Origin: Ehretia macrophylla
Lineage: Eukaryota; Streptophyta; Magnoliopsida; Boraginales; Ehretiaceae
Reading direction: 5' to 3'
Assembly (NCBI GenBank): GCA_037974665.1
Contig: CM075770.1
Span: 1,004,501-1,068,500 of the forward strand
DNA length: 64,000 nucleotides
Under the pieces are notes generated by a model. It saw only the letters and a program-made list of their open reading frames with translations. It did not search any database and was not told the origin of the DNA. The position numbers were made by a program, and so were the translations under genes. This document shows, piece by piece, positions 1 through 64,000 of the stretch (its first letter is position 1; each line of letters begins with the position of its first letter).

Positions 1-954
1 TGAAAGTTGGGGGGGCCGAATTTTTTTATTTTGTACAGTATTTTTTATACAGTATTTTTGAGCTAGTAAAAAAAAGATTTAAAAAATATTTTATCAATGT
101 AATTCAATATAATAAAAAGATATATAAGAAAACTAACTAACAAAAGATATAGTGTTTTTATTATTATTATTGATATGTAGAAATTTTCATAACTTTTTTG
201 GTATAACAAAAGCTAAAATTCACTAACAAAAAATTATTACACCTTACTGAAATTTATCCACTAAAATTATATATTATTACATAAAATTTATAGTTAAAAT
301 AAAATTAATCAAATAAATGAAAAGTATTTCAGTCAAATTGCTTACCTTAGGCACTTTCGGTGTTTTGAATTAATTTCATTTCACCTACAACCGCTATAAA
401 AAAAAATAACAAAACAAATTATACATTCATAAAATTATGTAGCCAAAAATAATAATAAATAAGTATAATATTATTATTTGTATGATATATTACCTTAGTT
501 TTGCGTGACTATGTTGTTGTATGTTTTATTATACAATACTAAAGAATTTAAGATAGTTAGAACTTAAGAAGAGGGATTAGAGAATAGAGATTGAAGAAGA
601 AGTGATGAAGCAAAAGAGAATGAGTTTCGGGAAGAAGAATAAAAGAAAGAATTTATTTGTTTTCAATTAAATTGAATTTAATCATAGCAAGAGACAAAAA
701 GTAATAAAGAGACCCACTTTATCTTTTTTTTAAGGAAAAACTTTGGACTCATGATGTGCCAACATGTTTTGACCAAAAAAAAAAAAAGGAGCCAACATTT
801 TTTCTTTTTTATTTTGAATAATAACATTTTTTTCCTTTAAGGTAATTGGGGGGGCCGAACTTTGTTTTTAAAAAAAAATCTACTTAACCTTTTTTTTTTT
901 TCAAAAGTTGGGGGGGCCGGGCCCCCCTTGGCCCCCCCCGTCCCACCGCCCCTG
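1..954. mobile_element. Right part of a hAT-like non-autonomous element (left end outside window)
   Basis: The segment is AT-rich and carries three copies of a TTGGGGGGGCCG motif near 8, 846 and 908. It ends at 954 in CCGCCCCTG, whose reverse complement CAGGGGCGG is the kind of terminus seen in plant hAT elements. C-rich and G-rich blocks at 908-940 can pair with each other. No transposase reading frame is visible. The left end and its target duplication lie outside the window, so the class rests only on the terminal motif. Confidence 0.45.
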
Positions 955-2150
955 GGTAAAATAATGATACAATTATAACTACCTCATCACGTTATAAGTT
1001 TTCTACCATCAATCACTCTGAAAAATGTTTTAACGTTAGAGAACATCCAAATCTAAGATGAGACATGTAATCGTTTTAGTTTGTGACCAAAAAGCTCTGT
1101 AGTAAAGTTAATCATAATCTAGTCAAAATGTTTTCTTTTTTGACAAGAGTAAACTAAACATGTGAGTATGAAACTAAACATGTGAGTATGAAATGAAGTT
1201 CTATCAGGCTGTCCATTTGTGTATGTGAGTCACAATTTTCCCAAATGTAGATAGTTAATTAACCATTGCCAAGGTGTTAGTGTATTGGTAGATCATTAGA
1301 TGTATCGGTTAAAATTAGTCCGATGTTGTTTTCTTTGAGGTTAATCTCAATGAACATTATTATGAACTAAGACTATATCTTTTTTGCGTGGGATTATAGT
1401 TTTCAAATTTGACATCTTACTGTTTGTTTGACGTCGTAAAATATTTTTTCTGAAAATATTTTTTTAATTTTTCGATGTTTGATAACATCAGATAATTCGT
1501 CAACTAGAAAATATATTTTTCAGTCAAAAATAGTGGCTACATTTTTTCAATTTTTTAGTATTTGGTAACACTGGAAAATTGATGAACTGAAAAATATTTT
1601 TCAGTCAAATATTACAGTTAGTATAAAATTTGAAAAAATATTTATCTCTTTTGAGAGATTAAAACATTTTACATTTTTTAAACACCATAAAATATTTTAT
1701 TTTTTAGGTAAATATTTTCATCTGAAATATTTTCTACAAATAAATTATTTTACGGCTAACAAAGAGTAAAAAATATTTTTTTATTATTTAAAAGAAAAAA
1801 ATATTTCTCACGCTTAACATATAATATATATGTATAAATATTTTTCACTATATATTCAAATACTAAAAAATATTTGATCCCAACAACTTATTTTACTAAA
1901 ACCGACAGAGCCTAAAACGCTATTATGCCCCTGAAAAGTTTTGCCAAATACAAAATTCATTATTTTAATTGGCATATTAGAAGCTTGAACCTAAGATAAT
2001 TAGACTACAAAAAGATTAGTGCTTCGCCATAATCCATCAGAATAATCACCTATTGATTCCATTGAAACCGTGCCGGAGATTTCGCTTTCACGAATCCGAT
2101 TCCCTGAAACGATATTCCCCAAAAAAACACACATTACCACACTATAATAA
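955..2150. other. Intergenic region upstream of the eIF2B alpha gene
   Basis: No gene is recognised. A 20-bp unit containing ACTAAACATGTGAGTATG is tandemly duplicated at about 1152-1192. From about 1421 to 1770 the two sides form an imperfect inverted repeat: CTGTTTGTTTGACG on the left, CAAAGAG preceded by TTTTACGGCTAA on the right. It is rich in AAAATATTTTT and resembles a decayed MITE, but no convincing target duplication was found. The last 150 bp before the gene should contain the promoter and 5' UTR. Confidence 0.4.
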
Positions 2151-4977
2151 ATGTGGTATAGATCAGCGTCTTTCATACTCGCCAAGCAACAAAACGACAC
2201 CGCTGCTAAAGCCGAGGGTCGCGCACTACTCTCACCAACATCATCGTCGATGGCCGAAACCCTACAAAACCCTAACCCTAACCCTAAAATCTCGGCTTAT
2301 TATCAAACGCGAGCGGCTCACCACGGCGTCGTCACCAGTGACTGGCTAGCTCAGGCTCAAGCCGCCGTAGGCAGTGGCCCAGCCGATGACGCTGCCGTCT
2401 CGGATAAGTCAAGCGAGTCGGGGAAGGGTTTCAGTGTGATTGATGAGTTTGATAACTGGCGGAAACAGCCTGATTTGGCTGAGGCCGTGGCGGCAATTAG
2501 GGCTTTGGCTTCGGTTATTAGGTCAAGTGAAGCTACTACTATGATGGAGCTCGAAATTGAGCTCAAAAAAGCCTCTGATTCTCTCAAAGTATGCTGCTTT
2601 TTTCCTAAGTTACAAAATTTGCAATTCATTCACGTTTTCTTTATGCAATTTCGGTAAATTTTAATTGAATTTTCAAATTTTATATTAAATGAGCTCATCT
2701 ATTTAAGCTTATGGTATTTTTAGCACTACATAAAGATACGGCTGTACTTTATCTAGGCAATTGTACTTTCGTAGCATAAAATTTGTGGAGGATAGATGAT
2801 AATGCAGGGAGATTAATTTGAAGTTCTCAGTCTCTTCATGAAACGACAATGTATAAGAATAGGAAACATTGCTAAATTTAGAAATTTACACATTATTTGA
2901 GGACTATATAATTTGAGATATAGAGAGTTTTATAAGGAAAAATCTCGAGTTTTGTTATACTTAAGGCTTCTGCAAATAGCAGTGTCTGAGGTTTAATTGT
3001 CTTAATTGTTACTAAATTAATTAAAATGGATGTTGAAGCTTGGCGGGAAGCTTATGCAATCCAACCATAGGATAAGGCAAGTATCAAGTAGTATAATGTT
3101 GAACTTAAGGCTTCTGCAAGTAGCATGGTCTGAGGAGAGTGCTCGGCCTTAACCCTATTGCTAGAGGGGCTGTTTCTAAGATGTGAAGTCGAGACTCTGT
3201 GTATTCAACAAATGAGCACTTGACCATTGCGCCGAGCATGTCCTTTCGAAGTATCAAGTAGCATGGCTTGGAAAAATAGAGTTAGCTTGGGTTTTCAATT
3301 TTTATCATTAAAGCATGCACGTTAATGTTGTTGCTGCACATATTTATAAAATATGCTTGTGGCTATTGTTCCTCTGCTTCTGAGCTCTGTTTATCAGTAA
3401 GAAACACGGACATGGGATTTGCAGTTCAGGGAAAAGAATTTGATTTATGTTTGAATTGATCATTTTTTCTAGTTTTACCTCCAAGGCGTTATTTCTTGCT
3501 TCCAAACATGGGATCAATTGTATTGTTTTTCCAAAACATGGAGAGACAGGCTGAAATACAGATATTCTGAGAATGTTTTCCTGAGTCTACATTATCTTTT
3601 TCTTTAGTTATTGCCTCTTTGTAAATCTTAATATTGTGGAGGGAAGTCATTTACTCCACCTTTGCTTGAAGTGAAAAGTCGATGAAAGAAGCTAATATTG
3701 TTCAAATGTCTCATCTGTTTTCTCCAGTCCTGGGACACAACCTCCATCTCATTGACTGCTGGCTGTGATCTGTTCTTGCGCTACGTAACAAGAACTTCAG
3801 CTTTGGAGTATGAGGACTTCAATTCAGCTAAGTCCCGTCTTCTTGAACGGGCAGAGAAGTTTGGAGAAATATCTTATAAGGTATACAAGCAAAGTCCCTC
3901 CTTCTTAAACAGGCACGGCATTGACACAAATACTTTAACTAAGCTCCAATGATGCAGGCTAGAAAAATCATTGCAATGCTTAGTCAAGATTTTATATTCG
4001 ATGGTTGTACCATTTTAGTGCATGGTTTCTCACGAGTCGTATTGGAAGTCTTGAAAACAGCAGCTCAGAACAGGAAAGTTTTTCGAGTTCTCTGCACAGG
4101 TTTGTATGCATACATCTGTCGACAAGCTTGATTGCCGGATTTTATCTTTAATATGAGCAGTAGTCCTTTACTTCTCCTCCTTTAAAGTGCACAGAATATT
4201 GCGGTTACATATTTCTACGGTTTTTTCGTTCATGATCTATCTACATTTTTCAAGATTGTCTTCAGCACATAATAGTGATGAATCAGTGAAACTTTAAAGT
4301 ATTGATGTTCTGAAATGCAGAGGGACGGCCTGACAGGACAGGATTACGGTTGTCTAATGAGCTTGCCAAGTTAGATGTTCCTGTGAAGCTTTTAATAGAC
4401 TCTGCCGTAGCCTACAGCATGGATGAAGTCGATATGGTGTTTGTTGGGGCTGATGGAGTGGTAGAAAGTGGGGGTATCATTAATATGATGGGAACATACC
4501 AAATTGCCCTGGTTGCTAAGAGCATGAACAAACCAGTATATGTGGCTGCTGAAAGCTATAAGGTAATGATCTTATCTCTGATTTTTGTGATGTCCAAGCA
4601 TCAGCTTCTATTTTGATGTTAATCTTAATTCTCCATGTATATAGGGCCCACCTTCATCGTTTGGTTGTGTTGTTTTGGTAGCTAAACTTGAGCTAGAAAT
4701 AATGTCATGACTAGGCACTCCGAGGTGTTACCATCATTTAACAGATCAAATGTAATGTTTGTTTTTGCAGTTTGCTCGTCTGTATCCTTTGGATCAAAAA
4801 GACATGGTCCCTGCACTGCGTCCAATTGATTTTGGAGTACCCATTCCATCTAAGGTTGAGGTTGAAACATCTGCTAGGGATTATACACCACCGCAATACC
4901 TTACCTTACTTTTCACAGATTTAGGTGTTCTGACACCATCTGTAGTAAGCGATGAGCTCATTCAGCTATACTTGTAG
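2151..4977 (+). CDS. Translation initiation factor eIF2B subunit alpha, 5 exons, 393 aa
   Basis: This is the alpha (regulatory) subunit of eIF2B, the cytosolic guanine-nucleotide exchange factor that recharges eIF2 with GTP for translation initiation. Exons are 2151-2588, 3728-3880, 3958-4099, 4321-4562 and 4771-4977; all junctions are GT..AG and the frame stays open to TAG. The start at 2151 gives MWYRSASFIL, which resembles plant orthologs from memory; an in-frame ATG at 2250 is the alternative. The N-terminal helical part contains SAYYQTRAAHHGVVTSDWL. The Rossmann-like C-terminal part contains ILVHGFSRVVL, TEGRPDRTGLRLSNELA, VDMVFVGADGVVESGGI and the end DELIQLYL, all typical of the eIF2B alpha/beta/delta family. 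Full length for the family. Intron 1 (1.1 kb) carries a SINE fragment. Family assignment is firm; exon edges are inferred by eye. Confidence 0.95.
3129..3254 (-). mobile_element. AU-SINE-like fragment in intron 1 of the eIF2B alpha gene
   Basis: On the minus strand the segment reads GGCGCAATGGTCAAG near its 5' end, then AGTCTCGACTTC (box B-like), then GAAACAGCCCCTCT and a GGGTTAAGG block. This order is that of plant AU-SINEs, derived from a tRNA. The 12-bp repeat CAAGTAGCATGG lies on both sides (3117-3128 and 3255-3266) and is a plausible target duplication. A competing 13-bp repeat AAGTATCAAGTAG (3078 and 3249) makes the ends uncertain. It is short, so probably truncated. Confidence 0.5.
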
Positions 4978-6153
4978 AAAAATTTTGGTATAATCGTTGA
5001 AGGGATCATAAATAGAGAGTCCCTTTTGTTGTCTTTTGGATTCACATGATGTACACCTCTAAACTCTCCGTCAGCGAGGGCTGAGTTTTGCCGTATTATA
5101 ATTTATACCTGGACTATGTATTGGTTTGCATGTTTTGTTAAGCTTTTACAATTGAGTTGTTTCTTCTTGTGAAAAGTTTGCTCCTGGAATAGTTCCATGA
5201 TTGCAGAAGTAACCTCACTAACAAAAAGCTTGCGGGTAATTCTTTTGTTGTATACATTACATTTTCTTCTTTCATTTAGGTTTACAGGTATTGTATACTT
5301 TAAGAGATTTGGATTTTCTTATAATGTTATAACATCATAAGGAAGAAAATATTTCTAAGCTAGCTTCAATGTGTTACATTCAAGGACTGGATTGGGAATC
5401 ATCTCACCAGAATCAAAAATATATTGTAGTTTGGAACCCACTGTAGCTCCAGATCCCTTGCTTATATCTTTTGAAGTGATTCCATCCAGCAAAATGCATC
5501 TAATTCTTTCTCAAAGTGGGTGTGACTTTTTTTTTAAATTTCGAGTAATTTTGTACACCCTTTTTTAAATTTCGCACATAGAGTAAGTTTTGTAAACCGG
5601 ACTATTTTTATTACACATAGAGTGAGTTTTGTATTTTTAGTTTTTGTATGCAATATTCGTTAGAAAGATATTTGTATTTCATTGCCTGAATCCGGCCAGC
5701 GATTTGATAAACGGGCAGGCCGAACCCAACAGCTCTACACTGTGGGGCCCACATCATGTTGGTGGTCCCCACATGATAAGAGTGTCTGTTGGGTCTGGCT
5801 AACAATTGTTCTTGATATACTAATACAAGCAAATAAATAATTTGTATGGTATATTCGTCAGAAAGATATTTCGATTTCATTGCCTGAATCTTGATAAACA
5901 AGCAAAAAAGGTAAGAAAGCCGAAAAACAATTTCTTAATTGAATTTTTTCTTTCTTAATTAGGTTGATTATAAACGAAGTCAGTGACAAGAAATATTCTA
6001 GCACTAGACAAAAAAAAATGATATGTTACACGATATATGGATAAAAAAACATTAATGATGTGCTCCTTCCCTCATATTCTTCCAGAGGTGAAAAACAAAA
6101 AAACAAAAAAAAAAAACAAAAAACCAATTTTTAAACAGGACTTCTTGTTGGCT
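4978..6153. other. 3' region of eIF2B alpha and repeat-rich spacer between convergent genes
   Basis: 4978-5200 probably holds the eIF2B alpha 3' UTR. 5371-5545 is open on both strands and looks coding-like, but I recognise no family. A ~48-bp direct repeat ending in TTTCATTGCCTGAATC occurs at 5645-5692 and 5838-5886. Between the copies, 5724-5797 can fold into a partial hairpin closed by CCCAACAG and CTGTTGGG. A shorter repeat (ACATAGAGT.AGTTTTGTA) occurs at 5577 and 5614. No TE class can be assigned. Confidence 0.4.
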
Positions 6154-6944
6154 TCAAAATTTGTCCTTGTTGGAGCAAAACTTGTGTCTCAAATCGACAG
6201 CATCGAGCTGAGCATCGAAGTGAGTCTCTGGAAGCCAGTTTCCAGTCTTGGGATCTCTCATCCACAACACATCCTTTTGTATGCCTTCAACCCCTCCACC
6301 TTTTTTATTGCTTAAATCTGTCACCTTCCTCATGACTGAGGTTGCTGCCGATTGCACATTCTCTGCTGCAACGGTGTTATAAGCTCGCCTGCAAAACACA
6401 AAAGAATTCACGTTAGAAAATTAAAAGAAAGAATTAACAACATCAACAATAACAATTAATGATGAGATGAGAACAAGAAAGGTTCAGACGAAACAGCTTG
6501 TAGCTAGCTAGGTTTAATGAAGACATAGGATGAACATGAAGAAGCAAGACAACAATTCTATATATGACCACGCACATATAAACTGATAAATATACGACCA
6601 TGCATTCATGCGCTTCAGGACATGTAGACATACAAAATATGCGCTAAACAAAAGCAAATAAAAGATTTATACCCAGTCTGTTTGAAAAGAGTTGTAAAAA
6701 AAAAACAAAAACAAAACAGAGAAGAGAGAAGTATATGAAGAAAGAATGAGAAAGAAACGAGAAAACCCAATATTGGTTGGTCAGCTTGTTGTAATCAGAT
6801 ATTCTAAATTCGAACTACAATTTTGATCTTCTTTGTAAAAAAAAAAAAAAAAACAAGAAAAGAAGAACTGAAGACAATGTTGATGGTCACATGAAATATT
6901 TAGTACCTGAGAAGGAAAGCGTTGTTGAACACAACCTTGGCCAT
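6154..6944 (-). CDS. LEA_3-family protein (SAG21/LEA5-like), 2 exons, 90 aa
   Basis: Late-embryogenesis-abundant group 3 (Pfam LEA_3) proteins are small basic stress proteins; SAG21/LEA5 members are usually mitochondrial and are induced by drought, senescence and oxidative stress. Exon 1 is 6944-6907 (MAKVVFNNAFLL plus two bases) and exon 2 is 6388-6154; the GT..AG intron is 518 bp and splices to LLRRAYNTVAAENVQS. The hydrophobic, Arg-containing N-terminus fits an organelle targeting peptide. The diagnostic LEA_3 C-terminal motif is present as WMRDPKTGNWLPE followed by DAVDLR. The length (about 90-100 aa) and the position of the intron right after the targeting segment are usual for the family. 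The start ATG is preceded by a TATA box about 95 bp upstream. Confidence 0.9.
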
Positions 6945-7036
6945 GATTTTGCAGATTGATATGTTTGATGAACAATTGGTTATCTATATAGAGAGAGGTT
7001 TTAATTAATGCACGAAGAATTTAAGGAAAAGAAGGA

Positions 7037-7044
7037 TTTATATA
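7037..7044 (-). promoter_or_regulatory. TATA box of the LEA_3 gene
   Basis: Minus-strand TATATAAA lies 93 bp upstream of the ATG at 6944, a normal distance for a plant core promoter with a short 5' UTR. No other TATA-like block lies closer. Confidence 0.6.
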
Positions 7045-7049
7045 GGAAT

Positions 7050-8159
7050 TACAAGTTTGTTTTGAGTTGTGATGAAACGTAAAACCCTCAGAATCTTAGT
7101 TGACTTCTTATTCTTAAAGGTTACGTTATTTAAGGGTCTCCGTGAAATTTTTGAGAAAATATCCTTGACTTTGACTCTTTTTGACTTTTTTTTTTCTCTC
7201 AATAAAATCTATGATTTGAGTCACGTTCGAGAATCTCGCATTGGTACAAAGTTATTGGCAAAAAGAATTTTAAATGAATTTTCCCTGTTAATTCTCAAGA
7301 AACAATTTTAAGTTTGGGTTTGAAGCGTATACATTCAACGAGTAAATAAATACATTGTAAAATATTGAAAATTCTTCACTTTTTATGTAGCAAATATCAC
7401 TCATGTGTATACATTCAATAGTCAAATGTAAAACTTATTACTACATGTATAAGACTATATAAGATGCCAATAAAAGATAAAATTTGAGTGGTACAATTAG
7501 TTTTGATGATGCTAATGTAATTCCGATACATCTTAAATGGGGCAACCAACAAGTCAAAAAAAGTCAATTAGCTTTCTCCTCTACCTTCAAAGAAGGGTCT
7601 TATTCGAAGACCATTTTTTTGTGGTCAAAACCGTACAAAGACCTTGCAATTCGGTTTCCGTACGTATCTTATTCTTTTCGTAAATTCTCAAATCTTTTTC
7701 TTTTGTTTGGAAATGGCTTCGTCACTTGGCATTTGGTCTACTTGTATGATTTTGCTTTAAAAATAAAAGGTTTAGAGATGAGTTTTTGGAATCTACATCC
7801 TAAGTGATATTATATTAACTAGTAAGATTTCTTTGAATCTAAAAAAAATTATATATAGCTTCGTTTGCATTGGTGGATTTCCTTGGGAGTCAGGGGGGCT
7901 ACAACCTACATTCACCCCAAGAGTTAAGTTATTAAAGAGTGAGTTAAAATTATATTTTTTTAAAATGTGTTTGTTTTTAATGCATTTTTAGGCTAAAAAT
8001 CAATTTAGCCCCACTAAAGAAAAATTGTTCACATATAAATGTTTAATTGTGTGTTTTTAACCTTACCAACCAAAAATTTCAAATACACCCCTTTTCATTT
8101 GGTTTCATTAATTAGGATTTTCCCTATGTGTAACTTTCTCACTAAAATAGTTATTCTGA
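7050..8159. other. Intergenic spacer between the LEA_3 gene and the CACTA element
   Basis: No gene is recognised. The open frames at 7069-7311 and 7484-7807 have no family motif and an AT-driven composition. A G-rich stretch near 7885 (CAGGGGGGCTACAACC) followed by AATTTAGCCCC at 8000 hints at a decayed transposon, but no ends can be drawn. Confidence 0.35.
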
Positions 8160-8169
8160 TAACACTATA

Positions 8170-8480
8170 AAAAAAACTTGATTCTGCGACAGACCGTAGC
8201 CAAACTATCGCAGATATGGTGACGGCATAGTGAATGAGAAGGTTGACGCCAATTTTTTGACGGAACAGTGACGGTTTGGTGACGGACAAAAACACCCGTC
8301 ACCAAGCCCTCACTAACAGTGACGGCTTTGTCATCCGTCTCCAATTTGGTGACAGTCAAGCTACGACCGTCACTAATTTTTTGACGGCTCAGTGACAAGT
8401 TTTTCCCGTTCTGACATATAGAGACAGTATGATGACGGTATGGTGACAGTCCCTCACCGTGCCGTCACCATAAAGTTAGG
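8170..8480. repeat. Left subterminal repeat array of the CACTA element
   Basis: Many copies of GTGACGG, TTGACGG and their inverse CCGTCAC occur in both orientations, about every 10-25 bp. In En/Spm-like elements such subterminal repeats bind TNPA and are needed for excision. A second, sparser cluster of the same motif lies at 9190-9450. Confidence 0.75.
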
Positions 8481-8912
8481 CCGGCTCAATTTTCTATTAT
8501 ATTTTTAAACGAACAAGGTTTTCAAACACTGAGTAACAACGATGTGTTAAAATTTTACAAAAGCAGTTTCAGTTACTAATGTATTGTTCACTTTTTTTTG
8601 TCAAATGTATTGTTCACTTCAAGTACTGACATTATTTGATGTAGTAATAAAATACTATGTTTGTGTAGATATTTACTGCAATATTAATCTTGATTTGATA
8701 ATATAATTTGCAATCAACAAGATTTTATTTCATAACATTCGATAACTAGAGATTAGATTAACAGACGGTTAACTTTAGTCATCACCATACAAAAGTTTGC
8801 TACAAGATACACACACATATCCATATCATATATTACATATTTTTTAACCTAAACTACTAGTTTTTTACATAATTTTTCACTCGAACAACTTCGGCAAAAG
8901 GATGCAATACAT

Positions 8913-9089
8913 TTAATCCACATTCCTTTGATGGTGTTGAGCCATCAAAATGTAACCATCTTCTTTTGATGGTTCGTTTAGATCAAATCGACTGTCAACT
9001 CTGCTACTGCTTGCCATCGATGGATCATATTTCTTTATGTGTTCCTCCTTTTTAATGGTAACCCACTGACCTTGAACTTCCTTACTCAT
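8913..9089 (-). CDS. Small open reading frame inside the CACTA left arm, 58 aa, unknown
   Basis: Minus-strand ATG at 9089 opens a 58-residue frame ending TAA at 8913. It contains EVQGQWVTIKKEEH near the start and a serine-rich stretch followed by RFDLNEP, with DLN resembling the core of EAR-type repressor motifs. No family is recognised. It sits between subterminal repeat clusters and points away from the transposase genes. It may be chance, a captured fragment, or an exon of a longer minus-strand transcript. Confidence 0.2.
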   Translation of the reverse strand: MSKEVQGQWVTIKKEEHIKKYDPSMASSSRVDSRFDLNEPSKEDGYILMAQHHQRNVD

Positions 9090-9449
9090 TGTTTATAAGA
9101 CGTTGATTCACCGAGATTATTTTTATATATGTAAAGATGTGAGACAACAAATGGGATTGTTGATGATTTATATAGAACTGAAAGTTGTGAACATTTGGTG
9201 ACGGTACGGTAAGGGGTCTTCTCCAAATTAATGGTGTTATGTTCATGTGCCTGCCCAAACATTGGCGACGACATGGTGAGGGCTCGGTGAAGGCATGGTG
9301 AGGACCTAATCACCAAATTATTGGTGCATTCACTATTTTCTAAATTAGAGAAGGAAAACTATGTTCGTCTCTAAAATGGAGACGGACAGCCCGTCTTCGA
9401 ATGGAGGCCCACGATATGGGCCTCTCATATTGGAGACGGGGCCGTGGTT

Positions 9450-9616
9450 CACACCGGGTCGTCACCCAATTGAAATATAGTAACAGAGGGCAGAGAGTTT
9501 TGCCCTTTGTTACGTTTTCTGTTTTTGTGCAAACAAAAAAAAACCACACCCCCTTCCCCCCCAACACACACACACCTTCCCACCTCTCTATAGACCCCTC
9601 ACCACCATCTTGTTGA
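9450..9616 (+). promoter_or_regulatory. Possible CACTA promoter and non-coding first exon
   Basis: This is the only C-rich stretch for several kb: CACACCCCCTTCCCCCCC, then CTCTCTATAGACCCCTC, ending TTGAG followed by GTAATAAT, a possible splice donor near 9616. En/Spm elements often begin transcription in the left subterminal region with a non-coding exon. The next coding segment on + begins at 14257. This is inference only. Confidence 0.25.
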
Positions 9617-10218
9617 GGTAATAATTTATTTATTTTGGCTATTTATATATGTTATATATATATATATATATGTATGTATATGTAAATATATGGTTATGTA
9701 TCTATAGATCTAGCTATAACCACCACCCTATACGAATGTAGGTATATATACATATGTAAATTTGTATTTTTTGTAAGATTATTTATATATACATATGTAA
9801 ATGTAGGTATATAAATGTATATATTATGCATTTATTTGTTGTTATGAATATATTAATTAATAATGCACCTAACCTAAATATGTTAATTTAGTTTTTTTTT
9901 TTTTGGTATTTTCGGATTTTTTTTATTGTATTTACTGATTTTTTTTTTTATAATTAAGATTTTTTTTTTCATTTTTTTTCAATACTTTTTTTTGTTAAAA
10001 TTTTTATTGGGAAGTAGGTTTTTTTTAACATATTTAGGTTATTTGTTAATTTTTTAAATTTTCAGATTTTTTATTGTTATAATTTTCAGATATTTTTTTT
10101 TTTCGTTTTTTAATTGTCTATTCTTTTTTTTATTATTTCATTTTTTTAATTGGTGTTTGTTTTTTTAATTTATTTTTATTTATTTTTCCCTGGTTTTTTT
10201 GTTTTTTTTTTGTTTTTG
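9617..10218. other. AT- and T-rich low-complexity part of the CACTA left arm
   Basis: It contains a (TA)n/TATG microsatellite at 9652-9690, repeated ATACATATGTAAAT blocks, then many T runs (9890-10215). No coding signal is seen. Confidence 0.5.
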
Positions 10219-10910
10219 ATTTTCAAATTCGGGTAATCGTAAACCATATAATTATAAATCAAATGTCATGTCTAAGCCCGGATAAACTATTAAAATGTTT
10301 TATTTTAATTATTCTAACCTCATATTTGTCGAGTTGTGACATATTTATGTTGTGTAACCTTGTACGTTGTACTTTGGGCCATTTTGCGTAGTTAATTATA
10401 TGTTGAGGGAATTTATATGAATGTGTTTGAGTATTTTTTTTAATGTTTTGTTGTTGTGAAAATATTTTGAGTTCAGGTTATCAGATTATTCACGGTACAG
10501 AGGAGACTCTGTCTGTTTGTCGCGTTCGGACTTTAGTGATTTTAGGTGATATATTTTTAAACTACGAATTTTTTTATCTTTACAATTTGTGGTCCATGAT
10601 TTCAAATTCGGATAATCGTCAACCATAACATTGAAAATTCCAATGTCACGTCCGAGCTCGGAGCCCCTATTAAGGATGTTTTATTGAATGATTCTAACTG
10701 CATATTTGTCAAGTTGTCACTTATTTATGTTGAGTAACCTTGGCCATTGTACTTTGGGCCATTTTGCATAACCGTGAACATTGTACTTTGTATACGAACA
10801 TTTTGAGTAATTTAAAAATTGTATTGTTGTTATGGAAATATTTTGAGTGCATATATCAGATTATTCACGGTACAAAGGAGACTATGTCCGTTTATCGCGT
10901 CCTGACTTTA
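10219..10910 (+). repeat. Two-copy tandem duplication (~380 bp unit) inside the CACTA element
   Basis: Copy 1 starts at 10219 and copy 2 at 10599. Both begin GATTT(T)CAAATTCGG.TAATCGT, share GTACTTTGGGCCATTTTGC (10370 and 10750) and CAGATTATTCACGGTACA (10482 and 10857), followed by GAGGAGACTCTGTC or AAGGAGACTATGTC. The copies differ by point changes and a small deletion in copy 2. Neither has an obvious open frame. Confidence 0.75.
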
Positions 10911-11009
10911 CCTCTATATTAGGGTTTGTGTGTAGGTTGACATCAAATATTCTTAACAAGGTATATTATTCTTATATTTTTGTGTATATATTTTTTAGAA
11001 GTCTGTTAA

Positions 11010-13914
11010 TGTGACACCCCGATCCCTCTCGAGATCGGGAGTTCTAACAACAAATCTATTCACAACTCAAACCAAACCCGGGCATAATTTTAGGGAAAAC
11101 GGACGGAGTCTCTCCTGTTTCTAGGCAAAAACAATAAACCTGCGACAGCATACAAGAGGACCAATACCATGTCCAAACATTCAACTACTTCAAGGCCATC
11201 CGAGCCTTGGTTCACAACAAGCAATCACAAACCAATATACATTCATGCTTAGCAATTAAACTACACCAACCTATTGCATAAGTTAGACTATCATATCTTT
11301 CTATCTCTTTCTTTGTCATTACAAACATACATTGAAATTAAGCTACATTAACTAAATACATAATCTAACTTATTAAACCACCTCCACAATCTAATGAAAC
11401 TTAAATTACATCCCTTTTGACATTAAATACATATAATACATAAAAGCATACATCTTTACAACTTTGACAACTCAATTCACATAGGCACGCAAGACAACTC
11501 TTCAAGCACGAGCTTTCACGAAATCACGAACTTTCCAGCTAACATGACATTTTCTGAAATGTGGTGGTAAGGAGTGAGTATACACAACACGTATACTCAG
11601 TGAGGGCGAGACAGATATCGAGTTGGAGAGAAAGAAAGTCGTACAATGCAAATAAACACAGCTAAGCAATAAGGTCAGTAAGAAAGCATTCAATACAAAC
11701 GACAATATATTAAACATTCAAGAAAGCATTAACACAACCATTCAAAGCTATACCACACTCTGAAGGCTATGGTTCACTCTTACGAGCAATATACCATTTC
11801 ATGAGCGATACATCAATATCGAGCTTGATGTTAACAACGATGACAATAAGCGCGCAACCACCTTATAACACCAGTTTGGAATACCGCGGAAGTATCCATC
11901 AATTCTACGACCCAAATCTCCCTGGGAGGCAACCCAAGCGAGAAGATGGAATAGCCACGGAGCTAGAGCAACCAACACTGGCAACCCGAGGCTACCTAGA
12001 GAGGCCCATCACTCACACGATGGACACTATGCAATGCAAGACTCGATACAAGGAAATAAACGAGCGATAGCACAATAATACAGATAGAGGAAATAAACGA
12101 GATATCAAGCATTATTCAACAACTGTTAAACATTTCAATCAATAATCAACTCTAACAAGCGTAATAAGCAATAACAAGCATTTGCAATCAAACAAATAAC
12201 AAGAAGAACACCAACGAATATTATCAAGCAATAACAAGTATTCTATAGGCATTATAAGCATTCTATAGGCAATATAAGCATTCCATAAGCAATATAAGCA
12301 TTCTATAAGCAATATTCTATGAAAACACACAAAATCACGAAAATGACCCCAACTTGCCAAACGCTACTACTTTCAAACGAGCCACGAACTTTGGAAACCG
12401 ACTTCACCAATCCTCCTAGGTCACCATAAGGCACGTCTAAAGGCCCCGAAACCCTACTTAACCCTAGAATTCACGCAAAGCCCCGATTTCTCCCTTTGCT
12501 CGTTTGAACTACAACTATGCTAACCAAACACCCAACCAACGCCATAATCGCACCAAAAGTGCTTCCATGGCCTCCTGAAATAATGTCATCACGCAAAATG
12601 AGAAAATGCTAAAATCAACCTAAACGACCCCGACTTTCACCAAGGCATTTTTCTCATTTTTTCCATTACGCAACCTAAACAAATCATGCATTTAGACATT
12701 CTAGCATACCTAGCACCTTTTCACATCAACAGACAGCATAACAGCGCACCTTTATCATTTCAAGGGTTTACTATTTATGTTTTACTATTCAACTAACAAA
12801 TTATATTTCAATTTCAATATTCAACCGCAGAAAATGTTAAAAAGCTATAAATACATGTTCTACGATTGCTAGAGAATATTCTATAAGCCTCAAAAAGATC
12901 AAAATAACATTCTACGGATAAAACCCAAAAATTAAAGTTAAAGCATAAAACTTTCAAATGCGCAATTAAACATGAAACACTCACCTTAGACGCTCCTAGA
13001 CGCTAGGAAAACCTTGTAGGATGCCTCAGAAACCACCCCGTGCAAGCTCACGCGAAGAATCGAAGATTTGATGTTGAATTTTCTTTTTTTCTCTCCTTAT
13101 TTTTTCCCGGCCCTGTCCTCTATGTTCAGCTCTGAATTTTCTTTGTTTTGTGCTCATTTAAGCTATTAAAAAGGATGACAAAGGTCAAAGGTCAAGCCCC
13201 TTGGTCAAACCACTTAAAAATTGGTCAAACTAGCCTATTTCATGCATTTTAAAGCTAAAACAACTAATGAAATATTAATTCTAGCTAACAACAATTAAAA
13301 TATAAAATTTAAGACACCAAACACTAGTTTTCACTATTTGTTGAGGACTAGGAACCGCTCTCTAATTATCGCTCTCGATATGCTATGCACTTTGCGTCAA
13401 TAGAAGAAGTGACAATTAAATCTCAAAGAAACTAATAAATATATCATTTTTGGAAAGCATCATAGTTTAAAATTTAATCCGACTCGGAGCTACTTTTCTC
13501 ATTTATTTGAGAACCGAGTGATTTTAATGCAAAACGACCAAAACCGATTATTAAAATAATCAAAACAATCAAGGTAATCAATATTCATTTAAAATAATTA
13601 ATTTAACTATTTCTAGAACATTTTAAAGAATTATGAAGTTAATATTAAGCTACAAATGAAGATTAATATAAACACGTAATCGAATACAATTAAACCCTAA
13701 CATTTAAAATAACACTTAATTAATCACAAGAGAATAAATTCAATTACTATAATTATTAGAAATAGGTAATAATCTTTTAATTATTCAATTTACAACTACT
13801 AAATGCTTCCAAGAGAAATATTAAAATAGTGCAAATTGGTTGATTTAACTAAATAAACATTTAATCAAATGCAGTCAAGTGCTATTAAATGCATACCGGA
13901 TTCGTGGTATCACA
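11010..13914. mobile_element. Solo LTR, 2.9 kb, probably Ty3/gypsy, nested in the CACTA element
   Basis: The element starts TGTGACACCCC and ends GGTATCACA, giving TG..CA termini with an imperfect inverted TGTGAYAC. It is bounded on both sides by GTTAA (11005-11009 and 13915-13919), a 5-bp target duplication. No gag, protease or polymerase frame is found inside, so it is one LTR left by recombination (or a non-coding derivative). The reverse complement ends GGGGTGTCACA, a common plant gypsy LTR terminus, so the parent probably lay on the minus strand. It shares short blocks with the solo LTR at 18350. Confidence 0.85.
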
Positions 13915-13919
13915 GTTAA

Positions 13920-14256
13920 TATGGGAAATTTATCAGGATTTTGTAGAATTTTCAAAGTGGACTTGTTATATCCGGATTTAAAGCTTCATGTTCGTCTATT
14001 TATTTGAATAATATTTGCAAAATATAATTTAAAGTTAATTTCATGTATGTTTTAAGTTGTACAATTTTTTATGTATACCATTCTCTTCATTGAATAAAAT
14101 ATTTTTGGATTAGTTTGTTGTGTATATTTGTCATGTTGTCAAACTCATGCATTATAATTCTCACTCATAGAATTATCTAGCTCTTTTACCTAATTATGTA
14201 TTACGTACTTTTATGTTATGCAATAACATTTACCAAATTGCTTAGTGCATCATTTC
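13920..14256 (+). other. CACTA sequence between the solo LTR and the transposase start
   Basis: AT-rich, no reading frame. It joins directly to the sequence before 11005 when the LTR is removed and probably held the 5' leader or an intron of the transposase gene. Confidence 0.4.
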
Positions 14257-17200
14257 ATGGAGTCAAATCGTGAATGGATGTATCAAAAATGGATTGACGG
14301 TAATCTTAATGATGCCTTTATCCAAGGTGTTTCGGATTTTGTATCCTTCGCAAGCAACCAAAATTATTATATGGATGACAAAAAGATAAGATGTTCATGT
14401 GTAAGATGCCGGAACTTAAAATTCCAAACAACAGGAAATGTGGTAGATCATCTGTATCAGAAGAGTTTTATGTCTTTTTACTATCAATGGATTGCACAAG
14501 GCGAACATGTGCTTAACAATTATGTTCCAAGTGCACAAACTTGGGCGTATAATCAAGAGCAACATGAGGGTGAAACGAATAATTACAGAACATTGGTTTT
14601 TTACGATGCCGGTCCGCAGTTCACCAACAATCACAATGTTGAGATTAATGAAGAACCTAACATGGAAGCACAAGAATTTTTTGTGTTGTTGAATGTCGCT
14701 GATAGGCCATTGTTTGATGGTTGTGCGAAACTTACTCAATTGTCAGTCGTGGCTCGATACATGAATAAGAAGTTCGAGCATAATATGAGCACCTCCTTAT
14801 TTAACAGGTTCATTGTAGAATTAATAGAAGTGTTGCCTGATAATCATAACTTGCCTAAAAACCTTTATAGCTTTAAGCAACTAATGATACCATTAGGGTT
14901 GGGATATCAGAAGATTGATGTTTGCGTAAATGGATGCACCTTATTTTACAAGGATCGGAGTCTCATGAAAAATTGTCTGCGGTGTGGCCACGCACGGTTC
15001 AAGGATGTATTTGGTGGTAGAAAACGGGGTAAGCCTATTTCACACAAATAGTTAAGATATTTTCCTTTGACACCAATGTTAAAAATATTGTACATGTCAA
15101 ATGCTACAGCAAAACACATGACGTGGCACAAAAATCACAATGTCGAGAATGGAAAAATTTGCCATCCATCAGATGTCGAAGCTTGTAAATATTTCGACTA
15201 CGTGTATCCAGATTTCGCTGCAGAAGCAAAAAATGTTCGGCTAAGCCTTTGTTCAGATGGTTTTAACCCATACAGCTCAAATGCGCAACCTTATTCTATC
15301 TAGCCAGTGATAATTACCCCATACAATCTTCCACCATGGATGTGCATGAAGGAACCCGTAATATTTTTGACACTACTCATTCCAGGTCCCAAGCATCCCG
15401 GTAAGAATATTGATGTCTACCTAGAGCCCTTGATCGATGAATTGATAACTCAATGGCCGGAAGGGACATTATGTTATGATATTTCAACGAAGACTAATTT
15501 TTGTTTGAGGGCAGTCTTGATGTCGACAATAAATGACTTCTCGGCTTATGGTATGTTGTCGGGTTGGAGCACACATGCAAGGTTATCGTGTCCTATTTGC
15601 ATGAAAAAAACAAGAGTTTTTCACTTACCAGCGGGGAAGAAGCTTTCATTCTTTGAGTGTCATCGTCAATTCTTAACACATAATAGCTCATTAGGACGTG
15701 AATTGATAAATTTTATCAAGGATAGTCAGGAGATATCTACACTTCCACCACGATTATCTGGGCAACAAATTTGGGAATGGATGAAAATTTTCCTGTCAAT
15801 CAAATAGAGATCTTGCAAGAAGTTACATGAATTTGGTATAGCGCATAATTGGACGAAAAGAAGTATATTTGGGATTTGCCATACTGGAAGATGTACCTTA
15901 TTCGTCACAACTTAGACGTGATGCATATTGAGAAAAATATTTTCGACAATGTTTTCAATACTATCATGGCTGTTAAGGGTAAGACTAACGACAACCTTCA
16001 AGCTCGGAAAAACATGTCCACTTTTTGCAATCGTCCAGAATTGTGCGGTGACAATTCAAACAAAATCAGTGTATACACACTCCCTAGAGAAAAAAGAAAA
16101 GTGCTCCTACAATGGGTTGCAGGCATAAAATTTCCTGATGGTTATGCTTCTAATTTATCAAATTGTGTCGACATGAAAGATTTGAAAATGTCACACATGA
16201 AGAGCCACGATTATCATATCTTTATGGAGAGAATGCTTCCCATTGCATTACGCGAGCTAATGTCGAAACTGGCTTCGGAGACATTTGCTGAGTTAAGCTT
16301 ATTTTTTAGCAATCTATGTTGTTTAATTCTGCAAAGAACCGAATTGGAAATGATGCAATATAATATAGTCATGACGCTGTACAAACTGGAGAAGATATTG
16401 CCTCCTGTATTTTTTGACTCAATGGAGCACTTACCTGTCCATTTGGTTTATGAAGCGATATGCTGTGGACCTGTTCAATATCGGTGAATGTATCATTTCA
16501 AAAGGTTTTTGCAAGGTCTAAAGAGGATAGTTAAGAATAAAGCACGTGTGGAAGGATCTATTTGCGAAGCTTATCACGTTCTAGAGACTTCAACTTTTTG
16601 TTCATATTATTTTGAATAATACGTGTCAACTAAAAGCAGAAGGCTAGGTCGAAACAACCAGTATAACGAGGTGGACTATCCTGAGGGTTACTTATCTATA
16701 TTTACTTGTCAGGGTTGTCCAATTGGGACGGATGTAGAGGTCTCCCTACCGGAAGATGATATCCAGTTGGCACACTTGTATGTACTCATGAATTGCCCAG
16801 AGGTGCAGCCATATATCAGGTACGTTTGCAACGATTGCGTATACAATGTCATCCGTTGGGATTATCATTGTGAAACTTTTAATGGGAAGCTTTAAAAATT
16901 TGTGTAGATTGTTTGAGGAATACTTGGAACAACAAAACGACCCTATGAACCAAAGAGATAGACAGTTGTTGTTTGACAGATCTTTCCCGAGATGGTTATA
17001 TGGCCAGGTCAGAACACGTTTTTCAATTGTCACCTATTCATTAAGGGCACTGGCCATATGAGTATTAACCAACTGTAATCGTATTGCAGTTAAGAGATAG
17101 GTATGACGTAGACGAGCGTGTGAAATATCTCTCCAAATGGCCATATAGAAAGGCCCGCAGATGGTGTAGATACATGGTAAATGGATAAAGGTTCTCTACA

Positions 17201-17860
17201 TTCGAATATGGGTCTTCAAAGTCCACGAACAATAGTGGAGTATTCGTAAGAGGTACCTGCGATGGTATAGCTGGGCAAATTGGGTATTATGGTGTTCTGA
17301 AGGACATTATTGAACTTGAATATCATAATCCAACGATACAACATAGAAGAGTTGTTCTTTTTAAGTGCGATTGGTATGATACCACTAACGATAGAGGTGT
17401 GAAGTCCAATCACATGACCGGTTTGGTTGAGGTGAACTTGAAAAGAAGATATCCCAAGAATGAACCGTTTGTTTTCGCAAGTTAATCCCAACAAGTGTAC
17501 TATTATGTATATCTAGGGGCCAAGAGAAAACGAGTTGATTGGGTTGCCGTTGTTAAAATCCGGCCAAGACATTTCTATGACATGGACAGACAGGAAATAA
17601 ATGTGGATGATAATATAAGTTTTTAATCGGATCACATGAATGTTCCAACAATGGAACCGAATGATTTGGATCCTAATTAACATATTAATTATTCAGTTGT
17701 AGACACTGAAATAACAATAGAAGACCTTAATGTCGAAAATGGAGATGTAGAAGCATATGTAGATGACGAAGAAGACGAGCATGGTGATGATGATGATGAT
17801 GAAAACGATAATGATGATGATGACAATGATGACAGTGGCAATGAGAAAAATGATGATTAA
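14257..17860 (+). pseudogene. TNP2-type CACTA transposase (Transposase_21), decayed
   Basis: This is the main transposase of the CACTA element, which cuts the element ends in the nucleus. The ATG at 14257 gives MESNREWMYQKW, the usual start of the transposase-associated domain, with the zinc-binding IRCSCVRCRN. The Transposase_21 core follows (PHLYNLPPWMC-like segment at 15320, DINVYLEPLIDEL-like at 15405, GWSTHARLSCPIC at 15562), then DLPYWK/RHNLDVMHIEKN (15880-15940) and GPVQYR (16467), a DUF4218-like part, and a DUF4216-like part (17280-17600) ending in an Asp-rich acidic tail (17735-17858). It is broken: in-frame stops at 15049, 15301, 15805 and 16485 (the last replaces Trp after GPVQYR), a frameshift near 15850, and further stops near 17188 and 17482. 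Introns may explain some breaks near 16820 and 17005. Confidence 0.88.
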
Positions 17861-18036
17861 AATAAAAAACAAAGGGTAGGTCTCGAAGAATGTTCATGAT
17901 TTTTTTTCAAATTATTGTTTAATGAATCCATATATTGTGTTATCTATGACAGTTTTCGTAGAAGTATGCAACGGTACATTTTTTCATCTATATATGTTTA
18001 TTTATATATTATAATAGTAATGTGTTGAAACAGGCA

Positions 18037-21000
18037 ATGGGAGGCGGTGAAAATCCAAATCGAAAGGTGAAAAAATAACTGAAGCAAAACAGCTTGTTCG
18101 GGAACAGGAGGCCTACTACTCATACACCGACCACGGTGCTAGAGACCCAGCAATTCTCTCCGATCGGCTATAATGATACTCTGACATTGGGTGGTCGTGG
18201 ATAAATAGGTACGCAGCATGTTAGTGGTCGTGGATCCACATCGGCACATACAACTACTGTTTGTGGAATTGACAATGTCCCATTGGTTATTGGTCGTGGT
18301 TCGTCTAATTCATCAGTAGGAACGTAGCATCGGATCTCCGACGATGCGCTGTCACGCCCCAACCCGACCTATATAGGTTAGACAAGGGAGTGATCTAAAC
18401 ATTCAAGTCATTTCATGTACTTAATCGTTCATGAAAGTTTAACATTTAACGTTTAGCCTAAACTCCACCAATTCTCCAGAAAATCGGCAGCATAACGACT
18501 GTAATTGGGCTCTTTAGTTTGACCTAATTCTGTAAACGCCTTGAAACTTTCGATCTCTTATTCATTTCCAACTAAGGTTGTTATTTATCACCAATCGGGG
18601 TGCCTACTAGTTATATCAAAGCCTCGTTTGACTAATAACCTAGCATGATACTATGTCTCGTTTATTTGTCAATCCAGTTACACCGGTACCTGTTGATCTT
18701 AGCTTAACAATGAGTGTCTGCTTAAGATTGGATAAATTCATTTTACTTAACTTTTATCTAGTACTTCATAAGTTTGTGATAAATACAAAACCAAAGTAGC
18801 GATAGCAAAATGACCAGAAGAGTGTGTACCTAGTTATGATTAGTACAAGCCAAAATTAGACCCTAAATTACAACGGGGGTCATTTACAATACAACAACAA
18901 GCAACATAAGAAATAGACTTCAAGCAACATATCGTTCACAAAATGGCCATAGTCAAGTAAGGCACGTAGGGCAAGTAATTATTCCAAGGAGTCATCAATA
19001 GACACGTTGTCCTCAGGTACCTGGTTATGGTCTTCTTCATCTGAGATGATAAAAAAGGATGAGTCCTTACGAACTCAGCGAAGGGGAACGAGAAATACGT
19101 TATGAAACTCTTTTTCCGGTTAACTTATGAAAAATCTCTTTTTGAAAACATGTCATGTATTACAAGTAATAAGGTACGCAAAGTATAAGAATTAAATTGA
19201 GCAACAAATACAATTACCAATCATTTCAAGGATACGTTAAGAATTTGCTCTCAATATCGATTTCAATACGATTGTTGCTGCCGACTTCAATAATCCACTT
19301 ATCCCTCCCATTTGGGTGTACTCCGGATGTACCTCGAAAATCTACGACCCAACTCTCCGAGGGTGGAATGCCAAGCGAGAGAGGGAATTGGACCATGGTA
19401 GTCACGGTAACACCGGCAAGCCCGATGCCGCCCGGCGTGCGTGAAACGTTACCATGCCACAATGAAAGGTTGCAACCTTGTATGCAATGCACATTTATAA
19501 CATTTAACGTATCACATTAGGAGGACAACAAAGTAGGTTGCCTCCGAGCAGTTATAAGATCGCACGTTAACAAGTAAACACACAAGGCATGCTATGACAA
19601 GTAATTTCACTTGTAAGGCACATGGAGTTACACGAATATTAAACGGACAGCCATGTAACACATGTGAATCAAGTCATATAACTCATTTCGGGGTTCACGC
19701 AATCAAATAATAAGGTTATACAACATGCAACGATATCTACGTGGGACCAGGTACAAGAAAGGTCTACTTGTCAACATGTAATCAACGAAATCACATTTAG
19801 GGCTATAGGGACAACTACGGGCAGCCCCCTAATTACATAATTAGACATGATAAACATGAGATCAACACTTAGCGCGTTTTCATAGTCACTAGGGTTTCAA
19901 TTCATGCTTACTCGTGCGATTAAGCCACAAGTTGTCACGTAATTAAACTCAAGCCATGCATCGATTAATTAAAACACCCTCAATCATTCAAAATAGTCCA
20001 CACAACATCCAAGTGCCACAATCCCAAGCATTTAATACAATGAGAGAAGTTACAATAATTTTCATAGCATATCACTAAACAAAAATCTCACTGCAATGGT
20101 TTGTTTTCATACAATCATTTAGAAAAGCAAACAATCTCCAATTCTAGTGAGCAAAATGTCAAATTAAATCTTAAGGAGTAAACTAATCCAGAAACAAACC
20201 TCGCATCATTTGGAGTTCGGATTCAAGAGTTATAGCCAAAATGGTGAGACTACGCAAAACTGTCCAGATTTGTACACATTTCAATACTTGTCGTTTTTGA
20301 GGACCTTAGGGTCAGATTTAGCCTTAGTCTATTTCTGAAAAATCTAGAAATCTACCAAATTTCATGCATTTTAGATATCATTTACTAAGTAAAAACTGGT
20401 TCGTTCTACAAGGACAGTGAACTGCCAAAAACCTGCTCCATTTTTTCAGATTTTCCAGATTTGGACACCTTTCGATGTTTTTCCATTTTGGGGACCTTAG
20501 AGTCACAATTGGCCTTGGCCTATTTCTACTAAAAATGCTCATAACTAGCAAAACTAGTAACCCACCAATTTTCACACGTTTTTAACACCATTTACCTGGT
20601 AAAATTCACTTCGCTCCAATAAGTCAAAAAACTGCCATTTACGCGATTTCACCTATCTTCAAATTCTAGCCAAATATCTTGCCATGCATGTTTACAAAAG
20701 CTCATGTACACATATATATCACAAGTACAGAGGTAAAAATAGACATATGAAGGCATGCATGTGATTTTTGAAAGCTTTTCAAAAGAGTTTTAGCCCTCAC
20801 CTTAGCAAGACAATAATAAAGATGCACAAAGCTCTTGATGATGCACAAGATCGTCTTTCTCCTTGCTTGGCTAAGAGATAACTTGAGTTTCTCTAATTCC
20901 TAGCTTAGTTACCATGTTCTTAGTATGTGCATGTGGTTAGAACAAAAAGAAATGAATTAGAAGCTATCAACATACCTAAGGGCCGAATGAGTGTTCTATG

Positions 21001-23884
21001 AGCTTGTATGCATGTTTCTTTGCTTCTAGCTTGCTTGGTCGAGTTCCTAGGGCCTTGAGTGCCTTGAGGAACCTTAGGATGATGAACTTAAGCTATGGAG
21101 ACTAAGAGTGCAGCCAAGGCCGAGAGAGAGAGAGAGGAAACGAGAGAGTGAGAGAATGGGAGAAAGAAATGAAAAACTTTGAAGAGTTTTGATGCTTTTG
21201 TGGGCATGTGTTGGCCTTGAGCTTCACAAAATTCTGATTTTGTGTCTTCAAGAGCATATTTTTTAATTGTCTAGCATGGGCAATTGAGTGGGCCGAGATT
21301 GTGGTGCATTGGGTAGGGTTTTAAGTCATTTTTTTATGCTTTGTTTTATATGTTGTCTAGGTATAATTTTTGAATTATGCAAACTCTTGTCAAATGCATC
21401 ATGTGGTTGGCCAAGCTAGTGTTCCAATCAGAATTTTTTGTCATGTTTTGAGCATTATTATATTGTGTGTTTGGGATGTGCAAAAGAATAAAGAATAAAG
21501 AATAAGAATGTTTAGCTTTTGGTGAAATTTCGTCTTCTAGTGAGTTGAATTAGCATTTTAATATTAGTTAGTGGAGTTTGTAGGATTAATGAATGATCTA
21601 GTGGTTCATGTAAGATGCTTTCTTGATTAGCGTGCGGGCACGCTTTCCTAGGTTTAGGGCACACATTAGGAGGTAGGGCACGAACTACGAGACGAAAGCA
21701 CATTTCCCAAGCAAATGCACGCAACCCTAAATGAATGCACGTAATTCAATGCAAGGCACACAAACGAAACACAACTCTTAAACTTAGGTCAAGGCACGCA
21801 AATATAGGTTAGGACACTTAAACGAGGTTTTGCACGCAAATCGAGGTTGGACCTCACATGCGCATCCCCAACCAGAGCAGCCATATGTACAGGGCCCGTC
21901 AACTGATCAAAATGAACAACATTGTTTATCATTTGGATTGTCAGATGAATTAGAGGACTTATGCGTAGATGGGAATGGCGCTTCAATGGCAGGTGGTGCA
22001 GAATTTTTTAATATGCCTGAATCTTCGCATGCTGTTGAGAGACGGGCTGCAGGCATCAAAGATTGGCCATTTTATGGATTCCATTCTCTAGCCGATTATA
22101 CGGTATGGCAAAGTGACAAGCGACGATATGTGAAGGTCGTAGGAAACGGGTATATATTACTTTAAATCATCCATTTAATAAATCTTATATTTTTTTTTCC
22201 AAGATATAACATATTGTGATTATGTAATGTTGTATAAATGAGATCCATATAATGCTGTCAAAGGGGTTTCAAGAGCTCTACATGCTGGGTATGTAGAGCC
22301 GTGGTTGAAATACAGGCAGGTCCCAAGTGATACAAGAAGATTATGGTTTGAATATTTCAAGGTATGAAATGTTAACGCAATAAAGATTGTACAATGAGCA
22401 CAATAAATGTTGAATTATAAGGATCATAATATTAGTGTTTTCAGAGGGAGTGCAAGTGGCTTCCAATTGATGAAGCTGCAGTTTGACACAAGTTTGAATC
22501 TACTACAAGACGCCGAATTTTGGATTTGACAAACAAAGGACGGACAAAAACGAAAAAGCTAGATTTCATACCACTTGCTGTATGGGACCAAATGTTGGAG
22601 CTTTGGCAAAGACCAGAGTGGCAAAAAATATCGAAGAGAAATTCAAACAACCGAAAGGTCAATCTGTCTACTCACCATCTGGGTTCAATCCCAACCCATG
22701 AGGCAGCTAGAAGAATGGTATTGATTTAGTAATACAATCTTGGTTAATTTTATATGTTATGCAAACGAATAAATATATATGTGAAATACACATTCGGCTA
22801 TAGGTTGATTTGGTAAATTGCTATCGTAGGAAAAAGAACTAGGGAGGACAGTGACTTATGCGGAGGTTTTCCAGAAGGTTCATCGCAAGGGGGCAGACGG
22901 ACCGTACACAGACTCTTAGGCCGAGCAGACTATGGTATGTATTATCCATGTAATTTCTGGTGGAGTTAGCAATGCATAGGGGTTATGTTGAAAACAAATT
23001 GGGATTTATGATTAATGAGAAAAAGGTGTGTTGGATTTGCAAAGTATTTTAAAATGTTAAAGCTAATATTTAAAAGGGAAAATATAACTTTAGTGATGTG
23101 CGATCACAAATTTGTTTATGATTTTAACAAACATTTCACAAATGGAACATGGTTACTTGTTGTACCCACATGTGTTGTATAATGTTTGAAAATGTCTCCT
23201 TAGAATTGTAGTAGCACTTGATTAATATGTTGAGGATAAGTGTGGTAACGAATAAGTTTGGACACATGTGGATTATGTTGGCTTTATTCCATAATAGGTT
23301 TTTGGAAAAAGTCTGAAATACAGGGGAGACTTTGCCTGTTTTTTTATTGAGATGTAAATGCATTCTAACAAGATATAATGCCTTAATATTGTGTGTTTGA
23401 ATATTAATTTTGTGTTGAGTCATTGAAATGAATGTTTGTGCAACAAACCAGAGGTGGTAATACTAACATGTTAATCTCATTTTTGCAGGCTCGTTACGAC
23501 GAAATGCTCCAAACGGTAAGGAATGCATCGGAATCAAACTCCAACCCAATGTCTGTGGATCATAACGCAGTATTTTTACAGGTTGTAGGACCACTACGCA
23601 AAGGTCGGATATATGGGGTAGGTTCTCAGGTTTCAGTTGAATCTGTCACGAACACTGCAACTCAGCCTCGACGTGTTATCACAGAGGAACAACTGGCACA
23701 CTTCGTTACGAGAGCCACATTGACTTTGAACGAAACAGTGACAAGTCAGGAGGAGATAATCAATCAACTTTAGCAACAATTAAAGAAGCAGAACGAAGTG
23801 TTAGAAGTCCTTGTAGCAAAAGTTTGTGGTCAACCTGAAGAGCAACATTCTTTATCTTCACATAATGATGATAATGGAGAATAA
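18037..23884 (+). pseudogene. Transposase_24 (Ptta/En/Spm) gene, split by a solo LTR and decayed
   Basis: This is the second CACTA protein, of the plant Ptta/En/Spm transposase family, probably the end-binding partner of TNP2. A Ser/Gly-rich N-terminal part runs from ATG 18037 to 18349, with stops after KVKK and GGRG, and is cut by the LTR insertion at 18350-21858. Coding resumes at 21864 (HPQPEQPYVQ), then YVEPWLKYRQVPSDTRR (22292), ECKWLPIDEA (22449), RRRILDLTNKGRTK (22510), the diagnostic ELGRTVTYAEVFQKVH (22838), and VVGPLRKGRIYGVGSQ (23582). A coiled-coil-like tail (QEEIINQL, then KKQNEVLEVLVAKV) ends with TAA at 23882-23884. Stops occur at about 22482, 22918 and 23773. Several GT..AG introns lie between the blocks. 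Confidence 0.85.
18350..21858. mobile_element. Solo LTR, 3.5 kb, probably Ty3/gypsy, nested in the CACTA element
   Basis: It starts TGTCACGCCCC and ends GGACCTCACA, bounded by a perfect 5-bp duplication TGCGC (18345-18349 and 21859-21863). No retrotransposon protein frame is present. Its reverse complement ends GGGGCGTGACA, as in many plant gypsy LTRs, so the minus orientation is likely. A GA-rich tract lies at 21123-21156 and repeated GCACGCAA motifs near 21714-21838. Short blocks such as TCTACGACCCAA (19341) and AACTCAGCGA.GGGG (19072) match the solo LTR at 11010 at similar offsets, so the two come from related families. Confidence 0.87.
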
Positions 23885-24109
23885 TTTGTTATAATGTTAA
23901 ACCAGTAGTTTGATGTTTAAAACACTACCATTTACAGGACATGTCTTTTTGTAACAGTTTAAAATAGTAGTATGTATTTTAATTAAATATAGCATATCGG
24001 ATTTGCGGCATTATAGGAAATGAATTTCACAAAAAAAAACAGGTTCAATTTGGGATTCTCTTCAAAAAAAATTGAAGGAATTGTGACTCATTACATTAGA
24101 CGGAATGGT

Positions 24110-24580
24110 TAAGTTAGTGAGGGCTTAGTGAGGGCTTGGTGAAGGTTTGGGTTAGTGACGGATTGGCGAGGTTAAAAAGGCGAGGGCTTGGCGACGACAA
24201 TTTTGGTGACAGCTTGGTGAGGGGAATGATTTGGCGAGTGCTTGGTGACAACAATCTTTGGTGACGGGCGGGTGAGGGGAAAGATTGGCGAGCGCTTGGC
24301 GATGGGGAATGTGGTGACAGTTTTGGGACAGCTCCAGTTGATGAGGGCTCGGTGACGGCAAACTATAGTGACGGCTTGGAGACGGGAAACAATGGCGACA
24401 GCTTGGTGACGGAGGAATTGGAGAAGGGATGGAGATAGTTTGGTAGTTGTCACCAATTTGATGACAGTTTAGTGAAGGGAACTATTTTGGCAACAACCTC
24501 GTGTCTGACGGACGATTCCCTTCACCGTGTTGTCGTAAATTCCAAATTGGCGACAGCACAGTGAGGGAATCGTCTCTCAC
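24110..24580. repeat. Right subterminal repeat array of the CACTA element
   Basis: About twenty copies of a GGTGACGG / GGCGAGGGCTTGG type motif follow each other every 15-30 bp, nearly all in one orientation, then invert in the last 100 bp (CTCACTGTGCTGTC-type). This mirrors the left array and marks the right end of the element. Confidence 0.75.
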
Positions 24581-24606
24581 AAAATCTAGTAATTTTTGTA
24601 GTTTAA

Positions 24607-24984
24607 TGTGTTGCATTTTCAGTTTATTTGAAGTGCGCATTTCTTCTCTTTCATAAGACTCTTGTTAGTTCACCCACAATAATTCTATAAATATTTTCAA
24701 AAATTATGTATACATTTGTCCTCAAAATATATATAGGGGATAATTCTATAAATATTTTCAGTATCACATTTGACACCTATGTATTTATTTCCAGTAACTA
24801 ACGATGTGAAACTCTTAAAACTTTTTATGTTGTTGCATGTTTCGATAACACCGTGATTAATTTATATGTGAGTGCTTATTCATCACGAGATTTTTTTTCC
24901 TTTTAATATTTAATTTTTTATGTTTTCCTTTTTGTATGTGGATGGAAAGTGGCTTCCAAATGTAAGTAGGATTAGATGCCACAA
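24607..24984. other. AT-rich spacer
   Basis: No gene or element end is recognised. A short direct repeat (ATTCTATAAATATTTTCA) occurs at 24681 and 24741. Confidence 0.35.
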
Positions 24985-25200
24985 TACCCCTAGGGTATGC
25001 ATAGTTCAATGATAATAGGGTTAAATTGTTTATGCGTGCTTATTGTGGGTTCGACACTCCTCAATACTTTGAAGTTCCGTCTTTAATTGACTTGGTGCAT
25101 GTATGGGAGATACTGTTGCACCCCACACATGCAACTAAGAATTTATCAATTTGTTATCAGACTCTACCCGTTGGGTTTCTATGTCATCCAAAAAAAAAGA
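24985..25200 (+). mobile_element. tRNA-derived SINE with target duplication
   Basis: RNA polymerase III boxes are visible: TAGTTCAATGATA (box A region, 25001) and GGGTTCGACACTCC (box B, 25048). A tRNA-unrelated body follows and the 3' end is an A run (25190-25198). The flanks ATTAGATGCCACAA (24971-24984) and ATTAGATGCCCCAA (25201-25214) form a 14-bp target duplication with one mismatch. The size (216 bp) is typical of plant SINEs. Confidence 0.85.
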
Positions 25201-25214
25201 ATTAGATGCCCCAA

Positions 25215-25495
25215 AACATTAAAAAAGTAGAAGAAAAATATGTTTATAGTTATATGCTTGACATAAAAGGAAAACAGTTTGCTCTTGTCTAATTACTGAT
25301 GAATCTGAAGATGACGAAGGATGAACAGAATCATCCGACGTTTGAATCTAATAAAAGTTTTATATACCGACTTCATCTAATGAGATAAAAGTTTCCATTC
25401 TATTTGAGAAAACCATATTTGCTTCTCTAAATCAACTGTAAATGATGGTTTCATTTCAGCCTTATCATGGAAGTGACAAAGACATATCTTACTAA
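25215..25495. other. AT-rich spacer
   Basis: No gene, repeat or regulatory site can be supported here. Confidence 0.3.
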
Positions 25496-26179
25496 GGGCA
25501 AGTCCAACAGCTTCTCTATTTTTTCTTCATAATAGAGAGTCAAATTGGCAATTCTCTATTTTTACAGACTCTCTATTTCAGTTTCACTTCAACAACACTC
25601 TCTATTTCAGACTCTCTATTTAATTTCACTCCAATAACTTTTCATATTTTATCTAAACTTATTTAATAACGTCTTTTTTTATCTTTTATTTTTAATTATT
25701 AATAATTATGTTCTAAGAAAAATTGTAATGTTAATTTAATTTAAGTTGTTAAATGTTATTATTTTTATGTTTCCAATTCTTACTAGTTTTGACTAAAAAT
25801 AAAATTAATTGATATTTCATTATGAATTGAAGAACAATATCTTCCTTGAAGATATTGACTTCCTCAATTGCAGGTATGACATTCACTCATATTCTCTTCA
25901 AGGTACTATGTTTTGATCAAACTGAAAAAAAAGGGTGCTATGTTGTCTTTTGTCATCAGTAGTAGTCGTCGTTGTCTTGTGGACATGCTTGTTTTGTAGT
26001 ACTGTGGAAAGCATTTGGCGCGCGTGATTCCCTCGCTACCACCAGCGAGCAAGTGAAAGCCTTTGGCGAGTTATTCAATTTGGCAAGATGAAATAGCTAG
26101 TTTGTTGGAGTATGTTTTTTGGAGCTTGACTCTCTACTTTGGCTAAAAAGCCAAAGTAGAGAGCTTGTTGGACTTGCTC
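25496..26179. mobile_element. PIF/Harbinger-like MITE, 684 bp
   Basis: The left end GGGCAAGTCCAACAGCTTCT and the right end (inverse) GAGCAAGTCCAACAAGCTCT form terminal inverted repeats of about 23 bp with few mismatches. Both flanks are TAA (25493-25495 and 26180-26182), the 3-bp TWA duplication of PIF/Harbinger elements. CTCTATTT is repeated in the left arm (25517-25620), and a nested hairpin around GGCTAAAAAGCC lies just inside the right end. There is no transposase. Confidence 0.8.
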
Positions 26180-26182
26180 TAA

Positions 26183-26985
26183 AGACTCTAATTGCATTGG
26201 AATAAGGCGCCACGCTGCACTTTCCAAGATTTTAAAGTGTAATAAGATGTTTTAAATTTGAAACACGATTTTAGACTCTATCATCCCAAAAAAAAAAAAA
26301 AAAAATCTAAACTATTGACTATTGATTAATCCTTAATTTACGAGGACCACTTGCATAAAGAATAATTCCAAGATTCTAAACAACTATGATACACTCGGTC
26401 ACTCTAATGAAACTCAAGTATCTGCCTGTTGAATGTCTAGAAAATATTTTCTATAATGGAAAAATTTGCAGCCTCAATGTTTCTTGAGGGAAATTTTGGA
26501 AGAGCATTTCCATATGAATCAATCATTCATAAAGGAAAGAGTGGAATTTTTTATTTTTTATTTTTTATTTTTGGCAACGTTCAAATTGAATAAGAGTATA
26601 TTAAATGATTTTTTAGGCAATTTTGTAACTGTTACATAGAATTAAAGAGTTTTGCAACGATTTCACACATACAAACTAAAGCTTTTCGCAGTTTTTGTAA
26701 TCAATCAATCAAAAATATAGGAATGAGTGGAAGAAGTAGAAGAAATGCAACAAAGTATATGTTGGGAAGAAACTAAAGGCTAAGTGAATAAGAGTCAAGG
26801 ATTTTAAATATAAAAATTAATTATTAAGAACTACAAGCCTATAATAACAAAGAAAATTGGAAATAAGAAGCCTCAGAATTTTACGGAATAACTAATTAGA
26901 TGAACACGAAGCTGACGCTTGCTTGCATACAAAAATTTGGAAGACAAATGATGATTTACGTTTGAGTACCAATCAAAAGGAAGGA
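26183..26985. other. AT-rich spacer
   Basis: An A run lies at 26288-26304. No gene signal is seen. Confidence 0.3.
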
Positions 26986-27342
26986 CAGTGACGGAGCCAG
27001 GACCTGAGATTAGGAGTTGCACTATAGTAACATAGTCAATAACAGGAATTTGAGGTACTCATCTATGCATAAATAATAAAAAAATATTTAAATCTTTTTA
27101 TACATATATGATCCAAACAAATGAATAAGTTATCAACTAACAAAAGGTTGAGGGGACTTGTCTTCAGCTAAGCAGGGACGTGAGAATGATGAAATTGTGA
27201 AAGATTGAGGGGTTTTTACTTTGGAGAGAAAGAATGAATTTATACATTGTATTTTTTTAAAAGTTAATTATTAAATTACTATTATAACCCTCTCTAATGA
27301 GGGATAAGTTAGGGGTTGCACGTGAACTTCCCTCCGCCCCTA
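26986..27342. mobile_element. hAT-like MITE, 357 bp
   Basis: The left end is CAGTGACGGAGCCAGG and the inverse of the right end is TAGGGGCGGAGGGAAG, with GTTGCAC shared slightly further in. The flanks AGGAAGGA (26978-26985) and AGAAAGGA (27343-27350) match at 7 of 8 bases, as for the 8-bp duplication of hAT transposons. There is no coding capacity. Its end resembles that of the element at 1-954. Confidence 0.7.
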
Positions 27343-27350
27343 AGAAAGGA

Positions 27351-27700
27351 GTTGGTAACCTTTGAACAATTCGCTAACCAATCATCTATTCAGTTTTATG
27401 TTTTACGAATTAGGGAGAAACTAACTTAAGAAAAACCGAAGCAAATACATTAAATGTCTTGCATGATATATGTGCTTAAATGACCGAGAGTGGTTTCAAA
27501 TATCAATTCATTCATATCATTTTAAAATTCCGGTCGCCATCCCATTTTTTCTCCTCAATTGAACAGCTATCCGGGTTCCTTTATACATAACTACTATGTA
27601 CTAATATTATTCACTTGCAAAAATGAAGAATAACTTTCTAGCAAGTAAAATTCGAAGGACCTAGGCAATTGAATGAAATCATTGAAGCAACAGCGATATA
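27351..27700. other. AT-rich spacer
   Basis: Nothing recognisable apart from the ATATA target site (27696-27700) of the solo LTR that follows. Confidence 0.3.
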
Positions 27701-29152
27701 TGTTGGATTATATGCCCTAAAAATCAATTTTAGGACATAATAATTATATTATTTATTTAATATCGGCAGTTCTTTAGAATAATATTTATAGATTATATCA
27801 TTAAGATTAAGGATATGAGTGACATAATATATATTTATAAATATATTCTAAAATAATCTATGATCGTAGGATAAATTAATTAGACGTTAATTTATTTGAA
27901 AATATCGGATTATAGCCTACCATCCAAATAATATGAGATATTGATTTGAGCGATTAGTCTCATATCGTAAAAATAGACGTATAAGTGCTTGCTGAGAACA
28001 AGTGACTGGACATGACTGCCAGTACAACAAATTACATGGAATGATCAATAATTTGTTGTACAGTATAATGGTACAATTAGTCCTTAGACCTGAGACACCA
28101 CGGTTATCTTGTGTTAGGGATACTGTAATTTGCTAGTGCAATCAAGCTAGTCCTAATAAAGGATTGGATAATGTACTCAGTGGTTACGATATATTCCGGC
28201 ATGGAAGTAGGTGTGTGTAAATATGTAATATGTCAATTAGGAATTCTATACAATCTATTAATCGAGTAACTAAAAATCATTGGACAAGATAGAATAGTGG
28301 AAGTCGTTCAATTATTATTCATAAGTTACTGATTAAATAGAATTAGACATATGATTGAGTAATAGAGTTTGACGACCCTATCCATGACTCTGCCTCAATC
28401 AGGATAATTTATACTGAAAGAATTGATTGCATAATTGTTACTAAAGGGTTCATAGAATTTTATTTCATCATTAGTTGGGTAGTCGTGATATACTCCTAAG
28501 TATCACTCACGACTTGCGAGAATTAAATTAAAAGAGTTCTAATTAAATATTAATTAGATTAATATTATTTCGCTGTCAATTAATTATGAACTCTAGAGGT
28601 CATACACAAAAGGAATTTGTAAATTAATTGGATTAGAGAAAAGATTAAATTAAATTTAGGATCGTCCTAAATATTAATTTAATTGGGCTCGTAGTAACTT
28701 GATATTGATTTGGTTATTATGGAGCCCAAAACTGATTAGTTTAAGTCCAGTCCACATGTGGCCCTAGGTCACATGTGTCTGTACTATTCTGACAGGTTTA
28801 GTTAGTACAAAAAAATACAGTCATAATAATATGTAGAATTTTTCTAGAAAATTTAGTGGGAGTGAAATCCAATTAAGGGTGCAGATTCTGTGTGAATACT
28901 TTCGGAAGTTTCACAATTAGGAAGCTTTGGATCGAAAACTTCACAATTGAGGAGCTTTGGATTGTTCAAATCTTATAACAGATTCGTCACTAAAAAGGTA
29001 ATCCTAAAATCCTTTAATATATATTTAATAATTAATTATTTATACATATATATAATCTACATAAATAACTATAAACGAGTACATAAGAATTATTTATTTC
29101 CACTATTTTTATTTAATTATAAAATTTTAAAGATCATGCACAATTCCCAACA
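27701..29152. mobile_element. Solo LTR, 1.45 kb, Ty1/copia-like
   Basis: It starts TGTTGGATTATATGCCC and ends ATTCCCAACA, giving the 6-bp terminal inversion TGTTGG/CCAACA common in plant copia LTRs. A perfect ATATA duplication flanks it (27696-27700 and 29153-29157). No primer-binding site, polymerase frame or second LTR is present in the window, so it is a solo LTR. The open frame at 28947-29252 is AT-driven and crosses the LTR end, so it is not a gene. Confidence 0.88.
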
Positions 29153-29366
29153 ATATATCTATCTCACATGTTCCACGTTGTTTTGTGTTGTGCATGTCAT
29201 AGTCGGTTCGCATTCCATGGTGTATTATTGTTTGGCAGCAATAAAGTTTTGATTTGACATGGATAATCTAATCAGCCAACATCTCAACGTCAGTCCAGCT
29301 TTGCATTGCAATAAAAAGGAATTTCCTTCCTATCCGAAATTCCCCTCTACTTTTAATGTTTTATCA

Positions 29367-29866
29367 GAGGAAATTGGACAAATAGTCCCCATTGTTTATA
29401 AATTTTGGACAAATAGTCCCTATTGTTTCACAAGTCATTCAGTTAGTCCCCATTGTTTGCAAAAAATCAGTCAATTAGTCTCTATTGTTTGCAAAAGTCA
29501 CTCAACCAGTCCCTATTGTTTGCAAAAGTCATTCAATTAGTCCCCATTGTTTGCAAAAGTCACTCAATCAGTCCCCATTGTTTGCAAAAGTTACTCAATT
29601 AGTCCCCAATGTTTGCAACAAACATTGGGGACTAATTGAGTGACTTTTGCAAACAATGGGGACTGATTGAGTGACTTTTGCAAACAATGGGGACTAATTG
29701 AATGACTTTTGCAAACAATAGGGACTAATTGTGGGACTTTTGCAAACAATATGGACTAACTGAATGACTTGTGAAACAATAGGGACTATTGGTAAAACTT
29801 TTACAAACAATAGGGACTATTTGTCCAAAATTTGTAAACAATAGGGACTATTTGTAAGATTTGCCC
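29367..29866. mobile_element. Foldback element, Mutator-like, arms made of 31-bp tandem units
   Basis: The whole 500 bp is one inverted repeat: arms 29367-29615 and 29619-29866 with a 3-base loop (CAA). Each arm is an array of units of the form YAGTCCCCATTGTTTGC followed by AAAAGTCACTCAAT. In the left arm the units begin at 29383, 29414, 29444, 29476, 29507, 29538, 29569 and 29600, so the spacing is 30-32 bp. The flanks GTTTTATCA (29358-29366) and GTTTTATAA (29867-29875) match at 8 of 9 bases, the size of a Mutator-type target duplication. There is no protein frame. RNA read through it would form a long hairpin. Confidence 0.82.
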
Positions 29867-29969
29867 GTTTTATAATAATTCAATCATTCCCAATCTCTTT
29901 CCGAATCGGAGAAATAATAAATGGAGGGTTAAAACGTGTTAAAATCATGTATATTTTTTATTTTTTTTA

Positions 29970-30386
29970 GGATAATTTATCGAAATAGTCTTATATTTTT
30001 ATTTTTTTGACATTTAAGTTCTGTATCTTTTATTTTAGACAAAATAATCATTCATCTTTTATTTTGTGACAATTGTTAGTCATTGGAGCAAAATTCATCA
30101 AAAAATAACATTAATGAACACATAAATGACACGTGATCGCAAAATACATAAACTTTAAGATGCTTATATTTTATTGCATGACAATTTTACTCCTAGAGAT
30201 TTATGGATTTTGCAGCTATGTGTCATCTACGTGCTCATTAATATTATTTTTTTAACGAATTTTGTTCCAAGAACTAACAATTATCACAAAAAATAAAAGA
30301 TGAAAGACTATTTTATTCAAAATGAAAGATACGGGACTTAAATGTTAAAAATAATAAAGATGTATGACCATTTCAATAAGTTACCC
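29970..30386. mobile_element. Mutator-like MITE with ~190-bp terminal inverted repeats
   Basis: The left end GGATAATTTATCGAAATAG and the inverse of the right end GGGTAACTTATTGAAATGG are homologous, and the similarity runs about 190 bp inward, past a shared GTTCCAAGAACTAACA-like segment. The flanks TTTTTTTTA (29961-29969) and TTTCTTTTA (30387-30395) match at 8 of 9 bases, though the T-rich context weakens this. Within the arm, a unit ending in TTTTATTTT.GAC recurs about every 30 bp. Confidence 0.72.
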
Positions 30387-30395
30387 TTTCTTTTA

Positions 30396-31488
30396 TATAC
30401 CCATTGCCCCTGTGTTCATGATCAATTTCCTACACGAAATTTCCTCTATTTTAATGTTTTGTATCAACTTAATTAGTCATACTTTTGATTCTCTAATTAT
30501 AATAGTATCACATTACATTACGAAAATGATCAATAATATATATAGTAAAATAATGATATAATTAGATCATCTTATTATTAAATTTACCGAACAACACAAT
30601 CTTTTAAGATTCAGGAGAATAGAGCTAGCTAGCTTGAGATTTAAAAGTCAACTCTTTGATATCATCATATATCAAATGGTCTTTTTCTAACCAAAAAAAA
30701 AAAATTAGTTTCCGTACGTAGAACGAGGACCACTTGTCTAAAATTTAATTACAAGATTTGTGAATCTGGTTTTGATGAGAACGAGCTCAACAACCACCAA
30801 CCAGAAAGAAACGAGTAAATGAGACTATGGACCTAAGGTTACAATTTTCTTTTTTGGTTAAAATTAACCACGAGGTGTCCCCTCGCATTCTTTAGAGTTC
30901 ATTTTCTTTTTTTGTAATAACACAAGATTCACTTCAAAGTAAAATTATATTAAATTTATTTTAATATTATAAATTTATTAGCATAATTTTGTAATTAGAA
31001 AGACATAAATTTAAATTTAAAAGTTTTTAAATGCAGTAAGTTATTGCCCGAACACTCTTAGTTAGTGTCTTTAAACTTGTTTTTTTTTCTTAATTTGCTT
31101 GGTCTGTAAATTATTTAGAGTGCAGTAATATGTCCCATGCACAACTTCCACGTTTTACAATCTGCATAGAAAAAGCGCAGTTTTTTTAATCTGCGACCCA
31201 CAGAAAGTGTCAACTTGCGAACACGGTAAGTTTTTAATTAGGTCACGTGTAGGATAAAATTAACAGATGCTATTTTCAGACAATAAAATTTTTCATACAT
31301 CAATCACTCTATACAGCCGGACGGACCGGTGATGTATAAAATAATTTTCCTATGCACACAGCAATGCTGCTACTGCCAATAAATAACCCTCACTCCTCCA
31401 CCTCACAACCTTCATCAACATCTCTCTCTCTCTCTCTCTCGATTTTCTCCTCTCTCTCTCTCTCCCTCTCTCTCCCCCACTAGTAAAA
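30396..31488 (+). promoter_or_regulatory. Upstream region and 5' UTR of the FLZ gene
   Basis: The distal part is AT-rich without a gene. Close to the gene are a TATA-like TGTATAAAATAA (31333-31344) and a long CT-repeat leader (about 31421-31476), as often found in plant 5' UTRs. ATG follows at 31489. Confidence 0.5.
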
Positions 31489-32387
31489 ATGCTTTCGATG
31501 GTTTGGAACCCTTTGAAATCTAATGTTGATGAGGGTCATGAAAGCAAGGAAACAACTGGTTTTGGAGGCTCGTATAAGGGCTCTATGGATGAAGGCTTAA
31601 GGACACTTATAAGTGTTTCACATGGTGATTCAAAGATTATTGTCAAGTCGGGTTTAAAACTAGTCAAGCCAATATTTCTTTTGAATCAAAGCCGTCATGA
31701 TCATGGCTCTCTTGATTCTTGCTTTCTTAAATCATGTTTTCTATGCAACAAAACTTTGAGCCTTGATAAAGAGGTCTACATGTATAGGTAAGAACTGCTC
31801 TCTTTTTTAATTTTTAGTTCTCAGAGTTATTTTTCTGCTAGATTCTATGAGTATATAAACATGTAGACACTTTCGGACCAGCTAGTTTTTACCTAAATGG
31901 TCGATCGAGTATAATGAAAAGTGTTGAGTTCGAATCACGATTTTTACTTTCATTTTATCCAAAAAAAAAAACTTAGCCAATTACAAACAGTAAAATATGA
32001 TATATGTTTTCTTGTATATCATACAAGACGGCATACCTAGCCGATAAGAAAATAATGTGACCAATTTACAATCGCAAGTTTGCAATAACATCCTTTGTCC
32101 TGAGAGCAACTAGTCTTTAAGGGCCAATCTTATTTTTATGTGTAGAAGGGTGGAAATTAATTAACATTTATTCAATGTCTTCTATGTGCAGGGGTGATCA
32201 AGGTTTTTGCAGCATAAAATGCAGGGACAGGCAAATTTATTTGAATGAAATGAGAGAATTAGAGAATTATACCAAGAAAATCTTGGCATCCTTCCGGCCT
32301 TGCCGGGAGACCACTTCTCTGTTAGAGGAATTCGAGCAGCGACACGAGCCATTTTCACGTCAAAAGCGTCAAGTTATATTCTCATAG
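31489..32387 (+). CDS. FLZ-type (FCS-like, DUF581) zinc finger protein, 2 exons, 164 aa
   Basis: FLZ proteins are plant-specific adaptors that bind the SnRK1 kinase and link energy and stress signalling. Exon 1 is 31489-31787 and exon 2 is 32192-32387. The splice completes the codon for R100, so the finger reads YMYRGDQGFCSIKC across the junction; an intron inside the finger is common in this family. Zinc ligands are C83, C86, C106 and C110, in FLKSCFLCNKTL and FCSIKC, followed by RDRQIYLNEM, the usual tail of the domain. The N-terminus is Ser/Gly-rich and without domains. The C-terminus is basic (RQKRQVIFS). The length is normal for FLZ proteins. I cannot assign a numbered family member. Confidence 0.92.
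31880..31972 (+). mobile_element. Probable SINE remnant in the FLZ intron
   Basis: CCTAAATGGTCGATCGAG (box A-like) is followed by GAGTTCGAATC (box B) and an A run at 31962-31972. No clear target duplication was found. Similar boxes occur in the SINEs at 32556, 33449 and 39313. Confidence 0.4.
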
Positions 32388-33838
32388 TCAACAACGACTC
32401 GTGTGAGTTCAAAGGGTTTTCTAAAAAGAATTGCCGGTCTAAAAAAACAATCGTGTATCTTCAATTTTTTTGGTTTGATATGCCGATAGCACAAGATAAT
32501 TAATAGTGGTAGATAGTGCATCGTTGAAGGCAAACGAATAATGCGATATTTACTCAAAAATTAGGTGAAATAATCAAACTTATTGTAATTAGAGATACGA
32601 GTTCAAATCACATTTTCAGCGTTTATTTAAAAAAAAAACACAATATTTTCTCGTAGGTGTAAGGTTGTAAGATAAAAAGTTAATATATGATTTTGGCCTT
32701 TTACATGACTCACCTTCTCATATAATCCTTTGCGTATATATAATCGATGCTCTCTTATCCATTTCGAGTTTACGATGAAAAGTACTTGAGGGCTTTTTAT
32801 GAAAATCTGTTTCACTCGAATCTTAGCGTGGGGCTTTAGGCATGGAAAAAAGTTGGCCTTAATTACTAAAGATATTTTTCCAATATCGAGCTAACTTTAG
32901 TAACATTCAGTAGTGGCATAAAGCAATTCTGTTGTACTGAAAGCAATTTAATTTGTTGGATTTTGTGGGCATTTCTACTAGTCAAGTACTTTTCATTCAT
33001 CACTTTCGCATCTTTTTTTTTCATACTGAAAATGATGTAAGCTAATCCGCACGAGCATGCATGTTGAGTTTATTCATGTGTGACGGGAGGCTAACTAGTG
33101 CGCGAATTAATTGGTTACTCTTCAATTCTCATTTGATTTCAGTAGTGCACGTTTTGGACCAATTTTTTCAAGGGATCACATCTCCTCTTGAAGAAGGACA
33201 ACAATTGTTCTTCCAGTACTAAGGCTAATTTACATCAACAATATATTCATAGTTTTCATAAACAGGGAGATAAAGGCTAAAGGCCCGATAAATATTCGCA
33301 AGTTACCTGATTATCAATGCAAAAGTATTTCAATGACAAAAAGGAAAAATGGTTGAATGGCTCATTTCAATACAATTATCTTTGACCACTGGTTGATCTT
33401 CCCCATATATGTAAACAATGAGTGAATGGCTCAGTTCAATACAAACTTTTGTTTTTTATTTTTATTTTCGTACAGTAAACTTCGAAGTTGTGTTCGAATT
33501 CAGAACCTTTATTACAACATGTCATTATTTGACCATTTCATCTAACTTTTGGGTTAATACAAATTTCTCTGACCATTAATTGGTTGCTCTTCTCCAGATA
33601 TGTAACAAATGAGTGAATTTCTCAGTTCAAGGAATGTAACTTATCCATTAAAATCTAAGAAAGGGCTCTTCGAATTCATCAAGAATGGGAACATAATATC
33701 TTTTCAAGTTGTAAAATCTAATTAATTGTTGATTACTTTTATGATAAAACTATGAACAAATCTCTTCAACTCCCATGCTACTATGATACTACATATATAT
33801 ATAGTAGAGCAAAACATGCCTAATGGATATAGGTGAAA
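32388..33838. other. Spacer between FLZ and RBR genes with SINE remnants
   Basis: It holds a SINE-like remnant near 32556-32635 (box B-like CGAGTTCAAATC, then an A run), the SINE at 33449-33555, and a local duplication around it. A TATA-like TATATATATA at 33793-33803 lies 35-45 bp before the RBR start. Confidence 0.4.
33449..33555 (-). mobile_element. SINE, minus strand, inside a local duplication
   Basis: On the minus strand GATGAAATGGTCAAATAATG (box A region) is followed by GGTTCTGAATTCGAAC (box B) and an A-rich 3' end (AAAATAAAAATAAAAAAC). The flanks AATACAAACTT (33438-33448) and AATACAAATTT (33556-33566) match at 10 of 11 bases. The SINE is short and the duplication could also come from the older repeat it sits in. 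Confidence 0.55.
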
Positions 33839-35007
33839 ATGGATGGAATATCAAGTTCAAACATTCTTTATGTTGATGATTTTTACTTCTCAGCTCTTAT
33901 TGATGAGGAAGAAATCTTCCCAGTATCAGATGAAATCTATGCAGAAGAGTTGCAGATGCATGAGACTCTCATGTCTTGCATAATCTCGACGACACAACAA
34001 CGACAACAAACTGTATTATCAGACAGCATAAGCAGTACGCGAACAAGAAGACACAAGGTATTAAAGAGAGAGGCTGGAGAGTCATCTTGTAGCTTCTGCA
34101 TAATCTGTATGGATGCAAAGCCTGCTGGAGAGATGTTCAGAAACAATGCCTGTGCTCATTCGTTTTGCACAGACTGCATCAGCAAGCATGTTGCAGCGAA
34201 GATACAGGAAAATATCACCATGGTAAGATGTCCAGACGTTAATTGTAAGAGGGTTATTGAGCCTGAGGCGTGTCGCGCCATCGTGCCAAAGGAAGTGTTT
34301 GTTAGATGGGAGAATGCTCTGTGCGAGTCTTTGATCCTAGGGGCTCAAAAATTCTATTGCCCTTTCAAAGATTGTTCGACTATGTTGGTGGATGATGGAG
34401 AGGAGACTGTGACTGTTTCAGAGTGTCCTAATTGCAGAAGACTGTTTTGTGCACAATGTAAAGTTCCATGGCACGCTGGCTTCAAATGCAGAGAGTTTCA
34501 GGGATTAAAGAAAGATGAAACAGAGAAGGAAGATCTCATGTTGATGGAGCTAGCTAAGAACAAGAAATGGATGAGGTGCCCCAAGTGCATGTTCTTTGTT
34601 GAAAAGATTGCTGGTTGTCTGCACATTGCTTGCAGGTAAGGTTGTCCTTGTTTCAATTTTTGCAATCTCAAAGAATGAATATTCACCACCGGGCCATTGG
34701 TGCAGTGGTATGCTTTTCGCTATGAATGTGAGATATTTGTTGATCAATTCTCGTATGTGACACCCTTTGATATGTGTTGTATGATTTAGTTTTAATTTGA
34801 ATTAAAAAGAAAAAAAAAGATTAAATATTTGTACTTACGAGTTAAGTGAAATGGTCAAGATTGTAATTAAATGTTCAACATTTGAACCATTGTTTGTGAA
34901 TTTTTTTTTTCTATTTTTTGCTACTTTTTTATTTATTTATTTGTAGATCTTGAAATATTTGACTTCTCTTGTTCTCCATCTTTTGCAGGTGTGGTTATCA
35001 TTTTTGA
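33839..35007 (+). CDS. RBR-type E3 ubiquitin ligase, cut by an in-frame TGA in RING2 (possible pseudogene)
   Basis: RBR ligases pass ubiquitin from an E2 to a cysteine in RING2 and then to the substrate. The first ATG is 33839 (MDGISSSNIL). Exon 1 is 33839-34635; exon 2 starts at 34989 and reaches TGA at 35005-35007, giving 271 aa. RING1 uses C87, C90, C105, H107, C110, C113, C131 and C136. The IBR has C174, C179, C196, C199, C204, C207, H212 and C217. RING2 has C247, C250, the likely catalytic C260 (IAGCLHIAC), C265 and C267. The reading CGYHF is followed by TGA where the family has Cys (F-C-x-x-C), and translation past it gives YGCGSS, so the gap is one codon. The last zinc pair is lost. 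The paralog at 37263 is also defective. Intron 1 contains SINE-like sequence (about 34690-34925). Confidence 0.82.
34690..34820 (+). mobile_element. Possible SINE in the RBR intron
   Basis: CCATTGGTGCAGTGGTATG resembles a tRNA box A, a weak box B-like block lies near 34740, and an A-rich end lies at 34803-34819. A second tRNA-like block (TGAAATGGTCAAGATTG) lies at 34848. Target duplications are unclear. Confidence 0.35.
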
Positions 35008-36120
35008 TATGGGTGTGGATCAAGCAATATTGGTAGCCATGTCTGTCGAAGTCAAGTTTGAATTTTGCATGTTCATTTAGAATCACTTATATTAGCAGAT
35101 TATGAATTGCATCTTAATTGGTTTGATTAGTTGTTTGAAACAGGCAAAAGAATTAACTACAAGTGTTTCATTCTCTCTGTTTCTCTTTTTTCCTTCTTCG
35201 ATAATTGGAACATTAAAAAGTTGTACTTGAAACGATTGTTAAATACTTCTCTCCTTCAATTAAGACAACCCTTTTGGAATAGTGTTGTAAATGCGTACTT
35301 TTATATCTTTGCTTAATTCATCTTGAAACAATCCTTCTGACATTATGAGTTAAAAGTCTCGAGGAAAGCCTGATGCTATCAATAGAGGGAGCGAAAAACG
35401 TGCTTTCTCTCCTTAAATTGGTTGAAGTTTTCTACTTCTCACAGTAGTTTTACTTACAGAAAGGATCATGAAAGACGTGATCAAAATGGTACTCAAATGC
35501 ATTTACGATCCTAAATTTCCAGATACATCACACTTTTACTTCAGTTGAGGTTGCCACTCGATCCTAAGGCATATCAAAGAAGATTAGGAAACCACTCGTT
35601 GATTTTTGAAATTTGCCATCAGAAAATATTTTCACATCATCGACGTGTGCATTCACATATTTCGAAAATGCCTATGGCTCTGTTTGGTGTATTAGTGAAA
35701 TTTGAACTTTCAGATTGTAAAGTTTTGAGTAATACAACTTTGGGAAAAAGTACTGTTGAGAAGCTATTTAGTCTATATTGGCAATGTTAGGTTTTTAAAA
35801 ATTTCGAGGATAATGTTGAATTTTTAAAAATATGAATGGTTATATTTGAAATAGAAAAATAAAAACAACTTCCCGTATTATGTCAAATATCTTTGCAAAA
35901 GTCTTTTTTTAAAAGCTTGGATTTTGAGATTCTTATTTTTTAATTTTTTTCAATTTCAACTTTTTATTAAAAATTATTTCAGAAAATGGGCCAAATAAAT
36001 AAATTTTAATTTTCAAAATCTTACTTTTAAATTAAGATCTAAAAGTTAGGCCCAACGGACCTTATAACTATAAAGTTAAGAGTGTATTCATCTACCTAAC
36101 ACGAATAACTATATAATTAA
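35008..36120. other. Spacer after the first RBR gene
   Basis: 35008-35060 is the former coding continuation of RING2 (YGCGSS and so on). 35545-35790 is open but unrecognised. 35673-36061 may be an old MITE: GGCTCTGTTTGG at the left and the inverse GGTCCGTTGGGC at the right, without a clear target duplication. Confidence 0.35.
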
Positions 36121-37096
36121 GAGTAAAATGTATCATACCCTTTGTATTTTCACAAAGTTGAATCATAAACTTCATGTTTTAAAAAGTCGAGTTATAAACC
36201 CTGTTATGGAAAACGTTGCATATAACCCTCGCCGTCTATTTTTCTGTCAATTTTAACGTGAGTTTACACACACGCTTGAAATGCAAGTATAACATTTATC
36301 AAGTTTTAAAACACATGCAGAATGACAAAATACCCTTTTTAACATCAGTTGCTAATTGCCCCTTGTGTTTTCGATAAGGTTGTAAATGGCCCCTTGTGTT
36401 TTTGATAAGGTTATAAATTGCCCCTTGTGTTTTTTATAAGGTTTCTAATTGCCCCTATGTTTTTTTATAAATATGTAAATTGTCCCTTCAAAAATAAAAA
36501 AATAAAATAAAAATTGATAATCCTAGAGAGAAAAACTATTTCAAAGTGATTTTCCTTTGATTTGAAGTTGATTTTGCACTGATTTAAAGATTTTAATCTA
36601 CTTGTAGAAGAACGTGATTCCAAGTAAATGTACGATTATTGCTAGTTGCAATATGACTTTGAATTTCAAGCATAAGATTTATATTTTTTATGGTGGACAT
36701 CAATGTTCTGTTATATAAGCTATACGTTTTTTTATTTTTTTAATTAAATGATATTTATTAGTTTAAGGTTGTAGATCTCCTTATAAAGTAGACTAACACA
36801 TGGTTCTGATATTGTAAAATAAAAAATATTGTAAATATCTCCCTTTAATATTAAAAAAGTGATAAATACCCTCTTTTGATATCAAGAAAATTACAAATAC
36901 CTTCTTTGACGGATTTATCTTTAAACGATGACAATTTTATCTTTTTACAAGGCTAACTAACAGAGTTAAATAGAATTTGAGTTTGGGGAGTGTATGCAAC
37001 GTTTTTCTTAACACAGGGTTTATAACGCGACTTTTTAAAACACATGATTTATAATACAACTTTGTGAAAATATAGAGGGTATGATGCATTTTACTC
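36121..37096. mobile_element. Mutator-like non-autonomous element, 976 bp, perfect 9-bp duplication
   Basis: The left end GAGTAAAATGTATCATACCC and the inverse of the right end GAGTAAAATGCATCATACCC differ at one base, and the inverted repeat extends over 110 bp to CGTTGCATA. The flanks are a perfect TATAATTAA (36112-36120 and 37097-37105). Terminal units (TCATA.AC.T..TGTTTT type) start at 36133, 36163 and 36192. Inside, a second array of ATTGCCCCTTGTGTTTT units repeats at exactly 31 bp (36356, 36387, 36418, 36449, 36480). There is no transposase frame. Confidence 0.85.
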
Positions 37097-37184
37097 TATA
37101 ATTAATATATTAAATTTTGTCCCCGCCACAAACCACGGACAAAAAAAACAAGGAAAACAAAACTTCTTAGTCAAGTAACCAAAT

Positions 37185-37193
37185 CTATAAATA
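37185..37193 (+). promoter_or_regulatory. TATA box of the second RBR gene
   Basis: CTATAAATAT lies about 75 bp before the ATG at 37263. The Mutator-like element ends only about 90 bp upstream of this box, so its insertion displaced or replaced the distal promoter. Confidence 0.55.
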
Positions 37194-37262
37194 TTTCAAC
37201 GACTTCTTTTAACGATACATTACAATTGTGTTGCAAAACAAAAACCCTTTTAAGGCCTCTCC

Positions 37263-38027
37263 ATGAAAAAGAGAAAAACCCTCATGGCATTTCCGCAGAA
37301 ACACAAAGCACAAGAAGTTGATGATTATGATGATGATCAAGAAGATGAAGACATGTCCTTAAAGTTACAAGAGCTTCTCTACGAATGGTTGTCCTCTAAC
37401 AAAACGTCCGAATCAGAATATGACTTTCTTCAAGATGATTTCAAGAAAACCCCAGACATGAAGAAGAAAGCCATAGACAAATCTTACTCTATGGAGGGCA
37501 TCGATGGGTTGAGCTTTTCGTCAAGGCAGTTTGAGAAAGGTGAGTCTTCATCCACTTTCTGTGTTATCTGTGATGATGCAAAACCTGCAACTGCTATGGA
37601 GCGCAATAATAAATGTGGCCATTCTTTCTGTGAGGATTGCATTAAAGACTATGTTGGAGAAAAGATTCAAGAAGATGTGATGCAGATTAAGTGCCCAGAA
37701 ACAAACTGCAAAAGGGTTTTGGATAATAAATTGTGCCAATCTTTGATTCCAGAAGATTTGATTGATTATTTGCACATATCATGTTGTGAGGTCAGAGCTC
37801 TCTCATGGCCAAGAGTCCTTCAATGTCCACACCATTTTTGCTCAGGACTGTTCTTGGATGATAGACGAAAGTTCCCAATCATTGCATGCCCACACTGTTG
37901 GAGACTCATCTGTGTTGATTGTTGGGTGCCATATCATGAGGGCATGAATTGCAGAGAGTACCAGCAATGCCTTAGAGTATCACAACTCAGTAGTGCAAGA
38001 CCGGTGTATATCATCTTCTTTGAATAA
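37263..38027 (+). CDS. Truncated RBR-family protein (RING1 and IBR only), 254 aa
   Basis: This is a paralog of the gene at 33839; both share CxICxDAKPA, the KIQE segment, KCPETNCKRV-type and REYQ/REFQ blocks. The N-terminus is longer and acidic (DDYDDDQEDED, residues 21-31). RING1 uses C100, C103, C118, H120, C123, C126, C144 and C149. The IBR uses C188, C193, C209, C212, C217, C220, H225 and C230. After REYQ the sequence departs from the family and ends LSSARPVYIIFFE. There is no RING2 and hence no catalytic cysteine, so it cannot act as a normal RBR ligase. The region joining RING1 and IBR is also shortened (HISCCEVRALSWPRV). It may be a pseudogene with an intact frame, or a dominant-negative or E2-binding remnant; further exons downstream were not found. 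Confidence 0.8.
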   Translation: MKKRKTLMAFPQKHKAQEVDDYDDDQEDEDMSLKLQELLYEWLSSNKTSESEYDFLQDDFKKTPDMKKKAIDKSYSMEGIDGLSFSSRQFEKGESSSTFCVICDDAKPATAMERNNKCGHSFCEDCIKDYVGEKIQEDVMQIKCPETNCKRVLDNKLCQSLIPEDLIDYLHISCCEVRALSWPRVLQCPHHFCSGLFLDDRRKFPIIACPHCWRLICVDCWVPYHEGMNCREYQQCLRVSQLSSARPVYIIFFE

Positions 38028-39313
38028 GAAGAACATAATGATTTTGAAACATAGCTAGCAGCTTATAACAATGGTTTGAATATTGGTTTTTGCGCTTCGA
38101 TTTTAAATTTTGGAGTTAAATCCGATGATCGACTGCGTAAAATCCGTGATAGCAACGGAACCGTGAAAAGAGGTTATTACAGTTTACAGTGGTTTGAATA
38201 TTGGCTTTTGTGTTTTTGTGCTTTGATTTTAAATTCTCGAGTTAAATCTTTAGTTTCTTGTCTGAATTAGTACAATATCATACTGCTACATATTGAATTT
38301 TGGTTCTATTAAATAGGTTGTATTGTTTCATCTATTGATTGATACTTTTTCATGGCTTGATTTATTTTCATGGTGCTTAGATTGTTGTGGGGATTTTTTT
38401 TTTTTCTTGCTTTTGTTTGATCGATGATGATGGTGAAAAGGAAAAAGATCTTACCTTCATACACTAAAAATAGGTTAGATCTTTGACCGAGTCTTATGTA
38501 TAACAAGAATTTTGTATCCTAATTAAACTTATTTTAAAAAACTTATGATGTTTTGGATATTAATTTTTGTAGACTCTAATCTGCTTCAATCTTTATTTTC
38601 TTGTTTGAAGTACAAATATAATACTGCTACATTGAATTTTGGTTCGATTAGATATGCTATACAGTTTCATCTGTTCATTGATACTCTTTCATGGCTTGAT
38701 TTATTTTCTTGGTGCTTAGATTGATCCAGCGGGAATCTTTTTTCTTTTTTCTTTTTTCTTGCTCTTGTTTGATGAAGATGAAGGTAAAAAAGAAACAGAT
38801 ATATTACACGAAATAATCATAATAATATATAAAAAAAAAATCATAACAATAGAAGGCAAGACGGCGTTGGTCGACTAATAACATATTAAATTAAATTTCA
38901 TGTCAGAAATACCTTTTATAAAATTATTAGACTTCACATGGGACTACAATGTCGACTGTCCCATCAATTTCTTCGCTTGCAACTTACTTGTCTCTTTAGT
39001 TGCTGACTGAATTGTAGACCCCTTGAGAAATTATCTTCCATCCTCAATGATTTCATTCTAGAATTTTTTTGTTTGTAGACCCCTTGAGAAATTATCTTCC
39101 ATCCTCAATGATTTCATTCTAGAATTTTTTTGTTGCTATAACAAAATACAAAGTTACATCCTAAAACAATTATTATTAAGTGGAGCATCCGAAAATCTTT
39201 TTTGGGTATTTGAAGTTATAATCTATATGTTTGACTTGTAATCAAAAGACTGCATCTCTAAAACTCGACACACAACTTACTCTGTGTGTTGATTCAACCA
39301 CAAAAACATCCTG
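38028..39313. repeat. Downstream spacer with tandem duplications
   Basis: A segment of about 190 bp at 38250-38440 recurs at 38594-38780 (period about 346 bp), sharing TTTCATGGCTTGATTTATTT and GGTGCTTAGATTG. The phrase GTTTGAATATTGG..TTTTG also recurs at 38073 and 38192. Further on, a perfect 61-bp unit is tandemly doubled at 39014-39074 and 39075-39134. No gene is recognised. Confidence 0.65.
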
Positions 39314-39541
39314 TTTTCTTTCCTCTTTTTTTTTTTTTTTTTTTTTATCACGAGAAACTCTCATTAATTAGGATTATATTGGATTCACTCCAAGGTTCTA
39401 AACCTGTAGTAGAGCGGTGCACTCCAAAACATGCTTTAAGCAAGTCAAGAGTCGAACAATATTTATAACGAGAGTGTATAAATTCGAATATGAGACCTTA
39501 AATTACAAGAATTCACTACTTGACCACTTTACCCTATCTTT
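39313..39541 (-). mobile_element. SINE, minus strand, with perfect 11-bp target duplication
   Basis: On the minus strand the 5' end reads GGTAAAGTGGTCAAGTAGTG (box A region), then GGTCTCATATTCGAAT (box B), a body of about 150 bp, and a long A tail (the T run at 39327-39346 on +). AAAAACATCCT flanks it exactly at 39302-39312 and 39542-39552. The tail is long and the duplication intact, so the insertion looks recent compared with other SINEs here. Confidence 0.82.
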
Positions 39542-39552
39542 AAAAACATCCT

Positions 39553-41802
39553 AAGTATAATTATGAGGGAATTATAATTACTACTAATTATTTATTGTCA
39601 TTAAAAAAAAAAACTGCATTTGGCTACAAGAATATGAAAAACGAATGATTATTTTGTTTTTTTGGTAAAAAAAAACGGATGATTCGATTAGTAATGCATG
39701 TGGGCAACATACAAAACTTTTGGATAATGTTAAAAGATCTGTATTTGAAGACGGATAGTTTCAAAAGCCTCAATTGTTGCCAAAATTTATATATATATAC
39801 ATGTCAACTAGATCCACGTTAAAGAAATCCAATTTATATGTATTAGATAGTAAACAATCTTATATCTATTTCTTGTTGATCACTCAAATCTTTTTGTATT
39901 TTTACGTCTCAATTTAAAGAATACTTCATACATCACTAATAAAATTTTCTTTCCAATTCTATTACATTTTAGAATAGAATTTCGAGTTTGTAAACAATAT
40001 TACTATCACAAGTTGTATAAAAATATATAATACAAGTTTCAAATATGAGAATTCAAAATAATTAATTTAAGTTATTATTAAAATTATAATACTAATTTAT
40101 AAAAATAACATCATATTATATCTTATGCCGACATAAATCTATGTTTTTGTTTTTTTTTTGGACATAAAATTTATGTTTAATGTCAACTGCGAGTAGACTT
40201 TCAAGGGAGAAAATATATTGTAGCAAGAAGCCAAAATTTCATAACAAAGCTTACACCAGCGCCCTAAACTATTTGTATATCCCCATCGGCTGCATAGGCT
40301 TCATGTGAACATGGGCCCCAACGACGTATTTTTTGGGCCCATGTCTCACGCTCTATTAGCCAAGGCCTTTTTGTCGTCTACTACTCTGGTGCATGCAGTT
40401 GCCTTTTTTTTTTTTTTTTCTTGTTTTTTGTTCCGACATGCAGTTGCCTTTTCTTGTCTTCTTCTTCTCTTTCGTGAGATCAGATGGGCAGGATTGACCC
40501 CAAAAAAAAAAAAAAATAGATGGGCTGGGGATAGAGAAATATCCAAGTTTGCATCAAACTCTTAAGTGTATGTTCGTCAGAAAGAAATCATTCTTTAGAT
40601 AGGTCTCGTTGAGATCACGGTAGATATATATATATATATATATACTCGAGAAGAAAGAATGCATCTCTTGCCAGGCCAATCGTTATTCAATTACTCTTAA
40701 CACCCTTTTTAGTCTCTTTAACCTTGCAAGTTTATTTTCTTTTTCTATTTTAATGTAAAGCATTTCATTTGTTCGGGATATAATATATATTTTTAATCAA
40801 AATAAAGGTATACCATGTTATTATTCTTGTTTAATAAATCATTTAGGTCAGCATTCAGAATCATTGAATGGCTTCATCATTTATTTATTTTTTTAATCAT
40901 TAAAATCATTTAACTTGTAATAATTTGACGGTGAAAACACTACTATATTAAAATGTTAGATTTAGTTTTTTTTTTTTTTTTTTTGTGATTGAAGAAAAGT
41001 GTAGGTCGTACAACATATATTAAAAAATATAATTTATAAGAATTGATCTCACAATTTTTCGCACTCGAAGTGAGTAACATAAAGTTTGTTAATAATCATG
41101 TTGATCGAAATATACAAACTAGGAGTATTTCCTCTTTGGAGACTTTATAATTTAATTAAAACATGGAGAAAATATATAGACCAAATGTCAAAATGAATAT
41201 TGAGGATCCATATTTGTTTAAGAGATATATAGTAATGAAAACCATGTAGCATTTCATAAGACACCTTACTAACACATAATAGTGATGGAAAGACAAATTT
41301 AGTGTACGCATAAAATTATATCTATATATGATTCGAGGTTTGAAATATTCACTTACAATATAAAATAATATTACATGCAATAGGCTCAAAAATGAATCTC
41401 ATTATTTCATAAATTCTATACATAATTAAAATTTTATGCAACAACTATCTAATTATTAATTGAAAAAAAATGTAATAGCCCGTTCTTAATTTGCAACAAG
41501 ATGAAATTAAAATTATAATTTAAATTTATAATTTATAATTATAATAAATTATTATCTAACTATCCTATCTACCTGTTGATCAGGACGAAGTCATTCCATA
41601 TAACACATTCTAGAGTTCTCTTACGTGACATACATCACCAAGAAGATTGCAACTTGCCAACCATTCGTGCAAATATAACATATAAATCAAGGGTAATTTA
41701 GTCTACAAATAATTTCAAATGTAATTAACTCCATCATTGATGGGCATATTAGTAAAATCAACTCCAAGCTGCTTCACTCTCCTCGATTTGCTCGAAACTG
41801 TA
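39553..41802. other. Intergenic region upstream of the ERF gene
   Basis: AT-rich with no recognised gene. A perfect 10-bp hairpin ACATGGGCCC/GGGCCCATGT lies at 40309-40318 and 40335-40344; it includes two TGGGCC (site II-like) motifs. A (TA)n tract lies at 40624-40646 and long T runs at 40406 and 40966. The open frame 40305-40565 runs through poly-T and poly-A and has no family motif. Confidence 0.4.
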
Positions 41803-41810
41803 CTATAAAA
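41803..41810 (+). promoter_or_regulatory. TATA box of the ERF-VII gene
   Basis: CTATAAAA lies 108 bp before the ATG at 41918, in a context (TGTACTATAAAACCAACC) typical of plant core promoters. Confidence 0.6.
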
Positions 41811-41917
41811 CCAACCACACTAACCTACCTTCACAAAACCAAAAGCAAAACTTTTTATATGTCAAAATTTCTCATCATACAAAAAAGTGAAATCAATTTT
41901 CTCAATAATTATTCGTC

Positions 41918-44515
41918 ATGTGTGGTGGTGCGATAATCTCCGATTTGATTCAGCCTAGCCGATCGTCGCAGCGGCTGACGGCTGCCTTGCTATGGGGCAA
42001 CGCCGATCTGAGCAAGCTGAAGAAGAAAAACCCAGGAAATTACTATTCCAAGCCGCTGAGAGCTCAGATCGTTGATCTTGACGACGATGACGAGGACGTT
42101 GATGACTTCGAAGCTGATTTTCAAGACTTTAAGGATTTTTCCGATGATGACGTCAAGCCCTTCGCTTTCTCTGCTTCCAAAAACTCAACCATTTCTTATG
42201 GTAAATTATTTCTCTTTAGTTTTTATTTTCAATTTTCAGTTTTTGGTTGTTGCCAAATATAAGTTAAGACTGCGCATAATAAACTCGTAGTTCGGCCCTT
42301 TTCTGGGAATGTCCCTTTAATACTTAGTTTCATTTTGGTGTGTTTTGTGGGGTTTTTTTTTGTGATTAGTTGAAAGACTTCATTTTTGTTTTCTGGTATT
42401 GGTTTTGTATTAACAGCTCACGTTTAATTTATTTTATTATAGATTTTCTTTTGTTAGCTAGCTGTTTTGGTAGAGTGTGTGTGTGTGTTTGTTTGTTTGT
42501 GATTAGTTGATTTTGTATAACAGCTCAACTTTAAGTTTCTTATAGCTTTTTTTCTGTTAGCTAGCAATTTGGTGTGCTTTTGTGTTATTTTGCAATTAGT
42601 TGAAAGAGTTCATTTTGATATCTTTTACAGCTTGTCTCATTTTTTTATTTTGTTTTTATGGTACAAGCTTGAAACTTTATTAGATGTCATTGATTTTTCT
42701 GCAATGAATTTTGGTTCATTTTTTTACTTATTTGGTTTTTAGTGGAAATATCGATTTTTTATTTACATGATTATCATCTGTGATTTTATTCTGATTTGTA
42801 AGCTGCATAGTTAAATTTGCTTTCTAGAAAATATTTAATCTTTTTCTGTGATGGATTTTCCTTTTTAGTATTTTGTGAGTAGATTTCCTTTTGGTTTCTG
42901 AAGTTGTTCTGATATTAATAATTATTTCAGGAAATTAACGAAGGAGAAAAAATTGGTGTAGCTTGTATTTCTGACTCTTTCGACCATCTAGAATAAATAA
43001 TTTTAATTGGAAAAATTTGCAATATATTCCGTGAAAAAGCAAAGATAAATCAGAAATTAAGATATAAAAAAAAAGGTATGCAAGTAATTAGTGGATTTTT
43101 AAGGGATTTCCTTTGTCTGTATTTCATTTCCAGAAAGTTTTCCTTTGTTATAAGAAATGGTAAATGTGTTTGAAGAAGGGTTAAGTCATATTTTTGTCAA
43201 TTTGATGTATTGATTAGATGGATTTTCATGCGTGAAACAATTTAATCAACGAATGATCAAACTTCTTTGGAGTGAAACACCATTTTATTTTCTGAATTGG
43301 TGAAATTCTCTGTTGGTGTGATTGGTATTGGGATACATAAGTGATATCAGTGTGTCTATCTTAGTTTCTAACCATCTCATATCTGTGGATATCGTTGACT
43401 GTATTATTACTGATAGATAAGAGAAATGAAAATCATTCATTTGACTTCTTAGCAACCAAACCTGGTCAAGTTCCATTTTCATTATATGTAGCTCCTCGTT
43501 GTCTGACTGTTAATCTCTTATGACCTTATAGATAAGCAACTATGTAACGTTATTGTTGCTAAGTCTGGAAAATGTATCTGTAATATTGACATCTCTAATT
43601 CACTTTGCAGCCTCCAACTCTGCCAAATCCTCTGAATCTGATGGGGATGCTGAAAAGTCTGCATCCTCGAAAAGAAAGAGGAAAAATCAATACAGAGGAA
43701 TCCGGCAGCGCCCATGGGGTAAGTGGGCAGCTGAAATCCGTGATCCAAGAAAGGGAGTCCGAGTTTGGCTTGGAACTTTCAACACTGCTGAAGAAGCTGC
43801 CAGAGCTTATGATATTGAGGCTCGGAGGATCAGAGGCAAGAAAGCCAAGGTGAATTTCCCTGATGAAACTCCCAACACTGTCTTGAGACACACCGTGAAG
43901 GTGAATCCTCATAAAGGGCTTCCTAAGGAAAGCTCAAACTCAGTTCAGCCCAGCCTGAATTCAAAATCAACTGGCACAAACAATTTAGACAATGTCTACT
44001 TTGATCCTTCGAGTTTCCTTGAACAGAAACCACCAACAAAGCAATTTGGCTATGCCAATGAATATCCTGCTGTGCAAGATATGGGTCTCAAGTCATATGC
44101 CCCGTCAGATGCTGGTAACTTCTACTTCAGTTCTGATCAAGGAAGTAACTCTTTTGACTGTTCTGACTTTAGCTGGGGTGACCATTGCTCAAAGACTCCA
44201 GAAATATCATCTGTCATCTCAGTGGCTGTAGATAGTGATGAATCTCAATTTCTGGATGGTGCTTCCCCGCCAAAGAAACTGAAGTCCACCTCTCAAGATA
44301 TAGCCTCTGGTCAACAGATCTCCACAAACAAGGTGTCTGAGGATCTATCAGCTTTCGAGTCCCAGATGAAGTTTTTTCAGATGCCATATCTCGAGGGGAA
44401 CTGGGATTCATCGATTGATTCCTTCCTCAACGGAGAGACTACTCAGGATGGAGGAAATGCAATGGATCTCTGGTCCTTTGATGACGTTCCTTCTTTGTTG
44501 GGCGGTGGTTATTAA
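41918..44515 (+). CDS. Group VII ethylene response factor (RAP2.2/RAP2.12-like), 2 exons, 395 aa
   Basis: Group VII ERFs are nuclear activators of hypoxia genes. The protein starts MCGGAII, the conserved N-degron: after Met removal, Cys2 is oxidised by plant cysteine oxidases in air, arginylated and degraded, and the protein is stable under low oxygen. Exon 1 is 41918-42200 (94 aa, with acidic [12 protein letters not shown]). Exon 2 is 43611-44515. The 1.4-kb intron separates the degron from the DNA-binding part, as is usual for the group. A basic KRKRK signal (115-119) is followed by the single AP2/ERF domain (about 121-178), with [23 protein letters not shown] and ARAYD. The C-terminal activation region is acidic and Ser-rich and ends [15 protein letters not shown]. 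Full length; no damage is seen. Confidence 0.96.
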
Positions 44516-46374
44516 GCCAGATTTTCCCTGATGTTGGCTTTCTGTAAATAAGGCTACATGTATGTTAATTTTGCCACCTTTCTACTTGATTTCACCCTTC
44601 AATAATTTGTGCACGACTCGGATTTTAGTTCTAAATAACATGTGGTAGTGTTTGATCATAGTTTTATCTGTTTTTTAGGTCTGTTTGCGGTCAGTGGAAG
44701 AGAAGGGCAAACATTAAAGCATGCTTATAAGCCCTGGATGGTGTGCACTAGAGTTTGTGATATGGAAGGTAACATAGGTAATTTAGGTTTAATTTACTCG
44801 AATGGCACTTTTGTTTCAAAACTTTAAATTTATGTCTGTATGGATGATGACTTCATGCAACTTTGTATTGCTGAACATATCATTCTCTCTTCATGGGCTA
44901 TGCATTCCTTGTGCAAAATAGCTTGTCAAATTTTCATCTGCTGAATATATCCGAGTATGACATTCATTTTACAAATTGGATGGATTCCCTTTCGGCTTAT
45001 TGATCTCCAGATCTTGTATGTGTGTGTACTCGGGTAGATTTGGATCCTTTCATTACGTTAAACATTATGTGGGATTCAATGGCGATGAGCTATCTTTTCT
45101 GCATAAGAAGCTCACCACCATTGGGTTCAGATCTTTTTATCATAACTAATTAATCACTCTTGAATCTCTTTCTTAACATTATACAAACTCGACTTGTATA
45201 ATTTTCTGTGCAATAGCTGTACCAGCCAGATATTTCATGCAAGAAAATGGAAATTGAATCTCGACTCCATTAAATCTTGACTACTGAATCTCAAAACAAT
45301 TGTGGGAACTGGCTGCATGTGCTTCTTGTATGGGCTACTACTAATGCTATTATGATCCTTCTTGAATTCACAAAACTCGTTGTTCAAAGGTGTCATTTAT
45401 TGCAGAATGCACAATTTACAAAGTAAACTTATTAAAGTTTCCAACCCCTCTTTCCAAATGAGAAGAATTTTATCCGGCAGTGCGTCTTGCCACACCTCAT
45501 AGGTCTCACTTCCATGAATGCGTTGCAATTGTTGAATTGACTAATTATTCAGCGATTGTCAAATCATTCAGTTAGATCGTTAAATAAGTTTATTTGGTCG
45601 AAATGTTAAATATTTTTAAAATCCAAGCGGATGGCGGTATAATGAATTATTTAGTTGGATCCTTAAATATTTTTAGAAAATCTTAATATTGATTTAAATA
45701 TCTAAAACATCTAAGTACTCTTCAAAAAAAAAAAAACATATATACCAAATAATTCAGCAGCCGCCGACTGAAATCTTTCTTTCTTTATGCATAAAATACT
45801 TGCATCATTTTCATGCCAAAGTCTGGGCGGCTGAGCATTTTCTGTGCAAAAGGCTGTTAAGACCTGACGGTAATGGTGGATTGTTGGGTGAAAGGTTGTT
45901 GACAAAGAGACGATGCGTGAGGTGTTAACACAAGGCAAAATCATTCTACGAATGAGTAGGCTTTTGTGATCACCTGTTGCGCCCAAATTTTCCATTGAAG
46001 ATATCACAATGCTTATGAAAAGCGAGATCTGCACAGTGATTGAGTCAATACATTGATCGTGGTTGTGCGTGGAAGCACTCTCATGGCAGTGCCTTTAGAC
46101 ACTGGAGGCTCTGCAGAGAACAGTCACGTAAAAGTAACGAGAATTTCGTGCTGACATGTTATTTGTTACGAAAATTAAATAGATAAAATATCTATTAGTC
46201 ATGTTGTCATAGAAATTTTTAGGACTAAAAATGCGTCTAACTTGTCCAGATTTTCACCACTAATTGTCAAGTTAAGTCAATAGAAGGTCAAAGACCTAGA
46301 ATTTCAGTTTCTCCACCACTTCACGCTTTCGAAACTTCGACTTGATTACGTGCTCAATCAAAAGAAAAACATGA
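44516..46374. other. 3' region of the ERF gene and spacer before the LINE
   Basis: 44516-44900 probably contains the ERF 3' UTR. No further gene is supported; the minus-strand open frame 45711-46034 matches no family I know. Confidence 0.35.
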
Positions 46375-46563
46375 TGTCATAAGGAAAAAGCAAACGGTAA
46401 CCTTGACTGAGTTGACTTTTCTCTCTAGCATTTTTTGTTCTCCAGTGCCTTTGACGGCTGCTCCTCCACCCTTGGCTCTGCCAAGGTTGGCTTTCCTTCA
46501 TCAAGATCAGTTTTTTCTCTTTCTTCCTGCTATTTTCAGCTTTTAATTTCTTGTATCCCTCCT

Positions 46564-48433
46564 ATGCAGGTGATACCTCCCTCTCAAGAACCTGATGCAA
46601 CGTCCCCTGGGGCTGTTAAGGGTCGTTCCAGAGATGAGCAAGATCGATTGGGTAAAAAAGCTAAGCTAGGCGAAGACCAGTGTTCCGCTCCTCCTGTTGC
46701 TGCTCCTATGGAGCGTTCTCCCCCTGAGGGCACTCCTTTGCAGCAAGAGTCAGAGCCGCTTAAATGGTCCAAACTTTTCGGCGCGGGGAAAAGAGATGTA
46801 CCTATGGCAGATGGTATTTTGGAGGAAGAAATTCATTTCTTTGATGAGACCATGTCTGATGATGATGAGGGTGATGTTTCGGACGACGATATCGAAAGAG
46901 ATATATCTGGCCCTCAATTGTGCCTCACGGCAGAGGAAAAAAGAGAAATGAGGAGACCGTGGAGAAATGCACTTATCATCAAACTGATGGGTAAGAGTGT
47001 GGGGTTTCGCTTTCTCTCGCTACGTCTGAAACGACTCTGGACCTTGCACAAGAGTATTAGTCTGGCTGATTTGGGACATGGGTATTTTGTGGTCCGTTTC
47101 GCATCCCGCCTTGATTTCGACCACGTCCTTACTGGTGGTCCTTGGCTTTTGGCAGACCACTATCTTACAGTGCACAAATGGGAACTCGAATTCTGTCCCT
47201 CCACTGCTTCAATTTCCACGACCACAGTATGGATTCATTTCCCAGAACTACCTATGGAGTATTATAAGGAAAAATTATTGTTCAAAATGGGTAACATGGT
47301 AGGCAAGACTATTAAGGTTGACAGGATAACAGAGGCAGCGAAAAGAGGCAGATTTGCTTGGGTTGCAGTTCTGGTTGATTTGGACAAACCCCTCCTTGCC
47401 AAATGTACGCGTAGGCGTGCGATTCAGAGAGTTGAGTATGACGGAATCCATATGGTGTGCTTTGGATGTGGTGTGTATGGACATAGAAATGAGACTTGTC
47501 GAGATATTGTTCATCATAAGGAAGCACCCACTGCACAAGGTGAATATGGAAAACAAAACATGGTTGGTACAAGCTCAACTAATGATCAACAATGGGAAAT
47601 ATCTGATGATTTTGGGGATTGGATGTTTGCACAAAAGCGCAATCCCAGGCTGAACTTTGCAGACAGGAAAGAAAAATCTTCTCCTGCAGGACAAGTTTCA
47701 CGTAGGCCGTTGAACTCGAGTTCTCAGAATGGACCTAAAGCTCAAGCCAGTAGACCAGCTACCAATAATGTGAAACAAAATTCGGGTCTAAGCTCACGCT
47801 ATGCTGCTCTTGATGGATTAGAAGAGGAACTTAACTTTGACTACGTGGAAGATAAAGGGAAAGATACAATCTCTACTGAAAGCAACCCCCAGAAAAAAAG
47901 ATGCACGAAATGGTGCCGGCAACCAGAAGAACAAAGCGAGAAATAGTAAGGAACTACCTGCTGTTGCTAACTGTGGGAGTCTCTGTATCATGAAAAACGA
48001 CCATAATGCCGCAGGTCAAGCCAAGAAGAACAGAGAACAGAGCAAAAAGTCAATTGCTAAAACTAGTTCTGGTAATTCTAAAACTGAAAGCCACCGTATG
48101 GTTGTTCATGATCTTTCTTTTGAGGAACGTAAATCTTTTGATATACAAACTGATAGTAACATAATTGTTGAAAGCAAAGAAGAGGGCACCCCTATTCCTA
48201 TTAACCCCAACCATCAGGACCATCCACCTTCGGCCGAGGGCCATGAACCTGATCCTCAGTCTTCTCATTTGAATGGGCGACCTCCAGATATCACTCAACC
48301 ACAGACTGATAGTTTTATGGAGGAGGCTAATTGTTTGGATTGTGAAGGATATAGGGGAAATGATTATGATTCTCCACAGGAAAAGATGTCTTCTACTGGT
48401 GGTTCTAACCACCAATTCCAGGATGGTTGTTAA
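46564..48433 (+). pseudogene. LINE ORF1 (DUF4283 and CCHC zinc knuckle), one frameshift
   Basis: ORF1 proteins bind the LINE RNA and carry it to the target. The first ATG is 46564 (MQVIPPSQEPD). A DUF4283-like domain lies at about 46945-47190 (WRNALIIKLMG and GPWLLADHYLTVHKW). A CX2CX4HX4C knuckle, CFGCGVYGHRNETC, lies at 47458-47499. In the first frame the protein ends at 47946, but the coding pattern moves to the next frame within an A run at about 47891-47898 and continues to TAA at 48431-48433 (KELPAVANCGS and onward). A one-base length change in that A run is the simplest explanation. The tail is hydrophilic, rich in Lys, Glu and Ser. Confidence 0.85.
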
Positions 48434-51400
48434 TGTCGCACAACTTTGGTAATAATCATTCTTTGTTGGGAGGTCATAATGTGGGTCTAAAGATCTTGGT
48501 TTGGAATTGTCGTGGGGCTGCTCGTGAATCTTTTCGTCATGTTTTGATTGATTTGGTGCGCCATCATAAACCGTGGATTGTGATTATTTTGGAACCTAGA
48601 ATAAGTGGAGAAATAGCTAATAAAGTTATCAAATCCTTGCGTATGCCGTGTTCTTACAGAGTTGAGGCTAATGGATTTTCAGGCGGCATCTGGATTTTAT
48701 GGAATAATGATTTTGTGGATCTTGAGCTAAATTCAGCAGGAAACCAAGTGATCAATGAAATTGTCTCCATAAATGGCCTTAAGAAATGGCTCCTCTCGGC
48801 TGTGTACGCTAGCCCTCATGAATCGCTACGCACTTGCTTGTGGGAGGTTCTTAGAGAAGCCTCGTGTACTCTTCAGCTGCCTTGGTTGGTGACTGGGGAT
48901 TTTAATCAGGTTGCTCACCCGAATGACAAACAAGGTGGCATTGGCGGTATTTCTAATAAGATGATTCAATTTGAGAAATGGCAGAATGATTGCAAACTCT
49001 TGGACCTGGGTTTTGTCGGGCCTCGTTTCACTTGGTCTGATTCTTGGGATTTGGGTCAAAGGATCATGGAGCGGCTGGATCGAGCTTATGCGAGCACCGA
49101 GTATAATTTCTTATTTCCCAACAGTTGTGTTCATCACATCCCTTGCATATGTTCTGATCATCTTCCCATTTTGGTAGATGTTTGCGGTTTGAATCAAGCA
49201 AGCGCCACCCCTCATCCCTTCCGTTTTGAACTTGCTTGGTATACTCAAGATAATTTTTCTGATTTTGTAGGAAATAATTGAAAGGCAGATGCTGGAAACA
49301 TTAGAGAAACCTTAGACGACATCACTTCAAAGCTTCAATCCTGGAACAAGACTACTTTTGGGAACATTCATGCTAACAAAAGAAGACTTTTAGCTCAAAT
49401 TAAAGGGATACAAAGGAGCTTACAAAATAACCATAATTCTTCGCTTCTTAGACTGGAAAAAACCTTGAGAAACGAGTATAAGAAAGTCTTGGCGCAAGAA
49501 GAATTGTTTTGGTTCCAGAAGTCGAGGAAATAGTGGATCTTTTCTGGGGATAGAAATACAAGATTTTATCATCTATCTACCATTATCAGGAGGAGGAAAA
49601 ATGCTATCTATAGCCTCAAAGATGAAGATGGGCATTGGATTCAGGATGCTAGCAAATTGAGAGATATGGCTTTTAACTTTTTCAAGAATCTGTACTCAGC
49701 TTTTGAACAAGCTCCTCGTTTGTTCTCGTTGGCTAATTTTAACAGTATCCACCATCTTGACTTGATTGCTCTTGGTCAGCCAATTGAAGATGAAAAGATT
49801 AAAAGTGCTCTCTTCCAAATCGATGCTAATAAAGCTCCTGGTCCGGATCGTCTTTCGGCGGGCTTTTTCCAGAAGTGTTGTTCTACAACTAAGGGTCTTC
49901 TTTGTAAGATGGTTAAGGAAGCTTTTGACACGGGGACTATGCCACAGGGGGTGAATCACACTTTAATCCACCTTATTCCCAAGACTAAGAACCCGGAATC
50001 TATCAAACAGTTTCGTCCTATTAGCCTTATCAATGTTGTGGCGAAATTGATATCCAAAGTTATGGTTAACAGACTTCGGTCTCTCATTCAAGACTTGATA
50101 TCGCCCTTCCAAAGCAGTTTCCTGCCTGGGCGGTCTACGAATGACAACATTATCCTTACTCAAGAAGTTATTCATACTCTGAAGAAGAAGCAGGGCAGAA
50201 CAGGGATGATGACTATTAAACTTGATCTTGAGAAGGCATACGACAAGCTTAGCTGGGCATTTATGAAGGACACTCTACAACAGCTTCACATCCCTAATAA
50301 TTGGGTTAACCCTATCATGTCGTCTCTTGAGACTGCTTCAATTCGGCTCCTGTGGAATGACAACCCCACTCCCCCCTTTTTGCCCTCTCGTGGGATTCGC
50401 CAGAAGGACCCCCTTTCTCCGTATCTTTTTATTCTCTGCCTTGAAAGGCTTTCACAACTTATTATCCAGGAAGTCAATGATAACAATTGGAAACCAATTC
50501 GAATTTGTCAATCAGGCACTCATATTTCTCATCTTTTCTTCGCTGATGATCTTCTCTTGTTAGCAGAGGCGTCGATCACTCAATTGGCGAATATTTTGAA
50601 TATCCTTGTGAGCTTTTGTAAAGAATCGGGCCAATCCATTAACACAACTAAGTCTTCTATTTTCTTCTCTAGGAATACTAATCTTGACCTTGCTAATTTA
50701 CTTTGCAGGATTTCTAGATTCCAGCTCTTTGATGATTTGAGAATGTACCTAAGTGTGCCCATTCTTCACAAGCGAGTTTGCCAAGGCACTTACAAACATA
50801 TCCTGACAAAGATGCAGGCCAAACTTGCGGGATGGAAACAAAAAGTCTTATCTTTTGCTGGCCACGTTACTATCTCGAAAGCTGTCCTTGTTGCACTGCC
50901 CTTCTATACAATGCAAGTGAGGGCTCTCCCAAGTCAGACGTGTAAGGAGATTGACAAAATCCAACGTAATTTTATATGGGGATCAACTACGGAACAACAT
51001 CGTATACATTGGTTGGCTTGGGAAACTATCTGCCGACCGAAATCAGATGGTGGTCTTGGTCTTCGTATGGCTAAAAGTACAAATGATGCTATGTTGGCCA
51101 AACTTGGATGGAAAATTCTCAATGAGCCGTACTTGTTTTGGGTTAAAGTCTTGAAGGATAAATATTTTTAAGAGAATATGTTGGATTATGAAGGAAAAGT
51201 ATCTGATTCAAAAGTTTGCAAAGATATCATCAAAGGGAGAGATGTGCTGAAACAGGGGATTAAATTGGTTCTTTGTAATGGTCGTATTGTGAAATTTTGG
51301 ATTGACTTGTGGGTGGGAGAAGAAAGTTTGGTTAATAGGGCTCTTCATAACATTCCAGAGGAGATATTACACCTTACGGTTACCCACTTTGTGCATGAGA

Positions 51401-52593
51401 ATGGAGACTAGAATTGGTCCCTCTTTCAAAACCTTATTCCGCAACCCACTCTTATGCAAATTTCCAACTTGAAGTGCTACCCTTCGGGTCCTTGTGATGA
51501 TTTTATTAGTTGGAAACATGATACTAAGGGGTCTTTTTCAGTGAGCACTACGGTTGTTTACAATCAAAACATCCATCATGCTAATGCTATCAAATGGGAA
51601 GTTCTTTGGAAAATGCCTTGCCCTCAAAGAATTATAACTTTTGTGTGGCAAGCTACCCACCAACGCATAGCCTCTAAATATGATCTTAGCAAGAGAGGCA
51701 TGTCAATTGATACAAGTTGTGATTATTTTGATGCAATACGTGAGGAAACTGATCATATCCTACGGTTATGTCCTTATGCACGTCAAGTATGGGAACGCCT
51801 CCTTCTCAGACCACTTCGTACTGATTTCTTTGGCATGGATTGGAGTGCTTGGATTAATATAAATATTCAATCAAGGGAATCTTGTTTCGGAGCTAACTGG
51901 AAATGTGTTTTCGCTGCTGCTCTGTGGGAACTTTGGAGGTTGTGTAATGAAAAAAATTTTAAGGGTTCCATTAGGAAACCTCTTAATGTGACTGTTAACC
52001 AGATTATTAAAAATGCAAAAGAATTTGTGGATGTTTGGCGGTTTCATAGTAAACCTCAGTCCTATAATAGGAGGGAAATCCTTGTTGGTTGGGAAAAGCC
52101 AAGTGTGGGGTATGAGCTGAATATTGATGGTTGTTCGAAGGACAATCCGGGTGTTGCTGGAGCAGGTGGTCTCTTTCGTGATACTGATGGTAAATGGATG
52201 CTGGGGTTTGGAATCAACCTAGGCATTGCTAGTAATAATAGAGCTGAGCTTTTGGCGCTAGAAGAAGGTCTTCGCAATGTGGATAATCTTGGATTTCAAC
52301 ACCTTACCATTGAGACAAATTCGAGCTTTATTTGTAATCTGCTGAAAAAAGGGGGCGCTTATAACAGTCCGTTCAAGATTACGATAAAAAAATGTGTTGA
52401 GATTCTTGAAAAACATAAAGGTTATCCGGTTAATCACGTCTACCGGAAATCTAATGGATGTGTCGATTGGCTTGCTAATTATTGTCTTCTTCAACCTCTT
52501 GGGCCTTTCTCGCTGATCCAATCTCCGGATGCTCTTCAAATTCTGCTTGAGAAGGATAGGATGGGTTTCAAATCCCTCCGTGCTGTTCGGTAG
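48433..52593 (+). pseudogene. LINE ORF2 (endonuclease, reverse transcriptase, zinc finger, RNase H), four in-frame stops
   Basis: The ATG at 48433 overlaps the ORF1 stop as TAATG. The AP-type endonuclease shows LVWNCRGA, WLVTGDFNQV and SDHLPI. The reverse transcriptase shows FRPISLINVVAKLISK, LDLEKAYDKL and the catalytic FADDLLL (50538). GIRQKDPLSPYLF has Lys (50404) where related elements have Gly. A zf-RVT domain (FVWQATHQRI, about 51640) is followed by an RVT_3 RNase H domain (LNIDGCSKDNPG at 52120, NNRAELLALEEG, IETNSSF). The entire ORF2 stays in one frame, but is stopped at 49279 (TGA), 49531 (TAG), 51169 (TAA) and 51409 (TAG). The stops at 49279 and 51409 stand where Trp fits, the other two where Gln fits. 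Confidence 0.93.
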
Positions 52594-52635
52594 TTGTTTG
52601 TCCTACCTCCTTTTAACAAAAAAAAAAAAACATGA

Positions 52636-52832
52636 CTTTTAAAATTGGTTTCAATTCACCTCACCTATATCGAAAACTTTCAATTAAAAAATAAATAAAA
52701 AAAGAAGAAAAAGGCTCGATTGTGTAATGTTCAAGTTTTGACTTTTACCTTGTGTACGTTGAGGCCTTCTCGAAATGGGATAGTACAAAAATATGAGTTA
52801 GAAAATGAAATGTTATGAAGTGGAGTTTTGTA
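52636..52832. other. Short AT-rich spacer
   Basis: Nothing recognised apart from the target site of the element that follows. Confidence 0.3.
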
Positions 52833-53660
52833 TAGGAATAGCAACGGATCGGATACCCGCTAAAATTTATAAAATTAAACCCAAATTCATTTAAATTATA
52901 TTTTACCAAACTCATGACGAAAATCTATCAGGTTTAAATTTTTCTTACCAAACCCGAACTCGTTAAATATTCAAACATCCGCAGATACCCGACCCAACCC
53001 GTTAATGAATAGAAAAAAAAAATTAAAAAGAAAAACTTAAAAAGTTTTTAAAGAAATAAAAAAAGTACTAAAATAATGACAAATTAAATCGCAATAGATT
53101 AGAAAACGTAAATTAAGTTTGTTGTCTATTATCAAATTTAAACTTAATAAAAACATTCAACAAAATATTTATGCTGAGAAGTTATCATCCTTTCATAATA
53201 ATATGAAATAACCTGAAGAAAAAAGAACATAAAGTACTTGTCATAATTGTAAATTATCATTTTTATTTAAATTATTCAGTAATTGAGCAGTTGTATCAGT
53301 TGAATTAGATAAAAAGAATATGTAAACATAAATAATAAGAGTTATGTTATATCTCACAACTATTAATCTTAAACCAATATTAAAAAATTATATTTTCTTA
53401 AGTAATATATTATTTGTATATGTATGTAAATATATAAACATTTTTATTAATTTATTTTTACTAAATTACTAATCGGATTCTCGGGTTTCGGATTTCGAGT
53501 TTTTTTAAATTGATATTACCAAATCCTACCAAATTACCTGTCAATAATCACTTGTAAAAATCAAACTCTAATAAATACTGCATCAATTTTGTAAACAAAA
53601 TTATAATCAAGTTAAATACTTATCAATTTTAAATTTAAATTCTATCCGTTGTCATTCCTA
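52833..53660. mobile_element. hAT-like non-autonomous element, 828 bp
   Basis: The left end TAGGAATAGCAACGGATC and the inverse of the right end TAGGAATGACAACGGATA form inverted termini. Just inside are ATACCCG and ACCCGACCCAACCCG blocks on the left and GGATTCTCGGGTTTCGG on the right. The flanks GTTTTGTA (52825-52832) and ATTTTATA (53661-53668) match at 6 of 8 bases. There is no protein frame. The class is inferred from duplication size and terminal style. Confidence 0.55.
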
Positions 53661-53668
53661 ATTTTATA

Positions 53669-56469
53669 CCCTTTACAAAAATCAAATCACGTGAGTTCAA
53701 CCCAGACATTTAGGCCGAATTTTCCATGGTCCCGATTAGGCCTATAAAAATCTTCGGGTAGTGAATGTAATGATTGTTTGAGTTGTTGCTGGTCTTATCA
53801 TAGTTGTGAGGCCCAACTTTGGAGATTCTAAATCGAATCATATCGTCTGCAGTAGTAAAGACAATTTTGTTAAGGTTGCTACCATAGATTCTACTTTCTA
53901 GCTCTACTTATTCTCACATAATACCACCTACCCTTATATTAGTTTTAACTTTTCAACTCTGTTCTTAATCGTTTGTCAAACTAAGACATTCGATTTAAAA
54001 TTTAAAAAAAAATACTAAATTCTTTGTTGTCACTTGCACTGAAAACTTGAAAGATGTCTAGTCATTTTGCCTCCAAAAGGATTTTCAAGGAGTGAGAAGC
54101 CATGTGGCTTGCTCCTATTGGTTCATTATTTATTTATTTTTTGTTTTGAAATTATCATAATACCCCTTATGCGTTAAAAATTTCTAAAGGTATTGAATTT
54201 AAGGGACCTAGAAAGTGAGAAAAAAAAACTTCAAAGATCTAATTGTCCTAAGACAAAAAAGTGAGAGATTTGTCTTATTCCTTTTCACAAACTGCTTTGT
54301 GTGTTTTCTTGGACATAGCCTATTTTTGTTTATTCCTGTTTGGGCCTTGTTGTTATGTTGCTTTGGGCTCAGACCTAGTCTTGGAATTTCCTATTTTCTT
54401 GGGCTTAGTTGGTTAGGACCCATCCTCTTACAAATTTATGTAATCAATTAATTTTTTTTTTTTTTAAGAAAAGAAAATGAAAAGAAACCAAAACAAAATT
54501 GAATCCGTGAAATGCCCAACTCCTATAACGTTATTATGCCAGGCAAAATTTGGCATTACACCATGTTAGCACAGTTCAAATTCATGGTTATCCGGGTCAA
54601 AATTCTTCAAAAAATTATTACGCTCGATTATGGATGCAAGTGTGTATATGAATATCACACACATATAATTTATATATCTCATAACTAATTATCGTACAAC
54701 TCAATTAAGATTAATTCAAATTCTTTTTAATCCTAAAAACCTTAGGTGAATTGACAACAATTATTGCCACGATCCACGATAGTCACATCGCAGTAACCAA
54801 CAGCATCGATGTCCTCTCTCATTAATCATGTGAACTTACTACTTTAAGCACGCTTTACATGTCCACTACTGCATTAATCCCTATTCTCTTTTTCAACCTT
54901 TCAACTTATATCCTAGAGAGGATCTTGACTTTGCTATCTACATATTTTTATGCCGGTTTAACTACTCACTTTTTGTCCTTTTGTCATTGTTTTTATTTTC
55001 TTCTTTTTTACATGAAATATTATTAAGAAGTCCGTTTAAATTTATACCAAAAATTTAAATTTCAGGCCACATAATCTTATATATAAATAAAATGTATGAT
55101 TTGAGTTATTAGGCACAAAACTTATTAGGATGAATATGAACCCAACATTCAAGCAAGTTTCTTACATACGTTTCAAATACTTCACTACTAAACTAAATCT
55201 TTAAAATATTTGTTATTGTTTCTTTAAAAAAAAAAATATTAATGGAAGCCCAAAATAATGATTCAACTTCAGAATTTTTTAGTACAATAAATTATTATTT
55301 AATTATTTTATCGAATTCTTACGGAGTAGTAGATGTTTTTTCTTTCATATAAGAGGAAGAGTGTATATTCCCAAAAGAAACAAAAAGGAAGAATTTGTAG
55401 CATAAGGAATGATTTACCTTGGGTATTACATCACTTTTATGAGTTTATCTCTCTTTTCTTTTTCTCTTTCTCTTTTCTTTTCACCTTTAGTAAAAGCCAC
55501 CAAACTTTGTCTTCATGTTTCTTTTGTTTGTGATCAATGGCAATATTATTTTCCATTTAAAGAAAGATGGACAAAAGTAGAACAAACTCGAAGCTTTCAT
55601 ACATTTTGTATCATCGACAGGCACTCACAAAGAATCCTTGGTGGACGTAGCTTGACTTATTAACACCATAAAGGTCCTTTTTCGTCTTTTCCCCGACATT
55701 GGCATTTCTTTTTGTTTATACTTATGCTTCATGATCATTTCAGTATTATCTCCCCCCTCCTCTCTCTCTTTCTCATTTTGAGTAAAGATCTTATGATAAT
55801 ATAATAATATTTTGAGTAGGATCTAATAAACATAAATTGTTTATATTAGGTATTTCATCATAATTGAATTAATAATTCATAATTGTCGAATTTTGCATGA
55901 GCCAACCCATTTGTCCTTACAAATTATCCACAATATTTAATAATAATTGCATTAATAGTTCTTAATTACCAAATCTTTTAACAATTCATAACTGTCAAAT
56001 CTTGCATGAGAAGATCCATTCGGCCCTATAAATTATTCACATTAGTTTATCATAATTATATTAACAGTATATAAGCATCATAATTATTCACATTATTTTG
56101 ATATAAGAAATTGATATAAATGTATGTATACTTGTGAACTTGTTATAAAATATCTATATTGAGAATAGTCTTTGTATTAAAAGATTAAGCTTGCATCAAG
56201 CGCCTAAAGTTAAATTGAAAAGATATCTTTGTACATTTAAAGGTATAAATACGAGATAAAATACTAAAAACTTAAAAACGTTTACTATATATCTTATCGC
56301 ACATTATTTCTTATATTAAATCATATTTTCGATGGTCAATATTTAAGCTCAAACTTACTAGTTTTCTTTAGCAATGGTACGTGTCATTCGATGAAGAAAA
56401 ACAAAATTTAAAACTTATTGACCAAATTGACATCTTCTTTTTTTTTTCGGGTCAGAAATTGACATTTTC
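53669..56469. other. AT-rich intergenic region
   Basis: No gene is supported; open frames at 54215-54451 and 55333-55663 lack family motifs and follow poly-T tracts. A ~110-bp imperfect tandem duplication occurs at about 55868-55940 and 55980-56050 (ATTCATAA.TGTC.AAT.TTGCATGAG in both). Confidence 0.4.
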
Positions 56470-56472
56470 TTA

Positions 56473-56786
56473 AGCTATCCTTACTAAGAGTGTTAAAATA
56501 TAAAATATACTAAATTTAAAAAATTTTAGAGACCAAAATATTATTTTTGATTTAAATATACATGGGTCTCATTACTTTTTATAACTTTTGAAGTAAAATG
56601 AGTCTCTAAATTATATTTAGGGTGCTAAATTTAGAGATCCAAATATAATTTAGAGACATATTTTGGCTCAAAAGTTGTGAAAAACGATAGATCCCATGTA
56701 TATTTAAATCAAAAATAATGTTTAAATTTCTAAAAAAATTTAAATTTAATATGTTTTATATTTTAACACTCCTGATAAAAATAGCC
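56473..56786. mobile_element. Tourist-like (PIF/Harbinger) MITE, 314 bp, nearly full foldback
   Basis: The left AGCTATCCTTACTAAGAGTG and the inverse of the right GGCTATTTTTATCAGGAGTG continue into about 150-bp inverted arms sharing GTTAAAATATAAAA and TTTTTGATTTAAATATACAT. The flanks are TTA on both sides (56470-56472 and 56787-56789). There is no coding capacity. Confidence 0.75.
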
Positions 56787-56789
56787 TTA

Positions 56790-58628
56790 AAAGAACAAAA
56801 ACTTACCCACGAAGTAGATGAATTGGTCTAACCGAGGTGTGAATTTATTTTTAATTTTTTCAAAATGTTTTGGTCAGAATGGTGTGAATTGTTTTTTTAA
56901 TTATTATTATTATTTTTGGTGTGAATTGTTGATATAATGCATAGCTTAAGTAAAACAATAACGTCATCGTATGTGTGTGGGTCACACTCAATCATCACAG
57001 CACACATTTACCTTCACATCTTTTCTCTTCAACTCAATAATTGCGCCCAACCTACTGTTTCTCAAACACGTGGCGAAGCTGTCGGCTCAACCTAATAAGA
57101 CAACCTTGTTGCGATTTTCACGTGGTGGGGATGAAACGTCACATTTGCCACGTCACTCGTCTCGGCTATATCCACAGTTAATTTTTTTTTTTTTTTCTTA
57201 ATTTTCGTTTTCTGGAGGCAAAATAATAAGTTTTAATTGGGCCACTCCACCCGGTGGCTTTTGTAATTTCTTAATAAACGCAATCACCAACCACGAAAAC
57301 TCGTTAGGTTTTTCGATTTCGTGTAATAATTTTTTTTCTTCAGAAAACTCTTCAATCAATTTAAATTAATATTAATTTTTAATATATTTATGAATTTCAC
57401 ACATGTAAGTCTTATCAATTATGTGAAAAATTAAGTTATCAATCTGAATTGATGCAATAATTAGTTTTTCTTTTTTAAAATTTGCGGACTGAAAATTTAA
57501 ACACAAAAATTGTTAAACGCCATCTTCATTTTACATCTTTATCTCCTTGTCATTATCTTGTTAGTCTAGCATTGGTATAGGTATTCTCTTGTATATCAAT
57601 TAGAATTTATCGATATAAGTGTTCAAGTGCTTGTAAACTACCTCATGTACACGACTATAAGAATGAATGGAGAACTCTTGATTCGTGTGGGCGAATCTTT
57701 CCTTTCAAAAACAATAACTATTTTTGGTGTAAATTATCAAATGTAGCAACAATAACAGAGGAGATAGTTTTCAACTACAATGTATCTACATAATCAATTC
57801 AAAACACCCTTTTCCACCACGGCATGTAATTAGAGAAATGATAACATGTTATTAGATGTTAAATCCTTTATAACTAGATCATTTAATTCAATCTTCGAGT
57901 ATATTCGTAGAAAAATAAAAATATTCGTGAATTGGATCGATTTTGTTGTTAGATATAATTTATTTTTTTTAAATTGAGCTTTCAACATCCCTAAAAACCT
58001 TTCAAATTTTCTGATATTTGACTTTCTTATAACAAGAATTGAATTATGTGACATTTTTTTTTTTTATAACAAAGAGGCAAAAACGCCGTGAAATTATGTA
58101 ACCATTTTTATAAATGCATTTCATTTCTGACCAAAAAAAAAAAAAGAATTACTTTGATTTAAGTTGATTTTTTATTTGACATATATCGATTAGAAAAAGA
58201 CAACAATAGTTTTTGTAAGAGAGCTAACTAATGTCTATTCAACTGGTAAAAAAAAAGAAAAAACTATTGTCTATTCCCTTCTCTGCAAGTAATATGCCCA
58301 CGTTGTGCATTGTAAGGTTTGACAATCATTGATGACTAAGGTACTCGAGATTTAAAATGCAATAAAAAATGCGGGCATCTGATACCACTTCCAAGTTGCC
58401 AATATTCAAGTTCACACCATGAATACCGAAATTCAAGTTGATACCTCTTCCAATGTCAATGAATGTCACTTTCCCACTACTCAAGTAGCAAAAGAACGCT
58501 ATCGACATATAGTAGAATAACATATTTTGAGTATACATTTAAATTATTCGAATCACAAATATTAATTAGTTCTTTATTTATTAGAAAATACATCAAGGTG
58601 CATCACTATATTATGTAATATGTAGTTT
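56790..58628. other. Intergenic region with a cluster of ACGT motifs
   Basis: Four ACGT-core motifs lie within 90 bp: CACGTGGC (57067), CACGTGGT (57119), AACGTCAC (57135) and GCCACGTCAC (57147). This looks like a G-box/ABRE-type promoter, but no gene is recognised downstream. The rest is AT-rich with poly-T tracts. Confidence 0.35.
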
Positions 58629-58722
58629 TTTTTTTCTTCATCTCCTTCCCACACTCTTATAGAATTTGAACCTTTATCTTCTATTTGTCAAATACCACTA
58701 GACTACCCCTAAATTCCTATGA
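58629..58722 (-). mobile_element. SINE, minus strand
   Basis: On the minus strand GGTAGTCTAGTGGTATTTG (box A region) is followed by AGGTTCAAATTC (box B) and an A run. The flanks AATATGTAGTTT (58617-58628) and AATGTGTAGCTT (58723-58734) match at 10 of 12 bases. It is short, with little beyond the tRNA-like part. Confidence 0.6.
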
Positions 58723-58734
58723 AATGTGTAGCTT

Positions 58735-59563
58735 TAGAATAAATCAATTTCTCTTTTTAGATTGAACATATGCATAATCTAATTATTTTGTTACTGATAC
58801 AAAAGTAGTGTAAGTAACTATAATTATTTTACAATTAATATAAAATGAATTTCTCGTTATTTGAAAAACAAATAGTTAAATAATATTACTGTGATCATCT
58901 CATATTAGGCAAATTTATAAGAACACATTTCATTACTACCTCCAATTACTCATGGTAGAATTCAACATATTAACTTATTTCCTTTCGATTCCATTTAACA
59001 ATTTATAAAAAATTGAGAAGGCAATGAAATAGATGTCCCTTTAATGTTGTCCTTCACTATTGTGGCTGCCAAAACACATACTAATGGAAGAAGTAAAGGT
59101 ATGGAAGTATATTCGCATTGTTGGCCAAAACATTAGAATATATTATATGCTTCTAATATAAAAAGTAAGAGTGGAAAATAGCATTCAAATGCCCCACGCA
59201 GATGTAGATATGTATGAGAAAACCATAATTATTTCCAAAATAAAAATAAGTTCACTTAATCTTAATCATATTATTCTCCATTCCGGAAATGCTTTTGAGT
59301 TGACTCAATACTCATTCCTACCAATAATTCATTGGTCCTTGTCATTTTCCCTTGCTATATTTATTTTCTTGAACTTGCAAAAGTTACTTTTTTGCATTTA
59401 ATTGACCAAAAAAAGAAAAAATAATAATATTTCTATTTGGGTCAAAGTTATAATCCAAACGAAACAAATAAAGAAAAGGGGCATTTCAGTCTTTTTAGGG
59501 ATATGATTACCGCGACAAAGGAAAATTCTTTAATTTGTGTAGTAAAACTGAATGAAATTTGAG
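58735..59563. other. AT-rich spacer
   Basis: No gene, site or element end can be supported. Confidence 0.3.
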
Positions 59564-59572
59564 TAACAATAA

Positions 59573-60530
59573 GGGTAAATATCATTCCGCCCCCCTGTAA
59601 AATTCATATATATCAATCTGTTCCTCTGTGTTTTCAAAACTATCAGAACCCCCCCTGTAATTTTTAAAAAACAACACACCGCTCCCCTCTGTCTCTTTGC
59701 AACTAACACTGTTAAAAAATTATTTTAAATGACATTTTTACCCTTATGTTATACATCTTTTTTTTTTCTTTTTTTTCTCTCCTCCTATTTTTTTCACCCA
59801 AAAAAAATTGAAAAACAATTCACCATCTTCCTCAGTAGTAGCAAGATCTGACATAACCAATGAAGCAGCATCATGAATGAGTTCGAACCCATCTTCATTA
59901 ATGCTTAAAAACATGCCTACTTCAGGGACCAAACGTTCCCATCTTTCTCACCTACCACCCCTTCCCCCACCCCCACCCCCACTACCACCACGTCAGCCCA
60001 CCTACCACCCCTTCTCCCACCCCCTCAGCCCCTGTACAGCACGCACGCACACACACACAGAGCACGCACACACACACATGAAAACTAAAACATCTTCCTC
60101 TATGGCTACTGTGACTATGTTTGTAATATTATGCAGCTGACAAATGCATATGGTAGTTACTGACTGATATCCGTTCATCCATATTAATTTTGCTATCTGA
60201 ATGTTGAATAAACAGGAGAAGCTTGGAACAATGCTGGACAAAATGATGTGTGTTGAGCGTTTGGTCCCTGAAGTGGATGGGTTTTATGTTTTTAAATTTT
60301 TTTTCAATTTTTTTTGGATAAGGATAGGTATAAGGCCATTTTGGTCAATTATCTAGTTCATATAAGGCCAAAAACCATTCCTAGCTGCAGATAAAGCGTG
60401 TGAGTTACACTTTGAACGAAAAAAAAAGACGGCATGCAAACGGAAGGGGGCGGTGTGTCGGGTTTCAAAAATTACAGGGGGATGGACTGATATATATGGA
60501 TTTCACAGGAGAGCGGAATGATATTTACCT
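59573..60530. mobile_element. Mutator-like non-autonomous element, 958 bp, perfect 9-bp duplication
   Basis: The left end GGGTAAATATCATTCCGC and the inverse of the right end AGGTAAATATCATTCCGC extend to about 110-bp inverted repeats with ACACACCGC and CCCCTGTAATTTTT in both. The flanks are a perfect TAACAATAA (59564-59572 and 60531-60539). The terminal units have CTGT cores at 59595, 59626, 59655 and 59689 (spacing 31, 29, 34). Inside are CA-rich microsatellites (60041-60080) and a short inverted pair of CGTTTGGTCCCTGAAGT. The minus-strand frame around 59850-59940 reads RLVPEVGMFLSINEDGFE, faintly like the FAR1-domain start found in MULE-related proteins. Confidence 0.82.
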
Positions 60531-60539
60531 TAACAATAA

Positions 60540-61621
60540 AGACAATAAGTTAATAAGTATACCATAAATAGTTGTGGTAAATACAACAATGTTGGACATG
60601 GATCAAGGCCATGATATATATAAATGAGAAAACCAAATGAAGAAGAATGTGAAAAAGAAAAAGAGAAAAATGAACTGAGAATCATAATAGATTGAGAGAT
60701 ATTGCATATGTATTTCAATTACAAAATTGACAATTAATGTTTTACCTCTACTTCTAGAAAAAATAGACGAATTTTTAATAAGAATCGGTGTCTAATATTA
60801 GTGTGAGTTTTGTGTATTGTTTTGCTGCAAGAGCCATTGGTATAAGTAAGAAAAATATACATGCCTAATAGAGATATAATTGGTGAAGTGACAAAATCCT
60901 ATGTGTTAACTCAATCGCTACTCAAATATAATAATGATAAACTTTTTAATTTGTATTTATCATTACATTATAATCCACTATTCTATAATTGTTTCTAGTA
61001 AATAAAGTCAAGCAACAAATAAATCCATTTTTCAAAATTACTAAGATTTAAACTCGGCCGAGTCACTCAACTCGGTGAGTGCCAAATCACACAATAATTT
61101 TAAAATTTCCCATTAATGAGGGAAGAGTAGGATTACGGCATTTCTTACCCAGCAAATCGAAACATTCGCCTGTATCTTAGCTGTAAATAAAATAAAAATA
61201 CTAAAAAGATCTATTTTCCTTATTCGTTATTTTGTGTGGACGTAGTCGCCGTTAGCTCTGTCTCTCTTTAGCTCTCAAATAATTTATACTCTATATTTAT
61301 TTCTCTCTTTTTTCAGCAATCAATAAAACCGCATCATAATTCTCCATTTTGCTCTCTTCTCTGCTTTTAATCTCTCTCGAATCTTCTATATATATATATA
61401 CGTGTGTTTGTTAGTTGTTATTGTGAAGTGAAAGTGGAGTTTCAGTTTTTTTTTTTCTTTTTCAATTGTTGTTTATTTGTGTTGCAAAGGTGAAGTCATA
61501 GTTGTTTTGAAGTGGTTTAGCTAGCTAGGGTTTGGGAGAGGAGTTGACCGGCGATCAGTTGGCAGTTTTGTGTTCAGAAGTGAGCAAACCCGAGCCGGAA
61601 AGCTCGGGATCGGAGAAGCGT
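60540..61621 (+). promoter_or_regulatory. Upstream region and 5' UTR of the SAC-domain gene
   Basis: AT-rich. A palindromic ACTCGGCCGAGTCACTCAAC block lies at about 61052. Pyrimidine-rich sequence (61258-61385) and TATATATATATACG (61388-61401) precede the likely leader. The leader contains an in-frame upstream stretch without ATG (61532-61621), so the start is taken at 61622. Confidence 0.4.
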
Positions 61622-61762
61622 ATGGGATCGGAGAGTTTTCAACGGCGGATTCACTCCGATGCGGAGTCAAACAACTTGAGCAACACTTATTTGCAGAAAT
61701 TCAGGCTTTACGAAACTCGCTCGGTATATTATACACACATTTTAACACACACACAGACACAG

Positions 61763-61816
<54 letters not shown>

Positions 61817-64000
61817 ATATATGTGTATATATATATATCTATATATGTGTATATATAGTTCATTTGTATGACTATATGATTATGTTTTTTGTTTTCATGA
61901 TTTGTGATATTACTTTTAGATTTTGAATGATTTATGTTGAATTGAATTTATTACATTACAAGCTATTTTTAGGCATTGTCAGATTTGTTTATTTGAACTA
62001 GACAAGTTTAGATGTATTAATTTGGAAAAAAATAGTCGGGAATTCTCGGAAAATAGTACTTCAGTTTCAGAACTTGTTGTTTTGTATTTACTCGAGCTGT
62101 TATGACTCATGGTGTTTTCGTTAGAAGCTGAGACTTCTGTCAGTAGGATAGGTGTCGGATTAGTATTCAAAATGGATCACGAGATGGATGATGTATTTAA
62201 TAGCTACATGTATGTAGCTGTTGTATGTAAATTTATAGATACATACATACGTTATGTATGTTAGTGCTCATGTTTGCTAATATTAATTGAAACAAGCTGA
62301 AGGGCATCACTTGAACTCTTGTCGCTAAGCTTATGGTGGTGTTTGGTCCTCAAAGTTATCTAGATTCTTCTGGTAAATATTAGTATAGTACTCCATTCAA
62401 ACTCTAGATGATGGAAATTCGTTTTTCATAAGTATTTAATTATCAGCAACCGATCAACATAGCAGATTAGAGATGAAAATTGAAGAATCCTGGTGCTTTA
62501 TTCACATGGACAGTGAATTTTGCCTTTTCTCATATTTAAAGATATTTATTAACTGTCACTTGGATCACATAATGTTGCTTCTTTATTAAAATGTCATTGT
62601 TTGGGCGAAGTTCGTATCTGATTCTTCCATTTTAAATGCCATCTATGAACTTCCGGTTTACTATTATATTATTTAATATGTTTATATGCTTTTTACTGAC
62701 AACAGAACTTCTACATCATTGGACGGGATAAGAGCAGAACATTTTGGAAGGTCCTGAAGATCGACAGATTAGAGCCTTCCGAGCTAAATATTCTTGAAGA
62801 TTCTACAACGTATTCAGAAATTGAATGCAGCGACCTCTTAAGCAGGATACATGAAGGAAACAAATCTAGTGGTGGACTGAAATTTGTCACCTCTTGTTAT
62901 GGAATTGTTGGTATGTTTCAAGTTCCCCACATTGTCTAATTTGTCAAATGATGAATAAAATGTCACTTTCTTTGCTCGGAAACTCATGGTGTTTTCTGTG
63001 ATTTTTAGGGTTCATAAAATTTTTGGGACCTTACTACATGGTTCTTATTACACAAAGAAGGAAGATCGGCACCATTTGTGGTCATGCAGTGTATGCTATT
63101 ACCAAGAGCGAGATGATTCCACTTCCAAATTCCACTCTGCAACCCAATATGGCTTATTCTAAAAATGAAAACAGGTCTTTTGTCAAATTCTTCATGTAAA
63201 TGTAAAATGTATGGTACTTGTGAGAAGACATATATAGTTAAATTGACAGATGAGCTTTGTATTTGATGGTATAGTTTTTTAGTTTTTGTTTTGTTCTTTT
63301 GGGAGCATTAGTGTTAAGTGTCTCTTCAAAAGTTCTACAGCGTGGAGGTAATCTTTGTACCATATCATGGATACACCCTTCCGTGTAATGCCAGTTGTAT
63401 AGTTTTTGACAATATAGATATCAGTTTGTCTTGTCCAGCGCTAAAATTGAAAATGCACATGTTAGATATTCAAATTTAATATATGTTAAGAGCTGTTGTT
63501 AATGGTCTTCTGTAGTTAAATTATTTCATAGAGCCCATTGCCACTTTTTTTCCTGCCAATGCACAGGGCCAAACCACATTGGTGTTGTGATGTTAAATTA
63601 GCATGTTGAATGAGGCAAGGTATCATCAGGGTTTCAGGGGAATAATTTTTGCCTTTTCCCTTTGAATTATATTTATGTTGTCTTTATGCTGTAGCAGCTC
63701 TCTTCTTTTAAGTTAATGGACTTATACTTACTTTTTTCACTTTCTTTTTCTCCTTGTTTGCTGTTCACCTAGATACAAGAAGCTTCTACGCGCTGTGGAT
63801 CTGACGAAGGACTTCTTTTTCAGCTACTCTTACCATGTTATGCTTAGTCTTCAAAAGAACTTAAGCAATCATGAAACAAGACCCCCTGTTTATGAGACAC
63901 TCTTCGTTTGGAATGAGTTCTTAACTCGGGGAATACGTAATCAGCTCAAGCATACTATGTGGACAGTAGCGTTAGTTTATGGATTCTTTAAACAGGTATT
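61622..64000 (+). CDS. SAC-domain phosphoinositide phosphatase (FIG4/SAC1-5-like), 5' part, cut by window end
   Basis: SAC phosphatases remove phosphates from phosphoinositides such as PI(3,5)P2 on endomembranes and the vacuole. Exons are 61622-61723, 62706-62910, 63009-63174 and 63773-63995, all GT..AG and in frame, 232 aa so far. The donor at 63996 shows that the gene continues beyond the window, so the catalytic CX5RT motif is not visible. The N-terminus reads YLQKFRLYETRSNFYIIGRD, the usual start of plant SAC1-5/FIG4 proteins. It continues FWKVLKIDR, then SCYGIVGFIKFLGPYYMVLI, TQRRKIGTICGHAVYAI, and DLTKDFFFSYSYHVMLSLQ. The start at 61622 (MGSESFQRRI) is the first in-frame ATG. A long TA microsatellite sits just after the first donor. 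Confidence 0.93.
61769..61856. repeat. (TA)n/(TATATATGTG) microsatellite in intron 1 of the SAC gene
   Basis: About 23 TA repeats are followed by two copies of a CTATATATGTGTATATATA unit. A CA-rich block (61746-61768) precedes them. Confidence 0.9.

What the first reader, a model, noticed from the sequence alone, without database searches (positions are those of the whole stretch)
29367..60530. Four Mutator-type elements share a cryptic ~30-31 bp unit lattice
Four elements with 9-bp target duplications (29367-29866, 29970-30386, 36121-37096, 59573-60530) have unrelated outermost bases but the same internal design. Short units with a C-rich or GTC core followed by a T run recur at 30-32, 29-32, 29-31 and 29-34 bp. 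One array (36356-36480) is exactly 31 bp five times. About 30 bp is three helical turns, so the cores would face the same side of the DNA. This suggests phased binding sites for a common transposase, or one ancestral satellite that seeded several families. I do not recall this being described as a shared feature.
Basis: partly seen in the sequence, partly recalled or inferred. Interest (0 to 1): 0.7.

Follow-up and report, generated by a model that had tools for sequence, protein, structure and literature searches.

The report
Shared 31-bp modules in transposon ends
Several different families of Mutator-like jumping DNA in this plant-like genome build their ends from the same kind of short module repeated about every 31 bases, counted from the very tip, which suggests a common docking layout for the enzyme that moves them; the docking itself was not tested.

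Summary
All four elements sit at the stated coordinates with inverted ends and 9-bp target duplications (two perfect, two 8 of 9). Autocorrelation at 28-33 bp is enriched in them (37 of 120 sub-windows against 57 of 2337 outside), but not in B (0 of 19). One point is wrong: the outermost bases are related (roughly GGGTAAAT), and the modules are in register with the tip. Ignoring the outer 8 bp, the four families match at shift 0 and about 31 (z 9.5, 0 of 150 shuffles as high). Four more families (E, F, G, J) share it. Genome-wide, pairs of TGGTCCCT lie 29-32 bp apart in 94 of the first 100 of 334 matches, with 16-46 allowed. Best reading: reiterated end-recognition modules of an old MULE lineage, about three helical turns apart. 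Binding is inferred; no autonomous element with these ends was found. Subterminal repeats in MULE ends are known; ten paper searches showed no tip-anchored 30-31 bp layout shared across plant families.

The parts
29367..29866 (.). Element A: foldback Mutator-like element, two arms built almost wholly of 31-bp modules; target duplications 29358-29366 and 29867-29875 (8 of 9 match)
   Evidence: 40 best of 2854 first-look candidates scored, 92-100% over nearly full length; perfect 9-bp duplication in 22 of the 30 fetched copies
29410..29618 (+). A left array, period 31, 6.7 copies, core AGTCCCCATTGTTT
29619..29854 (-). A right array, period 31, 7.6 copies, inverted relative to the left
29970..30386 (.). 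Element B: foldback Mutator-like element with weak modules; duplications 29961-29969 and 30387-30395 (8 of 9 match)
   Evidence: 40 scored of 963 candidates, 85-100% over nearly full length; autocorrelation p 0.037 left, 0.117 right; 0 of 19 sub-windows above z 3
36121..37096 (.). Element C: Mutator-like element, GAGTAAAATG ends; duplications 36112-36120 and 37097-37105 (perfect)
   Evidence: tip 19-mer GAGTAAAATGCACCATACC found 380 times in the genome (188+192), reversed control 0
36354..36488 (+). C inner array of 31-bp modules (TRF unit AATTGCCCCTTGTGTTTTTGATAAGGTTATA)
36820..36950 (.). C right inner stretch with 31-bp periodicity
   Evidence: lag 31, match 0.52
59573..60530 (.). Element D: Mutator-like element, GGGTAAATATCATTCCGC ends; duplications 59564-59572 and 60531-60539 (perfect)
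   Evidence: ends shared widely, 5 places near full length (window copy included) among the 40 scored candidates

Best explanation
The elements are non-autonomous Mutator-like (MULE) elements whose inverted ends consist of a tip (about GGGTAAAT) followed by reiterated 30-31 bp modules. Each module has a core close to RGTCCCT-N4-TTT and a variable AT-rich spacer; where all are recognisable, cores start about 17-18, 48-49 and 77-80 bases from the tip. I propose that the module is the DNA-recognition unit of the MULE transposases that move these families. Repeated copies of a short site would raise specificity and affinity and help assemble the two ends, and spacing near three helical turns would keep sites on one face of the helix. 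New families arose from an old MULE end by substitution and slippage of whole modules, while tip, core and spacing were kept. SHOWN: anatomy, register with the tip, spacing, sharing across families. INFERRED: binding, the role of phasing, selection on spacing, common descent.
For: Cross-family matching with the outer 8 bp left out: four given families z 9.5, B-C-D without A z 3.8, eight families z 25.3, each 0 of 150 shuffles as high, period peaks at 31, 31 and 30-31 (first seen). Leave-one-family-out scan: 24 of 26 core-to-core distances are 29-32 bp, the others 24 and 92. Per-terminus autocorrelation p<0.05 in 15 of 16 termini of the eight families (one of the 16 from a second copy of C), against 0 of 6 termini of three other inverted repeats. 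Genome-wide: 334 matches to a pair of TGGTCCCT-type cores with a free gap, against 2 for the reversed pattern and 9 for a pattern with the core letters permuted; 94 of the first 100 listed at 29-32 bp, 6 of 8 spacer clusters at 30-31. 9-bp duplications and long inverted ends fit MULEs, and MULE transposase domains are plentiful here (150 scored of 1321 candidates). Precedent by analogy: Galileo transposase binds sites in the repeats of its long ends (PMC3688188, abstract and passages); VANC proteins bind short motifs arrayed in tandem in VANDAL MULEs (PMC5735166, passages).
Against: No autonomous element with such ends was found: none of the listed A, B or D places lies within 12 kb of a scored MULE domain; two MULE loci with intact frames, L064 and L065, show no significant inverted ends in 7.6-7.8 kb (in L065 the best flanking pairs have E 0.6); a strict pattern scan found no three-core cluster within 1.5 kb of 15 MULE domains. 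Shuffles do not model kinship, so a shared register could be plain descent without present function. The core scan is incomplete: C shows the first core only (one copy has another at 109), D lacks the first, F has two, B left has one and B right has 25, 49 and 78. B is weak alone. The 100 matches are the first in contig order, not a random sample, and this core was chosen after J was seen. The permuted control is small, and 4 of its 9 distances also fall in 29-32. A second core pair (AACCCTGT) is mainly family C at 29 bp with a high reversed control, 274 against 169.
Confidence: 0.52

Rival explanations
1. Neutral minisatellite history: one ancestral MULE end carried a 31-bp repeat that expands by slippage. 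Register, core and spacing persist by descent and homogenisation, and the inner modules do nothing beyond making a hairpin.
For: Modules of A are very alike within the element (82-85% matches) and spacing is near-constant in copies, as homogenisation gives; A and G share their right tip but differ inside; slippage in tandem MULE ends is discussed in PMC3310237 (passages).
Against: Spacing holds at 30-31 bp across spacer clusters below 70% similarity and between families whose ungapped match is only about 0.36, where free indels should have blurred it; the register starts at the tip.
Confidence: 0.28
2. The modules are docking sites for a protein other than the transposase: an element-coded anti-silencing factor like VANC, or host transcription factors. 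The variant TGGTCCCT resembles sites recalled for plant TCP factors.
For: VANC21 binds, and VANC6 is reported to act through, tandem motifs in VANDAL MULEs (PMC5735166, passages). The TCP resemblance is recalled and comes from no call.
Against: Register with the tip and the presence in short elements that are mostly ends point to transposition rather than to a regulatory region; the AGTCCC and CCCCTGT variants do not fit one recalled host site.
Confidence: 0.13
3. Chance or base composition: AT-rich sequence with C-runs looks periodic when read by eye.
For: B alone: 0 of 19 sub-windows above z 3, right end p 0.117.
Against: Sliding control, register test and genome-wide core pairs.
Confidence: 0.02

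Closest known systems
Muta1 and other Aedes aegypti MULEs (PMC5225508, passages read)
   Same: MULE with 8-9 bp duplications and long inverted ends made of a tip plus subterminal tandem repeats; 10 of 12 long-end families there have such repeats
   Different: Their repeats are 9-15 bp (Muta1: 12 bp with 3-4 bp linkers); here the period is 30-31 bp and core and register are shared across families
Tm1 Mutator/Foldback family of root-knot nematodes (PMC3169594, passages read)
   Same: 9-bp duplications, terminal motifs, ends made of variable numbers of a tandem motif
   Different: 13-15 bp motif, one family, animal host
VANDAL MULEs with VANC-binding tandem motifs, Arabidopsis (PMC5735166 and PMC10398659, passages read)
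   Same: Plant MULEs with tandemly arrayed short protein-binding motifs
   Different: Motifs are mainly in non-coding regions such as introns and upstream stretches, differ between families, and the inverted ends are described as degenerated
MULEs with multiple tandem TIRs (PMC3310237, passages read)
   Same: Repetitive motifs inside plant MULE ends; tandem ends suggested to aid recognition by the transposase
   Different: Whole ends are duplicated, not a 31-bp module in register across families
MuTAnT of Medicago (PMC4486113, passages read)
   Same: Foldback Mutator-like element built from modules; element F here also lies in a TA repeat
   Different: A TA-microsatellite target is the rule there; four similar segments rather than a 31-bp series
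Galileo of Drosophila (PMC3688188, abstract and passages read)
   Same: Long repetitive ends with several shown transposase-binding sites
   Different: P-element superfamily, long repeats, three sites identified
SIRC, Arabidopsis (PMC10342631, passages read)
   Same: Short direct repeats separated by diverse spacers, attributed to MITEs
   Different: Repeat length varies (10-29 bp); no tip register or common spacing appears in the passages read
MuDR/MURA of maize (recalled; Benito and Walbot 1997 seen only as a reference, text not held)
   Different: I recall no reiterated series; not checked here

Membership tests
Mutator-like elements (MULE superfamily) | about 9-bp target site duplication | tested here: met
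   perfect in C and D, 8 of 9 in A and B; 22 of 30 copies of A perfect; E perfect; J 10 bp perfect. F lies in a TA repeat and cannot be decided; G and E' have none established
Mutator-like elements (MULE superfamily) | long terminal inverted repeats | tested here: met
Mutator-like elements (MULE superfamily) | moved by a MULE (DDE) transposase sharing the same ends | tested here: inconclusive
   MULE domains abundant but none linked to these ends
Foldback elements | long inverted arms, internally repetitive, little or no unique centre | tested here: met
   met for A; B has inverted arms covering nearly the whole element. C and D have unique centres
MULEs with subterminal tandem repeats (Muta1/Tm1 type) | tip followed by tandem repeats inside the inverted end | tested here: met
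   unit length differs (30-31 bp here, 9-15 bp in the papers)
VANDAL/VANC system | VANC gene and VANC-bound motif in the element | not tested
   no autonomous partner found to examine
Transposase-binding site arrays (as in Galileo) | transposase binds the repeat | not testable with these tools
   needs EMSA, footprinting or DAP-seq

The most novel reading that the evidence does not exclude
Plant MULEs of this lineage share a tip-anchored end code: one 30-31 bp recognition module, repeated a variable number of times in register with the tip and conserved across families that have otherwise diverged. Families could then be recognised by related transposases, new families could be made by changing module letters while keeping the layout, and the number of modules would set how strongly an end is recognised.
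Probability: 0.33. Interest if true: 0.72.

Novelty: new variant of a known kind. Interest (0 to 1): 0.52.

Why it matters
Mutator-type MITEs make up 41.5% of MITEs in a survey of 207 plant genomes (PMC12550479, abstract passage). How their transposases tell ends apart is, as far as I recall, poorly known. A layout shared across families gives a concrete, testable recognition unit and spacing, a way to classify and detect divergent MULEs when tips alone are too short, and a candidate reason why non-autonomous families multiply on few transposases.

Tried and rejected
Rejected: chance periodicity for the set as a whole. Rejected: 'unrelated outermost bases'. Not kept: a free-standing satellite as source, because the series is in register with the tip.

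Led nowhere: search for autonomous partners. The 15 fetched PF10551 loci with 1.5-kb flanks are one related MULE family without module clusters; two loci with intact frames of 707 and 703 aa showed no significant inverted ends; co-location of listed A, B and D places with MULE domains gave nothing. Window frames held no MULE domain: 10 of the 13 frames of 150 aa or more were scanned. A paper search by short sequence words returned nothing relevant. The AACCCTGT core pair added little. A further pattern (AGTCCCT followed by C or G) did not complete.

Results against or beside the reading: one search listed a perfect 9-bp match AAAAAATTT around window 56527-56732, a lattice-free stretch; I judged it chance because it is AT-only and the palindrome there runs on to 56467-56792, but it could be a MULE without modules. 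Searches also listed 8-of-9 matches at window 1550-1774, window 30359-39934 and L020 675-871, judged chance. L048, a lattice-free repeat, has p 0.067 and 0.093 in the autocorrelation test.

Rows dropped: H (L022, an A-like relative), I (L028, outer end cut off by the locus) and second A-like copies in L021 and L024 were not used as families. The A-G pair was left out of the cross-family tests because their tips are alike, and G's degraded left end was not used. F_R was left out of the register tests because it nearly repeats F_L, but was counted. One search dropped intervals of 50 bp or more. Of the 10 inverted repeats of at least 60 bits in 164 kb, 6 carry the lattice (A, B, C, D, J, E'); 4 do not (window 1636-1806, window 56467-56792, L046 6379-6664, L048 6650-6910), and three of those four were put through.

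Papers: 10 searches; most subscription papers are not held, so 'not found' is weak. From recall, not from a call: motifs of the type AGTCCCT/GGTCCCT near T-runs are frequent in repeats of many dicots.
Full report
SETTING. The window is G000:C7:1004501-1068500 of a 1.58-Gb, 20-contig genome without a name. It looks plant-like from its content (AP2, IBR, En/Spm-type and LINE-like frames; the inference is mine). GC is 34%.

OBSERVATION. C and D have perfect 9-bp duplications, A and B match in 8 of 9. Other copies settle A: among the 30 fetched copies, 22 have a perfect 9-bp duplication. Family sizes are lower bounds: A 40 scored of 2854 first-look candidates, B 40 of 963, C 40 of 552 with an inner query and 380 exact copies of a tip 19-mer against 0 reversed, D 40 of 517 with 5 places near full length.

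PERIODICITY. The top autocorrelation lag is 29-31 in all ten stretches examined; p for lags 29-34 is below 0.02 in nine, and 0.107 for B's right end. In a sliding test over the window with dinucleotide shuffles, lags 28-33 exceed z 3 in 37 of 120 sub-windows inside the elements and 57 of 2337 outside; the six other lag bands are about equal or lower inside. By element: A 19/22, B 0/19, C 15/40, D 3/39. Thus A and C are clear, D moderate and B not significant alone.

REGISTER WITH THE TIP. The tips are not unrelated. They run GAGGAAATT/GGGCAAATC, GGATAATTT/GGGTAACTT, GAGTAAAAT and GGGTAAATA/AGGTAAATA. I compared families without gaps at every shift from -70 to +70, leaving out the outer 8 bp. 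For the four given families the best shifts are 0, 1, 2, then 32, -29, -26, 33 and 63; the register statistic is z 9.5 and no shuffle of 150 reached it. Without A it is z 3.8, again 0 of 150, though single shifts are scattered. The best period, with shift 0 not used, is 31 in both sets. Shuffles do not model kinship, so this shows a shared layout, not its cause.

MORE FAMILIES. Searching fetched sequence for inverted repeats and target duplications, not for modules, gave E (L016 483-1406, 9-bp duplication TATTTGATA), F (L018 2036-3135, inside a TA repeat), G (L019, right end intact, shares A's right tip) and J (L041 4927-5591, duplication TTTCATATAC), plus a second E-like copy E' (L041). E, F and G came from flanks of A copies, J and E' from sequence next to the window. 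With all eight families the register statistic is z 25.3, period 30-31. A leave-one-family-out scan finds cores at about 18, 48-49, 77-80 and 108-111 from the tip in A, E and G and the first three in J; the others are partial: C first core only (one copy has another at 109), D from the second on, F two, B right 25, 49 and 78, B left one. Distances: 24 (1), 29 (3), 30 (8), 31 (12), 32 (1), 92 (1). Autocorrelation per terminus: 15 of 16 termini p<0.05, and E' right end p 0.013; 0 of 6 termini of three other inverted repeats, the lowest being 0.067. In 164 kb (104 kb around the window and six 10-kb stretches from other contigs), 6 of 10 inverted repeats of at least 60 bits carry the lattice. One lattice-free stretch, window 56527-56732, has a 9-bp AT-only match at its sides and could be a MULE without modules.

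GENOME-WIDE. A pattern of two TGGTCCCT-type cores, 16-46 bp apart, matches 334 times; the reversed pattern matches 2 times. Among the first 100 listed (contig order, C1 to C7) the distance is 29 (1), 30 (24), 31 (68), 32 (1), 43 (1), 45 (5); a flat spread would put about 13 in 29-32. The spacers fall into 8 single-linkage clusters at 70%; 6 are at 30-31 bp. A pattern with permuted core letters matches 9 times (its own reversed control 18), distances 27 to 41, 4 of 9 at 29-32. A different core pair, AACCCTGT, is mainly family C at 29 bp and has 169 reversed matches against 274, so it adds little; its distances were not tabulated. Copies keep the spacing: A, 396 intervals under 50 bp in 30 copies, 331 at 31, 58 at 30, 7 at 32; C array at multiples of 31 in 8 of 8 loci. 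For B and D only coordinates of other copies were obtained.

MODULE. The profile is anchored on its own core, so its sharpness is not independent evidence.

MECHANISM. I favour reiterated recognition modules for MULE transposases. Tandem sites in transposon ends are bound by transposase in Galileo (PMC3688188, passages), and tandem motifs in VANDALs are bound by VANC (PMC5735166, passages). Thirty-one bp is close to three turns of B-DNA (established knowledge), so equal faces are plausible. What is missing is the enzyme: MULE domains are abundant, but none could be tied to these ends. The main rival is a neutral, inherited minisatellite. The constancy of 30-31 bp across diverged spacers speaks against free drift but does not exclude it.

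KNOWN OR NEW. Subterminal repeats in MULE ends are described in mosquito (9-15 bp, PMC5225508) and nematode (13-15 bp, PMC3169594), and repetitive motifs in plant MULE ends in PMC3310237; passages of each were read. Ten searches of the held library gave no report of a tip-anchored 30-31 bp layout shared by several plant families; the library lacks most subscription papers. I therefore call it a new variant of a known kind.

Noticed in passing
window 8163 to about 24400: En/Spm (CACTA) type element: frames with Transpos_assoc, Transposase_21 and DUF4218 at 14227-16487, a CACTATAAAAAA start at 8163, and GTGACGG-rich subterminal repeats near 8230-8460 and 24114-24412 (periods 27 and 54 in the latter). 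The right end was not settled.
   Followed up: partly
window 46429-52593: LINE-like series of frames: DUF4283, RVT_1, zf-RVT, RVT_3.
   Followed up: no
window 39012-39134: A 61-bp unit repeated twice with 100% identity, probably a recent tandem duplication.
   Followed up: no
window 33833-34639 and 37254-38027: An IBR-domain frame and a second frame with weak IBR/RING matches below Pfam's cut-offs lie on either side of element C, possibly a local gene duplication.
   Followed up: no
window 56467-56792; L048 6650-6910; L046 6379-6664: Three palindromic repeats without the lattice, used as controls. One search lists a 9-bp AT-only match AAAAAATTT around 56527-56732, judged chance.
   Followed up: partly
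window 59573-60530 (family D): Mostly the two ends (query 1-262 and 704-957) are shared among copies; the interior differs and a piece (about 366-506) is often on the other strand.
   Followed up: no
L049-L063: 15 top MULE-domain loci are one family, about 80-99% identical over long stretches, with some long open frames: a possibly recent transposase family whose ends were not reached.
   Followed up: partly
L018 2036-3135: Element F sits inside a TA microsatellite, like the MuTAnT elements of Medicago (PMC4486113 passages).
   Followed up: no
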